DNA of 64,000 nucleotides from Thalassotalea nanhaiensis (GTDB taxonomy: Bacteria > Pseudomonadota > Gammaproteobacteria > Enterobacterales > Alteromonadaceae), in the NCBI RefSeq assembly GCF_031583575.1, contig NZ_CP134146.1, positions 2,790,001 to 2,854,000 of the forward strand. Reading direction: 5' to 3'. Below, piece by piece: positions 1-64,000 of this stretch; positions within the stretch are counted from its first letter, which is position 1, and each line of letters opens with the position of its first letter. Both the position numbers and the translations under genes were made by a program. Under the pieces are notes generated by a model. That model was not told the DNA's origin. It worked only from the letters and a program-made list of their open reading frames with translations, and made no database searches.

Positions 1-61
1 CAACAGTAAAACTACGTTTGATTTTAGTTGATGATTGCTTTTTCAGATCAGCTAAACTCAT
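1..61 (-). CDS. Start of small unknown protein downstream of ParA (partial)
   Basis: An ATG at 59–61 on the minus strand opens a frame that stays open for 20 codons to the window edge. It begins MSLADLKKQSSTK and is basic. The start lies inside the last codons of the ParA-like gene, a 14-bp overlap typical of translationally coupled genes. A small lysine-rich partner encoded directly after an orphan ParA ATPase is plausible, but the protein is cut off and I do not recognise a family from 20 residues. Most of the coding sequence is outside the window. Confidence 0.5.
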   Translation of the reverse strand, partial: MSLADLKKQSSTKIKRSFTV

Positions 62-716
62 AGCTAAGCTCCTGCTTAATTGACATCATTTCAGTTGCTA
101 TACTTCTCACCTCATCAGCAGCCTTGCCGTTAGGCTCGGTTTCAAATACTGAGGTGCCTTTTTCTTCACTATCATCGTAAATGTTACGTGCATAGGTGAT
201 TGAATCCAGTACATTGATACCATAAGATGCACAAACTTCTTTAGCTTCCATGATTCGAGGAGCTTGATTTGGCAACGATGGACACTGAGTAATTACAAAA
301 GAGGCTATCATTTTAGGGTTAACCATTTTACAAGTACTGAGCATATCTTCCATATGTGGTGCTGTTTTAATATCGCGACGCTTAGGACGCATTGGAATAA
401 GCACATGGTCAGCAACTGACATGGCAGCCCTAAGAGCTAGATTGTCCTGACCACCACAATCGACAATAACATAGTCGTAATGTTCATTTAAGCTGAGTAA
501 GTCATTACGAATTTTACCGTATAATTGAATACAGTTTATTGTCGCTAGTTTGGGGTCGTTATTTCGAGCTTGGATCCAATCAGATGTTGTTCGCTGAGGA
601 TCGCAGTCGGCAATTAATACACTGGCATTTTTTTCTTTGGCAAAAAATACGCCTATATTTTGAGCTAAACAGCTTTTACCGCTACCGCCCTTTTCTCCAC
701 CTACCAATAATATCAT
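48..716 (-). CDS. ParA/MinD-family ATPase
   Basis: This is a 222-residue P-loop ATPase of the ParA/Soj/MinD superfamily. The deviant Walker A motif KGGSGKS is at residues 9–15, with the signature lysine at K9 and the P-loop lysine at K14. A Walker A' region (IADCDPQRTTSDW) lies near residue 35 and Walker B (YVIVDCGG) near residue 82. The protein is short and has no N-terminal DNA-binding extension, so it resembles orphan ParA proteins that place cargo on the nucleoid rather than autoregulating plasmid ParA. No ParB gene or parS-like repeats are visible; the overlapping small downstream gene is the probable partner. The cargo is unknown. Confidence 0.9.
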   Translation of the reverse strand: MILLVGGEKGGSGKSCLAQNIGVFFAKEKNASVLIADCDPQRTTSDWIQARNNDPKLATINCIQLYGKIRNDLLSLNEHYDYVIVDCGGQDNLALRAAMSVADHVLIPMRPKRRDIKTAPHMEDMLSTCKMVNPKMIASFVITQCPSLPNQAPRIMEAKEVCASYGINVLDSITYARNIYDDSEEKGTSVFETEPNGKAADEVRSIATEMMSIKQELSYEFS

Positions 717-778
717 TATTTATTTCCTTGGTTATTATTCTTATGTAAACGTAACAGTATTTCAGCACATGCTACATT

Positions 779-1090
779 TCATGCCATTTGAAAACCTAAA
801 CTAAACTTACCGTTTTGCAACTCAATACACCTAACTACCTTAGCGGGTAAAAATCGGCTTTCGGGATGGTCAGCTTGAAATTTAAATTCGACTACAGTAT
901 CAATTGCAATAGCAAAATCATGTTCGATACGTAATCCACCTTTAGAGAAGTCTTCACAAGAGCATTGTAATTTATGAGCTTGGCCATCACTGTCATGCCA
1001 AGAAATATCGACTAATTCACGCTCCATGTCTATGCGGAAATTTTGACGACGTTCAATGTTGTCTAGTTCATCTAAGTTAGTTTCATTCAT
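779..1090 (-). CDS. PilZ-domain protein (c-di-GMP binding)
   Basis: A 103-residue protein made almost entirely of a PilZ domain. Both parts of the c-di-GMP binding signature are visible: RRQNFR (RxxxR) near the N terminus and DFSKGGL (D/NxSxxG) about 40 residues later. I start it at the ATG at 1088–1090, giving MNETNLDEL, because an AAGGGA ribosome binding site lies upstream and the domain begins soon after. An upstream in-frame start at 1204 would add 38 residues that do not look like the family. It is a single-domain effector, so it probably acts by binding a partner protein. It lies between the ParA-like gene (same strand) and a divergent yrdA. Confidence 0.85.
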   Translation of the reverse strand: MNETNLDELDNIERRQNFRIDMERELVDISWHDSDGQAHKLQCSCEDFSKGGLRIEHDFAIAIDTVVEFKFQADHPESRFLPAKVVRCIELQNGKFSLGFQMA

Positions 1091-1261
1091 TATTATTTTG
1101 TTCCCTTGAAATAAGGCAAGCCCCTCTATGCCAAAGACGGAATTTAGCGGGCTTACTTTCAACTTGATATATCCAATATAACAACAAATATCAAAAAAAT
1201 ACAAATTTAGTGCAATTATAATGTTAAATTAAAAAACAAAATAAAGTAAAAGGAAGCAGAT

Positions 1262-1792
1262 ATGCTTTACCAAATTTCAAATAAAAAGCCTACTATCAAA
1301 GGCGATCACTTTATCGCGCCAACAGCTGTTTTAATTGGTGACGTGGTGTTAGAAAACAATGCCAGCATTTGGTTTAATGTCATTATACGAGCTGATAACG
1401 ACACCATAACTATTGGGGAAAACTCAAATATCCAAGATGGTAGCATTTTGCATGTCGATACTGATGTCCCGCTTACTGTTGGTCGAAATGTAACTGTTGG
1501 TCATAAAGTTATGTTACATGGTTGCACAATTGGCGATGGCAGTTTAATTGGCATGAACGCAGTAGTACTAAATGGCGCTAACATTGGTAAAGAGTGCCTC
1601 ATAGGGGCAAACACGTTAGTACCCGAAAATATGCAAGTACCAGATGGTTCAATGGTGCTAGGTAGCCCTGGAAAAATAGTAAAGCAGCTTTCTGATGAGC
1701 ACCGCCAAATGATAGCCTATGGGGCTGAACATTATGTTGAAAACGGCAAACGTTACAACGAAACAGGGAAAGTAATCACTAACAGTGATTAA
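1262..1792 (+). CDS. yrdA: Gamma-carbonic-anhydrase-like hexapeptide-repeat protein
   Basis: This 176-residue protein has a left-handed beta-helix of hexapeptide repeats from about residue 15 to 135, then a C-terminal helix. The three histidines that bind the metal in gamma-class carbonic anhydrases are present: H64 (LHVD), H81 (VGHKV) and H86 (LHGC). It matches the YrdA/PaaY/CaiE branch, whose members are trimeric; carbonic anhydrase activity is not proven for most of them. An AAGGA ribosome binding site precedes the ATG. The gene is monocistronic and converges on the exported propeller protein at 1808–2737. Confidence 0.9.
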   Translation: MLYQISNKKPTIKGDHFIAPTAVLIGDVVLENNASIWFNVIIRADNDTITIGENSNIQDGSILHVDTDVPLTVGRNVTVGHKVMLHGCTIGDGSLIGMNAVVLNGANIGKECLIGANTLVPENMQVPDGSMVLGSPGKIVKQLSDEHRQMIAYGAEHYVENGKRYNETGKVITNSD

Positions 1793-1807
1793 CTCCCTGT
1801 GCTCTGG

Positions 1808-2737
1808 TTACTTTGTGGCGCAAACAAAGGCTAAATAGACCGAATTTTCAGACATCACCATTCGAGTGATGTCGCCTTTACAATTGCTTGAGAAATCCAA
1901 AAACGGTTGCCACTTACCTTCTTCATCGAGTTCATTTTTCATTACGATTGCTTTATCAGCCGATAATAACGCGCCACTTTGATGCCAAGCATAATACATA
2001 TTATTAGCCGGTAAAGTAACAGATGTCTCTACAGTTTTATCTGCAGGATTATAAAGCTTCAGTTGCCACTGTTTGCCATCGGCTTTGGTGTAGCTATAAA
2101 GATTTTCATTAGGCACTTTACGTAAAGTTCGACCAATATTAATATCTACCGGCTGAGTTTTTCCTGTACTTAACTGCACTCTCTGTAACGTCATAGGGTC
2201 ACCGAGTACAAATAATAAAAGCTCATCAGAATTTAGCCAAACATGATAACCAACATCAAATACCGATGGGATCAACGACTCCCCGACAAGTTCATTTTTA
2301 GTTTCTTGAGGACTGTAAGGGTATTGCCATAATAATTGCTTGCCATCGTCACCTACCCTTATTACCGAAAAATGTTTACCGTCGGGCGTAATTGTTGGTG
2401 AATATTCACTGGCAGCAGAAGAAGTTAAGTTTGATGTTTTTTTGGTTGTTAAATCAAAATGTAAACTGTCAGTTTGTTGAGTTGCTTTACCATCAGCTCC
2501 TTTAACTTCATACATAGCAGTAAATAATAAAGAATTGCTGTCAGCCGTAAAATGAGGCTGATTGTCATACCCCTGACGCTGGCTAATATTTTCGATTGAA
2601 ACTAATTTATTATCTTTAATTTCAGCAACATAGACTTCATCTTCAGCAAATGCAGCGCTACTGAATAGATTAATACTCAGAATAGTGAACAGGCTCTTTA
2701 AAAAATGGGATTTTGTATAAGGGGAATTTAATATCAT
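1808..2737 (-). CDS. Exported PD40/TolB-like beta-propeller protein, function unknown
   Basis: A 309-residue secreted protein. Residues 1–31 are a Sec signal peptide with a hydrophobic core and an AFA–EDE cleavage site. The mature part contains PD40-type repeats of the TolB/WD40-like propeller kind, for example FTADSNSLLFTAMY, ITPDGKHFSVIRV and LNSDELLLFVLG, each preceded by an N/S-P-x-hydrophobic turn. With about five or six recognisable blades and no catalytic domain, it is probably a periplasmic binding or scaffolding protein. The gene is flanked by convergent yrdA and the DTW gene on the same strand. I cannot give a specific function. Confidence 0.75.
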   Translation of the reverse strand: MILNSPYTKSHFLKSLFTILSINLFSSAAFAEDEVYVAEIKDNKLVSIENISQRQGYDNQPHFTADSNSLLFTAMYEVKGADGKATQQTDSLHFDLTTKKTSNLTSSAASEYSPTITPDGKHFSVIRVGDDGKQLLWQYPYSPQETKNELVGESLIPSVFDVGYHVWLNSDELLLFVLGDPMTLQRVQLSTGKTQPVDINIGRTLRKVPNENLYSYTKADGKQWQLKLYNPADKTVETSVTLPANNMYYAWHQSGALLSADKAIVMKNELDEEGKWQPFLDFSSNCKGDITRMVMSENSVYLAFVCATK

Positions 2738-2791
2738 CTAAAACTCGTTATAAATATTGTTTATTAAACGTTATCTCAAAGACGATATTAG

Positions 2792-3568
2792 TCAAGCTAT
2801 TTTAATAAACTCGTGGTATCGGTTTAGTGATTCAGGATCAGCCAAACTCCTTTGCTTTACTGAGCGCTGATATTGATAAGTAAATACATCAAACCACAAA
2901 TCTAAATGCAGAGCATTTTTGTCATCGCCCATAAGCGCTAATACTTTAGCCGCAACTTCTGCCGTAGCTAATTCTCCAGCTTTTGCCGCTTTTCTCACTT
3001 GATAACGAGAATCAAAATTACCTGGTATTTTATTATTCTCTTGCTGTTCTTCTTGGCTTGGTTGTGGAATAGATATTATTGGTAATTGACTTAAATAAGG
3101 GCTCTTACGAAAGATTTTTTTGGCTTGTCGCCAAGTAGCATCGATTAGAATGAATAACGGTTTTTTATTATTGCTGAAGTCAGTAGTCACTTGCTCCGGC
3201 TTACACTCATAAACATCTTGACCTTCATTTGCATAGTCTTTTGGAAACACTAAATAAGGCTGATATTTGTCATTATTAAGTAACGCTAATAACTCTGGAT
3301 TTGGCTCAGTTCTGCGCCAAAGAAACGCATAAGTATCTTTAACAACATCTGCTATTAGCCGCCCTGTATTGCTAGGTTTAAGCACTTCATTATCATACAT
3401 TAATAATAAAAAGGCATACTCACTATCGCCCTGTTTAACCAAGTTGCATATACAAAACTCTTTGTCTAAACGGCACACATCACATCGCTTAACCTTCCAA
3501 CCTCGAGCTTTGAATTCGGTTGTACTTAAGCTTTTACGATATAAATATAGTTTTTGAACGGCGTGCAT
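2792..3568 (-). CDS. DTW-domain tRNA-uridine aminocarboxypropyltransferase (TapT/YfiP type)
   Basis: This 258-residue protein has the N-terminal zinc-binding cysteine motif C-x2-C-x6-C-x-C (CDVCRLDKEFCIC, from about residue 29) and the DxTW-type motif DATWRQAKKIFRKSP near residue 143, which define the DTW family. In E. coli the homologue YfiP (TapT) transfers the 3-amino-3-carboxypropyl group from SAM to U47 of tRNAs, giving acp3U. By homology this is a cytoplasmic tRNA-modification enzyme. The ribosome binding site before the ATG at 3568 is weak, so the start could lie a few codons downstream. It is followed in the upstream direction by ycgN on the same strand. Confidence 0.85.
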   Translation of the reverse strand: MHAVQKLYLYRKSLSTTEFKARGWKVKRCDVCRLDKEFCICNLVKQGDSEYAFLLLMYDNEVLKPSNTGRLIADVVKDTYAFLWRRTEPNPELLALLNNDKYQPYLVFPKDYANEGQDVYECKPEQVTTDFSNNKKPLFILIDATWRQAKKIFRKSPYLSQLPIISIPQPSQEEQQENNKIPGNFDSRYQVRKAAKAGELATAEVAAKVLALMGDDKNALHLDLWFDVFTYQYQRSVKQRSLADPESLNRYHEFIKIA

Positions 3569-3594
3569 AATTGACTTAATAGAGTTCCAGTTTA

Positions 3595-4155
3595 CTAATC
3601 AATGTCTGCTAACGGCCAAGTTACGATATGTTCTTCGTAATCTTGCATGTCAACTTCATTGTCTTTTATTACCTTGCCACGAACAGACATCCCAGCTTTG
3701 TGCATTGCTGATTTTTTTCCTTTATGGAGTAACGGATGCCAGGCTGGTAATCCTCGCCCTTCTTGCAAACGGCGATATGTACAGCTGTCAGGCATAAAGA
3801 AAATATCTTCCAGATTATCCTGAGTAAGTTTTACACAATCAGGAACAAGACGAGTTCGCTCTGAATACTTGCTACATTGGCAGGTTTTATCATTTAACAG
3901 ATAACACACAACATTGGTGTATAGCATCTCTTCGCCTTCACGGATAAAGTCCGTAGGCTGCTGCATACCTTCATCAGCAAGTTCAACATCATCATCGTGC
4001 TCTTCTTCAATGATTTTATGTAAGCAACATTTACCACAACCATCACACAAAGACTCCCATTCTGATTCAGTCATTTCACTGAGACTTTTGGTTTGCCAAA
4101 ATAGCTCTAACGGCTTTTTAGTTGGTGTTTTTGTTTTTTTACTTTTCTTACTCAC
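3595..4155 (-). CDS. ycgN: YcgN-family cysteine-cluster protein (UPF0260)
   Basis: A 186-residue protein of the YcgN/UPF0260 family. After a basic N terminus (KKSKKTKTPTKK) it carries the signature CDGCGKCCLHK near residue 37, then further cysteines (VVCYLLNDKTCQCSKY and VPDCVKL) that suit binding of an Fe–S cluster or zinc. The C terminus RGKVIKDNEVDMQDYEEHIV is also typical. The biochemical role of the family is unknown. It lies just upstream of the DTW gene and downstream of the transglycosylase, all on the minus strand, and may be co-transcribed with them. Confidence 0.9.
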   Translation of the reverse strand: MSKKSKKTKTPTKKPLELFWQTKSLSEMTESEWESLCDGCGKCCLHKIIEEEHDDDVELADEGMQQPTDFIREGEEMLYTNVVCYLLNDKTCQCSKYSERTRLVPDCVKLTQDNLEDIFFMPDSCTYRRLQEGRGLPAWHPLLHKGKKSAMHKAGMSVRGKVIKDNEVDMQDYEEHIVTWPLADID

Positions 4156-4205
4156 ATAAACCTCAAAGAGGATATTTCAAAATATCCTCTGTTATATCAA
4201 TTCCA

Positions 4206-5255
4206 CTATTGATCGAACTTAATTCTGTCAGCTAAATGACCAACACTGGTGACAAAATAATAAGATAAGTTCCAGTGCATCAACGATTTGTAATTGTCAT
4301 ACGCTAGATAAGCACGCCCTTCTTCGCCATCAGGAAAAACAAGCGCAGCGGTTATATCTACATGAGGTAAATCATTGCCATTAAATTTGCGTACGCCAGC
4401 GGCTTGCCAATCACTTAACTTCATTTCAGTTAAAGACCATTGTTTCAACCACGGCTTACGTCCGCCGGTGTTTTGCGGAATAGCTAATTTATAATCAAAG
4501 TTCTCAGGTAATTTTACTTGTCTTGCCCAAGTGATTTCGTTATCCCAACCTACTTTTTTTAGGTAGTTGGCAATAGAGGCAAAAACGTCAGAGGTATTAT
4601 TCCAAATATCTTTTTTACCATCACCGTCACCATCAGCGGCATAAGCTAAAAATGAACTCGGCATAAACTGATTATGACCCATAGCGCCAGCCCAAGAGCC
4701 TTTCATATCAGAAATTTTAATATGCCCTTGTTCTAAAATAGTTAGAGCATCAAATAACTGGCTTTTAAAGAAACTTTCTCTACGGCCATCATAAGCCATA
4801 GTAGCTAACGCTGAAACGACGTTAAAATTTCCTGTAATTCTGCCAAAATTAGACTCTAAAGCCCATAAAGACACAATAAACCTAGGTTGCACGCCAAACT
4901 GTTTGCCTATTTTAGTAAGCTCGGCTTTATGTTTGCTTAACATATCTTTAGCTTTATTAACTTTCCAATCAGGAACTCGTTTAGGTAAATATGTTTCTAG
5001 CGTTTCAACACTCTCAGGTTGGTTTCTATCGGCTTTAACAGCACGCTTATGATAAACAACATCAGCAAAACTCTGTTCTACGAGGGCTTCTGAGAAGCCT
5101 TTTTCAAGTGCCTGTTGTTTTAATTGTTCTACGTAATTTTCAAAGCTAATTTTTGGCTCTGGATGAGGCGCAGCTGCAACTTGAGCAGCTGAAGATAAAG
5201 AAAGTAACGTTGAGCTGGCAAGGATGAAGGCGGCCAAGCTGTGTTTAATTTTCAT
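4206..5255 (-). CDS. Periplasmic lytic murein transglycosylase (MltB/GH103 family)
   Basis: This 349-residue enzyme cleaves the MurNAc–GlcNAc bond of peptidoglycan and forms 1,6-anhydroMurNAc. Residues 1–28 are a Sec signal peptide ending AQVAAA. There is no lipobox cysteine, so it should be soluble and periplasmic, unlike lipoprotein MltB. The GH103 catalytic glutamate is E134 in the motif SLWALESNFG. GNFNVVSALATMAYD and MGHNQFMPSSFLAYA are the conserved downstream motifs, and a C-terminal peptidoglycan-binding-like region follows. The gene lies 15 bp downstream of ycgL, so the two are probably one operon. Confidence 0.9.
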   Translation of the reverse strand: MKIKHSLAAFILASSTLLSLSSAAQVAAAPHPEPKISFENYVEQLKQQALEKGFSEALVEQSFADVVYHKRAVKADRNQPESVETLETYLPKRVPDWKVNKAKDMLSKHKAELTKIGKQFGVQPRFIVSLWALESNFGRITGNFNVVSALATMAYDGRRESFFKSQLFDALTILEQGHIKISDMKGSWAGAMGHNQFMPSSFLAYAADGDGDGKKDIWNNTSDVFASIANYLKKVGWDNEITWARQVKLPENFDYKLAIPQNTGGRKPWLKQWSLTEMKLSDWQAAGVRKFNGNDLPHVDITAALVFPDGEEGRAYLAYDNYKSLMHWNLSYYFVTSVGHLADRIKFDQ

Positions 5256-5270
5256 GTAATGCTCCGGTAA

Positions 5271-5552
5271 TTATACGTCTTCAACACCGGCATCAATGCG
5301 GTGTTGTTTTAATAGATCTTCTGTAGGCGGTGGCAGTTGTAAATAAAAGCCATGCTGGCTTAAATTTGTTTTTAATTTGTCTATATCTGCTATTCCTAAT
5401 TTGTCACGATTGGCGAGGTTAATCAAGGTTACCAATTGAGGTGTTCCAAAGGTTTTCATTAACGCCTCTGGTACCGATGAAAAATCATCGCGTTTTAACA
5501 CATATAAGTAAGTTTCAAGTTTTCTCGAGCTTTTATAAACCGCGCACAACAT
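5271..5552 (-). CDS. ycgL: YcgL-domain protein
   Basis: A small 93-residue cytoplasmic protein of the YcgL family. The start MLCAVYKSSRKLETYLYV, the central GTPQLVTLINLANRDKL stretch and the C-terminal FYLQLPPP motif are characteristic. The fold is known from structural work but the molecular function is not. In gammaproteobacteria ycgL commonly lies near rnd and a lytic transglycosylase, as here. The gap of about 180 bp to rnd upstream holds no other gene that I can see. Confidence 0.9.
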   Translation of the reverse strand: MLCAVYKSSRKLETYLYVLKRDDFSSVPEALMKTFGTPQLVTLINLANRDKLGIADIDKLKTNLSQHGFYLQLPPPTEDLLKQHRIDAGVEDV

Positions 5553-5733
5553 AGCAATTTCACTGTAATTTAATATTATGCAAAATATACCATTAAGGCT
5601 GATGAGCTGAAAGTGAAATTACTGTCTGAATAAGGTTTTGACAAGGATTAATGTTATAGGTTTCGAAAATGGGCAAAAACATCACAAAAAGTTTACATTG
5701 TTGCCCTTATTTCTCGGTTCTGGTTATTTAGAT

Positions 5734-6864
5734 TTAAAAACCTGAATCGGCAAATTCGTTGAGTTCCTTCGCAAATAAATCCCCACGCCAACCTTTCAGT
5801 AATTCAACTTTATCGAGTTGCTGTTCGTTTAACTGCCAATACCAAGATAAAAATTGATTGATTTGCTTTTTACCCGCAACAACTTGTGCATCAAGGTTTT
5901 GCTCTTGGGCCAGCTGAGCGATTTTGTTTTTAACTGATTTGAATACTTGTTTATAGCTAGGGTAAGCATCTAAGCGAGTGAGTGCTTTCGGATATACTTC
6001 TTCAGGCTCTTTATTAGCTGCGCGTAATACATTAAGCATCGCCTTACCTTTATGACGAACGTCTAAAATCTCAATACCATCATAATTTGCCATGGCTCCG
6101 ACACTTTGCGGATTTCGTTGTGCGAGCATCATCAAGGTATGATCTTTAGCAACAAAACTTAACGGTAAGTTGCGCTTTACCGCCTGATCATATCGCCACG
6201 AAAGTAAATGCTGTAATAACAGTAATTGTTGCGGTGCTAATTTCCAAGCCTGCTTGTTTTCAAGGTAAAGTTTATCGGCATCAATTGCGGTGAACTTTTT
6301 CTCAATTTGTTGCTGTGATTCTTGTCTTGCCGCTTGTAAAAAACCAGATTGTTCAATATCGGCAAATAATTTACTACTAATTTGATGAAGATATAATACA
6401 TCTGCAGCTGCGTAATCTAATTGCTTATCACTTAACGGACGCTTCATCCAATCAGTACGTGATTCACTTTTGTCCACATCCAAATCTAAATAGTGTTTAA
6501 TCATCGCCGCATACCCCATAGATAGGCCATGCCCTAAAAAGGACATCATTACTTGCGAGTCAATCATATTGGCTGGTTTGCAGTTACCAGAATGCAAAAA
6601 CACTTCTAAATCTTCTGAGCAAGAATGAATAATCTTTAACAAGGATTCATCTTTAAGTAATTGCCAAAAAGGTTCTAAATCATCTAAGGCAACAGGATCA
6701 ATTAACGCTAATTCATTGCCGTCATAAGCTTGAATTAAGCCTAAATTAGGGTAAAGGGTACGAGTACGTACAAATTCTGTATCAACGGCAAGTAAATCTG
6801 CATCTTTAACCGCAGAGCAATAGTCTAATAAGCTCTGTTGATCTTGAATATAAGTAAATTGCAC
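5734..6864 (-). CDS. rnd: Ribonuclease D
   Basis: A 376-residue 3'-5' exoribonuclease that trims tRNA precursors. The DEDDy exonuclease domain is intact: DTE at D28/E30 (ExoI), IIHSCSEDLEVF (ExoII, near residue 82), then DYAAADVLYL (ExoIII, with Y and D). HRDC-type helical domains follow (LLSWRYDQAVKRNLPLSFVA). Length agrees with E. coli RNase D (375). The ATG at 6862–6864 gives the family N terminus. Confidence 0.95.
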   Translation of the reverse strand: MQFTYIQDQQSLLDYCSAVKDADLLAVDTEFVRTRTLYPNLGLIQAYDGNELALIDPVALDDLEPFWQLLKDESLLKIIHSCSEDLEVFLHSGNCKPANMIDSQVMMSFLGHGLSMGYAAMIKHYLDLDVDKSESRTDWMKRPLSDKQLDYAAADVLYLHQISSKLFADIEQSGFLQAARQESQQQIEKKFTAIDADKLYLENKQAWKLAPQQLLLLQHLLSWRYDQAVKRNLPLSFVAKDHTLMMLAQRNPQSVGAMANYDGIEILDVRHKGKAMLNVLRAANKEPEEVYPKALTRLDAYPSYKQVFKSVKNKIAQLAQEQNLDAQVVAGKKQINQFLSWYWQLNEQQLDKVELLKGWRGDLFAKELNEFADSGF

Positions 6865-6962
6865 GCAGACTCCGAAAAAATAGGAAATAGATAAAAATAA
6901 AATGAACAGGCAGTGTCAGCGTAAACCATTACGCTGTCAAGCCCTTGATAATGGAATTAGTA

Positions 6963-7841
6963 CTATAAGCTATGCTCTCTTTGCATACGCTCAGCAAACA
7001 GTCTTGCAAACAATGGCGCCGAATTTTCATCCATATTAAAGTACAGTGATGGTTCAATTAGCTCAGCTTCCATCATTGCAAACTCATTGCCATGTCGAAC
7101 AAAATCAACTCTGGCATACATTGGCGTAGTTGATAATTGCGCAACAGCATGCTCCGCTTGCTCTTTCAGTTTTTGCTCTGGCTCTACTAACTTAAGTCTA
7201 CCACCGTGCTCTTCTTGTACTCTAAAGTCATTATCTTTTGGTGTTTTAAGTATGCTATGGCTGTACTTTCCATCAAAGTAAAAGCATGAATACTCACCTT
7301 CTTCAATTACACTTTTCATAAATGGCTGTGCCATAAAGTCGCCATTAGCAAACGCGAGTTCTAATTGCTCTTTATGTGAAGCGACATTGGCTTTAGTTAG
7401 CCAAAAGGTGTTGTCAGCATTTGCACTTACACAAGGCTTTATAACGATTTGATCGGTATTAAATGTTGAAAAAAAGCCAGCAACGTCATCATAGTTAAAA
7501 TGTTCTTGCCAAATAGTTGGTACAATAGTTACTTGCTTATGCTGTAACTCTTGCAGGTATTTTTTGTTAATGTTCCAACGAACAATATCAATATTATTCT
7601 CAAGAATTGCAGAAGAAGACTCTATATCAGATAACACTTGTAAAAACCTAGGCGCATCTTCTTGATAATCCCATGGCGTTCTGATCAAAACTACATCGAA
7701 CTCGTTCCAATTAACGTTCGCCTGTTTCCAGGATACTAATTGCGTTTTCCAGCCCAAATCAAGCAACGGTTGATCAAATAAATGATCATAAGCTTCAAAG
7801 TCGTCTAAACAATCCATAGTTAAAATAGCGCAATGTTTCAA
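6963..7841 (-). CDS. ATP-grasp domain ligase of unknown substrate
   Basis: A 292-residue protein of the ATP-grasp fold, related to RimK/glutathione-synthetase-like ligases, which join a carboxylate to an amine or thiol through an acyl phosphate. Visible elements are an N-terminal Rossmann-like region with VVLIRTPWDYQ, the ATP-grasp lysine region IVIKPCVSANADNTF, GEYSCFYFDGKYSH and the C-terminal metal/ATP motif ARVDFVRHGNEFAMMEAELIEPSLYF. I place the start at the TTG at 7839–7841, six bases after a GGAG ribosome binding site. An upstream TTG at 7859 would add six residues including the ribosome binding site itself. The substrate is not predictable from context. Confidence 0.8.
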   Translation of the reverse strand: MKHCAILTMDCLDDFEAYDHLFDQPLLDLGWKTQLVSWKQANVNWNEFDVVLIRTPWDYQEDAPRFLQVLSDIESSSAILENNIDIVRWNINKKYLQELQHKQVTIVPTIWQEHFNYDDVAGFFSTFNTDQIVIKPCVSANADNTFWLTKANVASHKEQLELAFANGDFMAQPFMKSVIEEGEYSCFYFDGKYSHSILKTPKDNDFRVQEEHGGRLKLVEPEQKLKEQAEHAVAQLSTTPMYARVDFVRHGNEFAMMEAELIEPSLYFNMDENSAPLFARLFAERMQREHSL

Positions 7842-8004
7842 AATAAGCTCCAAATACAAGTGATACTGATTAAAGTAAGTTATCTGCCGAAGAGTTTACA
7901 AGAGTTTTAAGTTAAGTTCTCCCATAAACTTGACGTAACACTATAAAAAACCTTAAATTAAAATGAATTGAAATAAATTAATTATTTAAATAGCAGATAA
8001 AGAC

Positions 8005-8367
8005 ATGACTATAAAAAAATCGCTTCTTGCACTTAGCTTAAGTTTAGGATTAATCACAACAGGTGTTATAGCAGAAGAAGGTATGGAAACTGAAACGATT
8101 AGTATCGAGATCCCTATGGTGACAGATGCACAAGTATTTTCTAAATTTGACGATAAATACCCTGCTATGGTGAATTATTTTACTAAAAATTCATTTAGTG
8201 AAATCACCAGTTTTTACAGTGAACAGTTTGGTTCGCCAATTTCAGAACAAACGGTATATGGCCGTTTAGAACTTAAATTTGATTACATGCAACAAAACAT
8301 TAGAGTTATCGTTGCTAAACAAAAAGAACATCGCGAAGTTGATGTGCTTGTCGAAGAGCAAAAATAA
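8005..8367 (+). CDS. Small exported protein of unknown function
   Basis: A 120-residue protein with a clear Sec signal peptide (MTIKKSLLALSLSLGLITTGVIA, cleavage before EEG). The mature part, about 97 residues, is acidic and lacks cysteine. It contains a repeated hydrophobic/aromatic pattern (FDDKYPAMVNYFTKNSF…FYSEQFGSPISEQTVYGRLELKFDYM). I do not recognise a family. The gene is monocistronic and ends before a strong bidirectional terminator at 8429–8456. Confidence 0.7.
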   Translation: MTIKKSLLALSLSLGLITTGVIAEEGMETETISIEIPMVTDAQVFSKFDDKYPAMVNYFTKNSFSEITSFYSEQFGSPISEQTVYGRLELKFDYMQQNIRVIVAKQKEHREVDVLVEEQK

Positions 8368-8428
8368 CTTTAATTTATACCTCAAAACTAATGATGGCAT
8401 GAGACAGGTTATTTACCTTCCTTAGCCA

Positions 8429-8456
8429 AAAAAGCCAGCTGAATCGCTGGCTTTTT
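8429..8456. terminator. Bidirectional intrinsic terminator
   Basis: The arms AAAAAGCCAGC (8429–8439) and GCTGGCTTTTT (8446–8456) form an 11-bp stem with a 6-base loop, followed by T-rich sequence on both strands. It sits between the convergent small exported protein and the M1 peptidase. Confidence 0.9.
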
Positions 8457-8473
8457 TAATGTTTAGGTAATAA

Positions 8474-10321
8474 CTACTTAGTTAATACGCCATCTACTGT
8501 ACCTTGTGCTAAAGGATGATAGCCAGGACGTGCCTTCACATATACCGCTTTCACCCAGGTTAACCCGGCTTCAGTTTCAGCCAGCTTTTTATAAAGTGGC
8601 ACTATCAACTTTCTGCGACCAATATTTATTAAATATTGTTCTAATTGTGGCTTCACTACGTCATAGCCAGAATGTAATGCTAATAAATACCAAGCATGAG
8701 CTATTTCAGCATTTGAGCTTTTAGTTAAGTTAAATTCATTATCAAGCTCAACCATTTTATCAGTAGCTAAATCACGAGGTAAGCCATTGATGAAATATAA
8801 CCACTCGTGCACAGTCCAAGATGCTGTTGGTAAATCAGTTAATGCTTTATCCCCTGCAAGCCATGCTGCAGCTAACGAGCTTACATTGGTGAATGCATCT
8901 GACTTAGGCGTTGGAACTGTTTCAGGTAAGCCTTTACCAAATACCCACTCTTGCACTTCAGCATCACTCACAATACCAGGATACTTACTAATTAAATGAG
9001 TATCTAAATATTCTAAGAAGTCTTTAGTGCCGATACTTTGGAAGCTGAAACTATTAAAGTAAGACAACACAAATGGGTCAAAACGTTCACGGCCAAAGCG
9101 CTGCTCTAGAAACATTAAAAATAACTGACCTTTTACGTATGGTACATCACTAAACGCTGCGTCAGGATCTCTACCTTGAAGATCAAGGTATAAAATTGAA
9201 TCATTTTCAGGCAAGTCAGCAATATCAGTATGCAAATCAGCGACTCCTAATGCTTGCTCCATAACGGCACGGTCTTTACCAAATACAACTTCCATAATGC
9301 GATTTTCAACATAAGACGTGAAGCCTTCGTTCAGCCATAAATCGCGCCAGCTTTCATTAGTCACCAAGTTACCTGACCAAGAATGTGCTAACTCGTGAGC
9401 AATAAGGCTGACTAAACTTTTATCACCAGCAACTACAGTTGGCGTAATAAATGATAAACGCGGGTTTTCCATGCCCCCAAAAGGGAAACTTGGCGGTAAC
9501 ATTAATAAATCGTAACGACCCCAACGGTAAGACCCGTATAACGCTTCTGATGCCGTGATCATAGCTTGTGTATCGTTAAACTCCTGTGCTGATGCTTCTA
9601 AAATATAGCGTTCGGCATAAACACCTGTTTGTTCGCTCATTGCTTGAAATTCTAAGTCACCAACACCAATGGCAATTAGATAAGGCGGAATAGCTTGTGG
9701 CATTTCAAAAAAGTAATCGCCGTCTTTTTGGGTTGTTGGTTCATTATTCGCACTCATCACAGCTAACAAATCTGAACTTGTACGAATTCGCGCGGTATAC
9801 GTTAAACGTACCGCGGGAGTATCTTGAATTGGGATCCAACTACGGGCATGAATCGCCTGATTTTGACTAAACATGAATGGGTGTTTTTTACCTGCAGTTT
9901 GCTCAGGGGTAAGCCATTGTAGTCCTGACGCTACTCTCGTCGATTGATAATAAACTCGAATTTTATCGGTCTGAAAGCTTGGCGTAATGCTTAGCTTAGA
10001 GCCCATAACATCATCACGTGGTGCTAGGCTAAAATCACTGGTTAGCCAATTATTATCGGCAGTTTTTGCTAAAACTTTAAATACTTTTAAGTCTCGAGTA
10101 TCTAAATAAATTGCGGTTGCATTTTTGTCTGACCAATTAAGCTCAATATCAACAAAGCCCTTTAACGCTTTTTCTTCAAAATCAACGGTTAAATCAAGGT
10201 ATACGTGGTTGATTCTAACTTGATCATAGTTGGCATAGGTTAAGTCATCATTTACTGCCGCGTTTGCGGTAAAGCTAAATAACAGTAATGAGGCGATTAG
10301 TTGGCCCATTTTTTTAAACAT
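8474..10321 (-). CDS. Exported M1-family aminopeptidase (leukotriene-A4-hydrolase-like)
   Basis: A 615-residue zinc aminopeptidase of family M1 in the LTA4-hydrolase-like branch (typical length about 610). A signal peptide covers residues 1–21 ([11 protein letters not shown]). The substrate-binding motif FGGMENP is followed by the zinc motif HELAHSW near residue 309 and the third ligand in [13 protein letters not shown] 18 residues on. The catalytic tyrosine region and a C-terminal helical-repeat domain are present (…[18 protein letters not shown]). It should release N-terminal residues from peptides in the periplasm. Monocistronic, with its own promoter region facing rnt. Confidence 0.92.
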
Positions 10322-10516
10322 AGAATTCTCTTATTTGTAATCTACTGCTGGAGTGTAAAAATTTTATTCGCCCACTTTCTAGTAGGCTTTGAGCGCTTAG
10401 TGTACCGAGCAATAAATATTTAACAAGGATAGGCGTAAATTTTTAATTAATAGAATTGGTATCGGGCTAAATATCTGCGATAATCGCGCTATTAACAATT
10501 GTATTTATAGACTGAC

Positions 10517-11215
10517 ATGGCTGAAGAAAAAAAATCCTTATTTGCTCAACGTTTCCGTGGTTACTTTCCGGTGGTTATCGATGTAGAAACTGCTGGTTTT
10601 AATGCTAAAACAGATGCGTTACTAGAGCTTGCCGCCAGTATATTACATATGGATGAAGTCACTGGCTTAATATCCATTAAAGAAACGTTTTGTTTTAATA
10701 TTGAGCCTTTTGAAGGTGCGAACCTTGAACCAGCGGCTTTGGAATTTACCGGTATCGACCCTACAAATCCATTACGTGGTGCAGTAAGCGAAGATGAAGC
10801 TATGAAGGATATGTTCAAAAAGATCCGTAAAGCAATGAAAGCCTACGGATGCCAACGAGCTATAATGGTTGCTCATAATGCAGCATTTGATTTAGGCTTT
10901 ATTAATGCCGCAACAGAGCGCTGCAATATTAAACGAAGCCCGTTTCATCCTTTTGTTAGTTTCGATACCGCCACCCTATCAGGCCTAGCGTTGGGCCAAA
11001 CCGTACTCGCGAAAGCTTGTGCCAGCGCCAAAATAGATTTTAACAACAGTGAAGCACATTCGGCATTATACGATACCGAAAAAACCGCAGAGCTCTTTTG
11101 TTTTATTGTGAATAAGTGGCAGCAACTGGGCGGTTGGCCGTTAGCCATTGAAGATGAAGAGTCTAATGAAGCTGACGAACCTAATGATGCAGTTGAAAAA
11201 AAGGTATCTGACTAG
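10517..11215 (+). CDS. rnt: Ribonuclease T
   Basis: A 232-residue DEDDh 3'-5' exoribonuclease that matures tRNA and rRNA 3' ends. The ExoI motif IDVETAGFN has D22 and E24; ExoII is [12 protein letters not shown]; ExoIII is [14 protein letters not shown] with the catalytic His and Asp. The basic N terminus and the acidic C-terminal tail ([13 protein letters not shown]) are usual. The 3' end of the gene is itself one arm of the terminator at 11201–11222. Confidence 0.95.
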
Positions 11216-11222
11216 ATACCTT
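11201..11222 (-). terminator. Intrinsic terminator overlapping the rnt stop codon
   Basis: The arms AAGGTATCT (11201–11209) and AGATACCTT (11214–11222) form a perfect 9-bp stem with a GACT loop. On the minus strand the hairpin is followed by eight T residues, so it should terminate the convergent membrane-protein gene. The 5' arm and loop encode the last codons of rnt (K-V-S-D-stop). Confidence 0.85.
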
Positions 11223-11232
11223 AACCTTTAAA

Positions 11233-11628
11233 TTAGCGCAGTTTTTGTTTCGCGCCAAACTTAAGCGGGTTTGCTCGTCTTGATTGTCGACGTAAAATAA
11301 TATTTTTTAACGCAACTAAGCTCATTAATAATGCTGCCGCTAATGCGATTGGTTGTGGGAAATATTTTAAAATAATTAATGATATTGCCAAAAATACAAA
11401 CGGGTAATATTCATAAACCACTTGTGGTAATCGAATACCGTTTACAGTTTTGCTAATACGAGTTTGACGACGATAGTCAGAGCGTTTAACCCAAACCAGT
11501 GCAGATACAACATACAGTAATGCTGCAGACACAATTGTTGCGGTCATGTCATAAGTAAAGAATAAATACAGTGCTGCTATAAAGTATATGAAAGGAAGTT
11601 TTTCATATAGCGGTTTGCTAAGTCTCAT
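11233..11628 (-). CDS. Small integral membrane protein, unknown function
   Basis: About 131 residues from the ATG at 11626–11628 (MRLSKPLYEKLPF). An upstream in-frame GTG at 11679 would add 17 poorly fitting residues. Four hydrophobic segments are arranged as two similar halves, each ending in a basic cluster: LVWVKRSDYRRQTR near residue 55 and LRRQSRR near residue 118. An internal duplication of a two-helix unit is possible. Both clusters would be cytoplasmic under the positive-inside rule. I do not recognise a family. Confidence 0.65.
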   Translation of the reverse strand: MRLSKPLYEKLPFIYFIAALYLFFTYDMTATIVSAALLYVVSALVWVKRSDYRRQTRISKTVNGIRLPQVVYEYYPFVFLAISLIILKYFPQPIALAAALLMSLVALKNIILRRQSRRANPLKFGAKQKLR

Positions 11629-11910
11629 AAATCTCAATCCGTGATTCGTTGTTATTAGTCCCATTCTCCCGATAAACACTGAAAGAATATTAACGGATTC
11701 ATTATCTTCTTATTTTCAGTGTAGTGCAAATATTTAAAACTTCTTCTAAAAAGATAACTTTTCAGAGTTATTTATTTTCTTTAATGTAACAGCATTTTTC
11801 CATGTTCTCTGCTTAGTGTTGACTTGCCATCCATAGCAATTCTAAGTTAATTCATTCCTGTTCCTATTCGCCATCCATGACCTGTGAGGTTAAGCACATC
11901 TGTGGGCATA

Positions 11911-11937
11911 AAAAAAGCTGCATATAGCAGCTTTTTT
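11911..11937. terminator. Bidirectional intrinsic terminator after peroxiredoxin
   Basis: The arms AAAAAAGCTGC (11911–11921) and GCAGCTTTTTT (11927–11937) form an 11-bp stem with an ATATA loop. It lies 22 bases beyond the peroxiredoxin stop codon on the minus strand. Confidence 0.9.
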
Positions 11938-11959
11938 GGTAATAAGTTTTTAATGCTTA

Positions 11960-12565
11960 TTATAAGTTATCAGCGTTATCCGCTAAGTAAGATGCAACAC
12001 CTTCAGTAGACGCTGTCATACCTTTGTCGCCTTTATTCCAACCTGCAGGACAAACTTCACCGTGATCCTGGTGGAATTGTAGTGCATCGATCATACGTAA
12101 CATTTCATCAACGTTACGACCTAAAGGTAGATCGTTAACTACTTGGTGACGTACATTACCTTCTTCATCAATTAAGAATGAACCACGGAATGCAACACCA
12201 GCACCTGGATGCTCTACGTCGTATGCTTTACAAATTTCATGTTTAACGTCAGCAACTAATGCGTATTGAACTTGACCAATACCACCATCATTTACTGGCG
12301 TGTTACGCCATGCATTGTGAGTAAATTGAGAATCGATTGAAACACCAATAACTTCAACGCCACGGCTTTTAAAATCATCCATACGGTGATCAAAAGCAAT
12401 AAGCTCTGAAGGACATACAAAAGTAAAATCTAATGGATAGAAAAATACTACCGCTTTTTTACCTTTAATTGCTTCGCTAAGGTTAAAGTTATCAACAATT
12501 TCGCCGCTGCCTAACACTGCTGCTGCGGTAAAGTCTGGTGCTGGGCGACCAACTAATACACTCAT
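11960..12565 (-). CDS. 2-Cys peroxiredoxin (AhpC/Prx1 type)
   Basis: A 201-residue typical 2-Cys peroxiredoxin that reduces hydrogen and organic peroxides. The peroxidatic cysteine is C51 in FYPLDFTFVCPSE and the resolving cysteine C172 in GEVCPAGW, the Prx1 arrangement. The C-terminal tail (GVASYLADNADNL) carries the helix linked to overoxidation sensitivity in this group. The ATG at 12563–12565 is six bases after a GGAG ribosome binding site; the in-frame codon four residues upstream is not needed. It neighbours a monothiol glutaredoxin, forming a redox pair on the same strand. Confidence 0.93.
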   Translation of the reverse strand: MSVLVGRPAPDFTAAAVLGSGEIVDNFNLSEAIKGKKAVVFFYPLDFTFVCPSELIAFDHRMDDFKSRGVEVIGVSIDSQFTHNAWRNTPVNDGGIGQVQYALVADVKHEICKAYDVEHPGAGVAFRGSFLIDEEGNVRHQVVNDLPLGRNVDEMLRMIDALQFHQDHGEVCPAGWNKGDKGMTASTEGVASYLADNADNL

Positions 12566-12662
12566 GGTTTTCTCCAATTATTTTTTTGTAGTAAATATTC
12601 ACTTAAGATTGAAATAAATATGGTTCTATTTTATATAATTACAAGTGAAATAATAAAATTTT

Positions 12663-12995
12663 TTATTCTGCTGCAGGATGTTTTTCTGCAGTTTCTTTTA
12701 TTAGGCTTTGTAATTCGCCTTGTTGGAACATTTCAATAATAATGTCACAACCGCCAACTAATTCACCTTCAACCCAAAGTTGAGGGAATGTAGGCCAATT
12801 TGCAAACTTAGGTAATTCTGCACGAATATCAGGGTTTTGTAGAATATCAACAAATGCAAATTTTTCACCACAAGACATTAACGCCTGTGATGCTTGAGAC
12901 GAAAAACCACAACTAGGTAACTTAGGAGAACCTTTCATAAATAAAAGGATTGGGTTTTCTGAAATTTGTTGTTTGATTTTGTCAATAGTTTCCAT
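12663..12995 (-). CDS. grxD: Monothiol glutaredoxin Grx4
   Basis: A 110-residue CGFS-type monothiol glutaredoxin. The active site C29-G-F-S is in KLPSCGFSSQ, and the glutathione-binding motifs WPTFPQLW and GGCDIIIEM are intact. These proteins carry 2Fe-2S clusters bridged by glutathione, often with BolA partners, and take part in Fe–S delivery. The ATG at 12993–12995 follows a GAGG ribosome binding site; an upstream in-frame start at 13013 would add six residues containing that site. Confidence 0.95.
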   Translation of the reverse strand: METIDKIKQQISENPILLFMKGSPKLPSCGFSSQASQALMSCGEKFAFVDILQNPDIRAELPKFANWPTFPQLWVEGELVGGCDIIIEMFQQGELQSLIKETAEKHPAAE

Positions 12996-13102
12996 AGGTA
13001 CCTCTACATGCAATTACTTGCAAAAAATAGTTAAAATAATTCTCTAAATAATATCCGAGTAGTTTACTTGGTTTTTATGGGGAAGAACAATAGATTTGAA
13101 CT

Positions 13103-13137
13103 AAAAAAAGCACGAATTTTATCTTCGTGCTTTTTTT
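13103..13137. terminator. Bidirectional intrinsic terminator after fadR
   Basis: The arms AAAAAAAGCACGAA (13103–13116) and TTCGTGCTTTTTTT (13124–13137) form a 14-bp stem with a 7-base loop. On the minus strand it lies 26 bases past the fadR stop codon and isolates fadR from grxD. Confidence 0.93.
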
Positions 13138-13163
13138 AGTTTATTTACAAACCATTTTTATGG

Positions 13164-13874
13164 TTATTGTACTAATTCTTTTAAAACATCTTCTTTTAAT
13201 TCAGCCCAAACTTTCGCCGAAGCAATACCATATTCACGAACAGCTAAAATCCCTTCATCAAACTTCCCTTGCTGAGCTAAGGTTATTAACGTGTGATAGA
13301 AGTTTATCGTTAACGCTCTGGCTTCATCATTAGCAAAATAAACTCCACCAAGTCGCGAGTATAGATTTTTAAATCCATTTAACACTAACACGTAGATAGG
13401 GTTACTAGAGGCAAGCGCTAAGTCATGATGTAATTGATAGTCATTTTGTGCAAATTCTTCAACATCGTCGCTCTTTGCGATGCAGTTGGTAAGTAATTCG
13501 ATTACTTTTTCAGGGTTTGATTTCAATGCACCACGCACATAAATAGCACTAATGTTAGTACGAGCTGATAATAGGTTTTCAACTAAATCAGGAACACCTG
13601 CTTGATCAAGCTCAGCAAGTTTACTAAGAATATTTAAACCACAGGTTTCCCAGAAATTATTTACTTTGGTAGGTTTACCATGCTGAATTGTTAACCAACC
13701 ATCACGGGCTAAACGCTGTAGAACTTCACGTAAGGTTGTTCGGGTTACCCCAATTAACTCTGAAAGTTCTCTTTCTGCAGGTAAAATTGAACCGGGAGGG
13801 AATCCACCATTCCAGATAGATTCTACTATGTATTGTTCAGCAAACCCTGCTGGACTTTGAGCTTTTATTATCAT
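13164..13874 (-). CDS. fadR: Fatty-acid-responsive GntR regulator FadR
   Basis: A 236-residue GntR-family regulator of the FadR subfamily (E. coli 239). The N-terminal winged helix-turn-helix contains [38 protein letters not shown]-type residues (about 28–65). The C-terminal all-helical acyl-CoA-binding domain contains the [12 protein letters not shown] and [11 protein letters not shown] stretches. FadR represses fatty acid degradation and activates unsaturated fatty acid synthesis until long-chain acyl-CoA binds. The divergent fadR–nhaB arrangement is common in this order. A possible operator lies at 13889–13906. Confidence 0.95.
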
Positions 13875-13888
13875 TGTTATCCTAAAAA

Positions 13889-13906
13889 TATGACCACAGA
13901 GTCATA
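13889..13906. promoter_or_regulatory. Inverted repeat upstream of fadR
   Basis: TATGAC (13889–13894) and GTCATA (13901–13906) form a 6-bp inverted repeat with a 6-base spacer, 15 bases upstream of the fadR start. Position and symmetry suit autoregulation. It does not clearly match the E. coli FadR consensus (TGGTNNGACCA type), so the binding factor is uncertain. Confidence 0.35.
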
Positions 13907-14098
13907 AATGCGAGCTATCTGTTAATATAAACTGATTGTACCAGATTCTGTCAAGCTTATTTATCGCTTTATTATTGATATTGGACAATATCATTTTTAA
14001 TATTCGACAAAATCACTATTTACCCCGTTATCGTAAAAGATTAGTATAAGGTCATTCAAAAAATCATAATAAAATATTTATATTTCTGAGGTCATTCC

Positions 14099-15685
14099 AT
14101 GGAGCAAACATATTTGCAGGCAATTTACCGAAATTTTTTAGGTCAAGCGCCACAATGGTATAAGTTAACAATAATCAGTTTCCTTATATTAAACCCAATT
14201 ATTTTCTTCTTTATTTCGCCTTACGTTGCAGGTTGGGCACTTGTATTAGAATTTATTTTCACTTTGGCAATGGCGTTAAAATGCTATCCACTTCAACCTG
14301 GTGGTTTACTCGCAATACAAGCAATTGCAATGGGAATGAGTACGCCAGATCAAGTGCTGCATGAGATAACCATCAATTTAGAAGTAGTGTTACTATTAAT
14401 CTTCATGGTTGCCGGTATTTACTTCATGAAAAACTTATTATTATTTTTATTTACTAAAATAATAACTAAAGTGAAATCTAAAATAGTCGTTTCATTGTTA
14501 TTCTGTTTTTCAAGTGCCTTTTTATCAGCGTTTCTAGATGCACTTACGGTAATCGCCGTGATCATCAGTGTCGCAGTTGGTTTCTATTCTGTTTATCACA
14601 AGGTTGCTTCAGGTAAACAAACAAGCAATGCTCATGACCATACTTCAGATAATGATTTACCTGATTACTCCCGTGATGACTTACAACAGTTTCGCGCCTA
14701 TTTACGTAACCTATTAATGCATGCCGGTGTTGGTACAGCTCTAGGTGGTGTAATGACTATCGTTGGCGAACCGCAAAACTTAATCATTGGTGAGCAAGCA
14801 GGTTGGAGCTTTATTGAATTTGCTATTCGTATGTCACCGGTTACTTTACCTGTATTATTGTTTGGTCTAATAACGTGTTTCCTTGTTGAGAAATTCAAAG
14901 TCTTTTCTTACGGTGTAAAAATGCCAGCTAACGTGCGCAAAATCTTAGTAGATTTTGATCTAGAAGAATCAAGCCAACGCACTAAGTCAGATAAAGCAAA
15001 ACTATTAGCCCAAGGCTTAATTGCTGTATGGTTAATTGTTGGTTTAGCATTGCATTTAGCGTCTGTTGGATTGATTGGTTTAACCGTAATAATCTTAGCT
15101 ACGTCATTTACCGGCATTATTGAAGAGCACCAAATTGGCCACGCATTTGAAGAAGCACTACCATTTACCGCATTACTTGCTGTGTTCTTTGCGGTAGTGG
15201 CAGTTATTATCGACCAACAACTATTTACGCCAGTAATTACTTGGGTACTCACCTATGAAGGTGATATGCAATTGGTGATGTTCTACCTTGCCAATGGCGT
15301 ATTATCTATGGTTAGTGATAATGTGTTTGTTGGTACTGTTTACATAACCGAAGTGAAAAAAGCATTGCTTGCCGGGCAGATCACCCGTGATCAGTTTGAT
15401 ATGTTAGCTGTAGCAATTAATACAGGTACAAACTTACCTTCGGTAGCAACGCCTAACGGACAAGCAGCGTTCTTATTCTTGCTTACCTCAGCGCTTGCTC
15501 CGCTAATTCGTTTGTCTTATGGACGCATGGTGTATATGGCAATACCTTATACCATTGTATTAACCATTGTTGGCTTAATAATGATTTACTCAGGTACATT
15601 AGTAGAATACACCAACATATTTTACGATATGGGCATAATTGAACATCATAATACGTTAGATGGTGGAAGCTCATCGAGCCACTAA
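14099..15685 (+). CDS. nhaB: Na+/H+ antiporter NhaB
   Basis: A 528-residue inner-membrane sodium/proton antiporter of the NhaB family (E. coli 513). About 12 membrane segments are visible. Family signatures include [53 protein letters not shown] and [24 protein letters not shown] ribosome binding site precedes the ATG. It supports sodium extrusion, as expected for a marine bacterium. A terminator follows directly. Confidence 0.96.
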
Positions 15686-15705
15686 AGTAATGTGTTATAA
15701 AGCAT

Positions 15706-15730
15706 AAAAAAGCGTCCTTGGACGCTTTTT
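15706..15730 (+). terminator. Intrinsic terminator after nhaB
   Basis: AAAAAGCGTC and GACGCTTTTT flank a CTTG loop (15706–15730), followed by further T residues, 20 bases after the nhaB stop codon. Confidence 0.9.
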
Positions 15731-15775
15731 TTACTTCATGGACGAGGGAATGCAAACTGCCATGGATGGCATTAA
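15731..15775. repeat. Dispersed intergenic repeat, family 1 copy A
   Basis: The sequence (TTACTTCATGGA…GGAATGCAAACTGCC…ATGGATGGCA) recurs at 23918–23942, 33905–33995 (inverted) and 47138–47172 (inverted), each time next to an intrinsic terminator. Variable linkers separate the conserved blocks. No coding capacity. Confidence 0.7.
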
Positions 15776-15894
15776 GTTTGTCCTTTTGCGTCTACATAAG
15801 TTCAGACCAACCATTCATAGAAATATACGCATAAAATAGTTATCATACTTTCGCTGTAGAAACAGCGATTTATAGCAATTTAGGAATATTAATA

Positions 15895-16422
15895 ATGCTA
15901 AAAACCTTAAATAATTTTGTTTTAAACCCACTTTCTTGGTGGCTATTAGCCATTTCAGCTTTGGGTTTAGAGTTCAGTGCTCTTTATTTTCAATATGGCT
16001 TAGGTCTTGAGCCGTGCATCATGTGTATTTATCAACGGGTTGCAATTTTAGCGATTATGGCTGGCGGTATCATTGGCGCTGTTGGCAATAATCTACTTAC
16101 CAGTAGGTTAATAGGATTCGTTTTATGGGCTGTTGGTGCAATTTGGGGACTGTTAATTGCTATAGAGCATGTTGATATTCAATCAAATGCTGGTTCATTA
16201 TTTTATACCTGCGACCTTATCCCTAACTTTCCTAGTTGGATGCCATTGCATGAATGGTTTCCGGCAATATTTGAAGCCACAGGTGATTGTGGTGAAATTT
16301 CTTGGTCATTTTTAGGCTACTCTATGCCGCAATGGATGATTGTTGTTTATGGTATGTATACCGCATTATTTGCAATATTTTTTAGCTCTCGTATAGTTAA
16401 CTTAATGAAAAATAAAGGCTAA
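15895..16422 (+). CDS. dsbB: Disulfide bond formation protein DsbB
   Basis: A 175-residue four-helix inner-membrane protein that reoxidises DsbA and passes electrons to quinones. The first periplasmic loop has the C41-x2-C44 pair in [10 protein letters not shown], with the quinone-site arginine R48. The second loop has C106 and C132. Length matches E. coli DsbB (176). It follows nhaB, as in related genomes, but a terminator separates them. Confidence 0.95.
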
Positions 16423-16445
16423 AGCTAAAATAACGAGAGGTCATT

Positions 16446-16835
16446 ATGACAAATACAAGTACAAACATACCTAAGTGGTTTACAGTTGTCGCTGTGCTGG
16501 CACTGCTCTGGAACTTGATGGGTGTAATGGCATTTCTTCAGGATCCTGGCGCGACTCCAGCGACACCAATCTGGGTAACAATGGCCTTCGCCTTTGCAGT
16601 TTTTGGTGGTGCATTAGGATGTTTATTGTTGTTATTAAAACAAGCATTAGCAAAAATTATTCTGATAATTTCACTTGCCTCTGTATTGGTGCAAATGTTT
16701 CATGCTTACTTTATTAGTAATGCCTGGGAGGTATTTGGTCCTGGAGGGGCAATAATGCCGGTTATGGTAATTGTAATTGCCATTTATTTAGTCTGGTTAA
16801 GCCAAATGGCTATGCAAAAGTCGTGGCTGAAGTAA
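16446..16835 (+). CDS. Small four-helix membrane protein, unknown function
   Basis: A 129-residue protein with four predicted membrane helices: residues about 11–31, 43–66, 70–90 and 103–122. Recognisable stretches are ALLWNLMGVMAFLQD, FGGALGCLLLLLK, FHAYFISNAWEVFGPGGAIMP and IYLVWLSQMAM. Similar small proteins are sometimes labelled sugar transporters without evidence. It begins 23 bp after dsbB and is probably co-transcribed with it. Confidence 0.7.
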   Translation: MTNTSTNIPKWFTVVAVLALLWNLMGVMAFLQDPGATPATPIWVTMAFAFAVFGGALGCLLLLLKQALAKIILIISLASVLVQMFHAYFISNAWEVFGPGGAIMPVMVIVIAIYLVWLSQMAMQKSWLK

Positions 16836-16842
16836 GTCAGTG

Positions 16843-16973
16843 ACCTCCTGACGTATGATATTGCTTTAAAAGTTAGCATTACCATCAATCAATGTGCTGT
16901 TTACTTAATAGACTATCTTTTAAGTCACAGCACGATTCAGGAGGTTCCCCATCTCGCTTTGGCTCGTGGGGAA
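16843..16973. repeat. Nested inverted-repeat element downstream of dsbB operon
   Basis: The outer arms ACCTCCTGA (16843–16851) and TCAGGAGGT (16937–16945) enclose an inner hairpin: GTGCTGT (16894–16900) with ACAGCAC (16927–16933), and ACTTAA (16903–16908) with TTAAGT (16920–16925). Directly adjacent is a second hairpin, TTCCCCA (16945–16951) with TGGGGAA (16967–16973). Nothing in it codes for protein. It resembles a small non-autonomous repeat element or structured RNA. Confidence 0.6.
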
Positions 16974-17022
16974 TGACGATGTTACTTTTATAATTAGTAG
17001 ATAAAAGACTTAACAAATACCT

Positions 17023-18393
17023 CTAACCAAGCAATAAATAGCACATCATCGCCACTACTGTGGCAATCAACACACTTAAAATTGCTCCTTCGGTTACCAT
17101 CTGCTTGATCTCAATTTCACCTGTACCATAGGCTATTGCATTTGGCGCAGTTGCTACTGGCAGCATAAATGCACAACTAGCGCACATGGCCGCGGGGATC
17201 ATAAACATTTTCGCATCATAACCCGAAGATATCGCAGCAACGGCAAGTATTGGCATTAGCAGTGTTGCTGTTGCTGTATTGCTGGTAATTTCAGTCAAAT
17301 AAGTCACAACTAAACATATGGTTAGTAACATTAAAAATAGTGGTAAATTGGCAAGAGAGGTTAACCATTGGCCGAGCATGTCAGATAAGCCAGAAGCAAC
17401 GAAGCCTTTGGCCAGCGCGATACCACCGGCAAACAGTAGTAACATTCCCCAAGGAATAGTTTTAGCGCTATCCCAGTCGAGTAACCTTGACCCCTTGCCA
17501 TTAGGAATAGCAAACATTAATACAACAGCGGCAAGCGCTACAGTGCTGTCACCAACCATAGGGATTTCAAACAAGGAGCTCCAGCCACCAAACGGCTCCT
17601 TTCTGGTGATCCATGCAAGCGCGGTAAAAGCAAACACAAACAATGTTCTACGTTCTTCACTGCGCCAAGGCCCAAGCTCGGGCAAAACAATTTTTTCCTG
17701 TAAATGTACATTGCGCGTTAACCAAAGAGCCATAATTGGAATGGCAACAAGTACAACCGGCACACCTATTTTCATCCATTGTACAAAGCCAAATTCTGTA
17801 CCCGTTTGCTCTTCATAGATGCCCATAAAAATAACATTCGGAGGTGTACCAATTAACGTCCCTATTCCTCCCACACTTGATGCATAAGCAATGCCTAATA
17901 TCAGCGCAACTTTTAATTTTGGGTTATCAACATGACTTAAAATAGCTAACGCCATGGGAAGCATTATCAATACCGTTGCGGTATTGGAGATCCACATACT
18001 TAACATGGCAGCGGCAAACATAAAACCAAACACCAAACGTCTTCCACTGGAAACGCCAACCAGCTTTACCATATAAACAGCTAAGCGCTCATGAGCATTA
18101 CTTTTCTCTAATGCTTTAGATAACATAAAAGCGCCCATTAAAAGTAAAATAACATGGGAACCTAATGCGGAAGCAACCGTTTTATGATCAACAATGTTGA
18201 ACATAGGTAACAATGCAAATGGGATGATGGATGTTGCCGGAATGGGGATTGCTTCAGTTACCCAAAACATGACCGTAAGTAGTGTTATACCACCCGTTAT
18301 CGCTGCTTTTGACTCAAAGCCTAAATTGAGCAATAAAAAATAGAAAAGCAAAGCCGCAATGGGTGAAAGATAAATAAAGTGATGTCTTCTCAT
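17023..18393 (-). CDS. DASS/SLC13-family sodium-coupled dicarboxylate transporter
   Basis: A 456-residue inner-membrane symporter of the divalent anion:Na+ symporter (SLC13) family, comparable to VcINDY (462). The two SNT substrate/sodium motifs are present: SNTATVLIMLP near residue 135 and SNTATATLLMP near residue 373. They pair with GTLIGTPPNVIF and LPVATAPNAIAYG re-entrant regions. Likely substrates are C4-dicarboxylates or related organic anions; the sequence does not decide which. It has no obvious operon partner, with nagZ 45 bp away on the same strand. Confidence 0.9.
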   Translation of the reverse strand: MRRHHFIYLSPIAALLFYFLLLNLGFESKAAITGGITLLTVMFWVTEAIPIPATSIIPFALLPMFNIVDHKTVASALGSHVILLLMGAFMLSKALEKSNAHERLAVYMVKLVGVSSGRRLVFGFMFAAAMLSMWISNTATVLIMLPMALAILSHVDNPKLKVALILGIAYASSVGGIGTLIGTPPNVIFMGIYEEQTGTEFGFVQWMKIGVPVVLVAIPIMALWLTRNVHLQEKIVLPELGPWRSEERRTLFVFAFTALAWITRKEPFGGWSSLFEIPMVGDSTVALAAVVLMFAIPNGKGSRLLDWDSAKTIPWGMLLLFAGGIALAKGFVASGLSDMLGQWLTSLANLPLFLMLLTICLVVTYLTEITSNTATATLLMPILAVAAISSGYDAKMFMIPAAMCASCAFMLPVATAPNAIAYGTGEIEIKQMVTEGAILSVLIATVVAMMCYLLLG

Positions 18394-18437
18394 TAACTAT
18401 TGCTCTCTTATTATTTTTATGGCATTTAGGATTAAAA

Positions 18438-19460
18438 TTAGCTGAACAAGTGCTGCTGACTTTTTTGCCAAGTTGCTTGGCTCTTGAGTTGCTTAAAATT
18501 GTAATTGGATTTATTTAGCATGGATTGCACTCGAGCGATACTAGCGGCACGGTTTGGCAAGTTAGCTTTATCAATTGCTTCAATGGCACCAACTCTGTCG
18601 TTGCAAACAAGCAGCATATCACAGCCTGCTTCATACGCAGCTTCACAGCGCTCAGCATACCCTCCGGCGCTAGTTGCGCCTTGCATTGATAAGTCATCAC
18701 TAAATATAACGCCCTGAAAGCCTAACTCTTTTCTTAAAATAGTTTGCAACCAATAAGGTGAAAAACCAACCGGCAAGGCATCCACTTCAGGATAAATGAC
18801 ATGAGCAGGCATTAACGCATCAATCTGATTTTGTTGAATTAATTTTTTAAATACGCACATATCATGGGAAAATATATCTTGTTTGCTGCGGTTATCAACA
18901 GGCATTGCTATATGAGAATCTTCCTTAACACTACCGTGCCCAGGAAAATGCTTACCAGTAGTTTTCATACCGGCCAATTTCATTCCTTGAATAAAGGCAT
19001 TTGCAAGTTCAGTAACTACGGTAGGGTCTTTGTGAAAGCCTCTGTCGCCAATTACATCACTGATATCATCTATATCCAGAACAGGAGCAAAACTTATATC
19101 AATACCAACACTCTGCACTTCAACAGCCATTAAATAGCCCATATGTGAAGCAATGTTCGATGCAATAGCCATGATATTTTCAGCAGATGCAATTGTACTT
19201 GCATGCTGGTAGATTTTCCCCATGGCAGGAATTTTAGTAAAGCCGTCTCTGAAGCGTTGTACTCGCCCGCCCTCGTGGTCAACAGCGATCAACAGATTTG
19301 GGTTAAGCGCTTTTATGCTTTTATTGAGGGCTATTAGTTGTTCAATAGATTCAAAGTTACGGCTAAATAAAATTAAGCCACCCACTTTAGGATGAGCAAT
19401 AATTTCTTTATCTTCACCCGTTAACGATGTGCCATGCACATCGATCATTAAAGCTGACAT
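18438..19460 (-). CDS. nagZ: Beta-N-acetylhexosaminidase NagZ
   Basis: A 340-residue cytoplasmic GH3 enzyme that removes GlcNAc from anhydro-muropeptides during cell-wall recycling. The KHFPGHG motif is at residues 170–176, followed by the His/Asp dyad loop (DSH, 181–183). The nucleophile region FSDDLSMQGA is at 254–263, with D255 as probable nucleophile. Length matches E. coli NagZ (341). It is separated from the upstream TetR gene by only 3 bp and so shares its transcript and operator. Confidence 0.95.
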   Translation of the reverse strand: MSALMIDVHGTSLTGEDKEIIAHPKVGGLILFSRNFESIEQLIALNKSIKALNPNLLIAVDHEGGRVQRFRDGFTKIPAMGKIYQHASTIASAENIMAIASNIASHMGYLMAVEVQSVGIDISFAPVLDIDDISDVIGDRGFHKDPTVVTELANAFIQGMKLAGMKTTGKHFPGHGSVKEDSHIAMPVDNRSKQDIFSHDMCVFKKLIQQNQIDALMPAHVIYPEVDALPVGFSPYWLQTILRKELGFQGVIFSDDLSMQGATSAGGYAERCEAAYEAGCDMLLVCNDRVGAIEAIDKANLPNRAASIARVQSMLNKSNYNFKQLKSQATWQKSQQHLFS

Positions 19461-19463
19461 AAA

Positions 19464-20093
19464 TTATACTTTACTTATTGGAGCGCCAACACCTGCGGCA
19501 ACATAAGGGATAATACGGCGAATAACACCGGCCACATCTACTTTTTCATCAAAATCGTTCTGTGCAATATCAATTAGTGCACCTGTTGATGACATTGTAA
19601 ATACTGCGGTACCCATAGTGAAATGCAAGCGCCAAAAGATGTCTTCAGACGACAATTCCGGATAAGCCCTATGCACTGCAGCAACAAAATTATCTAGAAT
19701 ATCCGGGTACGTTGTAGTGATAAACCAACGTAAAAAACCTTGGCTGTCAGTATAACTGCGGCCTAATAACTGTAAAAATGTACTAGTGCCATTTTCTCTA
19801 AAGTCATTAAGGGTAAGTAAAGGCTCTATAAACGCGGTAAACACTTGTTCTAAAGTAGGTTTTTCTGCTTGTTCATTGACCTCGGTTAAGGCGCTAACCA
19901 ATACAGGTGACAGTTGGTCAAGGTAGCGCTTCATCAGCGCCTTAATTAACTCTTTTTTTGAACCGAAGTGATAATTAACCGCCGCTAAATTCACTTCCGC
20001 ATCACTGGTAATTTCTCTTAAAGAAGTAGTAGCAAAGCCTTTTTCAGCAAAGAGAAGCTCCGCTGCATTTAAAATTTTTGTTTTTGTGTTCAT
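19464..20093 (-). CDS. psrA: TetR-family regulator, PsrA-like
   Basis: A 209-residue TetR regulator. The N-terminal helix-turn-helix (AAELLFAEKGFATTSLREIT, then VNLAAVNYHFGSKKELI) and C-terminal features (FLQLLGRSY, IFWRLHFTMGTAVFTMS, DFDEKVDVAGVIRRIIPYVAAG) closely resemble Pseudomonas/Shewanella PsrA, which senses long-chain fatty acids and controls fad genes. A matching operator (AAAC-N4-GTTT) lies just upstream, supporting autoregulation. nagZ is the next gene in the same unit. The symbol is by similarity. Confidence 0.8.
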   Translation of the reverse strand: MNTKTKILNAAELLFAEKGFATTSLREITSDAEVNLAAVNYHFGSKKELIKALMKRYLDQLSPVLVSALTEVNEQAEKPTLEQVFTAFIEPLLTLNDFRENGTSTFLQLLGRSYTDSQGFLRWFITTTYPDILDNFVAAVHRAYPELSSEDIFWRLHFTMGTAVFTMSSTGALIDIAQNDFDEKVDVAGVIRRIIPYVAAGVGAPISKV

Positions 20094-20135
20094 AAAATGG
20101 CCCGTTTTGAATATTTTTTATAGTTTTTATTAGGG

Positions 20136-20155
20136 TTTTAAACGTTCGTTTAAAA
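20136..20155. promoter_or_regulatory. PsrA-type operator upstream of the TetR gene
   Basis: A perfect 20-bp palindrome, TTTTAAACG-TT-CGTTTAAAA, lies 43 bases upstream of the TetR start. Its core AAAC-GTTC-GTTT matches the published PsrA motif form (G)AAAC-N4-GTTT(C). Location and symmetry indicate autoregulation. Confidence 0.75.
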
Positions 20156-20434
20156 TGACAGGAAGCAATAAAAGTGTCAAGTAACAAGTCACTTTTAAGT
20201 AAATTAAACAGCATTAAATTTCTTAATTTATAAATGAAGAATTAACACAAAAATATCGTTCAAAAAACGGGCTATTTTTCCATTTTATACCATAATTAAT
20301 TTATACAACCCTTCTCCCTGGACCCATTAGCTCGATCTGTCAATTGGCTATGGGTCTCTTTTTTTGTTCTTCGCTTTAGTTTCGAATATACTCCCCTACC
20401 TAAATCCAAAATAATTAAAAATAACAGAACTTCT

Positions 20435-22270
20435 ATGAAAACATTTAAACTTACCAGTGCAGCACTATTAGTCGCTGCAGCAATCACGACAACAGGTTGC
20501 GTAGAAAAATCAAATACACCCGCAGCTGAGCCAGTTAAGACTGTATATACCGTTGCTGACGTAGATAAATTTATAGCCGATACCGCCAAGGAACTAGAAC
20601 AACTAAATAACCACGGCTCAAAGGTTGAGTGGATTTACCAAAACTTTATTACCGATGATACAGCTGCACTATCAGCTGCCGCCGCGCAAGAGTATTCAGA
20701 AGCCGGTGTTCGTTTTGCCCTACAAGCAGCGAAGTTTGATGACGTTGAAGTTGGATCTGAGCAACGTCGTAAACTAAATATTTTAAAACAAGCACTGGTT
20801 TTGCCCGCCCCTCAGGATTCAGCAAAAAGTGCTGAGCTTGCCAAAATTGCAGCCGATTTAGGTGGCATGTACGGTAAAGGTACTTACACAAATGCAAGCG
20901 GTGAAAAACAAAGTTTAGGTCAATTAACCTCTGTAATGGCTAAGTCTCGTGACTACAACGAATTATTAGATGCATGGCAAGGTTGGCGTACAATCAGCCC
21001 AGAAATGAAACCGTTATTTGTTCGAGAAGTAGAGCTTGCCAACGAAGGTGCTCAAGGATTAGGTTACCCTGATTTAGGCGCTATGTGGCGCTCGAACTAC
21101 GATATGCCCGCAGATGAGTTTGCTAATGAACTAGACCGTCTATGGGAGCAAGTAAAGCCTTTATATGATGCGTTACATTGTCATGTTCGAGCAGAACTGG
21201 GTGAACATTACGGTGAAGATAAAGTGCCTCAAGATGAAGCTATTCCTGCGCATCTTCTCGGTAATATGTGGGCACAAAGTTGGGGCAACGTATACGACTT
21301 AGTAGCCCCTGAAGATGCCGATCCAGGTTACTCTGTTACAGACCAGTTAATTAAGCATGAATACAGTGAAATCGACATGGTTAAAGGGGCTGAAAACTTC
21401 TTCACCTCATTAGGTTTTGAAAAGCTACCTGAAACATTTTGGGAACGTTCGTTATTCACCAAGCCCGAAGACCGTGACGTTGTTTGTCATGCCTCAGCAT
21501 GGAACCTTGATTCACAAGACGATATACGTATAAAAATGTGTATTCAAAAAACCGGCGAAGAGTTTTCTACAATTCATCATGAGTTAGGGCATAACTTTTA
21601 TCAACGTGCCTACAAAGATCAGTCAGTGTTTTTCCAAAACAGTGCTAACGATGGCTTCCATGAAGCAATTGGCGATACTATTGCCCTATCAGTTACCCCA
21701 GCTTACCTTAAGGAAATCGGCCTAATTGATACCATTCCTGATGAATCAAAAGACATTGGTTTATTAATGAAAATGGCTTTAGAAAAAATTGCCTTTATTC
21801 CATTTGGTTTATTAGTTGATCAATGGCGATGGAAAGTTTTCAATGGTGAAATTACGCCTGAAAATTACAATACCGCATGGTGGGAGTTAAGAGAAAAATA
21901 TCAAGGTGTTAAAGCTCCTATTGCTCGTGCAGCAACGGACTTTGATCCTGGTGCAAAATATCATGTGCCTGGCAATGTGCCTTATTCTCGTTACTTTTTA
22001 GCTCATATATTACAGTTTGAATTCCACAAATCATTATGTGAAATTGCTGGCAACGAAGGGTCTATTAACCGTTGTTCTATTTACAACAATAAAGAGGCCG
22101 GTGCTAAGTTAAACCAAGTATTAGAAATGGGTTCAAGTCAAACATGGCAAGAAGCTCATAAAGTACTTACCGGCACTGAGCAAATGGATGCAAGTGCAGT
22201 GTTAGATTACTTCGCTCCACTTAAGGTATGGTTAGATGAGAAAAACCAAGGCCGTCAATGTGGCTTTTAA
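20435..22270 (+). CDS. M2-family peptidyl-dipeptidase (ACE-like) lipoprotein
   Basis: A 611-residue zinc metallopeptidase of family M2 (angiotensin-converting-enzyme type), which removes C-terminal dipeptides. The N terminus is a lipoprotein-like signal with cysteine C22 in ITTTGC. The zinc motif HHELGHNFYQ is near residue 383, with the third ligand in FHEAIGD about 24 residues later. Other conserved stretches are YPDLGAMWRSNYDM and LREKYQGVKAP. Bacterial homologues of this length have one ACE domain. Monocistronic, with a terminator at 22311–22338. Confidence 0.93.
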   Translation: MKTFKLTSAALLVAAAITTTGCVEKSNTPAAEPVKTVYTVADVDKFIADTAKELEQLNNHGSKVEWIYQNFITDDTAALSAAAAQEYSEAGVRFALQAAKFDDVEVGSEQRRKLNILKQALVLPAPQDSAKSAELAKIAADLGGMYGKGTYTNASGEKQSLGQLTSVMAKSRDYNELLDAWQGWRTISPEMKPLFVREVELANEGAQGLGYPDLGAMWRSNYDMPADEFANELDRLWEQVKPLYDALHCHVRAELGEHYGEDKVPQDEAIPAHLLGNMWAQSWGNVYDLVAPEDADPGYSVTDQLIKHEYSEIDMVKGAENFFTSLGFEKLPETFWERSLFTKPEDRDVVCHASAWNLDSQDDIRIKMCIQKTGEEFSTIHHELGHNFYQRAYKDQSVFFQNSANDGFHEAIGDTIALSVTPAYLKEIGLIDTIPDESKDIGLLMKMALEKIAFIPFGLLVDQWRWKVFNGEITPENYNTAWWELREKYQGVKAPIARAATDFDPGAKYHVPGNVPYSRYFLAHILQFEFHKSLCEIAGNEGSINRCSIYNNKEAGAKLNQVLEMGSSQTWQEAHKVLTGTEQMDASAVLDYFAPLKVWLDEKNQGRQCGF

Positions 22271-22310
22271 TAGGTAATAATATTTAGTAAAAATATTTAC
22301 TGTTATTCAT

Positions 22311-22338
22311 AAAGCGCAGACCGTCAGGTTTGCGCTTT
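22311..22338 (+). terminator. Intrinsic terminator after M2 peptidase
   Basis: AAAGCGCAGACC and GGTTTGCGCTTT form a 12-bp stem (one G·U pair) around a GTCA loop at 22311–22338, followed by a run of T residues. Confidence 0.92.
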
Positions 22339-22350
22339 TTTTTATTTTAA

Positions 22351-22525
22351 CGTCCGAATAAATTCGGACCAACTAAAGTAAAGCCATCCTCCCTGAATTT
22401 ATTACAGGGTCTAGCACCTATTTGAATAGAAGTGATAGATGCTGAAACAAGTTTAGCAAATGGTGTTGATAAGTTCAGCGTAACTCCCCTACCACTCCCT
22501 GAATTTATTTCAGGGTCTAGCTCTC
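22351..22525. repeat. Repeat-rich intergenic region, dispersed family 2
   Basis: The gap before the DUF4250 gene holds a perfect palindrome GTCCGAATAAATTCGGAC (22352–22369). It also holds two copies of a CCCTG-AATTTATTNCAGGGTCTAGC block, at about 22391–22415 and 22497–22521. Between them lies AGATGCTGAAAC…TTTAGCAAATGG (22439–22465). The same two blocks in the same order occur inverted at 46987–47047. No gene is visible here. Confidence 0.75.
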
Positions 22526-22576
22526 AATCCTTGTACTATAATTAAAATAACCCTGTTTCTCATTTAATGGTGACTT

Positions 22577-22771
22577 ATGGAAGTAAGTAATTTATTAACC
22601 ATGGAAAGCGCGATTGTACTTGGAATTATTAATGAACGCTTGCGCATAGAGTGCGACAGTTATGAGAATTTGCTTTCCCGCTATGAACTTGAAGAAGGCG
22701 CTCTGAATCATAAAATGGCACTACTTGGCTATCAGTACGACCCAACAACAAACCAATTTAAAGGTAAATAA
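22577..22771 (+). CDS. DUF4250-domain small protein
   Basis: A 64-residue protein matching the DUF4250 pattern: NLLTMESAIVLGIINERLR, then a Y/L-rich linker, an ELEEGALNHKMALLGYQYD helix, and the terminal DPTTNQFK. Function is unknown. The gene ends 14 bp before the VOC-family gene and probably shares its transcript. Confidence 0.8.
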   Translation: MEVSNLLTMESAIVLGIINERLRIECDSYENLLSRYELEEGALNHKMALLGYQYDPTTNQFKGK

Positions 22772-22785
22772 CCGCGGAAAGTGCA

Positions 22786-23256
22786 ATGGCTATATCACTC
22801 ACTCACATCGCCCTTCACGTAAAAGACTTAGAGGCCTGTGTCAGTTTTTATCAAAAATATGCTGACTTAAAAATTATCAGAGATCGTCGACCAAACGGCC
22901 CCGATGGTAAACGTATTGTCTGGTTAGCTGAAGAAGGTAGAGAAGAAGATTTCATTCTAATTATACTGCCAGGAGGTCCAGGCAGATGCCAACAAGAACA
23001 TGATTTTTCCCATTTAGGTTTTGCCTTAGAAACCAAAGGAGACGTTGACGATATTGCTTTAAGAGCAATAAATGAAGGCATTTTAGCCTGGCCATGCAAG
23101 CAAGAACCCTATCCTGTTGGATATTATTGTGGAATAAAAGATCCTGACGGCAATTTTGTCGAATTTAGCTACGGACAACCTTTAGGACCAGGAGCAGAAA
23201 AGAGTAATCCTGACACCCTGCCCGTAAATACTTTATGGGATCACATATATAAATGA
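22786..23256 (+). CDS. Glyoxalase/VOC-family protein
   Basis: A 156-residue vicinal-oxygen-chelate protein. It has the two beta-alpha-beta-beta-beta modules, with metal ligand candidates H7 (LTHIALHV), H66 (DFSHLGFAL) and E123 (NFVEFSYG). GIKDPDGNFVEF is the usual C-terminal signature. It resembles lactoylglutathione-lyase-like proteins, but the substrate is open. Translation probably couples with the DUF4250 gene 14 bp upstream. Confidence 0.85.
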   Translation: MAISLTHIALHVKDLEACVSFYQKYADLKIIRDRRPNGPDGKRIVWLAEEGREEDFILIILPGGPGRCQQEHDFSHLGFALETKGDVDDIALRAINEGILAWPCKQEPYPVGYYCGIKDPDGNFVEFSYGQPLGPGAEKSNPDTLPVNTLWDHIYK

Positions 23257-23486
23257 GAGTAACTGTATAAAAAAAACACGACAGACTTTATTCATACAGG
23301 CGGTTAACGATCGATTACAAAATAATATGATTCACTAAAAGCTTGATTATTAACAATAAATAAAATTTGTTTAAATTTTTATTATTTTTTTTTGTAATTG
23401 CACTTGTAAGAATTCATTATTAGCCCCATGCTTATATTAGGGCGCGATTCTAGTGCCCTTTCAATTGAAAATTTGGAGACATATAT

Positions 23487-23828
23487 ATGAAAATAAATAT
23501 TTCAGGTCATCACGTAGAAGTTACTGAAGCTATTACTGACGTTATCAATAGTAAATATGAAAAAATCGCAAACCATTTCCCAAGCTTAATGTCCCTTAAC
23601 GCAATATTAACCGTAGACAAAAACGTTCACAAAATTGAAATTAATACTAACTATGAAAATCAGCAAGTTGCAGTGTCTGCAACAGATGATGACATGTATG
23701 TAGCCATTGGCAGCTCTGTTAAAAAAATGGAAGCAGCTCTGCAACATAGAAAAGGTGTTTTAAAAGCAAACAAACACAACAAATTCCACGTGGGTCAATC
23801 TGAACTTGTAGCAGATGCACATCCATAA
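23487..23828 (+). CDS. hpf: Ribosome hibernation/translation inhibitor (HPF/RaiA family)
   Basis: A 113-residue protein of the short HPF/YfiA family. It has the beta-alpha-beta-beta-beta-alpha fold signature (ISGHHVEVTEAITDVINSKYEKI…VSATDDDMYVAIGSSVKKMEAALQ). A basic helix (RKGVLKANKHNK) binds 16S rRNA in the decoding region. Length equals E. coli RaiA (113) rather than HPF (95); the C-terminal extension past residue 95 also favours the RaiA type, so the symbol is approximate. GGAG lies 8 bases before the ATG. It inactivates ribosomes in stationary phase or cold. Confidence 0.92.
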   Translation: MKINISGHHVEVTEAITDVINSKYEKIANHFPSLMSLNAILTVDKNVHKIEINTNYENQQVAVSATDDDMYVAIGSSVKKMEAALQHRKGVLKANKHNKFHVGQSELVADAHP

Positions 23829-23884
23829 TTAACAGTTTTCAACTAAGAATTTACTCTCCCCTAAATTTTTAGTTTCAACCAAAG

Positions 23885-23906
23885 AAAGAGCTCAATTGAG
23901 CTCTTT
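23885..23906. terminator. Intrinsic terminator after hpf
   Basis: AAAGAGCTCAA and TTGAGCTCTTT form a perfect palindrome at 23885–23906, followed by T-rich sequence. A copy of dispersed repeat family 1 follows at 23918. Confidence 0.85.
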
Positions 23907-23913
23907 TTTATTT

Positions 23914-23945
23914 TTAGGGATGAAGGAATGCAAACTGCCATGTTG
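23914..23945. repeat. Dispersed intergenic repeat, family 1 copy B
   Basis: AGGGATGAAGGAATGCAAAC and TGCCATG match the core of the repeat at 15731–15775, again directly after a terminator. Confidence 0.6.
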
Positions 23946-23980
23946 TAAACTGCTTCATTCAGATAAGGACTATCTAGCTT

Positions 23981-25312
23981 TTACTCATCGTCAGACTCAA
24001 CATAGCTTCCTGCTTTTTTACGTAGCATTGGCATATCAGCAAACCCTTCATCAGTTAAAATAACTTTCTTTTTAACCTTAGGCTGAGATCTTTTCTTCTT
24101 ACTTTGAGCAGATTTGGCTTTACTGCCTTTGCTTTTATCTTTCTTTTCAACTTTAGGTTTTAAACCTTTAAATTTAGCCGCTAAACCTTCAACAACAGAA
24201 AACTCAATATCTTGTTGTAATAATGCTTTAATATTTAAATAACTTTGCCAATCTTTCGGGCCAATAAACGACATTGCATCACCTTTAGAGCCAGCTCTAC
24301 CAGTACGGCCAACACGATGTATGTACTCTTCTGCATGTTTTGGTAGATCAAAATTAATCACGTGAGAGACATTAACTAAATCTAATCCACGAGAGGCTAA
24401 ATCGGTAGTAACCAATATTTTGTTTTGACCTTTTGAGAAAGCTTCCATTACACGGTTACGTTCGCTTTGCGCTAAATCGCCACTTAAAGCTACTGCACTT
24501 AACTCTTTGTCATTTAGCTCTTTTGCTAATCGCTCAGTATCGGCTCTAGTTGCGGTAAAGATGATCATTTGTTGATAATCTTCGTTGGCAATAAAACTTT
24601 CAAGTAACGCTTGTTTATGGTCTAAATGATCTGATAAATAAAAGCGCTGAGTAATGTCTTTATGCTCACTAGAGATGGCTCCAATAGCAATTCGTTTAGG
24701 TTTTTTCAATAAGTCCTTGGCAAACTCTTCTACTTGGCCATGCTCTAATGTTGCCGAAAACATTAATGTTTGACGTTTGCGATGATCGGCAGCTTCATTA
24801 ATTTGTTTTAATTGCTTTGCAAAACCTAAATCAAGCATTCTATCGGCTTCATCTAAAATCAGTAACTCTAGACCATTTAGGTAAAATAATCCTTTAGATA
24901 AATGATCAGCTAAGCGCCCAGGTGTGGCAACAATAAAATCAGGATTTTTATCTAATACTTTAACTTGGTCATTAAAGTTTTCACCACCTAAAATAAGTGC
25001 CGACTTATATTGTGTGCCTGCTGAAACAGCTTTTAAATGAGAAAACACTTGTTTGGCTAATTCACGCGTTGGGGTAAGAATTAAAACTCTAGGGTCTTTT
25101 TTAGATAAAGCACGGTTCTTTATTAAACGCTGCATAGCTGGCAATAAAAACGCTAAGGTTTTACCAGAGCCAGTTTTTGACGATGCAATAACATCTTGCC
25201 CTGTCATTGCTGCAGGGATCGCTTGAAGTTGAATATCGGTTGGCTGTTCAAAGCCCATATGTTCAACGGCTCTCAATAAACGACTGTCTAGATTAAATGC
25301 TGTAAATGCCAA
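23981..25312 (-). CDS. DEAD-box ATP-dependent RNA helicase
   Basis: A 443-residue DEAD-box helicase with all motifs: Q motif (FEQPTDIQLQAIP), I (SSKTGSGKT), Ia (PTRELA), II (DEAD), III (SATLE), V (TTDLASRGLD) and VI (HRVGRTGRAG). A basic C-terminal tail (KKDKSKGSKAKSAQSKKKR) should bind RNA. The layout and the FSATLE signature resemble SrmB-like helicases in ribosome assembly, but I do not assign a paralogue. Translation probably starts at the TTG at 25310–25312, eight bases after GGGAG. A TTG five codons upstream overlaps that ribosome binding site. Confidence 0.92.
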   Translation of the reverse strand: MAFTAFNLDSRLLRAVEHMGFEQPTDIQLQAIPAAMTGQDVIASSKTGSGKTLAFLLPAMQRLIKNRALSKKDPRVLILTPTRELAKQVFSHLKAVSAGTQYKSALILGGENFNDQVKVLDKNPDFIVATPGRLADHLSKGLFYLNGLELLILDEADRMLDLGFAKQLKQINEAADHRKRQTLMFSATLEHGQVEEFAKDLLKKPKRIAIGAISSEHKDITQRFYLSDHLDHKQALLESFIANEDYQQMIIFTATRADTERLAKELNDKELSAVALSGDLAQSERNRVMEAFSKGQNKILVTTDLASRGLDLVNVSHVINFDLPKHAEEYIHRVGRTGRAGSKGDAMSFIGPKDWQSYLNIKALLQQDIEFSVVEGLAAKFKGLKPKVEKKDKSKGSKAKSAQSKKKRSQPKVKKKVILTDEGFADMPMLRKKAGSYVESDDE

Positions 25313-25464
25313 AAAAATTTCTCCCAAAAATAGTAAGTGCTTATTATAGCCTTATTTAAGTTGTGAGTGGTTAAAATTTGCAACTTTAGTAGCAACAAAA
25401 AATAAAGTAAAAGGTTAATTGAGCGATAATTGATTTGATAAATTTCTTGAAAATATCGAAGAAA

Positions 25465-25498
25465 AAATAAGAGCCTAGTGATTGTACGACTCTTATTT
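25465..25498 (-). terminator. Probable terminator after DUF3299-like gene
   Basis: AAATAAGAG (25465–25473) and CTCTTATTT (25490–25498) form a 9-bp stem with a 16-base loop. T-rich sequence follows on the minus strand. Confidence 0.6.
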
Positions 25499-25532
25499 TA
25501 TCTTTGTTGTAACTTATAATAAATTAATCGAA

Positions 25533-26258
25533 TTAATTTTGTTGGTAAGACGTTAATTCGAGTTGATAACTCGCTTCCATGTCCGTAGTGTGCCCATCAA
25601 CCATAGTCACTTCTGCTGAATATGTTTGTTTCGTAAGCACACCTGTTAATGTCATTAACTCTTTAAACATAACATTGATGCCCGATTTAAAGTTCACATA
25701 AATTACTTGATTAGGGTTTGGCGAGGAATGATCATGTCCTGCATGACCAAACGGATTTTCCTCGATAAGAAAGAATTCGACTAATTTATTGTTTTCACGT
25801 TTGATTGGAATAACATAACCAGAAATTGTACCCAATTGATTTATTATAGAGCTATTAACATTGATGGCATTATGTGTCCGAGCTTCAATAACCCTATCGC
25901 GTTGCGACAATAAATAATCGATATCGATGCCCTGTGCTGTTAAATATTTACCTAATTTTTCCAATTCAGTTTTTCGTAAGGGCAGTTTTTCATATTTTGG
26001 ACTTTGTTTTTCAACCGCTTCAATATCTTGCTTCATCCCAACATAATAACCTAGGTCATCTAATTGAGTTTTAGTTAGTTTGGCAAATGGGTTATTTACT
26101 TGCTTCTGCTCAGGAAGGATCTTCTCCCAGTTCCAATTTACTTTATTTGAACCAGAATTTTCTACAGAGTTTTTCGTGTGTTTTTCTGTGGCAGCAATCA
26201 CATTGGCTGTTGCAATGATATTAACAAGAGCCGCTAATAGAATTATTTTTTTCAACAT
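25533..26258 (-). CDS. Exported DUF3299-like protein with histidine-rich loop
   Basis: A 241-residue exported protein (signal peptide about residues 1–22, ending VIAATE). The N-terminal half is helical (FAKLTKTQLDDLGYYVGMKQD). The C-terminal half looks like DUF3299: GTISGYVIPIKRENNKLVEFFLIE, then PNPNQVIYVNF. In typical DUF3299 proteins the loop between them reads CIHVPPPPPNQ. Here it is ENPFGHAGHDHSSPNPNQ, so the cysteine and proline run is replaced by a HxxHxH cluster that could bind metal. The role of the family is unknown, though several members sit near metal transport genes. Confidence 0.65.
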   Translation of the reverse strand: MLKKIILLAALVNIIATANVIAATEKHTKNSVENSGSNKVNWNWEKILPEQKQVNNPFAKLTKTQLDDLGYYVGMKQDIEAVEKQSPKYEKLPLRKTELEKLGKYLTAQGIDIDYLLSQRDRVIEARTHNAINVNSSIINQLGTISGYVIPIKRENNKLVEFFLIEENPFGHAGHDHSSPNPNQVIYVNFKSGINVMFKELMTLTGVLTKQTYSAEVTMVDGHTTDMEASYQLELTSYQQN

Positions 26259-26322
26259 TAGGCATACTTCTTTTTAATGTTATGGAGTTTAGAAATAGGT
26301 ATATAAAAATAGTTATTCAAAA

Positions 26323-26346
26323 AAAAGGCTAGTTACCTAGCCTTTT
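26323..26346. terminator. Bidirectional terminator after the amidohydrolase gene
   Basis: AAAAGGCTAG (26323–26332) and CTAGCCTTTT (26337–26346) form a 10-bp stem with a TTAC loop, with A and T runs on both sides. It lies 23 bases beyond the amidohydrolase stop codon. Confidence 0.9.
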
Positions 26347-26368
26347 ATAAATATATCAAAAAATAGAA

Positions 26369-27793
26369 TTAAAGGGTGTTTTTATACACTTTACCTTCTT
26401 TCATGATCAACTGAATCGTTTCAATCGGATTTTCCGAAGGTGCTGGTTGAGAATACCACTCTTTATAGCCACCATTTATTACATGAATATCTTCTAATGG
26501 GTTACCATCAACTAACAAGATATCTGCGGTTGCACCAACTTCAATAACACCTATTGGGCCAGGTGCAGGATTACGAGGACCTGATAATGCAAGCATTTCA
26601 CCGGCAATAGACGTTAATTGCTTTAATACTTCAAAGTTACCGTCGTAGTTATTTTTTCCGCCACCAAACATTACAGTGCGCCAGTATATTTCATAACGAC
26701 GAGATCTGTTGGAATTTTCAATTTCACCAACCCAGTCAGACATAAAAGAAACTTTCACACCGGCATCTAACATAGTACGGCCAACATCTTTATACATTTC
26801 TGCAAGCTGCGCTATTAATGGTAGCTTATCTTTTGGCATTAACGGGTTATTCATTAGTTCAGGCGATAATCCCCACATTTGCGGTACAACAAAACCACCT
26901 TCCTTTGCTAAACGCTGATAGGTTTCAAATGAGGCAAAAAAACCATGTTCCATGGTTTTTACACCACAATCTAGTGCTCTGTTTATAGCTCTATCAGTAA
27001 AAATATGAGCAGCAACATAGGTGCCCCAATCTTTCGCGGCTTCTACAATTGCACAAGTTTCTTCAACCGAATACTGAGTAGTATCAATTGGGTCATACTT
27101 TGATGAGCCACCGCCACCGGCCATAATTTTAATTTGCGTTGCGCCATGGCGTAAATTTATTCTAGTTTGCTCAAGCACTTCAGGCACACCATCAGCGATA
27201 GAACCAAAGCCCAACTTTTCCCAAACACCTAAATCTTGCTGACCACGAACTGACCAACCTAAGTCAAAACGACCACGAAAATCACCATGGCCTGAAGTTT
27301 GTGAAATAAATGAGCCAGATGGGTAAATACGTGGCCCAATAATAGTGCCATTTTTAATTTGGCGAGCAACCGCAAAAGCAGGGCCGCCCATATCACGAAT
27401 AGAAGTAAAACCATCCATCAAAAAGTCTTTAGCAACAATTGCTGATTTAATGCCTAAGTCGTAAGGGTCTTCATATGGAATAATGTCATCGTAGTTTGAG
27501 TTGATCATAATATGCACATGGCCATCGATGAGTCCTGGCATTAATGTTTTACCCGCGCCATCAATTACCGTTGCATCGTCTTCAGTCGCAGGTTTAGCTG
27601 ATGAAATACTCTTAATAAGTTTATCTTCAACCAGTACATTCAAATTATTGTATAGCTTATTTTCGGTGCCGTTAAACACATTCACATTGGTAAAAAGTGT
27701 TTGTTCTGCAAAGGCAGAAAACGACGTAGATATTGAAACAACACTAGCAATTGCTAACGCTGACAACTTTATTTTCAAATTAGATCTTTTCAT
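26369..27793 (-). CDS. Exported metal-dependent amidohydrolase (imidazolonepropionase/prolidase-like)
   Basis: A 474-residue amidohydrolase with a signal peptide of about 29 residues (FSAFA–EQ). The metal-binding set is complete: HVHIM near residue 92, the lysine in TQIKIMAGGGG near 222, histidines in VAAHIFTD and TMEHGFFA, and the aspartate in SFMSDWVGE near 355. This group includes bacterial Xaa-Pro dipeptidases and carboxypeptidases of the Sgx9260 type, so hydrolysis of a dipeptide or N-acyl amide in the periplasm is likely. A divergent AraC regulator lies 222 bp upstream and is the likely controller. Confidence 0.85.
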   Translation of the reverse strand: MKRSNLKIKLSALAIASVVSISTSFSAFAEQTLFTNVNVFNGTENKLYNNLNVLVEDKLIKSISSAKPATEDDATVIDGAGKTLMPGLIDGHVHIMINSNYDDIIPYEDPYDLGIKSAIVAKDFLMDGFTSIRDMGGPAFAVARQIKNGTIIGPRIYPSGSFISQTSGHGDFRGRFDLGWSVRGQQDLGVWEKLGFGSIADGVPEVLEQTRINLRHGATQIKIMAGGGGSSKYDPIDTTQYSVEETCAIVEAAKDWGTYVAAHIFTDRAINRALDCGVKTMEHGFFASFETYQRLAKEGGFVVPQMWGLSPELMNNPLMPKDKLPLIAQLAEMYKDVGRTMLDAGVKVSFMSDWVGEIENSNRSRRYEIYWRTVMFGGGKNNYDGNFEVLKQLTSIAGEMLALSGPRNPAPGPIGVIEVGATADILLVDGNPLEDIHVINGGYKEWYSQPAPSENPIETIQLIMKEGKVYKNTL

Positions 27794-28015
27794 AAAAATG
27801 TTCCTGATTACTTATGTAGATATTTTCTATTTTAATTTATGGCAAACCATTGATTAGCTATATATTTTTAATTATTTAACTGCAGATTAACCATCTACTA
27901 CAAATAGTAGACTAAAAAAAAAATGTCGCCGCCAACAAATTGTCATTTGACGACAGGTAATTGTTAATTTATTTTAAATATCAATAAAGTTCACTTACAT
28001 TTGGTTAAGTATTGA

Positions 28016-28999
28016 ATGCATTACAATTTTTATGTCGTAAGAACAAGCTATTTAGAAACGATAATTATCGCATTAGATAACTTAAATGCGGATACCGATA
28101 AATTACTAACAAATGTTGGTTTGTCGCGTCGCCACATTGCTAATCCAAATAACCTGATGCTAGAACTTCCAGCATGGGTATTATTAGAGAATGCAGCTGC
28201 AGAGTTAGCTATTTCTAATCTAGGTGCAATAATTGGAATGCAGTTCTGTGAAGCCTTTTTTAAATCAACAGACAATGTTAAAAAACAGTTTCCTTTAATA
28301 GAAGACGCTTTAAAGTATTTTATAGACCAAGAAAACGAAATAACTAATGGACCTTCATTTTGGCTAAAAGAAGATACAGATCATATTTGGTTATGTCGAA
28401 CAGGAACACCAGGCATAAACATTGGTGTTTGGCAAATGGAGCAGTATGTAGTTTCGTTTTTAATTGGGTTATTAAAACATTATTTGGGAGCTAATTGGCA
28501 GCCCAAACAGATAAAGTTAAAGTTAGCTGACAAAAACCTTTTAAATAATGCTTTTGGTGAAAACAATTGTAAATTTGAATTTGCGAACAGATATACCGCA
28601 ATAGCTATTGAAAAACGATTTATTAATAAGGTCTCAACCCATACATTAAGTAAAATTGAAGGTAATTCGAAACAACGGATCCCTAAAAAGCCAAACCTGT
28701 TGATTTCGAAATTATTAGAGCAAAATTATTTTGGTGCTAATCCAAACGCTGAATCAATTTCCGATTGCTGCCTAATAAATTTAAGAAAGTTACAACGTAT
28801 ATTACATAGATGTGATAGTGACTTAACCACATTGTTAGAACAGGACAAAAAAAACAAAGCTCAGCAATTAGTACTAGAAACCGCTAAGCCTATCGCCGAA
28901 ATATCAGCTATTTTAGGCTATAATGATAAAGCTAATTTTACTCGGGCATTTAAACGTTGGTTTAAAGTCCCTCCTACAACCTATAGAAAAACACATTAA
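28016..28999 (+). CDS. AraC-family regulator (Arabinose_bd/OruR type)
   Basis: A 327-residue regulator. The N-terminal ligand domain has the PF12625-type pattern (LDNLNADTDKLLTNVGLS…LPAWVLLENAA). The C-terminal double helix-turn-helix (about residues 225–327) ends in the AraC signature AEISAILGYNDKANFTRAFKRWFKVPPTTYR. Members such as OruR/ArgR respond to amino acids. Transcribed divergently from the exported amidohydrolase, which it probably controls. The ribosome binding site before the ATG at 28016 is weak. Confidence 0.88.
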   Translation: MHYNFYVVRTSYLETIIIALDNLNADTDKLLTNVGLSRRHIANPNNLMLELPAWVLLENAAAELAISNLGAIIGMQFCEAFFKSTDNVKKQFPLIEDALKYFIDQENEITNGPSFWLKEDTDHIWLCRTGTPGINIGVWQMEQYVVSFLIGLLKHYLGANWQPKQIKLKLADKNLLNNAFGENNCKFEFANRYTAIAIEKRFINKVSTHTLSKIEGNSKQRIPKKPNLLISKLLEQNYFGANPNAESISDCCLINLRKLQRILHRCDSDLTTLLEQDKKNKAQQLVLETAKPIAEISAILGYNDKANFTRAFKRWFKVPPTTYRKTH

Positions 29000-29053
29000 A
29001 AATTTAATGATTAATTTATAGTATGACACCTTAGTAAGCAGATAGATAAAACA

Positions 29054-29221
29054 ATGAAATTAAGTTTTTTAAATTACCAATACCACTATTGCTGGTCAAC
29101 ACAAACACAAAACTAACTGGCATAAATGCAGAAATATCATGACCTGTTGAAGGCAATAGTCTTGTTCGCTTTGCCATAACAAGTGATTTAAGTGGAGGCA
29201 GCGCCCAGGTATATGTAATGT
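29054..29221 (+). pseudogene. Possible decayed small exported-protein gene
   Basis: After an ATG at 29054, a hydrophobic leader-like start (MKLSF) shifts frame at a run of six T. It continues KLPIPLLLVNTNTKLTG…AEIS, then meets an in-frame TGA, then PVEGNSLVRFAITSDLSGG to a TAG at 29219–29221. The reconstructed frame has a plausible composition with one frameshift and one stop. No family is recognised, so this may be chance. Confidence 0.25.
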
Positions 29222-29227
29222 AGAGAC

Positions 29228-29255
29228 AAAAATGGCGCTTTAGAGCGCCATTTTT
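29228..29255. terminator. Bidirectional terminator after gltX
   Basis: AAAAATGGCGCT (29228–29239) and AGCGCCATTTTT (29244–29255) form a 12-bp stem with a TTAG loop, 17 bases from the gltX stop codon. Confidence 0.93.
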
Positions 29256-29272
29256 ATTTGTTTTAAAAGATA

Positions 29273-30685
29273 TTAAGCGTTTGCTTCACGCTCAGTAATG
29301 TAGGCTAGCGCTTTGTCAATTCGAACCACTATTTGATCTTGTTCTAACAATGCTAACGTTTCATCTAAAGATGGTGAGTTACCAGCACCAGTTACAGCAA
29401 CACGAAGTGGCATGCCAACTTTACCCATACCAACTTCTAATTCTTCGGCTGTTGAGTTAATCGCATTATGAATATTTTCTACAGTCCAGTCTGTAAGCGC
29501 AGCAAGTTTGCTTTGTACTAATTCTAATGGCATACGCGCAACACCACGTAAATGCTTCTTCGCAGCTTTAGCATCAAATTCTTGATATTCTTCATAGAAA
29601 TAACGAGAAATTTGAGCCATTTCTTTTAACGTTTTAACTCTGTCAGCTTGTACTTTAACAATCTCACTTAATGCAGGACCATTGTCAGTACTAATGCCTT
29701 GGTCAGCCATGTGCCAAGCTAAGTGCTCTGCAACATATTCAGCATCTAATGACTTCATGTAATGTTGGTTTACCCAAATTAACTTGTCGGTGTTGAACGC
29801 CGACGGTGCTCGGTTACAACCAGTTAAGTCAAATAACTCGATCATTTCGTCACGAGAGAAGATTTCTTGATCGCCATGTGACCAACCTAAACGAACTAAA
29901 TAGTTCAATAAAGCTTCAGGTAAGTAACCATCATCGCGATACTGCATTACACCAACGGCGCCATGACGCTTTGATAAACGTTTACCATCATCACCTAAAA
30001 TCATTGGTATATGAGCATACTCAGGTAACGGAGCACCCAAGGCAGTTAAAATATTAATTTGACGTGGAGTATTGTTAACATGGTCATCACCACGTACAAC
30101 ATGAGTTATTTTCATATCCCAGTCATCTACTACAACCGTTAAGTTATACGTTGGTGTACCGTCTGAGCGAGCAATGATTAAATCATCTAATTCACTGTTA
30201 GATATTTCAATATCACCTTTCACTAAATCTTTAATGATCACTGAACCTTCAAGCGGATTTTTAAAGCGAATAACGTATGGCTTATCTGCTGGGTAATCAG
30301 TACGATCACGCCATAAACCATTGTAACGTGGCTTTTCACCAGCAGCTTTTAGCTCTTCACGCATTGCATCTACTTCTTCAGGAGTACAGTAACAACGATA
30401 AGCATGGCCAGTATCAAGTAATTGCTGAATAACTTCTTTATAGCGATCAAAACAATGAGTTTGGAAAAACGGACCACGGTTCCAATCTAGATTTAACCAA
30501 TTCATACCGTCCATAATTGCATCTACCGACTCTTGCGTTGAACGCTCTAAATCAGTGTCTTCTATACGAAGTACAAAGTCGCCGCCATTTTTCTTGGCGT
30601 ATAACCAGCTATAAAGGGCTGTACGGGCACCACCTACATGAAGGTAGCCTGTTGGACTCGGCGCAAAACGGGTCGTTAAAGTCAT
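29273..30685 (-). CDS. gltX: Glutamate–tRNA ligase
   Basis: A 470-residue class I aminoacyl-tRNA synthetase charging tRNA-Glu. The HIGH-type motif is YLHVGGART (residues 14–22) and the KMSKS-type motif is KRLSKRHG near residue 240. The zinc-region residues (CYCTPEE near residue 98) and the anticodon-binding helical domain are present. Length matches E. coli GluRS (471). Monocistronic with its own terminator. Confidence 0.97.
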
Positions 30686-30929
30686 AGTATTCTCGCTAAA
30701 AAGTGTTTGATTGCATTGCCAAAATGGAAAATAAAATCAAACAAATAAGTACATAAAAAATTGTCGCGTATTTTAACAGCTTAAGCGGTTAAAAACACCA
30801 CATATTTAAATGCTAAAAACGATCATCTTTATCGGGTATTAAATGAAGAAAATTGTTCTGCAGGTATTAACCAGTAATGACTATTTTAATTACTTATAAT
30901 GCCTCGAATATATAAAACGGGAGATTTTT

Positions 30930-31244
30930 ATGGGCCAAGTAACATTTATAGAAACCTGTGGCACAGTGCACGAAGTTGAAATTGCCAAAGGCAGCACTTT
31001 ATTAGATGCGGCAATACAAAATAGCATTCCAGGAATGCCTGGTGCATGTGGCGGCGATGCTGTGTGCGCCACGTGTCATTGTACCGTTGAAGATGAATGG
31101 CTAAACAAACTCCCTGAAATGAGTGAAGATGAGTTCTTTATGTTGCAATCAATGGATGATCACCAACCAAACTCACGTTTAGGTTGTCAAATTAGAATGA
31201 AAGATGATTTGGATGGCATGATAGTTATCGTACAGGATAATTAA
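30930..31244 (+). CDS. 2Fe-2S ferredoxin (adrenodoxin/putidaredoxin type)
   Basis: A 104-residue ferredoxin. The cluster ligands are C40, C46, C49 and C86 in the spacing C-x5-C-x2-C…C typical of vertebrate-type (adrenodoxin-like) ferredoxins, with the acidic recognition loop EDEWLNKLPEMSEDE. It is not in an isc operon, so it may serve a specific oxygenase, P450 or reductive enzyme elsewhere. A GGGAG ribosome binding site lies 6 bases before the ATG, and a possible -10 (TATAAT) is at 30893–30898. Confidence 0.92.
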   Translation: MGQVTFIETCGTVHEVEIAKGSTLLDAAIQNSIPGMPGACGGDAVCATCHCTVEDEWLNKLPEMSEDEFFMLQSMDDHQPNSRLGCQIRMKDDLDGMIVIVQDN

Positions 31245-31321
31245 AATTAATTAGAGTCTGTGATATTTCAACAGACCTAATGAAAGAATAATTATAATAA
31301 TAAAAGCAGCGCAAATTTTCT

Positions 31322-31343
31322 GGCATCTTGGGGTGCCTTTTTT
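31322..31343 (+). terminator. Intrinsic terminator downstream of ferredoxin
   Basis: GGCATC (31322–31327) and GGTGCC (31332–31337) form a 6-bp stem (one G·U) with a TTGG loop, followed by six T residues. Confidence 0.75.
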
Positions 31344-31452
31344 GTGTCTGGAATAACTATATGCAGAAATTCCATGGATGGCGTATTTCTGCTTTGTGTC
31401 TGAATATTAGTGGACGATGCTCTCCCAACTGATAAAGTTAAATTCCAGACAC
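31344..31452. repeat. 109-bp inverted-repeat-bounded element carrying a tRNA-Val remnant
   Basis: The element is bounded by perfect 11-bp inverted repeats, GTGTCTGGAAT (31344–31354) and ATTCCAGACAC (31442–31452), each flanked externally by a poly-T/poly-A run. Inside are a second perfect hairpin, GCAGAAAT (31363–31370) with ATTTCTGC (31385–31392), whose loop holds a fragment of repeat family 1 (CCATGGATGGC), and a truncated tRNA-Val segment at 31410–31432. Confidence 0.6.
31410..31432 (-). pseudogene. tRNA-Val remnant with internal deletion
   Basis: The plus-strand segment TGGACGATGCTCTCCCAACTGA (31411–31432) fuses the acceptor end of the adjacent tRNA-Val genes (TGGACGAT) directly to their D-arm region (GATGCTCTCCCAACTGA). 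The anticodon and T arms are missing. The GAT shared by both sides is the likely deletion junction. Confidence 0.7.
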
Positions 31453-31512
31453 GCAAAAAATTCGAATAATATCGAAAAACTTGAAAAATACGATGATGGT
31501 ATAACTAAGAGA

Positions 31513-31588
31513 TGGTGGACGATACTGGGCTCGAACCAGTGACCCTCGCCTTGTAAGGGCGATGCTCTCCCAACTGAGCTAATCGTCC
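31513..31588 (-). tRNA. tRNA-Val (UAC), copy 1
   Basis: A 76-nt gene including encoded CCA. The acceptor stem GGACGAT/ATCGTCC, a D arm with GCTC/GAGC, an anticodon stem TCGCC/GGCGA with loop CTTACAA (anticodon TAC) and a T arm with GGTTCGAGCC are all visible. It is the promoter-distal gene of the four. Its body is identical to the other copies. Confidence 0.97.
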
Positions 31589-31638
31589 GGGGTCTTACTA
31601 GATAATCATTTCACTCGCTTCCACATCAAAAAGAATGA

Positions 31639-31714
31639 TGGTGGACGATACTGGGCTCGAACCAGTGACCCTCGCCTTGTAAGGGCGATGCTCTCCCAAC
31701 TGAGCTAATCGTCC
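31639..31714 (-). tRNA. tRNA-Val (UAC), copy 2
   Basis: Same 76-nt sequence as copy 1. It is flanked by an 8-bp inverted repeat: TTTCACTC (31609–31616) beyond the 3' end and GAGTGAAA (31718–31725) before the 5' end. The precursor could form an extra stem around the tRNA. Confidence 0.97.
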
Positions 31715-31746
31715 AGTGAGTGAAACGTGCTTTAACGAAATTTGAA

Positions 31747-31822
31747 TGGTGGACGATACTGGGCTCGAACCAGTGACCCTCGCCTTGTAAGGGCGATGCT
31801 CTCCCAACTGAGCTAATCGTCC
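31747..31822 (-). tRNA. tRNA-Val (UAC), copy 3
   Basis: Same 76-nt sequence. The flanking inverted repeat is ATTTGAA (31740–31746, directly after CCA) with TTCAAAT (31831–31837). Confidence 0.97.
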
Positions 31823-31852
31823 AAACAAATTTCAAATCAAAGCTACAAAGAA

Positions 31853-31928
31853 TGGTGGACGATACTGGGCTCGAACCAGTGACCCTCGCCTTGTAAGGGC
31901 GATGCTCTCCCAACTGAGCTAATCGTCC
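31853..31928 (-). tRNA. tRNA-Val (UAC), copy 4 (promoter-proximal)
   Basis: Same 76-nt sequence. The flanking inverted repeat is ACAAAGA (31845–31851) with TCTTTGT (31931–31937). Transcription of the whole array should start just to the right of this copy. Confidence 0.97.
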
Positions 31929-31945
31929 AGTCTTTGTGGTTGCGT

Positions 31946-31973
31946 ATTATAGGGATAGCTAAAAAACTGTCAA
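31946..31973 (-). promoter_or_regulatory. Consensus sigma-70 promoter of the tRNA-Val array
   Basis: On the minus strand the sequence has a perfect -35 TTGACA (31968–31973) and a perfect -10 TATAAT (31946–31951) with a 16-bp spacer. GC-rich bases (CCC) lie just before the -10. The start point would fall around 31938–31940, a few bases upstream of tRNA copy 4. No discriminator-based stringent control can be judged. Confidence 0.9.
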
Positions 31974-32409
31974 CACTAAGTTGCCATTATTTTGTGATTA
32001 ATTGTTTAAATGCTGTTTTTTAGTACAAATTGATTATCTGCTCAGCAAAACAACCTTAGATTATTTACTTATTTAAAGGAAAGGTTCAAAAAATAATACT
32101 GAAAAATAAAAAATATTGCCGACGAATGTAAATGTTTATTTTTTGTTAACAGAAAGCGTTCTACAAAAAAAAGCCTCTAATCCCCTTTAATTCAACCATT
32201 AACAGTTTTTTATTGGTTAATTATTTCACTTGGTGCTGAAATATTTGGTTACACCCTATCAATAAAGTAATGCAACCAAAAGTGGCTATTCCCCCGTCTA
32301 CTTATTTAGAACACTAATAAAGCCAGAAAATTTTAATTAATAACAATGTCCGAATGGATTAGTCCTTCGGAGATAACCAGAATTTTAAATAGCAGACAGG
32401 AAGAAAATC
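31974..32409. other. Long AT-rich gap between tRNA promoter and DUF3718 gene
   Basis: No convincing gene on either strand. The right end contains the leader of the DUF3718 gene, with a hairpin-like TCCGAATGGA…TCCTTCGGA (32348–32367) and an AGGA ribosome binding site at about 32398. The rest is A/T-rich without recognisable repeats. Confidence 0.5.
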
Positions 32410-32775
32410 ATGAAAACATTAACTACAGTAACCACTACTCTTTTATTAGCCGGCGCAAGCCTTGTAAGTTTCAATAGTTCAGCAGCTCCTATGAGTCCAT
32501 ATATGGAAGATGCTTTAGTTGAAACATGTAAAGCAGCAGCCAGCAATAAAACTCTTCGTTTATCTAAAACACTAAAAGCACATCGTTTAAGTGAAAGAAC
32601 TGTTGCTCTTGGCGTTGTATGTAATGGTGAAGACATTATCACCTTTGCACAAAACCATGGTGCAAACAAAACTGCAGACCATATGGCGCAAAGTATTGGT
32701 TCAGCAAGCATTACTGATTTAGCTGCAATCGAGCTTGTTACTTATGAAGTTAGCTTTGTTACAAGCCCAAAGTAA
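32410..32775 (+). CDS. DUF3718-domain exported protein
   Basis: A 121-residue exported protein. The signal peptide is MKTLTTVTTTLLLAGASLVSF-type with cleavage after SSAA. The mature part has two cysteines (VETCKAA and GVVCNGEDI) likely to form a disulfide, and the DUF3718 pattern LVETCKAA…LRLSKTLKAHRLS…VVCNGEDIITFA. The family is common in Shewanella/Colwellia relatives and has no known function. AGGA lies 8 bases before the ATG and a strong terminator follows. Confidence 0.85.
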   Translation: MKTLTTVTTTLLLAGASLVSFNSSAAPMSPYMEDALVETCKAAASNKTLRLSKTLKAHRLSERTVALGVVCNGEDIITFAQNHGANKTADHMAQSIGSASITDLAAIELVTYEVSFVTSPK

Positions 32776-32838
32776 TTATTGCTTTAGATAGCAAAGCCTG
32801 ATCTGTCACTTTCAGCTTGCTATACCAGTACTATTTAT

Positions 32839-32862
32839 AAAACGCCCAATTTCGGGCGTTTT
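32839..32862 (+). terminator. Intrinsic terminator after DUF3718 gene
   Basis: AAAACGCCC (32839–32847) and GGGCGTTTT (32854–32862) form a 9-bp stem with an AATTTC loop, followed by more T residues. Confidence 0.93.
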
Positions 32863-32944
32863 TTTTATGCCGAAGAAAATCAAATAATGATAAACTTAGA
32901 AAGTATGTTTAACTTATTAGACTTGTTATTAGTAGGAAACCATT

Positions 32945-33352
32945 TTGGAAATTGAAGTTTTAGCTATTGAATTACATGAAGAGCCTATAGAGCTTTGTAA
33001 ACTACTTAAAATTGCTAATCTTGTCGGCGGCGGCGGCGAAGCTAAAATGGTTATCACAGAGGGCTACGTTTATCTTAATGGCGAAGTTGAGTATCAGAAG
33101 CGTAAAAAAGTATATTTTGAAGACATTGTTCAATTTAACGATGAAGCGATAATGCCTATTTTAAGTGATGAGCCAAAACCAGTAGCCGAACCAAAACCAA
33201 ACTCTGTGACCAACAAAGCTAAAAAACCGTCTAAAAACTCTTCATCAAAAAAATCTAAAGCGAAAAACAGCCCTAAGAACAAAAGTCAAAAGGCTGAGAA
33301 GAAACCAAGCTCAAATAACTCACGAACCGGGCGTAAATCTATTTCATTTTAA
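32945..33352 (+). CDS. S4-domain RNA-binding protein (YbcJ-like) with long basic tail
   Basis: A 135-residue protein starting at TTG (32945), eight bases after AGGA. Residues about 12–75 form an S4-like RNA-binding domain as in E. coli YbcJ (70 residues): ELCKLLKIANLVGGGGEAKM, then EGYVYLNGEVEYQKRKKV. Residues 80–135 are an added low-complexity Lys/Ser/Asn/Pro tail (KAKKPSKNSSSKKSKAKNS). The tail is probably disordered and binds RNA. Convergent with the GNAT gene; the two stop codons are 19 bp apart with no clear terminator. Confidence 0.85.
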   Translation: MEIEVLAIELHEEPIELCKLLKIANLVGGGGEAKMVITEGYVYLNGEVEYQKRKKVYFEDIVQFNDEAIMPILSDEPKPVAEPKPNSVTNKAKKPSKNSSSKKSKAKNSPKNKSQKAEKKPSSNNSRTGRKSISF

Positions 33353-33371
33353 ATATATTGAGAGTTACTAA

Positions 33372-33854
33372 TTAAAGTACTTTTTCCCAAAACATCGCTT
33401 TGCCCATTTCAGGGTCAAGTTCATAGCCTTCAAAGCCAAATTTAATATAACTATTTTTGGCTACTTGATTACCTTCAAGAACTTCTAAAGTGATCTTGCA
33501 ACAGCCCATTTCGACAGCTATCGTTTCAACTTCATCCATCAATTTATGGCTTAAGCCCAAACCTCTATACTCTGACACAACGCCCATATCATGAATATTT
33601 AATAAAGGTTTTGCCTTAAACGTAGAAAAGCCCTCTACACAATTACAAATTGCCGCTGGTTTATCATCAACGTAACAAAGCAAACTAAAGACATTGTCAC
33701 GCTTTCTTAGTTCATTACATAAGTTCTGTACTGTGTAGTCAGATAAAGGTGCCCCGCCGCCCATAGGGTCTTCAGCATAGGCATTAAGTAAAAACATTAA
33801 GTCTTTACAGTGTGATTCGTTATTGTAATCGGCTTTTATTATTGCAATTGTCAT
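33372..33854 (-). CDS. GNAT-family N-acetyltransferase
   Basis: A 160-residue acetyltransferase of the GNAT fold. Motif A, VVSEYRGLGLSHKLMDEVE (near residue 95), binds acetyl-CoA, and ITLEVLEGNQVAKNSYIKFGFE is motif B. The N-terminal part (LNAYAEDPMGGGAPLSD) matches a subgroup of about 160 residues with small-molecule or amino-acid substrates. The acceptor is unknown. Confidence 0.85.
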   Translation of the reverse strand: MTIAIIKADYNNESHCKDLMFLLNAYAEDPMGGGAPLSDYTVQNLCNELRKRDNVFSLLCYVDDKPAAICNCVEGFSTFKAKPLLNIHDMGVVSEYRGLGLSHKLMDEVETIAVEMGCCKITLEVLEGNQVAKNSYIKFGFEGYELDPEMGKAMFWEKVL

Positions 33855-33904
33855 TTTAATCTATTGATAAGGAATTGATGATTGTTTTTAGCATACAAAC
33901 CTAA

Positions 33905-33995
33905 GACCGTCCATGGCCAGGGAGGATAAGCACTTCCATGAAGTTACAAATCTATTGCCATCCCTGGCGATTTGCATTCCTTCTTCCATGAAGTA
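33905..33995. repeat. Dispersed intergenic repeat, family 1 copy C (inverted)
   Basis: On the minus strand TTACTTCATGGAAGAAGGAA is followed by TGCAAATCGCCAGGGATGGCA, matching copy A at 15731–15775. A second TTCATGGA block follows (33936–33943, inverted). It again abuts the receptor terminator. Confidence 0.65.
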
Positions 33996-33998
33996 AAA

Positions 33999-34024
33999 AA
34001 AAGCCTATCGGATGATAGGCTTTT
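33999..34024 (-). terminator. Intrinsic terminator after TonB receptor 1
   Basis: AAAAGCCTATC (33999–34009) and GATAGGCTTTT (34014–34024) form an 11-bp stem with a GGAT loop. An A-run on the plus strand gives the T tract for the minus-strand transcript. Confidence 0.9.
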
Positions 34025-34045
34025 CGTTATTTATTTTGGTAAAAA

Positions 34046-36337
34046 TTACTCACCAAAATGGTATGTACCTTGAATAGTTACGGTACGTGGTGCTGCTACG
34101 TAACCAATGTAGTTACCTAATGCAAATTGGTTCACATTAAGCGTTGTTTCATCAGTAATGTTACGTCCAATTACTGCAACACTCCACTTTTGATCTGCAG
34201 CTTCGAAACCTAGGCGCGCATTTACTTTCGTGTATGCATCTTGTACACCAAGTTCATCATTTACACTATCAGTGAAGTGATCACCTGTATATGAAGCCGT
34301 TACGCCTGCAACAAAGTTAATTTCACTAAACATTGGATAGTTGAAATCTAATGTTACCGTTCCTGAAGTTTCAGGAGCGTAAGCTAAATCTTGATCAGAT
34401 TGGTCACATACTGCTTGACCTGCACCAGCTTCTGGAGAGCTAGGGGCACAAACACCTTCTTCAAAGCTGTCATAAGTAGCATCTAAAAACGCTACGCTAG
34501 CTGATAAGTCGAAATACTCACCAAGTGCCCAACGAGTTTCAATTTCGATACCTTGGTTTGTTGCTTCTGCAGCATTTCTAATGGCACTTTGTGGTAAACC
34601 ATCAGGGCCATCAATAAAGCTGTTTACTTGTAAGTCATCATATTTAGTTGAGAATGCGGTAACGAATAATTGACCACGGTCATCAGCTAAAGATGTACGT
34701 AAACCAAATTCAACGGTAGTTGCAGTTTCATCATCGTATTCTAACGCTTCAGGAAGAACTGATGTAGAAGATGCAAAGCCACCAGACTTAATGCTCTGTG
34801 AACCTTTACCGTAAATCATCATGTCATCAGTTAAGTCATATTGAACAACAAGCTCAGGCATGAAGTTATCAGATGTTCTATCGCGATTTATATCACCTTG
34901 ACCATAAAATGTTGCACAAAGTGCTGCACCTGGACCTAAATCAACGGCACCGTCAACTAGGAACATAAAACAATCATCATCGTTACGAGTTAATTCTTTA
35001 TCTTCAGTAACGTAACGACCACCACCAATAACACGTAAGTTGTCATTTACATTCCAAGTTGCTGAAGCAAACACAGATGTAGTTTCAGCATCTACAGTAA
35101 ACTTAGAGTCAGATGCATCAGCTAAACCGGCAAAACCATAAATGCCTAAGTTTAAAATAGTTGGTTGACGGTTAAACAATTCACTGTCTTGGTAATACAT
35201 ACCAACAATGTAGTTGAATGTGTCAGACATTGGTGAAGTTAAACGAAGTTCAAAACTTGTCTGTTCGTACTCTTCTGTTACAGCAGCATCAGCAATAGCA
35301 AAACCTGTTGTATCAAAATCGATTACAAAGTCGTAGTTCATATCGGTATAACCAGCTGTACCAGTTAACGTATGACCACCAAAGTCATAATCAAAGCCAA
35401 GAACAACACTGTCTGACTCTTGGAATAAACCCGGCTTGTCGTAATCTAAAAGTCTATGTGCACCTAATAAACTTGCATCATAACTGTTTGTGTAATCTAA
35501 AGAGCCGTCAGAGATAGGAGAATCATCAGTGTTGAATATTTGTGCTGACATTCCTTCAGCGTCAAATTCAATTGATTCTACTTTAGCATTAAAAGATAGG
35601 TTATCAGTTGCCTCCCATACCAAAGACAAACGTACCAATGTGTCGTCATTTTCAGTTGTGGTTACACCACCGCCCATACCAGTCATGTCATTTTCAATAA
35701 AACTATCTGAAGAAGACTGTTTAGCCGCTAAACGAACACCTACTGAATCACCAATAGAGCCACCTGTTACTAGTGACGTCATTTGACCTTCATATTCTGT
35801 TTCATATTCAGCAGTGATGTCTGCAAAGAACTCATCACCTGGGTTAGTTTTTGCAGTAACTACGCTTACAGCACCGGCAGTAGAGTTCAAACCAAATAAT
35901 ACGGCTTGTGGACCACGCATAATTTCAACACGTTGAGCATCAAAAAATGGAGAACGGTATTGACGAGAACGAGGTTGATAAACGTTATCTATAAACATAC
36001 CTACTGATTGTTCAAAAGAGCGATCACCACCAGAACCCATACCACGCATATTTACGTTTGTAGAAACAATACCATCACCAATAAAGAAGTTAGGAATTGT
36101 TTCGGCTAAATCGCCCATATCGTTAACAGCCATGTTATCAAGCTGTTCACCAGACATAGCAGAAACAGCCATAGGTATTTCTTGAATTGTTTGTGTACGT
36201 TTAGTAGACGTTACCGTTATTTTTTCAATTTTGTCTGTTGCTACTGCTTCTTCAGCAATTGCAGACGGCATATATGCACAGCTAATACCACAAGCTAGGA
36301 ACAAGCCCTTTGTAACTTTATTAAATGATGGGTTCAT
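34046..36337 (-). CDS. TonB-dependent outer-membrane receptor 1
   Basis: A 763-residue receptor from the ATG at 36335–36337 (MNPSFNKVTKGLFLACG), which gives a clean signal peptide ending SAIA–EE. An upstream start would add 19 charged residues. A TonB box-like IEKITVTS precedes the plug domain (about residues 45–160: IPMAVSAMSGEQ, VEIMRGPQAVLFGLNSTAGAVSVV). The 22-strand barrel ends in the aromatic terminal strand TIQGTYHFGE. It is clearly paralogous to the receptor at 43149–45569. The substrate cannot be read from sequence; neighbours suggest amino-acid-derived compounds. A 21-bp palindrome lies about 194 bp upstream. Confidence 0.93.
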   Translation of the reverse strand: MNPSFNKVTKGLFLACGISCAYMPSAIAEEAVATDKIEKITVTSTKRTQTIQEIPMAVSAMSGEQLDNMAVNDMGDLAETIPNFFIGDGIVSTNVNMRGMGSGGDRSFEQSVGMFIDNVYQPRSRQYRSPFFDAQRVEIMRGPQAVLFGLNSTAGAVSVVTAKTNPGDEFFADITAEYETEYEGQMTSLVTGGSIGDSVGVRLAAKQSSSDSFIENDMTGMGGGVTTTENDDTLVRLSLVWEATDNLSFNAKVESIEFDAEGMSAQIFNTDDSPISDGSLDYTNSYDASLLGAHRLLDYDKPGLFQESDSVVLGFDYDFGGHTLTGTAGYTDMNYDFVIDFDTTGFAIADAAVTEEYEQTSFELRLTSPMSDTFNYIVGMYYQDSELFNRQPTILNLGIYGFAGLADASDSKFTVDAETTSVFASATWNVNDNLRVIGGGRYVTEDKELTRNDDDCFMFLVDGAVDLGPGAALCATFYGQGDINRDRTSDNFMPELVVQYDLTDDMMIYGKGSQSIKSGGFASSTSVLPEALEYDDETATTVEFGLRTSLADDRGQLFVTAFSTKYDDLQVNSFIDGPDGLPQSAIRNAAEATNQGIEIETRWALGEYFDLSASVAFLDATYDSFEEGVCAPSSPEAGAGQAVCDQSDQDLAYAPETSGTVTLDFNYPMFSEINFVAGVTASYTGDHFTDSVNDELGVQDAYTKVNARLGFEAADQKWSVAVIGRNITDETTLNVNQFALGNYIGYVAAPRTVTIQGTYHFGE

Positions 36338-36530
36338 AGTTTTTATCTCTTTAGAATACTTATGTAAATTTATTTTATTATTTTTATAATTCACTACGTT
36401 TTAGTAGTTGGTCTCTTGGATGGAGAAACCGTTTTTACTTCTTGGATAGAGAAGTAATTAAAAGTTAACTGGATAGGAAAACTCTTAAATCTGTATTTAA
36501 AATATGCAACCAAAGTGTAAATGTCAACAC

Positions 36531-36551
36531 TTAATGAGTCCAATTCATTAA
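36531..36551. promoter_or_regulatory. 21-bp palindromic operator, site 1
   Basis: TTAATGAGT-CCA-ATTCATTAA lies about 194 bp upstream of TonB receptor 1. Only one base per half departs from symmetry around the 3-base centre. The same 9-N3-9 palindrome occurs upstream of TonB receptor 2 and between the permease and MaoC genes. Confidence 0.7.
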
Positions 36552-36701
36552 CTTTTTTAAACCACTACCTACATTTCAAAACAATTCCATTACAAAACAA
36601 CAACTAACAAAGTTAAATAGCCCTACAAAGTTTCGTTAATAAATTAACACCAGACTAACAATCAAACGCTTACAATCAACAAATCGATAACAATCACCTC
36701 A

Positions 36702-36722
36702 ATAATGAGGTTGACTCACATT
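36702..36722. promoter_or_regulatory. Weaker operator-like palindrome upstream of the TetR gene
   Basis: ATAATGAGG-TTG-ACTCACATT keeps the TGAG…ACTCA core of the 21-bp palindrome. It overlaps a second perfect palindrome, ACCTCA-ATAA-TGAGGT (36696–36711). It lies about 167 bp upstream of the TetR start. Confidence 0.4.
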
Positions 36723-36835
36723 GACATTACTACGTAAACACTCTATAAAAAATAAATCACTTTTAGAAATGAAAACAAATTGTGATATTTCACTTGTTCA
36801 GTTAACAATTGATGACATGTCTTTTTAACTTATGT

Positions 36836-36854
36836 ACCCTAGGGTCTGTTGACC
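36836..36854. promoter_or_regulatory. Overlapping palindromes just upstream of the TetR gene
   Basis: The perfect 10-bp palindrome ACCCTAGGGT (36836–36845) overlaps GGTC-TGTT-GACC (36843–36854), 35–53 bases before the ATG. This is a usual place for a TetR autoregulatory operator, but the sequence differs from the 21-bp repeat. Confidence 0.4.
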
Positions 36855-36888
36855 GTAGAAATAACAACAACAATAAGAGAATGTACTA

Positions 36889-37605
36889 ATGCCACAAACA
36901 GCTAAGAAAAAAAGAGTAAGACAAAAACCTGAAGAACGCTTAGCTGAGATAATTAAAATCTCACATCAAATGTTTGTAGAAAAGGGTTATGAAGCGACAT
37001 CAATGGCTGAAGTAGCCAAAGAGATTGGCATAGTAGAAGGTACTATTTATCGTTACTTCAAGACCAAAAAAGATGTGTTACTGGTCGTATTAGAAAAGTG
37101 GTACGAAAAGGCCCTAGCCGACTATGAACAAAACTTAGCTGGTATTACTGGCGTTAAAAATAGAATGCACTTTATGATCTGGCATCACTTAAAGGTGTTG
37201 CAAGGCGATCCGGTGTTATGTGACCTTATTGTTCAGCATGTTCGTGCCAGCGACGACTACGAAACAACAAAAATTTTCCAACTCAACAAATCATACTCAA
37301 GTGCCGTTGATAAAATAATTAAAGAAGGTATTGCTGAAGGTATCTTTGTTGAAGATGCCCCTATCGCGCTTGTACGTGACATGGTTTATGGCGGTGTTGA
37401 ATACCACTCTTGGCGTTATGTGTCAGGGCGAAGTAAACGCTTGGATGTTGATAACATTGCCGACAAGATATCCCACTTTGTATATAAGTCGTTGTTAAAA
37501 ACTGGCGTTGAAGAAGTTGCAACTAACCAAAGTGATAATACGTTAATACTGAGCAAGTTAGCTAACTTAGAATCTAAAATTGATAAATTAAGCTGTAAAG
37601 ATTAA
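36889..37605 (+). CDS. TetR-family transcriptional regulator
   Basis: A 238-residue TetR regulator with a basic N terminus (KKKRVRQKPEERLAEI). The helix-turn-helix (FVEKGYEATSMAEVAKEIG, then VEGTIYRYFKTKKDVL) spans residues about 20–65. A ligand domain follows, and an unusual C-terminal tail ends in a short coiled coil (ILSKLANLESKIDKL). It is transcribed divergently from TonB receptor 1 across a 551-bp gap that holds two copies of the shared palindrome. It is the best candidate to bind that palindrome, by position and because TetR proteins bind such sites. Its effector is unknown. Confidence 0.9.
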   Translation: MPQTAKKKRVRQKPEERLAEIIKISHQMFVEKGYEATSMAEVAKEIGIVEGTIYRYFKTKKDVLLVVLEKWYEKALADYEQNLAGITGVKNRMHFMIWHHLKVLQGDPVLCDLIVQHVRASDDYETTKIFQLNKSYSSAVDKIIKEGIAEGIFVEDAPIALVRDMVYGGVEYHSWRYVSGRSKRLDVDNIADKISHFVYKSLLKTGVEEVATNQSDNTLILSKLANLESKIDKLSCKD

Positions 37606-37626
37606 TACTTAAGCCTATACCATATA

Positions 37627-37666
37627 AATAGATAAGGGCTAACCATTTGGTTAGCCCTTATCTATT
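37627..37666. terminator. Very strong bidirectional terminator between TetR and dipeptidase genes
   Basis: An 18-bp perfect stem spans 37627–37644 and 37649–37666 with an ATTT loop; the inner arm reads AAGGGCTAACC. It separates convergent genes. Confidence 0.93.
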
Positions 37667-37693
37667 TACTTAACTTAAAAGCTAAAGATTAAA

Positions 37694-38938
37694 TTATTTC
37701 CAAGATTTTTTGTATACGCGAACTAAGTTTTCACCCATTATTTTACGAATATCTTCGTTTGAGTAACCCATCTTCCATAGCTCGTCTATTACTGGTGCTA
37801 AATGCTTAGACATTTCAGCACAACCGGTTGCACCGCGTTTAAATGCATCAACCATGTAGCCGTTATCTGTGTACATATGTGAGTTTTCGATAGCAAAATC
37901 AGCAACTCGAGATACAGTCATCATATCGTCAGTACCAATACCTACGTGATCAACACCTAACACTTTTACTGCACCATCAACCATTTGTGCAAACTGTTTA
38001 GGAGTAATGTCGTCAGGCCATACGCCATCCATCATCCACTCAGTTGCAGTGATAGAAACCATACCACCCATTTCTTTCACCGTAAGTGCTTGCTCATCAG
38101 AGATCAAACGGTAACATGCAGCTAAACGGTGGAACGGGTCGCCTTTTTTATAGCCTTTTTCAGCCATACGCTTTTCCGTTTCAGTTAACGTTTCGTGTGG
38201 CTCACAACCGTAAGTTGACGCTAATGGCGAGTGAGAATAAACCGCAGGTACACCTGGGTGCTTCTCTTTCATGTAATCGGTAATGTCTTTAGTTGTTTGG
38301 TAGCCGTGATGTGACATATCTACAGTGATACCGTATTTAACCATCTCGTCGATAACTTCTTTACCATATTCAGTCAAACCTGAGTTGTCACCTGCAAGAG
38401 CAGATAAACCACCAACACCTGTTTCTTCAACGCCGTTGTATACAAGTTGCATTACACGGATACCGTCTTCGTGAAGCTCTTTTACACGACTTGCGTCACC
38501 TTCAAGCATCAAGGTTGTTTGAGCGTTCCACATTACAGCGTACTCGCCATTTTTGTGTGCTAATTCGAAGTCTTCAGGTTTGTCAACAAAACGAATTTTT
38601 GCATTTGACTCTTGTACAGCTTCGGTCCATTTGGCAAGTTCAGTTTTGTACTTAGCCCAAGTAGGTGTTGCTGGTGAAGTAAGTGTAATAGTTGCACCAG
38701 AAATACCACGAGCATGAGCTAAATCAATGTAATTAGTAACTTCACGGTTATCAGACCAACCAGTACCAAATGGCGATGCATAAAAATCAATTGCCATATT
38801 ATCTTTTAAAAACTGCTGTGCTTTTGGTGATGCAGTGTTGTGCCAGTCTTTGGTTTCAATCGATGCTGAGGCTGTACCAATGAATGATGCAGTAACAGCA
38901 ACGGCGATTAAAGATTTTAAAGAGTTACGTAATTTCAT
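37694..38938 (-). CDS. Exported M19 (renal dipeptidase) family protein lacking key metal ligands
   Basis: A 414-residue exported protein (signal peptide to about residue 25, TASA–SI) of the membrane-dipeptidase family M19. M19 enzymes cleave dipeptides, often with a C-terminal D-residue. The beta-metal histidine motifs are kept, VDMSHHG near residue 205 and VYSHSP near 234, as is GIGTD near 325. The N-terminal DxHxD is D51-F-Y-A-S55, so the His and Asp ligands are replaced. The bridging Glu region reads MWNAQTTLML without the Glu. It may use another metal arrangement or another chemistry. AGGAG precedes the ATG. Confidence 0.85.
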   Translation of the reverse strand: MKLRNSLKSLIAVAVTASFIGTASASIETKDWHNTASPKAQQFLKDNMAIDFYASPFGTGWSDNREVTNYIDLAHARGISGATITLTSPATPTWAKYKTELAKWTEAVQESNAKIRFVDKPEDFELAHKNGEYAVMWNAQTTLMLEGDASRVKELHEDGIRVMQLVYNGVEETGVGGLSALAGDNSGLTEYGKEVIDEMVKYGITVDMSHHGYQTTKDITDYMKEKHPGVPAVYSHSPLASTYGCEPHETLTETEKRMAEKGYKKGDPFHRLAACYRLISDEQALTVKEMGGMVSITATEWMMDGVWPDDITPKQFAQMVDGAVKVLGVDHVGIGTDDMMTVSRVADFAIENSHMYTDNGYMVDAFKRGATGCAEMSKHLAPVIDELWKMGYSNEDIRKIMGENLVRVYKKSWK

Positions 38939-39074
38939 ATCAAGCTCCTATAGCGTTTACGCAAAGTGATAATTAATGTTAATTCGGTTGATTTGTTAAC
39001 TTGGAGCTATTATGACAAGGATAAATCATACTATGTGTTACCCACGCAACAGATAGAGGTAAAAGACTGTAAAG

Positions 39075-39827
39075 TTAGCTTAACTTACTCGTTCCAAGCA
39101 AGTTAACTTCATTTAGAAAGGATTTTAATTGTCTTAAATCATTAACATATAAACCGCCACGGTAAGGTTCAACAATACCTTGTAGGGAGAATTCATTAAT
39201 TATGGTACTGGTATTGGAGCGATTTATACCGGCAAGATTGGCAATTTGTTGTTGGGTGATTTTAATTTTAATTGGCGAGGCATCATTTGGCGATTCGATA
39301 AATAAGTGATAATGACTGTTTTGCACTCGACAGATATCTAATAAGGTATAGGCAACTTTGACTATTGATGGTGTTGCTAAACTCACCAAGCATTTCTCAA
39401 ACATGGTGTCTGAGCGTACTGATTTTATGAAGAACAATAATTTAAACAACTCATCCGACTGGCTCATTAAATAATTAAGATGTGAAATTGGGATTTTTAA
39501 GTATTCAATATTTTGTAGAAACTCTCCTGTCATACCGCTTGGAAACTTAAAGTTCATAATGGGTGCGTAGCACATCCAATCAGATGGACCATAGAGTTTA
39601 CTTAAACTAAAGCCATCGGTAAGCAATGGTGCCGTTACCATTAAACTTCCCTTGAGCAAATAATAAATACCGTATTGTTCTTGATTATGTAAGTTAAACT
39701 CACTACCACTTATATGAGTTTTCTTAATAGCACCAGATAAAAAACTCTCTGTAAAGCTATCACTAAGATCACATGGCCAGTCAATTTGCGTTTGATATTG
39801 TTCTATTTTTTGCTGATTAAGGGGCAA
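39075..39827 (-). CDS. Crp/Fnr-family transcriptional regulator
   Basis: A 250-residue regulator with an N-terminal cyclic-nucleotide-binding-like beta-roll (about residues 15–130: GIYYLLKGSLMVTAPL). A dimer helix follows, then a C-terminal winged helix (ITQQQIANLAGINRSNTSTII, about 190–210). The roll lacks the Arg/Ser phosphate-binding cassette of true CRP and has no Fnr cysteine cluster, so the ligand is unknown. Translation starts at TTG (39825–39827), 8 bases after AGGA. It lies between the dipeptidase homologue and the deacylase-like lipoprotein. Confidence 0.85.
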   Translation of the reverse strand: MPLNQQKIEQYQTQIDWPCDLSDSFTESFLSGAIKKTHISGSEFNLHNQEQYGIYYLLKGSLMVTAPLLTDGFSLSKLYGPSDWMCYAPIMNFKFPSGMTGEFLQNIEYLKIPISHLNYLMSQSDELFKLLFFIKSVRSDTMFEKCLVSLATPSIVKVAYTLLDICRVQNSHYHLFIESPNDASPIKIKITQQQIANLAGINRSNTSTIINEFSLQGIVEPYRGGLYVNDLRQLKSFLNEVNLLGTSKLS

Positions 39828-39894
39828 GGTTTTAATCCTGATGCTTAGTTATTATATATATTTAACTTTATTCGCTATTTAACCTAAGAACAAT

Positions 39895-39919
39895 AAAAAA
39901 GCCTCATCATTTGACGAGG
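39895..39919 (-). terminator. Intrinsic terminator after deacylase-like gene
   Basis: CCTCATC (39902–39908) and GACGAGG (39913–39919) form a stem with one G·U pair and an ATTT loop. The A-run at 39895–39900 supplies the T tract on the minus strand. Confidence 0.75.
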
Positions 39920-39943
39920 GTTTTAGTTCAGCTTAATTGTAAT

Positions 39944-41629
39944 CTACTTATTCTCGTTCAGAGTTTCGGCTCTTAATGGCGTAGTTTCAATCAAGTTCTG
40001 CGCTTTCCATGCTTCTTCTGTGATCTCTTCATAACGCCCTTTCTCTTCTACAGGGAATCGGATCGGCTGACCTGCATGGACATCTTTTTGCACTTTAGAG
40101 TCTTTAACGACAATAGATCCGTTAACAAGTACATAAGGAATACCTGTCGATGGCAGTCCGTTGCTACCGGATTTAAACGTTGCATGTTCAGTCACATTTT
40201 CAGCATCAATTAACACAATATCAGCCACCATGCCCTCTTGCATTCTGCCACGCTCTTGCATTGCCTTTAAGCCGGTGTCACCCATAAACTTTGCAGGCCA
40301 GTAGCTTAATTGACTTAACGTATGCATTAAGGGTACTCCTTCTTCACGAGCAATCCTTAGAGTTACGGCATGCGTGCCTGCTGCTCTTGGATGACCCGCG
40401 TAGTCCTCATAGGAATCATCCCAGTCAAGAAATTCGCCTTTGCTATTCAATCCCGGCATGCCATCACCAGCAACAATAAAGCCTTCAACTTTTGTCCATT
40501 CTGGTAGCCATTTTTTACGAGGCGGGCTGTAAGCAACTAACGTTCTGCCAGGTTCATCTTTAACAAATTTTAAGAACTCTTCTTTAGTCACAAATTTATC
40601 TAATTGCGGATCATAAATAGTTTCTTCATACTTAAAATTCATAAGGTCTTGCCAAATAGGTGGCTGCACAATGGCCGCGCCATAATTACCAGATCCAGCT
40701 ATCCAAGGGTAATAGGTTGCCCAAACATTATAACCTTGCTCGCGGGCTTGGCTTAACAATTCTTGAGTTTCCCACCAACCAAAGTCATTATCGTGATGGA
40801 TCTCAAGTGGAGCATTTAGTGCCATCGCATTGGCAATTATTTCTTTTGCTCCAATAGGACCTTCCGTTGGCGGTGTCGCACTTGGATGAAAGCGGTGATG
40901 TACAGCCGTTACACGGCCATATTGGCCAGCTAATTTTTGCGTAGTGTACATTTCATAACTTACAATTGCTTTACCAGCATAACCAATAAGGGAGCCTATA
41001 CCTAAAGCACCCTGACGCAATTCCTCATCAAGAATGGCATGTACCTGATTTATTTGTTCATAGCTTGACTTATCATTAGCCCAGCCTTCATGACCATCTT
41101 TGCCCGACTCGCCTCTATGCTTGCTTAGGGTATATGGCATTGAAACATCTGGGCCAGTTAGATCCATCTCAGGATCATGAATACGCATACGTGCATATTC
41201 TTGCCCAGCTACTGCGCCAAAGTTCGCTTGAGTGTTACCTTCACGTTTAGCATACCACTCGGGGATATTTAACACGCCAACTTCAAAATCCATTTGCGTG
41301 GTAACACCGTCACGTAAGTTAACTTTTATTCCCCAAGGATCTAAGCCATGTTGCTCGTAATCAATAAAACCAGCAGTAACGACATGTCCGCTGGCATCAA
41401 TAACCTCATCACCTGAAATGTCTTGTTCAGTAATCGCCATTATACGACCATCTTTTATGCCTACGTTACGCACCCCATCAAAGTTAGTTTCAGGGTCCAT
41501 AACGCGGCCATTGTTAATCACCACGTCATAACTTACATTAGCTAGATTTACAGTTGATACATCACTTTCTGTTTGACTGCAGGCAGTAATAGTAGCTAAA
41601 AAACTTAGCGTGATTAATTTATTTTTCAT
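39944..41629 (-). CDS. Amidohydrolase lipoprotein, N-acyl-D-amino-acid deacylase type
   Basis: A 561-residue lipoprotein: the lipobox ITAC places the lipidated cysteine at C17. The amidohydrolase barrel resembles D-aminoacylase and N-acyl-D-glutamate deacylase, which free D-amino acids from N-acyl forms. Supporting stretches are VVTAGFID, LRDGVTTQMDFEVG, LGIGSLIGYAG, TAVHHRFHPS, LEIHHDND and MVADIVLID near the C terminus. The first metal motif is E91-Q-H93 where HxH is usual. It lies 126 bp downstream of the dadA-like gene on the same strand, which supports a D-amino-acid role. Confidence 0.82.
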   Translation of the reverse strand: MKNKLITLSFLATITACSQTESDVSTVNLANVSYDVVINNGRVMDPETNFDGVRNVGIKDGRIMAITEQDISGDEVIDASGHVVTAGFIDYEQHGLDPWGIKVNLRDGVTTQMDFEVGVLNIPEWYAKREGNTQANFGAVAGQEYARMRIHDPEMDLTGPDVSMPYTLSKHRGESGKDGHEGWANDKSSYEQINQVHAILDEELRQGALGIGSLIGYAGKAIVSYEMYTTQKLAGQYGRVTAVHHRFHPSATPPTEGPIGAKEIIANAMALNAPLEIHHDNDFGWWETQELLSQAREQGYNVWATYYPWIAGSGNYGAAIVQPPIWQDLMNFKYEETIYDPQLDKFVTKEEFLKFVKDEPGRTLVAYSPPRKKWLPEWTKVEGFIVAGDGMPGLNSKGEFLDWDDSYEDYAGHPRAAGTHAVTLRIAREEGVPLMHTLSQLSYWPAKFMGDTGLKAMQERGRMQEGMVADIVLIDAENVTEHATFKSGSNGLPSTGIPYVLVNGSIVVKDSKVQKDVHAGQPIRFPVEEKGRYEEITEEAWKAQNLIETTPLRAETLNENK

Positions 41630-41755
41630 TTATTTCCCTCACAATCAATACGTTATAGATGACATAAGCATTTGTCGTCATTTTAAATATAGTTGATGAA
41701 TAACGAAGTGATACTTAAAATTATCACTTTAATGCCATGTAATATTTTATACTGT

Positions 41756-43021
41756 TTAAAACCGACAAATGGAAAACGGTGATATATCAAAGCGTGTGGA
41801 TTTTTTAAAAATAGTATCAGCTAATAAACGTCCGCAGGCTGCAGATGTTGTCCACCCTTGCGCCCCTTGACCAGTATTAATGAATAAGCCGTCGACTTTT
41901 GTTTTTCCTAAAATAGCTATACCATCACAGCTCATAGGCCTAAAACCGGCCCAAGGATTTAATTGGTCGCGATCCATGTTTTGAGCAAAATCGGGAAAAA
42001 CAGATTCAACCAAGCCAATTAAATTATCAATACGGTCTTGCGATATTTCAGGGTCAAAACCAGCAAACTCGGCTGTACCAGCAACTCTAAGTGTATTACC
42101 TAGCGGGTTAATACCCGCGTGTAAATTCATATCGGCAATGAGATGTTTAGGTTTGTTATCCCAACCATTCATAGGTATAGACAAAGAATAGCCTTTCGCC
42201 GGCTTTACTGGAACTTTAATGCCTAACGGCGCGAATAAGCTTGAGGCTTTTGCCCCGGTTGCGACAACAACCTTATCAGCTTGCATGCTTTGTCTATTTT
42301 TATTCATTTCTACATTAAACAACGTTGCCTGTTTGGTGATACTTGATACTGGCGAATTAAATAAAAACCTAACACCTCGTTGTTTTAATACGTTCGTCAT
42401 TTGCTGACAAAAAATATGTGAATTACCCGCTTCATCGCCACTAAAAAGTAACGAACCAGATAATTTATCTTTAATGGGATTCAATGAAGGTTCGACATTA
42501 ATTGTTGCTTGAGCATCAAGCATTTTAAAATCAGCATTCCCCATTTCTTTGAATATTTCAGATAAGTGTAAATGTTCATCCAGTGAACGCTGGTCGCGGA
42601 AAATCTTTAACGTACCATTTGATGAATGCCTATAATCAATTTTTGTATCTTGGCGAATTTGCTCAAGTAGCTCTACTGAGTAATTAGCCAATTTACCCGT
42701 TTGTCTATTAGCGTTTAAATAGTCAATCATATTGGCGTACTTTAAAAACTGCAATCCCCAAACAGTTAAATCTGGTATTGCTTTTAAACGAAATAACAAT
42801 GGAGAATCTTTGCGGCCAAGGTATTTCAACATGACTTTTGCAATACCGGGAGCATTCCATGGATCAACAGCCGACGGGGTAATACCGCCACCGTTACCAA
42901 AGCTACACTCCATAGCAGCCCCTGAAGCGGCATCAATAACACTAACCTCAGCACCAAATTTATTTAAATAATAAGCAGTGGTGATTCCTTGCACCCCTGC
43001 GCCAATAACTACTATGTGCAT
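41756..43021 (-). CDS. dadA: D-amino acid dehydrogenase, DadA type
   Basis: A 421-residue FAD-dependent oxidoreductase of the DAO/DadA family (E. coli DadA 432). The FAD-binding GxGxxG motif is VIGAGVQGITTAYYL (residues 5–19). SFGNGGGITPSAVDPW resembles the DadA N-terminal substrate loop, and PWAGFRPMSCDGIAILG with NTGQGAQGWTTSAACGRLLAD is the C-terminal FAD/substrate signature. It oxidises D-amino acids to imino acids, which hydrolyse to 2-oxoacids and ammonia, feeding electrons to the respiratory chain. AAGAG precedes the ATG. The symbol is by similarity. Confidence 0.88.
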   Translation of the reverse strand: MHIVVIGAGVQGITTAYYLNKFGAEVSVIDAASGAAMECSFGNGGGITPSAVDPWNAPGIAKVMLKYLGRKDSPLLFRLKAIPDLTVWGLQFLKYANMIDYLNANRQTGKLANYSVELLEQIRQDTKIDYRHSSNGTLKIFRDQRSLDEHLHLSEIFKEMGNADFKMLDAQATINVEPSLNPIKDKLSGSLLFSGDEAGNSHIFCQQMTNVLKQRGVRFLFNSPVSSITKQATLFNVEMNKNRQSMQADKVVVATGAKASSLFAPLGIKVPVKPAKGYSLSIPMNGWDNKPKHLIADMNLHAGINPLGNTLRVAGTAEFAGFDPEISQDRIDNLIGLVESVFPDFAQNMDRDQLNPWAGFRPMSCDGIAILGKTKVDGLFINTGQGAQGWTTSAACGRLLADTIFKKSTRFDISPFSICRF

Positions 43022-43077
43022 AAAATACTCTTGTATGAACTTATACTTAACGATAAAGATGCTCTCAAATAAAATTA

Positions 43078-43100
43078 AAAAGGCAGGAACCTCCTACCTT
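43078..43100 (-). terminator. Probable terminator between TonB receptor 2 and dadA
   Basis: AAGGCAGGA (43079–43087) pairs with TCCTACCTT (43091–43099) apart from one mismatch, with an ACC loop. The minus strand continues into T-rich sequence. Confidence 0.6.
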
Positions 43101-43148
43101 CTTAACGAGTTCTTTATATTATAGAGAACACTTACTCTCTTACCTTGA

Positions 43149-45569
43149 CTACCCCTCAAAGTTATAGGTGAATTGAACATTAACAGTACGTCCTGGTTTA
43201 AACGTTGCAATATTGGTTCCTAAGAATGGTTGGTAACTGCCTAAGGTAATTTCATCATTTAAGTTTTTACCCAGTACGTTAACAGACCAAATGTTATCTA
43301 CTGATTTTATACCAATTCTTGCATTTACTTTTTCAAACGATTCTTGCAAGCCAACTTCATCGAGTGATGATTCAGTATAAAATTCATCGCTAAACTGCAC
43401 TGATGCGCCAGCTGTCAGAACTAAGCTGTCCGTAATTGGTGCTTCAATATCAGCATAAACCTTACCTGAATACTCTGGAGAAAAAGGCATAGGTTGGTCA
43501 GATTTATCCGATGAATTACATTCGCCGCCGGCATAAATTGCATCAAGCGTTTCACGTTGATTACAACTACCGTTTTTATAATCTGTGTATTCTGCATCAA
43601 GGTAAGCTAATGAACCGCCTAGCATTAACCAATCATTAAGCATCCAGCGAGCTTCTACTTCAATACCTTGCGATAAAGACTCACCAGCATTAGTTATTGT
43701 TGATGCCGCAGTTATTGGATCAAAGGTATTCACTTGTAAGTCATCATACTCCGTTCTAAATAGTGCAATATTCAAATCTGCGTCTCCTTCAAGTAATGAC
43801 ATCTTAGTACCGAACTCAAAGCCCAACGCTTGCTCATCATCATACTCAAACTGTTCAGGTGTAATATTTACAGAAGCTGCAAAGCCACCAGATTTTGCAC
43901 TTGTACCAGCTTTGGCATACATCATGACGTCATCATTAAAATCAAACTGATACATAACTTCTGGCATGAAATTTTCTGATGTTCTATCATCTTTTACAGG
44001 ATTAGTTGCGGTGAATGCAACGCCTCCTCCAAGTGGCATATCAGTCCACACCATTTCACCATTACCGCTGTCGAAACCAAACTGATTATTTACAGTGCGA
44101 TTATGTTCTTTATCTTCGGTGATGTAGCGAGCACCAAAAATTAAACGAGAGCTGTCGGTAATGTTCCATGTAGCATTTGCAAATACAGAGAAAGCATCTG
44201 TTTCTTGTTCAAAGGACGCTTCTACCCAGTCATATCCAGGAGGAATAATTGTAGGGTCGCCTAAGTATATTGCGCTTAGTACAGGATAGACTTCGGTTAA
44301 ATTAACGATGTTAGAATTTTGGTTTTCTAAATCTGATGATTGAAAATATGCGCCAACAATATAACTAAAGTTGTCATTTACTGGAGATGCTAAGCGTAGC
44401 TCGAACGAGTTTTGTTCATAAGCTTCATGTAAAATATTATCAATACCACCAGTATTTGGTGTCGGCGCCATACCTAGCAAAGCAGGAATGATGTTAAATG
44501 AATTACTATCAAGATCTAACGCATGAATAAAATCAAAATCTGAGTAACCAATATTTGCGGTTAAGGTGTAATCGTTAATATCGTAAGCAATTTCTACCGC
44601 TACATTTCTTGACTCTTGCTCTAAACCAGCAGATGAACGTGTATCAGACAATGTCGAAGTATTGCCAGTAGCACTTGGGTCAAAAAGATCTAACATTGAC
44701 GCATCATAATTTTCATCAAAATTAAATTCGCCACGACCTATTACATAACCTAAATCGTCTTTAATCGTGGTGAAGGTATTTTGTAAGTTACCATCAACCT
44801 CATATTGGGCATTTTCTATTTTAGCCGTGACGGTTAAATCTTCGCTTGCATTCCAAACCCCAGTAAGGCGAATCAATGTTTCATCTTTTTCACCAATAGT
44901 TGAACCGTCATAGGTATTTTGACCAAAGCCATCTGATGTTTTTTGTTGTACAGCTAAACGTAAACCTAATGTATCGGTCACGCCACCACCGGCAGCAACG
45001 CTCACAACAGTTTCTTCATACTCGGCTTCATGATCAACAGAAACACTCGCATTAAAGTCATCGTCTGCAGTATTTTTCTTAGATACAACACTAATTGCAC
45101 CAGCAGTTGAGTTCAAACCAAACAACACAGCTTGAGTACCGCGAAGTACCTCGACACGCTCTGTATCTAGAAATGGCGCACGATATTGACGTGAACGAGG
45201 CATATAAATACCATCGATAAACATACTTACCGATTGCTCTAATGAACGGTCAGTACCTGCTCCCATACCACGAATTGACACTTGCGTAGTGCCTAAGGTT
45301 TCAGAGATCATTAAATTTGGAATAGAGCCAGAAAGTTCGCCTAAATCTTCAATAGATTCGGCTTGTAATTGGTCTCCAGAAATAGCCTGGATAGACATTG
45401 GAATATCATTTATCGATTGTGTACGTTTTGTTGAAGTAACGGTAATATGTTCTAACTTACCCTCATCAATTTGTGCAGTTGTTTCAGCTGCATTAGCCGA
45501 ATAACTTAAAGCGACAGTGAATGACACAGCCCCTAAACAACGTGTTATTGTATTTAACTTAAGTTTCAT
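43149..45569 (-). CDS. TonB-dependent outer-membrane receptor 2
   Basis: An 806-residue receptor with a signal peptide (SYSANA–AE) and TonB-box-like LEHITVTS. The plug (IPMSIQAISGDQ, VEVLRGTQAVLFGLNSTAGAISVV) is followed by a barrel ending NVQFTYNFEG. It shares long identical blocks with receptor 1 (for example STKRTQ, RSRQYR, FGLNSTAGA), so the two arose by duplication and diverged mainly in the extracellular loops. AAGGGTGAG precedes the ATG. A perfect half of the 21-bp palindrome lies about 209 bp upstream, the same arrangement as receptor 1. Confidence 0.94.
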   Translation of the reverse strand: MKLKLNTITRCLGAVSFTVALSYSANAAETTAQIDEGKLEHITVTSTKRTQSINDIPMSIQAISGDQLQAESIEDLGELSGSIPNLMISETLGTTQVSIRGMGAGTDRSLEQSVSMFIDGIYMPRSRQYRAPFLDTERVEVLRGTQAVLFGLNSTAGAISVVSKKNTADDDFNASVSVDHEAEYEETVVSVAAGGGVTDTLGLRLAVQQKTSDGFGQNTYDGSTIGEKDETLIRLTGVWNASEDLTVTAKIENAQYEVDGNLQNTFTTIKDDLGYVIGRGEFNFDENYDASMLDLFDPSATGNTSTLSDTRSSAGLEQESRNVAVEIAYDINDYTLTANIGYSDFDFIHALDLDSNSFNIIPALLGMAPTPNTGGIDNILHEAYEQNSFELRLASPVNDNFSYIVGAYFQSSDLENQNSNIVNLTEVYPVLSAIYLGDPTIIPPGYDWVEASFEQETDAFSVFANATWNITDSSRLIFGARYITEDKEHNRTVNNQFGFDSGNGEMVWTDMPLGGGVAFTATNPVKDDRTSENFMPEVMYQFDFNDDVMMYAKAGTSAKSGGFAASVNITPEQFEYDDEQALGFEFGTKMSLLEGDADLNIALFRTEYDDLQVNTFDPITAASTITNAGESLSQGIEVEARWMLNDWLMLGGSLAYLDAEYTDYKNGSCNQRETLDAIYAGGECNSSDKSDQPMPFSPEYSGKVYADIEAPITDSLVLTAGASVQFSDEFYTESSLDEVGLQESFEKVNARIGIKSVDNIWSVNVLGKNLNDEITLGSYQPFLGTNIATFKPGRTVNVQFTYNFEG

Positions 45570-45777
45570 TTCTCACCCTTGTGTATGGTTTAGTTATTAT
45601 TATTTTTGTTTTTAATTGGACGATCTAAAACTAAATCATTAATACACAATTCATAGTAGCATATTTAGCAGATACAACATTTTTAACTGCCACAATTGCA
45701 AAGTCATGAGCCAAACTCACCAAGTAAACACACAAAAAACAAAGAGACAAACCAAAGCCAACAAAAACAATCAATAC

Positions 45778-45798
45778 TTAATGAGTCGAACTTATTAA
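45778..45798. promoter_or_regulatory. 21-bp palindromic operator, site 2
   Basis: TTAATGAGT-CGA-ACTTATTAA lies about 209 bp upstream of TonB receptor 2 and 137 bp upstream of the divergent AraC gene. It differs from a perfect palindrome by one base. Confidence 0.7.
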
Positions 45799-45934
45799 AG
45801 TATAAGTAACTAAAGATGGTTATCAATTAAATTGCTATTGCTTTAGCTTTTTATATTTATTTTCTTCCTAATTTGTTAGGATTTAAATAATAAAAAACAT
45901 CCTTTATATATTTTGAATAGATAACTATTTACCA

Positions 45935-46942
45935 ATGCTAAATAAAAACTTCACTACATATCATGGCAATATTATTTCTCTATTTGAGATATTGAAATCC
46001 TATAATGTTGATGTTGAAGAACTTGCAAATGAATTGAATATAGATATTTCAAAGCTACGCAGTAAAAATATCCGCATGCAAGCGGAGCAATTTGATCAGC
46101 TTATTTCCTTAGCACTAGAAAAAACTGACGATGCAATGTTTCCTATTAACTTTGCTAATTATGTACACCCTACTACCTATCACGCATTGGGTATGTCGCT
46201 ATTAAGTAGCAGTACTTTGCGATCGTTTTGGCTCCGTCTTACACGATTCTTTTCGCTAATGACCACAATTAAAACTGTTGAACTGCACCTTGATGCTAAG
46301 CCGTCATTCATAAAGTTTAAACCTTTAGTTGTTCATCCTTCGACAACATTACATTTTCACTCAGCCGTTACGGTTGCAGTGTTAATCAAAATGATCAGAC
46401 AAATGTATCAGCCTAACTATTCACCAGTTAAAATTTCTTTAGTTGGTTCAGTTGCACCTGAGACTCTGGCACTTTATGAAAATCACTTTGGGTGTGAAGT
46501 AACTGCCGATGCACAAAGCACAATGATTTTTGTAGATAATGAAGAATTGGACTTTAATTTACCTGCTGCAAATACAGATCTTACCCGCCAGTTAGATTTA
46601 CTGGTGGTAAAGTATTTAGAAACCATTGAAAAAAACAGTTTAGCCACTAAAGTCGAAGAACTGCTGATCGCCTTATTACCTTCGGGGGAGTTTGATCGTG
46701 AAAAAATAGCCCAAGAACTGCACATGAGTCCGAGAACATTTCACGATAAGTTAAAAAAAGAACAGACCTCTTACCAACAAATTTTAGATGAGACTCGCCA
46801 GCAACTGGCCGATAAATACCTAAAAGAAATGGATATTCCTTTTAGTGAATTAACTTATTTACTTGGGTTTGCAGATTCCAGCAGTTTCTCTAGAGCGTTT
46901 AAGCGCTGGCATGGTGTTCCACCTAGTCAGTATGAGGTTTAA
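45935..46942 (+). CDS. AraC-family regulator (Arabinose_bd/OruR type)
   Basis: A 335-residue regulator. The N-terminal ligand domain (LFEILKSYNVDVEELANELNI…YHALGMSLLSSSTLRSF) is of the PF12625 type. The C-terminal DNA-binding domain ends ELTYLLGFADSSSFSRAFKRWHGVPPSQYEV. It belongs to the same class as the regulator at 28016–28999. It is divergent from TonB receptor 2, so it is a likely activator of that receptor and of downstream dadA. Confidence 0.9.
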   Translation: MLNKNFTTYHGNIISLFEILKSYNVDVEELANELNIDISKLRSKNIRMQAEQFDQLISLALEKTDDAMFPINFANYVHPTTYHALGMSLLSSSTLRSFWLRLTRFFSLMTTIKTVELHLDAKPSFIKFKPLVVHPSTTLHFHSAVTVAVLIKMIRQMYQPNYSPVKISLVGSVAPETLALYENHFGCEVTADAQSTMIFVDNEELDFNLPAANTDLTRQLDLLVVKYLETIEKNSLATKVEELLIALLPSGEFDREKIAQELHMSPRTFHDKLKKEQTSYQQILDETRQQLADKYLKEMDIPFSELTYLLGFADSSSFSRAFKRWHGVPPSQYEV

Positions 46943-46986
46943 AGAAGTAATAACACTTACCTACCATCACTTGCTGACTACACTAC

Positions 46987-47047
46987 CATTTGCTGAACTC
47001 GTTTCAGCATCTCAATGGTCCACTATAGATCCTGAAATAAATTCAGG
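46987..47047. repeat. Dispersed intergenic repeat, family 2 (inverted copy)
   Basis: CCATTTGCTGAACTCGTTTC followed by AGCATCT, then GATCCTGAAATAAATTCAGG (47028–47047), are the reverse complement of the two blocks at 22391–22465. The order is conserved and the spacing differs. Confidence 0.7.
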
Positions 47048-47137
47048 AAAAAGGAGTTAGCTCCTAAACAAAGGGTTGTGAATTAATACCGTAATGAGGC
47101 TGAAGATTTGAAGTGGGCCAACTTTATAAACATCCCT

Positions 47138-47172
47138 GTTTAGTTGGCATTCCTTCATCCCTGAAGTAAAAA
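47138..47172. repeat. Dispersed intergenic repeat, family 1 copy D (inverted)
   Basis: On the minus strand, TTACTTCAGGGATGAAGGAA then TGCCAAC matches copies A, B and C. It abuts a terminator like the others. Confidence 0.6.
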
Positions 47173-47197
47173 AAGCCCCCAAATCCAATAAGGGGGC
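47172..47197 (-). terminator. Intrinsic terminator downstream of the CoA-transferase-family gene
   Basis: GCCCCC (47175–47180) and GGGGGC (47192–47197) pair around an 11-base loop. On the minus strand seven T residues follow. Confidence 0.8.
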
Positions 47198-47202
47198 CCT
47201 TC

Positions 47203-47308
47203 AATTACATAAGTATTTCCAAATCGAAACAGCGAACACTATTTGACATGAAAGCCTGGTTCCCACCAGTTATTGAGAATACTACTGGAAAGTCTGACTT
47301 ATGTAATT
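47203..47308. repeat. 106-bp element bounded by 12-bp perfect inverted repeats
   Basis: AATTACATAAGT (47203–47214) and ACTTATGTAATT (47297–47308) are perfect inverted repeats. Just inside, TTTCCA and TGGAAA also pair, and an internal CTGG-TTCCCA-CCAG hairpin is present. The transcript of either strand would fold into a long branched stem. It could be a MITE-like element or a structured RNA. Confidence 0.6.
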
Positions 47309-47384
47309 AGCAAAAATGGCATTAATTAAATCAAATATTGCAATTTTTACAAAGTTTGTAAAAAACTACACTGTTAAATACTAC

Positions 47385-48548
47385 TTACTTAACCGTTCCT
47401 TTTACAAACATATCGGACACTTCAGCTGCAGATAAACCTAACTCAACTAAAATCTCTTTACTGTTAGCTCCACGACCAACAATATCGCCTTTATCATTGG
47501 TAGGGGTATCTGAAAACCTAGGTGCAGCAGAGGCTTGTAACATGCCATCTTTTTCAAAATAGTAACCACGAGCTTCATTATGCGCATGCTTTGCTGCATC
47601 TTCAGGCGATAATACTGGTGCATAACAGGCATCTAAACCATCAAACACTTGATTCCAATGCTCTTGGGTATTGCCGGCAATAATTGCTGCTAGCTTTTCT
47701 TTTTGCATTGGCCAAAGTTTTGGTTTGTACTGCTCTTTAAAGTCTTCATCATCTTGCAATCCAAGTGCTTCAAGCATGATTTTATAAAACTTAACTTCAA
47801 GTGGGCCAAAGGTAATCGCTTTATCATCACTGGTTTTATAACTGTCAAACCAATGCGGGCCATCAAGTAGACTTTGACCTCGTGTATAAGAAGCAGACTT
47901 TGTTGCTACCATAGTTAAAATAAGGTTCATCATATTAGCAGAGCCATCGACAATGTTGGCATCAACCACTTGCCCCACTCCGGTATTTTTAGCATTTAAT
48001 ACACCAGCTAATAAGCCAATCACTAAATATGTGGCGCCGCCACCGATGTCACCTGCTAATGTAGGAGGAGCAACCGGAGCGTCACCTGGACGCCCTGCAT
48101 ACCAAAGCGCACCAGACAAACCAATATAGTTAAGATCATGACCTGCAGCTTGGCTCATAGGGCCTGTTTGTCCCCAACCTGTCATGCGACCATAAATTAG
48201 TGCTGGGTTGGCTTTTAAACATTCATCAGGGCCTAAGCCTAGGCGTTCCATTACACCAGGGCGCATACCTTCAATTAAGCCATCAGCTTTAGCAACAAGC
48301 TTTAACACTAATTCCTTGCCTTCGTTGGACTTTAAATCAACCGCGATTGAACGTTTGCCACGCTTTAAAATATCAGTCGAGCCAAAATCCGTTGACGCAT
48401 CGGCTTTGCCCATGGCTCGTTCAACGACAATAACTTCAGCGCCCATATCCGATAACATCATTCCGGCAAATGGACCTGGGCCAATGCCTTCAATTTCAAT
48501 GAAAGTAAAACCAGTTAAAGGACCAGACTTTTGATTGTTATTTTTCAT
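47385..48548 (-). CDS. CaiB/BaiF family protein, alpha-methylacyl-CoA racemase type
   Basis: A 387-residue protein of CoA-transferase family III. The residues that define racemase rather than transferase activity in AMACR/MCR are visible: His in AGHDLNYIGLSGAL (near residue 123), Asp in LAGDIGGGA (near 153), and Glu in FGPLEVKFY (near 239). It should epimerise the C2 centre of a 2-methylacyl- or similar CoA thioester. AGAGGAAG precedes the ATG. Next upstream on the same strand are the oxidoreductase and RidA, which would supply acyl-CoA. Confidence 0.88.
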   Translation of the reverse strand: MKNNNQKSGPLTGFTFIEIEGIGPGPFAGMMLSDMGAEVIVVERAMGKADASTDFGSTDILKRGKRSIAVDLKSNEGKELVLKLVAKADGLIEGMRPGVMERLGLGPDECLKANPALIYGRMTGWGQTGPMSQAAGHDLNYIGLSGALWYAGRPGDAPVAPPTLAGDIGGGATYLVIGLLAGVLNAKNTGVGQVVDANIVDGSANMMNLILTMVATKSASYTRGQSLLDGPHWFDSYKTSDDKAITFGPLEVKFYKIMLEALGLQDDEDFKEQYKPKLWPMQKEKLAAIIAGNTQEHWNQVFDGLDACYAPVLSPEDAAKHAHNEARGYYFEKDGMLQASAAPRFSDTPTNDKGDIVGRGANSKEILVELGLSAAEVSDMFVKGTVK

Positions 48549-48584
48549 GAATATCTTCCTCTAATTAATACCAAGTCTACTAAG

Positions 48585-48730
48585 TTTTTTCCCACTCAGT
48601 GAGAATTAAAAGTCTTATAGACAAGGCACTGATTGCAGAGAATGGTTGTTCCCTTGTCAAAATTAGTAACGAAGGCTATACGCCTTTTAAACTCACCCTT
48701 CGGGAGCTTGTCAGTGGTCCACTAACTTCA
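48585..48730. repeat. Structured intergenic repeat (nested hairpins)
   Basis: The gap between the racemase and oxidoreductase genes holds nested inverted repeats: GTCTACTAAG with CTTATAGAC, GACAAGG (48620–48626) with CCTTGTC (48652–48658), and AAGGC-TATAC-GCCTT. There is no coding sequence. The compact, GC-richer composition in AT-rich surroundings suggests another dispersed repeat family, but only one copy is in the window. Confidence 0.45.
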
Positions 48731-48834
48731 CAAAACTTCATTAATATAGAATCACTATATCAATAAAATTTAGTTTGTTATTGAACCGCTGACATAGCTC
48801 TGAGCTGTGAATAAACTTAATAGAATTGGTATAT

Positions 48835-48858
48835 AAGCCCAGAACTAATCTGGGCTTT
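48835..48858. terminator. Hairpin terminator after the oxidoreductase gene
   Basis: AAGCCCAGA (48835–48843) and TCTGGGCTT (48849–48857) form a 9-bp stem with a 5-base loop, 31 bases past the stop codon. The T run is stronger on the plus strand, so termination of the minus-strand operon may be partial. Confidence 0.6.
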
Positions 48859-48888
48859 TAATTTTAATAAGCTTAGCTTATCGAATTG

Positions 48889-51800
48889 TTATAAATTCAC
48901 AACTTTAATTTCAGCTTCAGCAGCTAAATCGCCATGTTTGAAAATGTTGGTTAATTTTTGCTTTTGTGCTTCAAACGTTTCAACATTATCTTCTTTTACA
49001 TGACCAAAGCCTCGAATTAAATCAGGTAACTCAGCAATCTCAACCGCTAGCGCATAATTACTCGCTTCAAGGCTACCAATTACTTCTTCAATCATTGCAA
49101 AGTAATCTTCAATTAACTGACGTTCCATTTTTCGCTCGGCGGTTTTGCCAAATACGTCAAATGCAGTGCCACGTAAGCCTTTAAATTTAGCTAAAATACC
49201 AAACGCTTTCAGCATCCAGCCACCAAGGCGAATTTTCTTAGGCTTGCCGGTAACTTTATCTTTAGGAGCAATGCCAGGAGGAGCTAAATTAAATTCTAAT
49301 TTAAAGTTACCTTCAAATTGAGCATTTAGTTTTTCAACAAACTCACCATTTGCATAAAGCCTTGCTACTTCGTATTCATCTTTATACGCCATTAATTTGT
49401 AAGCATATAATGCGACTGCTTGGGTCAATGAATTGTCAGTAATATCCAGCGTTTTTTCCGCTTGCGAAACTTTATCTACTAACGTTTTATAACGATTAGC
49501 ATAGGCACTATTTTGATAATCGGTTAAGTCATTAATACGCATTTCGATGCGTTCACTTAATGATTTAATATCATCTTGGCTATCATTTTCACCTGCGATT
49601 AAACGTAATACGGATTGTTGATCATTGGCAAATATTCGGCCCCACATAAACGCTTGTTGATTAAATTCAACGGCGACACCATTTAATTCAATTGCTTTTA
49701 ATAAACTATGTTCAGTTAAAGGAATTTTGCCATTTTGCCACGCATAGCCGACAACAAAAAAGTTAGCAGCAATAGAGTCGCCCATTAATTGTGTTGCCAC
49801 TTTATTGGCTTCAATAAACTCTAAATTGTCACCTAAACTACCTTCAAGTCGTTCTTTAACTGCGTCAATTGGATATTGCAAATCGCCATTACGGGTAAAC
49901 TCCCCTGTAATTGCTTGATGATTATTTACGACTGCAAAGGTTTTACCCTCTTTAACCATAGAAAGGGATTCATTATCACTACCTGCCAACATGTCACAAC
50001 CAAGCAATAAGTCACACTGCCCAGAAGTAATACGTACTCCTTTTATAGCGTCTGCATTATTGCCAATTTTTACATGCGATTTAACCGGCCCACCTTTTTG
50101 AGCAAAGCCAAGTTGCTCAACAACTGAAACTCCTTTGCCATCAACATGAGCAGCCATACCAAGTATTTGACCAACTGTGATTACACCAGTACCACCTACG
50201 CCAGTAATTAATACATTATAGGTTGTATCACCTTGCAACTGATACGGGGTCACTTCTGGTACATGAGGTAAATCAGCAATACCTGCGGCTGCGCCTTTAC
50301 CCTTGCGAACTTTGCCGCCTAATACAGTTACAAAGCTTGGACAGAAACCATCGTTACAACGATAATCTTTATTACAAGTAGACTGGTTTACCATACGTTT
50401 GCGACCAAACTCTGTAGATTTTGGCTCGACTGATAAACAGTTAGATTTTTCTCCACAATCACCACAACCTTCACAAACTCGGTCATTGATAAACATGCGT
50501 TTAGCTGGATCTGGGAACTTGCCGCGTTTACGACGACGACGTTTTTCCGAAGCACAGGTTTGGTCATAAATTAAGATGGTTACACCTGGAATTTCTCGCA
50601 ACTCTCGTTGTACTAAATCAAGCTCATCTCGATGGTTAATCGTTGTGCCTTTAGGGAATGCACGATAGGTTTTATACTTTTCTGGTTCATCAGTCACTAC
50701 CGCAATGCGCTCTATACCTTCAGCGCGCATTTGGTCTGCAATACTATTAACTGAAATAGGACCATCAACCGGTTGGCCACCTGTCATAGCAACAGCATCG
50801 TTATATAATATTTTATAAGTGATATTTACCTTGGCAGCAATAGCCGCACGAACAGCAACAGAGCCTGAATGATAATAAGTACCATCGCCTAAGTTTTGGA
50901 ACATGTGCTTGGTTTTTACAAAGTTTGATAAACCAATCCAAGTACCACCTTCACCGCCCATGTGAGTGTATAAATCTACGTCTCGATCCATCCAGTTAGC
51001 CATATAATGACAACCTACTCCACCAAAACTACGACTGCCATCAGGCGTAACTGTCGACGTATTATGTGGACAACCTGAACAGAAATAAGGCAAACGCGCC
51101 ATATCTAATGAAGGTAACTGCCCTAATTTACAACCTGAGTTTTGTAACTCATCTAAGTTGGTAGCAATTAAATCATTTGGATTGATATCTAATAAACGTT
51201 TCGCCAATACTTTGGTGATATCGTCTGTATTAATGTTGCCTGAGTTGCGTAGCAAAATATTACCACTTTGATCGTGTCGGCCAAGAATTGTTGGACGCTC
51301 ATTCTCAGGTAAATCGTAACAAGCCTGTATAATACCTTTTTCTAAAATTTCACGCTTATCTTCGATAACGATTACTTGTTCAAGACCTTGGGAAAATTCA
51401 CGATAAGTTTGCAGGTCTACAGGATATGGCATCGATACTTTTAATACCTTTATGCCTAAGCTATTTAGCGCAGATTCATCTAAACCTAAATCTTTAAGCG
51501 ATTGCATGGTGTCGCGCCAAATTTTGCCCATTGCGACAATACCAACTTTCGGTTTGTCAGAGCAGAATGTCACCTTGTTTAAGTTATTAGCTCGAGCAAA
51601 TGCTAATGCCGCAGGTAATTTATGTTCTTTAATGCGTTGTTCTTGAGCATATGGTGAATCGACTTTACGCGAATTAACACCGCCTTCAGGAAAATCAAAA
51701 TCAGGGTATTTAATTTCAAAACGATTTTCAGCAATGTTCACTCGTGCTGAGGTTTCAATAGTTTCAGGTAAAAGTTTATAACCAACCCAAGCACCACTAA

Positions 51801-52374
51801 ATCGTGAAAGTGCCACACCCATTAATGCCAGATCTAATACTTCTTGAATATCAGCAGGGAATAAAACCGGCATTAATAAATCTTCAAACAATACTTCAGA
51901 ATGATAATTATTAATGGTTGAAGCCATGTTTGGATCGTCACCGGCAAGAATTAAGGCTCCGCCATGTGTCGAGCTACCATGCCAGTTACCTTGACGAAGA
52001 CCATCTAGAGTTTGATCAAGGCCGGGACCTTTTCCATACCACATAGAGAATACACCGTCATAATTTGCATCACCAAAGTAATCAATTTGTTGTGTTCCCC
52101 AAACAGAAGTCATCGCTAAGTTTTCGTTGATTCCTGGAATAAACTTAATATGATTGTCTGTTAGGCGTTTTTCTTCGCGCCATAACTGTACATCCATTGC
52201 CGTCATTGGTGAACCACGGTAACCTGAAATATATCCAGCTGTGTTTAAACCGTTCTTTTCATCTAACCAACGCTGCTCTAATAACGCACGTACAAGTGCT
52301 TGCGAGCCAGTCATGTAGGCGTTATCGTTATTGCGTTCGTACTTATCTTGTAATTTTATTTCTGAGTTTGACAT
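48889..52374 (-). CDS. Fused indolepyruvate/2-oxoacid:ferredoxin oxidoreductase
   Basis: A 1161-residue fusion that oxidatively decarboxylates aryl or branched 2-oxoacids to acyl-CoA, reducing ferredoxin. The N-terminal alpha-like pyrimidine domain begins GYISGYRGSPM. YFCSGCPHNTST is near residue 433 and the TPP-binding GGEGGTW near 475. A 4Fe-4S cysteine cluster (CEGCGDCG, then CNDGFCPS) is near 635–670. The gamma domain starts VGGTGVITVGQ near 725, and a C-terminal helical domain completes the protein. I start at the ATG at 52372–52374 (MSNSEIKL), 18 bp after the RidA stop codon. It forms an operon with RidA. Confidence 0.92.
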   Translation of the reverse strand: MSNSEIKLQDKYERNNDNAYMTGSQALVRALLEQRWLDEKNGLNTAGYISGYRGSPMTAMDVQLWREEKRLTDNHIKFIPGINENLAMTSVWGTQQIDYFGDANYDGVFSMWYGKGPGLDQTLDGLRQGNWHGSSTHGGALILAGDDPNMASTINNYHSEVLFEDLLMPVLFPADIQEVLDLALMGVALSRFSGAWVGYKLLPETIETSARVNIAENRFEIKYPDFDFPEGGVNSRKVDSPYAQEQRIKEHKLPAALAFARANNLNKVTFCSDKPKVGIVAMGKIWRDTMQSLKDLGLDESALNSLGIKVLKVSMPYPVDLQTYREFSQGLEQVIVIEDKREILEKGIIQACYDLPENERPTILGRHDQSGNILLRNSGNINTDDITKVLAKRLLDINPNDLIATNLDELQNSGCKLGQLPSLDMARLPYFCSGCPHNTSTVTPDGSRSFGGVGCHYMANWMDRDVDLYTHMGGEGGTWIGLSNFVKTKHMFQNLGDGTYYHSGSVAVRAAIAAKVNITYKILYNDAVAMTGGQPVDGPISVNSIADQMRAEGIERIAVVTDEPEKYKTYRAFPKGTTINHRDELDLVQRELREIPGVTILIYDQTCASEKRRRRKRGKFPDPAKRMFINDRVCEGCGDCGEKSNCLSVEPKSTEFGRKRMVNQSTCNKDYRCNDGFCPSFVTVLGGKVRKGKGAAAGIADLPHVPEVTPYQLQGDTTYNVLITGVGGTGVITVGQILGMAAHVDGKGVSVVEQLGFAQKGGPVKSHVKIGNNADAIKGVRITSGQCDLLLGCDMLAGSDNESLSMVKEGKTFAVVNNHQAITGEFTRNGDLQYPIDAVKERLEGSLGDNLEFIEANKVATQLMGDSIAANFFVVGYAWQNGKIPLTEHSLLKAIELNGVAVEFNQQAFMWGRIFANDQQSVLRLIAGENDSQDDIKSLSERIEMRINDLTDYQNSAYANRYKTLVDKVSQAEKTLDITDNSLTQAVALYAYKLMAYKDEYEVARLYANGEFVEKLNAQFEGNFKLEFNLAPPGIAPKDKVTGKPKKIRLGGWMLKAFGILAKFKGLRGTAFDVFGKTAERKMERQLIEDYFAMIEEVIGSLEASNYALAVEIAELPDLIRGFGHVKEDNVETFEAQKQKLTNIFKHGDLAAEAEIKVVNL

Positions 52375-52392
52375 GTGTAAGCTACCTAGCAA

Positions 52393-52887
52393 TTAATGAA
52401 GTTCTAATTCAGCTTCAACTTCAACGCTAAGGTTCATTGGCAATGCAGCCATACCTACTGCGCTACGACATGCCATGCCACATTCTTTACCAAAAATTTC
52501 AATAATTGTTCGAGAGAAACCATCAATAACAGGTGTTTGTCCATTAAAACCTGGTGCAGTATTTACCATGCCCAATACTTTTACCCATGACTTAATGCTA
52601 GATAGTTCGCCTAATTCACGTTTAAGCGTACCAACCATCGCTAACGCTGTTAATTTCGCAGCTTCTTGTGCTTGCTCCAAAGAAATGCTGTCGCCAACTT
52701 GGCCCATTAAATGAGTAGCGATGGTGCCATCAGGGTTAAGTGCACCATGTCCAGAAACAATGACTCTCTTATCAATCACTTTCACCATTGAAAGTAACAC
52801 TTCAAAGCCAGGAGGAAGTTGCAGCTCACCGGTAATGGTATAGCCAAGCTCTTGCATACGTTGTTCTGGAGTTTTGTTGTCTGACAT
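52393..52887 (-). CDS. RidA/YjgF-family protein (reactive imine deaminase-like)
   Basis: A 164-residue member of the Rid family (longer YjgH/Rid-like branch). RidA proteins hydrolyse reactive 2-imino acids to 2-oxoacids. VIVSGHGALNPDG, VKVLGMVNTAPGF and the C-terminal MACRSAVGMAALPMNLSVEVEAE motif are typical. The Arg of CRSAVG, which binds the carboxylate, is present. It is encoded just ahead of the 2-oxoacid oxidoreductase, so it probably supplies that enzyme from imines made by the D-amino acid dehydrogenase. AGAGAG precedes the ATG. Confidence 0.88.
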   Translation of the reverse strand: MSDNKTPEQRMQELGYTITGELQLPPGFEVLLSMVKVIDKRVIVSGHGALNPDGTIATHLMGQVGDSISLEQAQEAAKLTALAMVGTLKRELGELSSIKSWVKVLGMVNTAPGFNGQTPVIDGFSRTIIEIFGKECGMACRSAVGMAALPMNLSVEVEAELELH

Positions 52888-52906
52888 AATGTTCTCTCTT
52901 TTGCAG

Positions 52907-52926
52907 TAACAGCGAACGTGCTGTTA
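52907..52926. promoter_or_regulatory. Inverted repeat upstream of the RidA–oxidoreductase operon
   Basis: TAACAGC (52907–52913) and GCTGTTA (52920–52926) are perfect 7-bp arms around GAACGT, 20 bases upstream of the RidA start. It is a likely operator or leader hairpin and is unrelated to the 21-bp palindrome. Confidence 0.45.
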
Positions 52927-53085
52927 ATACTATATTTATTGTAGTTATAGTTTTTATTACTAGGATGATTTTAAAGTAGCACGCAGCTTAGTAAAAAAAT
53001 TGTCAGAATCGGCAAAGGCATTGCCCGAAGGTTTTAACAGCGACTAAAACTGTTCTTATTAAGCAGAAGTGTTTATCTATGAGGG

Positions 53086-53116
53086 AGTGGTAAAATTTAT
53101 CTTAAACCTTACCACT
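53086..53116. terminator. Hairpin downstream of the FMN enzyme gene
   Basis: AGTGGTAA (53086–53093) and TTACCACT (53109–53116) form an 8-bp stem with a 15-base AT-rich loop, 30 bases past the stop codon. It lacks a clear T tract on the minus strand, so its role as a terminator is uncertain. Confidence 0.4.
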
Positions 53117-53146
53117 ATTGTCTATTTTTATATTTTTATATTTTTA

Positions 53147-54304
53147 CTATTTGAAGCGCAGAATATCACTGCTAATACTGGTTATATCTTTTGCGCCAGA
53201 AACAATCATTGCTCGCTCTATTTCCGTTTTGAGCATATTAATCACAAACTCTATTCCTGGGCTGCCAGCCGCTGATAAACCATATACAAATGGTCTTGCT
53301 GTAGAACAAGCTGTCGCCCCCATCGCTAATGCTTTAACAACATCGGTGCCACGGCGAATACCACCATCGAGGATAATTTCAGCTTTACCAGATATTGCAT
53401 CAACAACTTCAGGTAATGCCGAAAACGTTGATGGGATTGCGTCATAGTTTCGTGCCCCCTGGTTTGAAACAAACACACCATCAGCGCCTATTTCAACAGC
53501 TTTTTTAGCATTATCTGCCGACATAATGCCTTTTATTGCCATTGGTCCGTCCCAGTTATCACGGATCCATGCCAGAGTGTCCCATGTTACCGGGCAAACC
53601 AAGTTATGAAACAGCCAGTTTTGATCTTTGCCTTGGTCAAAAAAGTTCTGAAAATTGGCAAAATCTGGTTTACTTTTCATATAGCCTAACACCCACTTAG
53701 GATGGGCTAACAGCGACAGTATGCTTCTTAATGGAAATGTTGGCGGAATACCAAAGCCGGTTCTGGCATCACGTTCGCGATTACCATGGACCGGATTGTC
53801 GATTGTCACAATAATCGCTTTATAGCCGCTGGCTTTAGCTCGCTCAAGCATATTTTTCATGATCGCTTTATCACGAGCAGGTTGTAACTGAAAGAACTTC
53901 GGCGCATCAGTTGTCACTGCTACATCTTCCATAGAGGTAGTAGCAAAGTTCGACATCGAATAAATACAACCAGTGTTAGCAGCAGCTCGAGCTGTGCCTT
54001 TTTCACCATCAGTATGCATCACCTTATGCGCGCCCCAAGGCGATAACAAAACAGGCGATGCAGATGTTTGCCCTAAAATAGTAGTGGTGAAATCTGCCGA
54101 TTCTAAGCCAGTGCCATAGTTTGGCATCAAGGTTACATCATCAAAGGTACGGGTGTTTTCTTTTAGCGTTTTTTCATCATCGCCACCACCATCTATGTAT
54201 TCTCTAATGGCTAATGGTAATGCTTTATGAGCAGCACTGCGTACATCGTTTATATTTAAACAATGTTGTAACCCGTTAGGAACCTTATGCTCGGAATGGC
54301 TCAT
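53147..54304 (-). CDS. FMN-dependent 2-hydroxyacid oxidase/dehydrogenase homologue with altered active site
   Basis: A 385-residue TIM-barrel flavoprotein of the glycolate oxidase/LldD family. FMN-binding elements are present: AIKG with K258, ILDGGIRRGTDVVKALAMGA and the phosphate loop. The N-terminal EYIDGGGDDE resembles the family signature. Two catalytic residues differ. The base histidine of SNHGAR is Q282 (SNQGAR, codon CAG), and the tyrosine of FFQLY is Q141 (FFQLQ). R285 and D169 are kept. It may not oxidise 2-hydroxyacids by the usual mechanism. Divergent from the MBL-fold gene. Confidence 0.88.
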   Translation of the reverse strand: MSHSEHKVPNGLQHCLNINDVRSAAHKALPLAIREYIDGGGDDEKTLKENTRTFDDVTLMPNYGTGLESADFTTTILGQTSASPVLLSPWGAHKVMHTDGEKGTARAAANTGCIYSMSNFATTSMEDVAVTTDAPKFFQLQPARDKAIMKNMLERAKASGYKAIIVTIDNPVHGNRERDARTGFGIPPTFPLRSILSLLAHPKWVLGYMKSKPDFANFQNFFDQGKDQNWLFHNLVCPVTWDTLAWIRDNWDGPMAIKGIMSADNAKKAVEIGADGVFVSNQGARNYDAIPSTFSALPEVVDAISGKAEIILDGGIRRGTDVVKALAMGATACSTARPFVYGLSAAGSPGIEFVINMLKTEIERAMIVSGAKDITSISSDILRFK

Positions 54305-54330
54305 TTATTTACACCTAGTTTATTATATTT

Positions 54331-54351
54331 ATACTGAGTCTTACTTTACAC
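54331..54351. promoter_or_regulatory. Weak operator-like site upstream of the FMN enzyme
   Basis: ATACTGAGT-CTT-ACTTTACAC keeps the TGAGT…ACT core of the 21-bp palindrome, 27 bases upstream of the FMN enzyme start. The outer bases do not match, so it could be chance. Confidence 0.3.
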
Positions 54352-54585
54352 ATTTGTTTATAACCGCACTTATCTGTTTAGGAATTGCAATTGAAAAACT
54401 GCCAAAAAAGATAAATTTTACGCAAAAATTAGCATGGGACTTGCTCAATCAACTAAAAATGATAAATAAGTCAAAACAAGCAAATAGCTTAATATCAGTT
54501 CAGATCCTCTTTGCTTACAACAGTATAGTGCTAATATGAGAAGAGTATTTTTACCAAGTCTATAATTTAGCGACGGAGTTGATTG

Positions 54586-55743
54586 ATGAGCATTGAAGAT
54601 TATAAAAAAGATGATGAGCACGGAAATTCTTGTCAAATAAATGACCATGATTCAATTTTAAATTATCCTTTTTCGATCCCTGAGCAATATCAAAAGCAAT
54701 TAATTTGTGACGATATTTATTGGTTTAGAGTACCTCTGCCGTTCAAGCTTGATCACATTAACTTGTATTTAATTAAAGATGGTGATGGTTGGTGTTTAGT
54801 TGATACGGGCATGGGCACAAACTACTCTAAACAGTTTTGGCAAACTTTATTTGAAAGCGCGCTTGAAGACAAACCGGTCAATAAAATAATTATCACTCAT
54901 AATCATCCAGATCACGTTGGCCTGGCGAGTTGGTTACAACAAAAGTATGACTGCCCGGTGTTAATCACTCAGCGTGAGTACGACATGATGGCCTATTTAT
55001 TCAGTATCAGCGGCAGTACACCACCTAAATACTATCTCGACTTTTTACTGCGCGCAGGTATGTCGCCTGAGTTTACCGAAAAAGTTGAGCAAGAACGTGA
55101 CGATGGCTTTGACAAAGCCGTTGATGGTTTACCGCGCAAATGTCAGTTTATTCGCCATGGTGATGTCATAGATATTGGCAAGCACCAATTTGAGATCATT
55201 GTTGGTAGCGGCCACTCACCTGCTCATGCAAGTTTATACTCTAAACAGCTGAATTTATTATTCTCTGGTGATCAAGTGATACCAGAAATCCCATCTATGG
55301 TGACCTTGTATCCGAAGAATCCTAAATTTAAAGATCATCGTAAGCAAAATCCATTAGGACGCTGGCTGAATGCCTTAAATGGTTTAAAGCAATTGCCCAG
55401 TGATACCTTAGTTTTACCATCACATTCAAAACCATTTATTGGGTTACATAAACGCATCGACGAAATTATAGAAAATCATTGTAAGTTATTAAATAAGCTC
55501 ATCGATTGTTTAGGTGATGAAAAAACAGTGAGCCAGGCAATAAAACCTATCTATAAACGTGAAGTTAAAGATAACATTTATGTAATGTTTGTCAGCGAGC
55601 TACTCGCTCACATTCAATTTTTGGAACAACTCGGCATAGTCGAACGTGAAGCAACTGACACTGTCGATCTGTTTAAAACCGTTAAGCAAGTTGACTTGTG
55701 TAAAGAGATTGGCCGCTTTTTAGAAGCACCTTGTTGCCAATAA
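54586..55743 (+). CDS. MBL-fold metallo-hydrolase
   Basis: A 385-residue hydrolase from the ATG at 54586–54588, seven bases after GGAG. The metallo-beta-lactamase fold metal motif HNHPDHVG is near residue 106. VGSGHSPAHASLY near 208 and FSGDQVI near 226 supply further ligands, and LPSHSKPF near 283 the last His. A C-terminal helical extension (SQAIKPIYKREVKDNIYVM…HIQFLEQLGIVERE) matches a group of thioesterase- or glyoxalase-II-like enzymes with a winged-helix-like tail. In this region it may hydrolyse an acyl-CoA or lactone. The end carries a CCQ terminus. Confidence 0.85.
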   Translation: MSIEDYKKDDEHGNSCQINDHDSILNYPFSIPEQYQKQLICDDIYWFRVPLPFKLDHINLYLIKDGDGWCLVDTGMGTNYSKQFWQTLFESALEDKPVNKIIITHNHPDHVGLASWLQQKYDCPVLITQREYDMMAYLFSISGSTPPKYYLDFLLRAGMSPEFTEKVEQERDDGFDKAVDGLPRKCQFIRHGDVIDIGKHQFEIIVGSGHSPAHASLYSKQLNLLFSGDQVIPEIPSMVTLYPKNPKFKDHRKQNPLGRWLNALNGLKQLPSDTLVLPSHSKPFIGLHKRIDEIIENHCKLLNKLIDCLGDEKTVSQAIKPIYKREVKDNIYVMFVSELLAHIQFLEQLGIVEREATDTVDLFKTVKQVDLCKEIGRFLEAPCCQ

Positions 55744-55753
55744 ACAATCGCCA

Positions 55754-55786
55754 AAGTTCAACTTATCAATCAAACAAGTTGAACTT
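55754..55786. terminator. Hairpin between convergent MBL-fold and permease genes
   Basis: AAGTTCAACTT (55754–55764) and AAGTTGAACTT (55776–55786) form a perfect 11-bp stem with an 11-base loop. T tracts are weak on both strands. Confidence 0.6.
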
Positions 55787-55807
55787 ACAGCATCTTATTA
55801 TTAGCTT

Positions 55808-56722
55808 TTAAAACATTAAGCTGTATAGGTAACCCGCAGAAACTGCCATAGTAATAATCACCACTAAAAATGCTGCTATCATTTGATTTTTAAAGATAGA
55901 TTTTAATAAAATCACCTCAGTCAAGCTTGCGCCTGCACTACCAATGATTAATGCCATTACTGCGCCAAGGCTCATACCTTTTGCCGCTAACGCTGCACTT
56001 AATGGAATTACCGCTTCTGCCCGAATATATAATGGAATACCAATTACAGCTGCAATTGGCACAGCAAACGGATTGGACTCACTGGCAACACTGGCGACAA
56101 ATTCAGCAGGCATAAAACCATAGATCATAGAACCAAGCGCGATACCGCCAATCAAATACGGTAAAACCTTTTTAAAATCTTTCCAAGTACTGTTCCAAAT
56201 ACGCAGCCATTTATTGTGCTGTTTGACGGTGCTGTTACAACTACTTGCACAGCCTTTGCTTTCGGGAGCTGCATACGCTTGAGGTTTTATGTATTTTTCA
56301 AAACCTAGCTTTTCCAAAGTATAGCCAGCAACAACAGACACCCCCATTGCGATTATAAAATAGAACACAGTTACTTTTAAACCAAAGGTTACGGCAAATA
56401 ACCCGATAATAATCGGGTTCAATAACGGGCTGGCAAATAAAAATACCATCATAGTACCAAACCCGGCTTTTGCCCGTAGCAACCCTTTTAGAAAAGGAAT
56501 GGTTGAGCAAGAGCAAAATGGAGTGATCGCGCCAAGAAATCCGGCAATAATGTAACCTTTGCCATTTTTGCTGGATAAGATACTTTGGATTTTACTTGCG
56601 GGAATATATTCCTGTAACACGCCAACAAAATAGCTGATCAGCAAAAATAATAAAGTAAGTTCTACAGCAAGAAACGCAAACATATTAAGCGAGTCCATGA
56701 GCATTTGGGTAGTAATAGTCAT
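55808..56722 (-). CDS. Permease of the ArsP/DUF318 family
   Basis: A 304-residue membrane protein from the ATG at 56720–56722 (MTITTQMLMDSLNMF), eight bases after AAGG. An upstream TTG at 56779 would run through the operator. About eight membrane helices are seen. ITPFCSCSTIPFLKGLL is the ArsP/DUF318 cysteine motif, and LFASPLLNPIIIG and IGSAGASLTEVILLKS are also conserved. A cytoplasmic loop has CASSCNS. ArsP exports trivalent organoarsenicals, while other members have unknown substrates. It is divergent from an ArsR-type regulator, which supports metalloid or redox control. Confidence 0.85.
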   Translation of the reverse strand: MTITTQMLMDSLNMFAFLAVELTLLFLLISYFVGVLQEYIPASKIQSILSSKNGKGYIIAGFLGAITPFCSCSTIPFLKGLLRAKAGFGTMMVFLFASPLLNPIIIGLFAVTFGLKVTVFYFIIAMGVSVVAGYTLEKLGFEKYIKPQAYAAPESKGCASSCNSTVKQHNKWLRIWNSTWKDFKKVLPYLIGGIALGSMIYGFMPAEFVASVASESNPFAVPIAAVIGIPLYIRAEAVIPLSAALAAKGMSLGAVMALIIGSAGASLTEVILLKSIFKNQMIAAFLVVIITMAVSAGYLYSLMF

Positions 56723-56738
56723 TAAAATAACCTTCGAC

Positions 56739-56812
56739 ATTTCTAGATTGGTCGAAATATATAAAAACAACTTGCTCAAGTCAATATATTTCTAGTAATA
56801 TCGAAATATATA
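56739..56812. promoter_or_regulatory. Duplicated ArsR-type operator between permease and regulator
   Basis: Two 25-bp near-copies, 56739–56763 and 56788–56812, share ATTTCTAG-N5-TCGAAATATATA. Each contains inverted ATTTC…GAAAT arms. Their starts are 49 bp apart, near five helical turns. They lie over the divergent promoters of the permease and the ArsR-family gene. Confidence 0.7.
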
Positions 56813-56830
56813 TAAATAAAAAGGTTATCT

Positions 56831-57130
56831 ATGAACATTGAAGTTATTGCCAAAGCACTCAAAGAACTTGGTCATCCGACAAGGCTCACTATATTCAAAA
56901 GGCTGGTAAAATCTGGGTATCAAGGCGTTGCGGTTGGTGTTGTTCAAGAGGAATTGAACATTCCCGGATCAACGTTATCTCATCATATTTCGAGTTTAGC
57001 GTCTGCTGGGTTAATTACCCAGCGCCGCGAAGGAAGAGTGCTGTATTGTGTCGTTGAGTATGCTCAGTTTTTACAGGTCATCGACTTTTTGCAAGATGAA
57101 TGCTGTTTAGACGATATGAAATGCGACTAA
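56831..57130 (+). CDS. ArsR/SmtB-family repressor
   Basis: A 99-residue winged-helix repressor. The recognition region is LNIPGSTLSHHISSLASAGLI (about residues 40–60) and the wing is QRREGRVLYCVV. Cysteines at YCVV (near 77) and the tail DECCLDDMKCD (near 91–98) could bind arsenite-like thiophilic metals. The usual ELCVCDL site of classical ArsR is absent, so the metal site would be a C-terminal one. AAGG lies 6 bases before the ATG. Confidence 0.9.
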   Translation: MNIEVIAKALKELGHPTRLTIFKRLVKSGYQGVAVGVVQEELNIPGSTLSHHISSLASAGLITQRREGRVLYCVVEYAQFLQVIDFLQDECCLDDMKCD

Positions 57131-57188
57131 TACCATTTAGCCTATTTTAAGTTAACCGCTTCAACGTTAAATGTTCACATCTATTGAA

Positions 57189-59543
57189 CTATTTAGGCTG
57201 TTTAAAAACTATCACCTCGGGCAATTCACCTTGATATTTTTCAACCTCAACTAAACAGCTGTGCGCGCTACACCCCTGCGCCAGTGTTGATGTACCTGTA
57301 TCTTTGGTCAACACATTAGGGTTGCCATGAGCTTCAAGCTTTTTACCATTTACCGTTTGTGGATCGTACCACGCGCCGGTTGGTAACTCGATTACCCCAT
57401 CACGAATATCATTTGATATTTCAATACCCGCTAAACATGCGCCTCGGTCGTTAAACAAGCGAATAATATCGCCATCTTGAATATTTCGTTTATTGGCTTC
57501 TGCGTTATTCATACGTGCACGTTCACGGTTTTTTATCTTATTTTCACGACTTGTTCGTGCGTGATCAAATTGACTGTGCAAACGAGTTTTCGGTTGATTC
57601 GATACAAGATGCAATGGGTATTTAGCCGCGCGTTCGCCGCCTAACCATTCAACATGTTGATACCATTTGGCATGACCATGGCAATCATCATAATTAAAGC
57701 TGGCAATTTTTTCTGAAAACAATTCAATTTTGCCCGATGGGGTTCTGAGTTTATATTTATCAGGATCACGTCTAAATCGCTCAAGGGTGAATTCAATATC
57801 ATCGAGTTGATCGCCCACATAAAACTGTTCACCTTGCCAAAAGTCATTAAACTCAGGCAATTTCACATCAATTTTCGCAGCGTTTGTACGGGTAGTATTA
57901 TACAGTTGCTCAACCCACTGCATTTCAGTTTTACCACCGGTAAACTCATCTTTAAAGCCCAAACGCTGTGCTAAACCTGAAAAGATATCAAAGTCTGAAC
58001 GTGACTGCTGATAGGGTTTTACTGCTTGACGCATAGGGGAAATAAACGCATCGTAACTGCTGCCGCCGAGATCATTTCGCTCTAACATTGTGGTGCACGG
58101 AAATACGATATCTGCATGTCTGGCTGTTGCTGTCCAAAATGCTTCATTAACAATAATCGTATCGGGTTTTGACCAGGCTTTAGCAAGTTCATCAAGGTCT
58201 TGGTGGTGGTGAAACGGGTTACCGCCCGCCCAATATATCAATTTAATATCAGGGTAAGTTAAATCCATACCATTGTATTGGTATTTTCCACCAGGGTTAT
58301 TCAGCATATCGGTATGACGAGCAACAGGAATAAACTTTTTATCACCTAACGCTGGTCGCTCCCCTATTTCCATGCCAAATGCGCCCATTTTATAGGTTGG
58401 TACTTTACGACCACCAAAGCCCATATTATGGATACAACCATATCCATAGCCTACACCCGCGCCAACCTTTCCAATATGGCCAAGCATGGCCGCAAGGGTG
58501 GTAAACATCCAATAGGTTTGCTCACCAAACTCTTGTCGCTGCAGTGACCAACTTATGCTTAACACGCTAGGTGCATTACCAAGCTCTATAGCTAAATCAA
58601 TAATGTATTGTTCGCTTACATCACAAATATTTGCTGCCCAAGCAGCGTCTTTAACTTGGCCATCACTGTCACCAAGTAAATACGGCAAAAACTGTTCAAA
58701 ACCTACCGTATATATATCTAGAAACTCAGTATCATGTAAGTTATTAATCACTAGGGTATGAGCAAGACCAAGCATTAGCGCAACATCGGTGTTTGGTCGT
58801 AATGCCAACCATTTAGCCCCAACCTCATCAATAACATCGTCACGAATTGGGCTAATATTCACCACGTTTACGTCAGCGTCTTTGAGCTGTTTTAACTGTT
58901 CAACGGCGCTGTGCGCACCAATACCGCCGGCATTAACTTGTGAATTTTTAATTGCGGCGCCGCCAAATAATACGAAGTTCTTAGAGTGCTTGGCAATTTC
59001 TTCAGGGCTTGGCGCTTCACGCACCAATAATAAAAATGGGATACCAGTAATGTGATTCATGATCACTTCAGCTGCTGCAGATGAGTAAGTATTTAATGAA
59101 TCTACGTAACCTCCGCACTTTGCTAAAAAGCGGTGAATTTGACTTTGTGCATGATGGAATCGCCCTGCACTCGCCCAGCCATAAGAACTGCCATAAATTG
59201 CATCTTTACCATAATTTGTTTTGGTGTCATCAATGGCTTTTGCCGCTAAATCTAACGCAACCTCCCAACTAACAGGTACAAATTTTTCTTTACCCCTGCC
59301 TTCACCATTACTGTTAATACCATGGGTTAAATACCCTTCACGAACCATAGGTTGTGGTATTCTCGCGCCATTATCTAAGGCATCATTTAGTGATTGACCT
59401 ATTGGCGTAGGCTCTTTATCTACAGCATAATTATTTATTGAAAGGATTTGTTCGCCATCAGACTCAACTAAGTAGTTGCCCCAGTGCGAACAGGTAGGTG
59501 TTAACGATGTTGGTGTTGAACTATTGCTCTTTTTGGCTGACAT
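57189..59543 (-). CDS. Molybdopterin oxidoreductase, biotin-sulfoxide-reductase (BisC) type
   Basis: A 784-residue molybdoenzyme of the DMSO-reductase superfamily, closest in layout to E. coli BisC (777). CSHWGNYLVESDG, GSYGWASAGRFHHA, WSLQRQEFGEQTYWM, YWAGGNPFHHHQD and FWTATARHADIVFP are conserved. The Mo-ligand serine is in NTYSSAAAEVIM (near residue 158). No twin-arginine signal and no 4Fe-4S motif are present, so it is cytoplasmic with only bis-MGD. Substrates could be S-oxides or N-oxides, for example methionine sulfoxide. An intergenic TTATC…GATAA motif lies upstream. Confidence 0.9.
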   Translation of the reverse strand: MSAKKSNSSTPTSLTPTCSHWGNYLVESDGEQILSINNYAVDKEPTPIGQSLNDALDNGARIPQPMVREGYLTHGINSNGEGRGKEKFVPVSWEVALDLAAKAIDDTKTNYGKDAIYGSSYGWASAGRFHHAQSQIHRFLAKCGGYVDSLNTYSSAAAEVIMNHITGIPFLLLVREAPSPEEIAKHSKNFVLFGGAAIKNSQVNAGGIGAHSAVEQLKQLKDADVNVVNISPIRDDVIDEVGAKWLALRPNTDVALMLGLAHTLVINNLHDTEFLDIYTVGFEQFLPYLLGDSDGQVKDAAWAANICDVSEQYIIDLAIELGNAPSVLSISWSLQRQEFGEQTYWMFTTLAAMLGHIGKVGAGVGYGYGCIHNMGFGGRKVPTYKMGAFGMEIGERPALGDKKFIPVARHTDMLNNPGGKYQYNGMDLTYPDIKLIYWAGGNPFHHHQDLDELAKAWSKPDTIIVNEAFWTATARHADIVFPCTTMLERNDLGGSSYDAFISPMRQAVKPYQQSRSDFDIFSGLAQRLGFKDEFTGGKTEMQWVEQLYNTTRTNAAKIDVKLPEFNDFWQGEQFYVGDQLDDIEFTLERFRRDPDKYKLRTPSGKIELFSEKIASFNYDDCHGHAKWYQHVEWLGGERAAKYPLHLVSNQPKTRLHSQFDHARTSRENKIKNRERARMNNAEANKRNIQDGDIIRLFNDRGACLAGIEISNDIRDGVIELPTGAWYDPQTVNGKKLEAHGNPNVLTKDTGTSTLAQGCSAHSCLVEVEKYQGELPEVIVFKQPK

Positions 59544-59663
59544 GATGAGCCTATGACATTAAATTATTGTAAATACCATACTACGTCCATTAACAGTTAA
59601 ATAACTTATCTTAAGGTGATAAATAGTTGAAGGATTATATTGGACCTTTGGCAGCCAAAATAG

Positions 59664-59689
59664 AAACAGGCATCAATAGATGCCTGTTT
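59664..59689. terminator. Bidirectional terminator downstream of MaoC-like gene 1
   Basis: AAACAGGCATC (59664–59674) and GATGCCTGTTT (59679–59689) form an 11-bp stem with an AATA loop. The T tract is strong on the plus strand and moderate on the minus strand. Confidence 0.8.
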
Positions 59690-59718
59690 TTATTTGATAA
59701 TATGAATAGCGATTTATC

Positions 59719-60180
59719 TTATAAAGGCCAATAGCGAACAATGAAGTTACCAAGTGTCACTGGTTGATCGTCACCCTCTACGGTCCAGGTAAAGTCATAA
59801 TGTACAGCAATGCCTTCTTTACGCTGTTCAATTTTATCGACATTGAATTTAAGCACGATTGAATCACCAGCTTTTACCGGTTTTAAAATGCGAAACCTAT
59901 CGGTGCCTAAAAACAGCGCCTTCATGTTATGCAGCTCTACATGGTCAAAGTAAACCGAATGCAGCAATGACATAGTGTACATCCCCGGCGCAACAACGGC
60001 CCCGAACGGTGACGCCTTACAACGCTCTTCATCAAAATGAAACCAATCCATTTGATTCACACTACGACAAAAATCTTGGATCATAGTGGCGGTTACATGC
60101 AGTGGCCTTGAGGTAAATAGCTCTTTACCTTCATAAGGCGTTAACGCATCTATACCATTTAATTGAATTTTATTACTCAC
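59719..60180 (-). CDS. MaoC/NodN-like hot-dog protein with substituted catalytic Asp
   Basis: A 153-residue single hot-dog protein of the MaoC dehydratase superfamily. The hydratase motif region reads VNQMDWFHFDEERCKASPFG. H48 is in place, but the position five residues before it, normally the catalytic Asp of DxNPIH, is Q43; a nearby D45 might substitute. Starts at GTG (60178–60180), six bases after AAGGA. It lies 15 bp downstream of the permease and is certainly co-transcribed. It may be a hydratase with altered chemistry or a non-catalytic binding protein. Confidence 0.82.
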   Translation of the reverse strand: MSNKIQLNGIDALTPYEGKELFTSRPLHVTATMIQDFCRSVNQMDWFHFDEERCKASPFGAVVAPGMYTMSLLHSVYFDHVELHNMKALFLGTDRFRILKPVKAGDSIVLKFNVDKIEQRKEGIAVHYDFTWTVEGDDQPVTLGNFIVRYWPL

Positions 60181-60195
60181 ATTAATTCCTTTTAA

Positions 60196-61326
60196 TTACC
60201 CAGCATCACTTACGGGTAGACCAGCATTATTTTTTTTCTGTTTAATTAATTTATACACACCAACAGTAAATAACGGGATGAAGAACACCGCAATAAAGGT
60301 TAAAAATAAAAATTTATAACCAGCCAATATTAACCCTACTATTCCCATTGTCGATAGTAATAAACTTAACAATACCATGCTACCTGCCACCCCAGCGTGT
60401 TGTGTGGCAGTTAATGATTTGCCACTTCGCTCAGACATATAATTATCTATACGCTCAACAAAGCCCTGCATCATACCTACACCCGTTTGCAAAATTAAAA
60501 CAAACAAAATCACCACATAAATATCAATTAACCAGCTAGAACCTAATTTTTCTAAAAGCCAATATACAGGTACTTCTGCGCCAGAGTTAAGCACCTCTGG
60601 GTAGTGTGAAACTAAAGCATAATGTAAAGCAATTAAAGGCAGTACACCAACTAGAGCAGCGCTAATGCCGGCAACAAATGACTCATTGGTTTTCTTTATA
60701 TGGCGTCCTGCAAACAATAACAAAGGAAAGAAAGCAACATTGACCATAGCATACTGAGCTCCTACAGCTAACGGCGCTGTTGATACAACATCATTAGCAA
60801 TTTCAGTACTTACAACATCACCCAGATTCAAAAATACATAGCCGACAATGATGGCCAAAATGATCAATAAAGATACGGACGCAACTGCCATCGATTTTTC
60901 AATAAACTCTCGGCCTTTATAGGTGAAAAAAATCACCACTGATAATAAAGCAAGTTGCCCAATATAAGGACTGATAGATAAGTATTCACCAATAACAGTA
61001 CCTGCTGCAGTAGACGAGATCGCGACAACAATGATCATTGACAGTAAGATAGCTATTTCATAAAGCCACCATAACTTGCCTAAAATAATTTTACTAAACT
61101 GGCGATAGTCATACGCTTGATATGCTCTGGATAACTCAAAACATAAAAATATAACGGCCATAATAACGGTTGCGATGCTTGCGATTGCTATAAAGCCACC
61201 TAATGGCCCGTTAATCGTTACGTATTGCACCAACTCAACACCGGATCCCATTGAGCCACCAAAGAATACGGAGAGCCAAACGGCCGCTGGTATTAAAATC
61301 ACACGAGAAAAATAAGAATTTGCCAC
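60196..61326 (-). CDS. YkvI-family membrane permease
   Basis: A 376-residue inner-membrane protein with about 10–11 helices. GGSMGSGVELVQYVTINGPLGGF near the N terminus is the glycine-rich first-helix break typical of APC-superfamily transporters, and the overall pattern fits the YkvI family. Internal helices carry AAGTVIGEYLSISPYIGQL and MVNVAFFPLLLFAGRHI. Substrate unknown; amino-acid-like solutes are plausible from the fold and context. Starts at GTG (61324–61326). Two palindromes lie in the divergent gap. Confidence 0.75.
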   Translation of the reverse strand: MANSYFSRVILIPAAVWLSVFFGGSMGSGVELVQYVTINGPLGGFIAIASIATVIMAVIFLCFELSRAYQAYDYRQFSKIILGKLWWLYEIAILLSMIIVVAISSTAAGTVIGEYLSISPYIGQLALLSVVIFFTYKGREFIEKSMAVASVSLLIILAIIVGYVFLNLGDVVSTEIANDVVSTAPLAVGAQYAMVNVAFFPLLLFAGRHIKKTNESFVAGISAALVGVLPLIALHYALVSHYPEVLNSGAEVPVYWLLEKLGSSWLIDIYVVILFVLILQTGVGMMQGFVERIDNYMSERSGKSLTATQHAGVAGSMVLLSLLLSTMGIVGLILAGYKFLFLTFIAVFFIPLFTVGVYKLIKQKKNNAGLPVSDAG

Positions 61327-61407
61327 AACAACCTCATTAAATATTTATTTTTTATGCTCTGTAACCATTGTCTATTAATTTTATTTTAATATAGATACAG
61401 CAAAAGT

Positions 61408-61428
61408 AAACTGAGCCTAACTCATTAT
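61408..61428. promoter_or_regulatory. 21-bp palindromic operator, site 3
   Basis: AAACTGAGC-CTA-ACTCATTAT lies 81 bases upstream of the permease start, in the divergent permease/MaoC gap. Confidence 0.55.
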
Positions 61429-61562
61429 TAACATGCAATCAATAAAAAATATGCTTACCTCCTCCGGCAACCATTGAACTCAATGAAAGCAATAACAGTT
61501 CATTTAACCTATCCGAATGTTAATTTGTTGATAACTACTTGCATAGTTTACAAAACAAGATA

Positions 61563-61583
61563 CTATTGAGTTAAGCTCATTAA
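61563..61583. promoter_or_regulatory. 21-bp palindromic operator, site 4
   Basis: CTATTGAGT-TAA-GCTCATTAA lies 39 bases upstream of MaoC gene 2. With site 3 it frames the divergent promoters, 155 bp apart start to start. Confidence 0.65.
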
Positions 61584-61622
61584 TGCGCTTTTATAGCAAA
61601 GGATCAAAGAGTTCAGTAAATT

Positions 61623-62042
61623 ATGACTACCAAAACTTATATTGGCGATACTATTATCAAGCAGTTACGTCTAACGATAGAGGATATTGCCAATGGTGCA
61701 AGTGCGCTGGGTGATACTAACCCAATTCACTTTAACCATGATGAAGCAATTAAAGCAGGTTACTCTGGAATTATAGCCAGTGGCGCTCATACATCTGGTT
61801 TATGTGGTGGTGCCCTAACCCAAAAATTTCAACATTCGGGCCCATTTATGGGGCTGGATTGTAGTTATCGATTCCATAAAGCTGTACTACCTAATGAACA
61901 GTTAACAATCACTTGGACAACAACTCTCATCGAGCATAAAACTAAATTAAAAGGTCATCTGGCATATTTTGAAGGCCAAATGACTGACAGTTCTGACAAA
62001 ATATTAATTTCAGCAACCATGAAAGTATTGTTGTTAGATTAA
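61623..62042 (+). CDS. MaoC-family (R)-enoyl-CoA-hydratase-like protein
   Basis: A 139-residue hot-dog hydratase with the intact catalytic pair D31 and H36 in DTNPIHFNHDEAIKAGYSG, followed by IASGAHTSGL. The length fits R-specific enoyl-CoA hydratase (PhaJ about 134). It should hydrate an unsaturated acyl-CoA to the (R)-3-hydroxyacyl-CoA. It is followed 59 bp downstream by the MFS gene. Two of the shared palindromes lie upstream. Confidence 0.88.
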   Translation: MTTKTYIGDTIIKQLRLTIEDIANGASALGDTNPIHFNHDEAIKAGYSGIIASGAHTSGLCGGALTQKFQHSGPFMGLDCSYRFHKAVLPNEQLTITWTTTLIEHKTKLKGHLAYFEGQMTDSSDKILISATMKVLLLD

Positions 62043-62101
62043 AATGTTTCAAAATTAATACGTAAACATCACTTCATTTATAAAAACAAGAGTATTGTTT
62101 T

Positions 62102-63376
62102 ATGTTTAACTTTTCTTTTTTTACCCATTGGCAACAGCGTTACAATATTACAATTTTGTGTACGGTTGCGTTATTTATTTGCTTTATCGACAGGGTTAAT
62201 ATTTCTGTCGCTATACTGCCGATGCAAGCTGAATTTGGTTGGAATGATACGGTAAAAGGCATGGTTTTAGCCTCATTCTTTATTGGCTATATGCTGATGC
62301 AAATTGTTGGCGGAGTGTTAGCAAGTAAGTTTGGTGGCAAAGTAGTTCTTGGCAGCGCCGTGATCTTTTGGTCGATCTTCACAATATTAACGCCGATCTT
62401 AGCAATGGCGTCATTACCTATGCTAATACTAGGGCGAATATTGCTTGGGCTAGGAGAAGGCGCCAGCGTACCGTCAGCATATTCTTTATTTAAACATTGG
62501 GTACCAAAATCTGAGCAAGCAAGAACAATAACTATCTTTTCCAGTGGTGCGCCGTTAGGCACTATTGTAGGTCTTGTCGCCTCCGGCTGGATTATTAACC
62601 ATTATGATTGGGCCATGGTATTTTATATTTTTGGTTCGTTAGGCTTTATCTGGATTATATTTTGGCTATTATTCGCCTATTCAAAACCCAAAGATAATCC
62701 TAATATCTGCCAACAAGAACTCGCGTTAATTTATTCAGAAAAAGAAGAAATTAAACAGCATGAGCCTGTGCCATGGAAACAGTTTTTCAACAAAGCTCCA
62801 GTACTAGCATTATTTTATACCGCATTTACCACACAATGGACGCTGTATTTATTTCTTGCTTGGTTACCAAGCTATTTTGCCGATGTTCATGGTTTTAGCA
62901 TTACCCAAGCCGGCCTTTCGTCAGCGGCGCCTTGGTTAACCATGATAATTATGATGAATGTTGCAGGTATCGTTTCTGACAAACTTATTAAATCAGGAAA
63001 GTCAGCCGGTTTTACGCGCAAGCTAGTTCAAAGTATCGGCTTATTTGGCTCGGCTTTATTTTTATTTTTGTCGCTGTATGTTACTGAGCCAATGATGGCC
63101 GTTATTTGTACCTGTGGCGCTCTTGGAGCATTATCCTTTTGTTATTCAGGATACACGGTTAATCCCATGGACATTGCTCCAAAACACTCAGAATCATTGT
63201 TTGGTGTGGTAAATACTGCAGCGACCTTACCAGGTATATTGGCAGTTGCAGTTACGGGCTGGCTAGTTGATGTAACCAATAGTTATAATTCGGCGTTTAT
63301 TCTAGCCGCGGTGATCAGTATTAGTGGTGCCTTAGTGTTTATTAAGTACGGTACGGGTAAAAAGATAATCGATTAA
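62102..63376 (+). CDS. MFS transporter, anion:cation symporter (ACS) type
   Basis: A 424-residue 12-helix major facilitator. The N terminus FICFIDRVNISVAILPMQ and the loop motif VGGVLASKFGGKVVLG place it in the ACS family (SLC17-like), which imports organic anions such as hexuronates, 4-hydroxyphenylacetate, tartrate or sialate. LILGRILLGLGEGASVPSAY and PLGTIVGLVASGWI are conserved helix motifs. It probably shares a transcript with the MaoC gene upstream and could import the pathway's acidic substrate. Confidence 0.9.
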   Translation: MFNFSFFTHWQQRYNITILCTVALFICFIDRVNISVAILPMQAEFGWNDTVKGMVLASFFIGYMLMQIVGGVLASKFGGKVVLGSAVIFWSIFTILTPILAMASLPMLILGRILLGLGEGASVPSAYSLFKHWVPKSEQARTITIFSSGAPLGTIVGLVASGWIINHYDWAMVFYIFGSLGFIWIIFWLLFAYSKPKDNPNICQQELALIYSEKEEIKQHEPVPWKQFFNKAPVLALFYTAFTTQWTLYLFLAWLPSYFADVHGFSITQAGLSSAAPWLTMIIMMNVAGIVSDKLIKSGKSAGFTRKLVQSIGLFGSALFLFLSLYVTEPMMAVICTCGALGALSFCYSGYTVNPMDIAPKHSESLFGVVNTAATLPGILAVAVTGWLVDVTNSYNSAFILAAVISISGALVFIKYGTGKKIID

Positions 63377-63413
63377 GTGTATTGTTAGAAAATAGACTTT
63401 ATTCAAAACAAAA

Positions 63414-63439
63414 AAATGCCGGTATAAAAACCGGCATTT
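63414..63439. terminator. Bidirectional terminator between MFS and porin genes
   Basis: AAATGCCGG (63414–63422) and CCGGCATTT (63431–63439) form a 9-bp stem with an 8-base loop, with A/T runs on both sides, 38 bases after the MFS stop codon. Confidence 0.88.
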
Positions 63440-63463
63440 AATTTCGTCTCATACCCAGTTAGG

Positions 63464-64000
63464 CTAAAGCGTGATACGAAACCTTACACTTGCGACAAAC
63501 GCACTGTCATCTTCAGCGTTAGTGTGTGGATCAATAATGTATTGAAAGTTTGGTGTTATTTGTACGGTTTCAGCCAACTGAAAACGGTAAAATGTTTCAA
63601 AGGTGGTGGTATATTCATTAGCGGCAAAACCGACATCGTATAACGGCTCGATGATTTTACCGTGATTTATCGCCATACCAAATAAATCAGAACGATCTTC
63701 AAAATACTTAATAAAACCAATATTTACTTCCTGCTCATACAATTGCACATCATTTGCTGAGTCTGCATCAGAGAAACCTAACTGGCTAAATATCATCCAT
63801 TCCATGTTCCAGGTCCAGTTAAAGCCAAATACTACACCGTACGAGTCAGAGTCTGCCCCCTTTACTTTACGTTCATCGACTTGCCATAAAGTTACATGAA
63901 AGTTTTTAAAATATCGGTCATTTCGTGTTGGTGACCAACCAAATTCAGCATATTTATAAAGCTCGTCAGTGCCCTCTTCAAAAAACTCTAAATCATCAGT
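63464..64000 (-). CDS. Outer-membrane porin, OprB-like (partial, 5' end outside)
   Basis: The C-terminal 178 residues of a beta-barrel protein. The frame is open to the window edge, well upstream of the internal Met at 63805. Alternating aromatic/polar strands (WNMEWMIFSQLGFSDADS, EVNIGFIKYFEDRSDLFGMA, TTTFETFYRFQLAETVQITP) and the ending NFQYIIDPHTN…SVRFRITL match the C-terminal part of carbohydrate-selective OprB porins. The family call rests on the end only. It converges on the MFS transporter gene. Confidence 0.75.
   Translation of the reverse strand, partial: TDDLEFFEEGTDELYKYAEFGWSPTRNDRYFKNFHVTLWQVDERKVKGADSDSYGVVFGFNWTWNMEWMIFSQLGFSDADSANDVQLYEQEVNIGFIKYFEDRSDLFGMAINHGKIIEPLYDVGFAANEYTTTFETFYRFQLAETVQITPNFQYIIDPHTNAEDDSAFVASVRFRITL

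What the first reader, a model, noticed from the sequence alone, without database searches (positions are those of the whole stretch)
37694..63376. Possible N-acyl/peptide-bound D-amino acid uptake and catabolism cluster
Seen: a dipeptidase homologue, an N-acyl-D-amino-acid-deacylase-type lipoprotein, a DadA-type dehydrogenase, RidA plus a fused 2-oxoacid:ferredoxin oxidoreductase, an AMACR-type racemase, two MaoC proteins, TonB receptors and transporters within 26 kb. Known: DadA gives imino acids, RidA hydrolyses imines to 2-oxoacids, and indolepyruvate-type oxidoreductases turn 2-oxoacids into acyl-CoA. Inference: a continuous route from an outer-membrane-imported N-acyl or peptidyl D-amino acid to acyl-CoA. 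An AMACR would matter for chiral products such as 2-methylbutyryl-CoA from D-isoleucine/alloisoleucine. I do not know this combination as a described system.
Basis: partly seen in the sequence, partly recalled or inferred. Interest (0 to 1): 0.75.

Follow-up and report, generated by a model that had tools for sequence, protein, structure and literature searches.

The report
Amino-acid amide catabolic island, substrate unknown

Summary
The listed genes are present and mostly named correctly. The cluster is larger: it runs to about 81.4 kb in window coordinates, past the window end, where PaaA/C/D-like oxygenase subunits, acyl-CoA dehydrogenases and a prolidase-like amidohydrolase lie. In the genus, 5 of 15 genomes carry the FMN core gene, and the same 5 carry PaaA. 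DadA occurs in 4 of those 5 and in 0 of the other 10; G611 has the core without the receptor-DadA-deacylase unit. The AMACR call holds. The deacylase and M19 homologues lack recalled metal ligands, so D-specificity and dipeptidase activity are unproven. An overlooked FMN enzyme has Gln for the catalytic His in 11 of 11 cluster copies and His in 24 of 24 others read. RidA lies within 12 kb of 10 of the 11, against 0 of 14 others checked. Best reading: amide-linked amino acids are imported, cut and oxidised through imine, 2-oxoacid and acyl-CoA to Paa-like oxygenation. Substrate unknown; the isoleucine endpoint is weakly supported.

The parts
37694..38938 (-). secreted M19-peptidase-family homologue with altered metal site (no HxD; Gln in the recalled Glu position)
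   Evidence: PF01244 E 1.9e-43, best stretch starts at profile position 42; nearest solved 2i5g; motif table. Ligand motif recalled; no canonical M19 was in the table as a positive control.
39075..39827 (-). Crp-like regulator inside the feeder unit
   Evidence: PF13545; 54-88% in G612, G615, G603
39944..41629 (-). amidohydrolase lipoprotein of the PRK09061 subfamily (deacylase type)
   Evidence: NF006560 343 bits, cut-off 340; nearest solved N-acyl-D-glutamate deacylase 3gip E 1.7e-11; lipobox read by eye
41756..43021 (-). DadA-type FAD amino-acid dehydrogenase
   Evidence: NF001933 381.7 bits, cut-off 383; genus distribution; homologues in G623 and G624 clusters
43149..45569 (-). TonB-dependent receptor of the feeder unit
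   Evidence: PF00593/PF07715; 59-96% in three genus relatives
45935..46942 (+). AraC-type regulator divergent from the receptor
   Evidence: PF12625 and HTH_18; 61-98% in three relatives
47385..48548 (-). alpha-methylacyl-CoA racemase-type enzyme
   Evidence: nearest solved AMACR/MCR E 1.6e-92, next kind (YfdE) 2.4e-32
48889..52392 (-). fused indolepyruvate-type 2-oxoacid:ferredoxin oxidoreductase
   Evidence: NF009589 1541 bits, cut-off 816; cluster clade 100/100
52393..52887 (-). Rid-family protein, recalled catalytic Arg kept, 0 bp from the IOR open frame
   Evidence: PF14588 30.4 bits, below cut-off 35; nearest solved 3d01, PA0814, ACIAD3089; alignment with E. coli RidA; gap
53147..54304 (-). 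FMN alpha-hydroxyacid dehydrogenase family protein with Gln for the catalytic His and for the active-site Tyr
   Evidence: PF01070; alignment to glycolate oxidase 1gox; 11 of 11 cluster copies
54583..55743 (+). metallo-beta-lactamase-fold hydrolase
   Evidence: PF00753; 71-98% in four relatives
57189..59543 (-). BisC/DMSO-reductase-type molybdoenzyme, no Tat signal seen by eye
   Evidence: TIGR00509 926.7 bits, cut-off 1017.55; nearest solved 1eu1 E 1.1e-180; cluster clade 100/100
59719..60180 (-). MaoC-type hydratase 1, weakly PaaZ-like
   Evidence: PF01575; TIGR02278 E 3.5e-7, far below cut-off; 48-64% in L107, L108, L109, L111
60196..61326 (-). membrane transporter, YkvI-like (name recalled)
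   Evidence: no Pfam or NCBIfam hit; homologues in L111, G623, G624 clusters
61623..62042 (+). MaoC-type hydratase 2
   Evidence: PF01575; 65-98% in four relatives
62102..63376 (+). MFS transporter, galactonate/phosphate-cotransporter type
   Evidence: PF07690; TIGR00893/TIGR00894 below cut-off; in 3 of 4 genus relatives
63464..64000 (-). outer-membrane porin-like protein, continues past the window end
   Evidence: homologue at 52-96% in all four genus relatives; porin name from my reading, the related protein at 80188 hits PF04966 OprB

Best explanation
This is about the first three fifths of a catabolic island of some 45 kb (window 36.9 kb to about 81.4 kb). It most likely feeds on amide-linked amino acids, N-acyl or peptidyl. 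A TonB receptor imports the compound, and periplasmic amidohydrolases (the PRK09061 lipoprotein, the prolidase-like protein at 72.9 kb, perhaps the M19-like protein) cut it. DadA and, by inference, the altered FMN enzyme oxidise the freed amino acid to an imine. RidA hydrolyses the imine and IOR converts the 2-oxoacid to an acyl-CoA. AMACR adjusts its stereochemistry, a Paa-like multicomponent oxygenase oxidises it, and MaoC, enoyl-CoA hydratase and acyl-CoA dehydrogenases finish the job. Shown: gene content, co-occurrence, and which active-site residues are kept or changed. Inferred: every reaction, their order, and the substrate class. Best guess for the acyl-CoA: an arylacetyl-type or other ring-bearing one.
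For: Conserved as a set in 5 of 15 genus genomes, and in varying part (3 to 16 of 23 families at 40% or more) in four gammaproteobacterial MAGs. Cluster copies of the FMN enzyme, IOR and BisC-type enzyme form clades with 100/100 support. In the Lysobacterales MAG the FMN and DadA open frames overlap by 4 bases. RidA lies within 12 kb of 10 of 11 Gln-type FMN genes and of 0 of 14 His-type genes checked. The Haliea MAG holds a 70% identical deacylase on another contig, beside MFS and AraC homologues. DadA releases an imine for a Rid protein in P. aeruginosa (PMC9714295, abstract). PaaA keeps the recalled diiron-type residues when aligned with E. coli PaaA.
Against: G611 has the core without receptor, DadA, deacylase, Crp, M19 and prolidase-like genes, so the core has another entry point there. 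The prolidase-like gene is also missing in G603, and G615 has only a 37% homologue. L111 and L109 show no DadA or IOR in the stretch read. The FMN enzyme has no shown activity. Deacylase copies of the cluster are not an exclusive clade, and DadA is unresolved. The oxygenase scores far below the Paa cut-offs (93 against 280 bits), so it may act on something other than an arylacetyl-CoA. The roles of the BisC, MBL and nitronate-monooxygenase-like genes are unexplained. No shared operator was found.
Confidence: 0.42

Rival explanations
1. The amidohydrolases release a ring-bearing acid from an N-acyl amino acid conjugate, and the core (AMP ligase in the MAGs, AMACR, Paa-like oxygenase, MaoC, acyl-CoA dehydrogenases) degrades the acid part. 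DadA, the FMN enzyme and RidA remove nitrogen from it or dispose of the amino acid.
For: AMP-ligase, nitronate-monooxygenase-like, thiolase and DUF35 genes (named by my reading of the sequences) sit in MAG clusters. The core exists without DadA and deacylase in G611. AMACR is typical of 2-branched acyl-CoA (recalled).
Against: IOR and RidA are in all five genus genomes with the core and in G623 and G624, and point to a 2-oxoacid from an amino acid.
Confidence: 0.27
2. One reading: D-amino acids, notably D-isoleucine or alloisoleucine, go by DadA, RidA and IOR to 2-methylbutyryl-CoA, and AMACR epimerises it.
For: AMACR, IOR, RidA and DadA are real and together.
Against: Does not explain the conserved Paa-like oxygenase, the BisC-type enzyme, the FMN enzyme or the prolidase-like protein.
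Confidence: 0.1
3. Two unrelated catabolic units share an integration hotspot; the feeder unit (receptor, DadA, deacylase, Crp, M19) has nothing to do with the core.
For: The feeder is missing in G611; G615 carries large extra insertions, and the flanking receptor TBDT1 is variable. Deacylase copies are not exclusive to clusters.
Against: DadA (E 1e-50 or better) is found only in genus genomes that have the core (4 of 5 against 0 of 10). DadA and deacylase lie with IOR, RidA and AMACR on single contigs in two distant MAGs.
Confidence: 0.17

Closest known systems
Pseudomonas dad locus (DadR-DadA-DadX-DadY)
   Same: FAD D-amino-acid dehydrogenase plus a Rid-family imine deaminase in one locus (PMC9714295, abstract)
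   Different: Here with receptor, amidohydrolases, IOR, AMACR and an oxygenase; no DadX-type racemase among the genes named here
Phenylacetate (paa) pathway, PaaABCDE and PaaZ
   Same: PaaA-, PaaC- and PaaD-type subunits (PaaD split in two; a small PaaB-like frame by my reading only), MaoC, enoyl-CoA hydratase, acyl-CoA dehydrogenases
   Different: PaaA 93 bits against cut-off 280, PaaC 29 against 133; no PaaE-type reductase or PaaZ aldehyde dehydrogenase recognised among the open frames of the island (not searched genome-wide)
FMN-dependent alpha-hydroxyacid oxidases and dehydrogenases (glycolate oxidase, mandelate and lactate dehydrogenase)
   Same: Full-length family match; the recalled Lys and Arg columns stay
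   Different: Catalytic His and active-site Tyr positions are both Gln in the cluster copies
D-aminoacylase / N-acyl-D-glutamate deacylase
   Same: Amidohydrolase fold by sequence; invariant His and Asp columns (H94, H244, H279, D389)
   Different: No Cys at the recalled ligand position (Val, an invariant Glu one residue earlier); the first His of HxH is Glu
BisC / DMSO reductase
   Same: Nearest solved structure DMSO reductase 1eu1; recalled YGW and Ser positions kept
   Different: No Tat signal seen, in a catabolic cluster, below the family cut-off

Membership tests
alpha-methylacyl-CoA racemase (AMACR) | closer to AMACR than to class III CoA-transferases, with the His, Asp and Glu positions of MCR (residues recalled) | tested here: met
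   E 1.6e-92 against 2.4e-32; AGHD.NYI, GD.GGG and E..FY aligned
FMN alpha-hydroxyacid dehydrogenase, as a hydroxyacid oxidiser | catalytic His (glycolate oxidase H254, recalled) | tested here: not met
   SNHGAR is SNQGAR; Gln in 11 of 11 cluster copies, His in 24 of 24 other copies read
1,2-phenylacetyl-CoA epoxidase (Paa) | NCBIfam equivalog cut-offs for PaaA and PaaC | tested here: not met
   93 against 280 and 29 against 133 bits
1,2-phenylacetyl-CoA epoxidase-like oxygenases (PF05138) | Pfam cut-off; E, ExxH, D, ExxH pattern in PaaA (recalled) | tested here: met
   116.1 and 57.6 bits against cut-off 28.5; alignment
D-aminoacylase / N-acyl-D-amino-acid deacylase | Cys metal ligand (recalled) | tested here: not met
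   Cys aligns with Val; an invariant Glu116 stands one residue earlier in 9 aligned sequences
M19 membrane dipeptidase | HxD and Glu metal ligands (recalled) | tested here: not met
   IDFYASP and WNAQTT in the window protein; no row of the M19-like table shows HxD there. No canonical M19 was aligned as a positive control.
RidA imine deaminase | catalytic Arg (E. coli R105, recalled) | tested here: met
   CRSA aligned with ARSC
D-amino-acid dehydrogenase DadA | NCBIfam PRK00711 score | tested here: inconclusive
   381.7 bits against cut-off 383; stereospecificity not testable here
indolepyruvate-type fused oxidoreductase | NCBIfam subfamily cut-off | tested here: met
   1541 against 816 bits; substrate not testable here
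D-amino acid catabolic system | growth on, or induction by, D-amino acids | not testable with these tools
   no expression or growth data

The most novel reading that the evidence does not exclude
The FMN enzyme is a new amine-oxidising branch of the alpha-hydroxyacid dehydrogenase family. It acts as the L-side partner of DadA, so that both enantiomers of an amide-released amino acid go by RidA and IOR to an acyl-CoA that a new Paa-like oxygenase opens: a complete undescribed pathway for amide-bound D- and L-amino acids in marine gammaproteobacteria.
Probability: 0.17. Interest if true: 0.75.

Novelty: new variant of a known kind. Interest (0 to 1): 0.5.

Why it matters
D-amino acids are counted among refractory marine organic matter (abstracts listed). 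A conserved cluster that joins uptake of amide-linked amino acids to an imine step, a ferredoxin-linked 2-oxoacid step and a divergent ring-type oxygenase would name genes to follow in ocean data. The FMN subfamily that lost its catalytic base and sits by RidA gives one directly testable enzyme: does it oxidise amines?

Tried and rejected
Rejected: FMN enzyme as an ordinary L-lactate-type dehydrogenase (His to Gln). CoA-transferase reading of the CaiB-family protein. Canonical phenylacetate pathway. Led nowhere: a single-protein scan of genome contigs with the FMN protein confirmed no relative. Plasmid searches with DadA, IOR, BisC-type, PaaA and FMN proteins gave homologues under 60% identity in every record; I looked at the neighbourhoods of six records only, among which a Bosea plasmid has a Rid-family gene right after its BisC homologue. 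A search for shared inverted repeats or words between 21 intergenic stretches found only A/T-rich words. PADLOC gave one weak MBL hit. Structure prediction never ran because the machine was busy. Paper searches for the combination and its parts listed no paper whose title or shown abstract describes it; listings were cut (12 of 8,856; 10 of 28), and only the held open library was searched. I considered breakdown of D-residue peptides of the nodularin kind and dropped it because I tested no marker for it.

Limits of the counts. The His/Gln count takes the 14 non-cluster copies plus ten more read (three class copies, G526, G408 and G362, that had dropped out of the frame list, and seven genus paralogues). 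The RidA count was made only for the 14; their stretches run from 5 to 70 kb, and three (G496, G389, G289) are too short to cover 12 kb on both sides. The Rid search used E. coli RidA and YjgH, a Bosea Rid and the window Rid, so very distant Rid proteins could be missed. For L110 the RidA count uses the fuller contig G624:C5; for L107 no RidA was found on its own contig stretch. The L110 FMN frame lacks its N-terminal part. One row of the DadA tree (L002) was the wrong frame and forms a long branch. The MAG clusters were found through the FMN enzyme, so its presence there is by construction. Names of genes in the MAG and genus loci beyond those matched to window proteins are my reading of the sequences.


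Full report
What is there. The window is part of one 4.3-Mb contig. Gene names were checked with Pfam and NCBIfam.

The cluster is larger. Pfam PF05138 has two matches in the whole genome, 10.6 and 12.3 kb beyond the window end. The stretch between holds, in window coordinates: two AraC-type regulators (64936, 66073), an outer-membrane protein (67201), LysR (68404), enoyl-CoA hydratase (69497), two acyl-CoA dehydrogenases (70378, 71577), a prolidase-like amidohydrolase (72897), PaaC (74363), a PaaD zinc-ribbon protein (75310), a small PaaB-like protein (75519; my reading, no family hit), PaaD (75797), PaaA (76111), YeiH (77581), a third acyl-CoA dehydrogenase (78831) and an OprB porin (80188). 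Searches support the Paa, amidohydrolase, dehydrogenase, hydratase and OprB names; the regulators and YeiH are my reading.

Distribution in the genus. The FMN gene at 71% or more is in 5 of 15 genus genomes, the own one included. A profile of the cluster PaaA finds the same 5 of 15. DadA at E 1e-50 or better is in 4 of 15, all among those 5. In G612 and G603 the order is largely as here, with a few genes gained, lost or moved. G615 has the set with insertions that include a second Gln-type FMN gene and a second, 33% identical DadA. In G611 the core stands directly beside the TetR gene, without receptor, DadA, deacylase, Crp, M19 or prolidase-like gene; G603 also lacks the prolidase-like gene. 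So the receptor-DadA-deacylase unit looks like an accessory feeder of a core pathway.

Outside the genus. In an order sample of 197 genomes, IOR at E 1e-100 or better was found in 4, the own one included, and the deacylase at E 1e-60 or better in 11, the own one included. In a class sample of 369, the cluster-type PaaA (E 1e-60 or better) was found in the own genome only. A genome-contig scan with an FMN alignment gave 5 loci in four MAGs. Their neighbourhoods hold PaaA 61-63%, PaaC, PaaD, MaoC1, RidA, IOR 56%, BisC-type 57-64%, AMACR 41-43%, acyl-CoA dehydrogenases and the prolidase-like gene in varying sets. Fuller contigs show for G623:C396 (SI034_bin39; 40.0 of 40.3 kb read): prolidase-like, AraC, deacylase 44%, receptor, BisC 64%, RidA 66%, IOR 56%, MaoC1, FMN, AMP ligase, PaaA, PaaD, PaaC, AMACR 41%, two acyl-CoA dehydrogenases, YkvI-like, nitronate-monooxygenase-like and DadA 42%; and for G624:C5 (Lysobacterales bin10o): AMP ligase, AMACR 46%, IOR 56%, RidA 53%, YkvI-like, receptor, prolidase-like, acyl-CoA dehydrogenase, deacylase 48%, M19-like, DadA 45% and FMN 49%. 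The Haliea MAG (G626) has a 70% identical deacylase on a 6-kb contig beside MFS and AraC homologues. Against the model, the L111 and L109 stretches show no DadA or IOR.

Controls. The same 23 queries were run over 35 loci chosen by a single homologue (14 by FMN, 8 by the BisC-type enzyme, 3 by IOR, 10 by the deacylase): none had more than one family at 40% or more. The cluster loci had 16 (G623), 9 (G624), 10 (L107), 8 (L111) and 3 (L109); in G623 and L107 one of these is a query taken from that very locus. The stretches differ in length.

Active sites. The CaiB-family protein is AMACR-like. RidA keeps the Arg. The BisC-type enzyme keeps the YGW and Ser positions of DMSO reductase. The FMN protein has Gln for the catalytic His in 11 of 11 cluster copies, and the active-site Tyr is Gln in the same 11. 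Of non-cluster copies, 24 of 24 read have His (14, ten more), and the 14 have Tyr. RidA lies within 12 kb of 9 of the 11 in the stretches first read and of 10 of 11 once the fuller contig of L110 is used; for the 14 others it is 0, three of them on short stretches. The deacylase has no Cys at the D-aminoacylase ligand position (Val, with an invariant Glu one residue earlier) and Glu for the first His of HxH. No M19-like protein in the table shows the HxD motif. Residue numbers and roles in the reference enzymes are recalled.

Trees. Cluster copies form clades with 100/100 support for the FMN enzyme, IOR and the BisC-type enzyme, among the rows I had. The deacylase copies do not form an exclusive clade, and DadA is unresolved. 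So the core is inherited as a set, the feeder less strictly.

Working model. Import by the TonB receptor; periplasmic cleavage; oxidation to an imine by DadA and, by inference, the FMN enzyme; RidA; IOR to acyl-CoA; AMACR; Paa-like oxygenation; MaoC, hydratase and acyl-CoA dehydrogenase steps. The DadA-Rid link has direct precedent (PMC9714295; I saw outline and abstract). The rest is inference. Of PMC12363236 I saw only seven passages; they do not mention deacylase, TonB or dipeptidase.

Verdict. Its chemistry is partly right: the D-specific and dipeptidase labels are unproven, and the 2-methylbutyryl endpoint is unlikely given the oxygenase.

Noticed in passing
window 34046-36394: The flanking TonB receptor is only 41-47% identical in the four genus relatives, whereas its neighbours GNAT and TetR are 66-91% and 72-98%: the receptor at the island edge seems exchanged often.
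   Followed up: partly
window 55808-57130: An ArsP permease with a divergent ArsR-like frame (56831-57130, my reading) moves about: beside TetR in G603, beside the FMN and BisC genes here and in G615, not found in the G611 and G612 stretches.
   Followed up: partly
own genome G000:C1 2394001-2444000 (L042-L044): A second hotspot holds four M19-like genes, a deacylase (47%), a His-type FMN gene, an MFS (37%), AraC homologues and DAO-family matches.
   Followed up: partly
window 60196-61326: The YkvI-like transporter is only 70-71% identical in G612 and G615, where the core genes from AMACR to MFS are 89-98%, which suggests exchange of the transporter.
   Followed up: no
L160, L161, L162: An Agrobacterium, a Thermus and a haloarchaeal plasmid carry a PaaA-PaaD-small protein-PaaC block, PaaA 37-39% identical, with CoA-pathway genes nearby: a wider Paa-like oxygenase group.
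   Followed up: partly
window 31513-31928: Four tandem tRNA-Val genes with the same anticodon lie upstream of the island.
   Followed up: no
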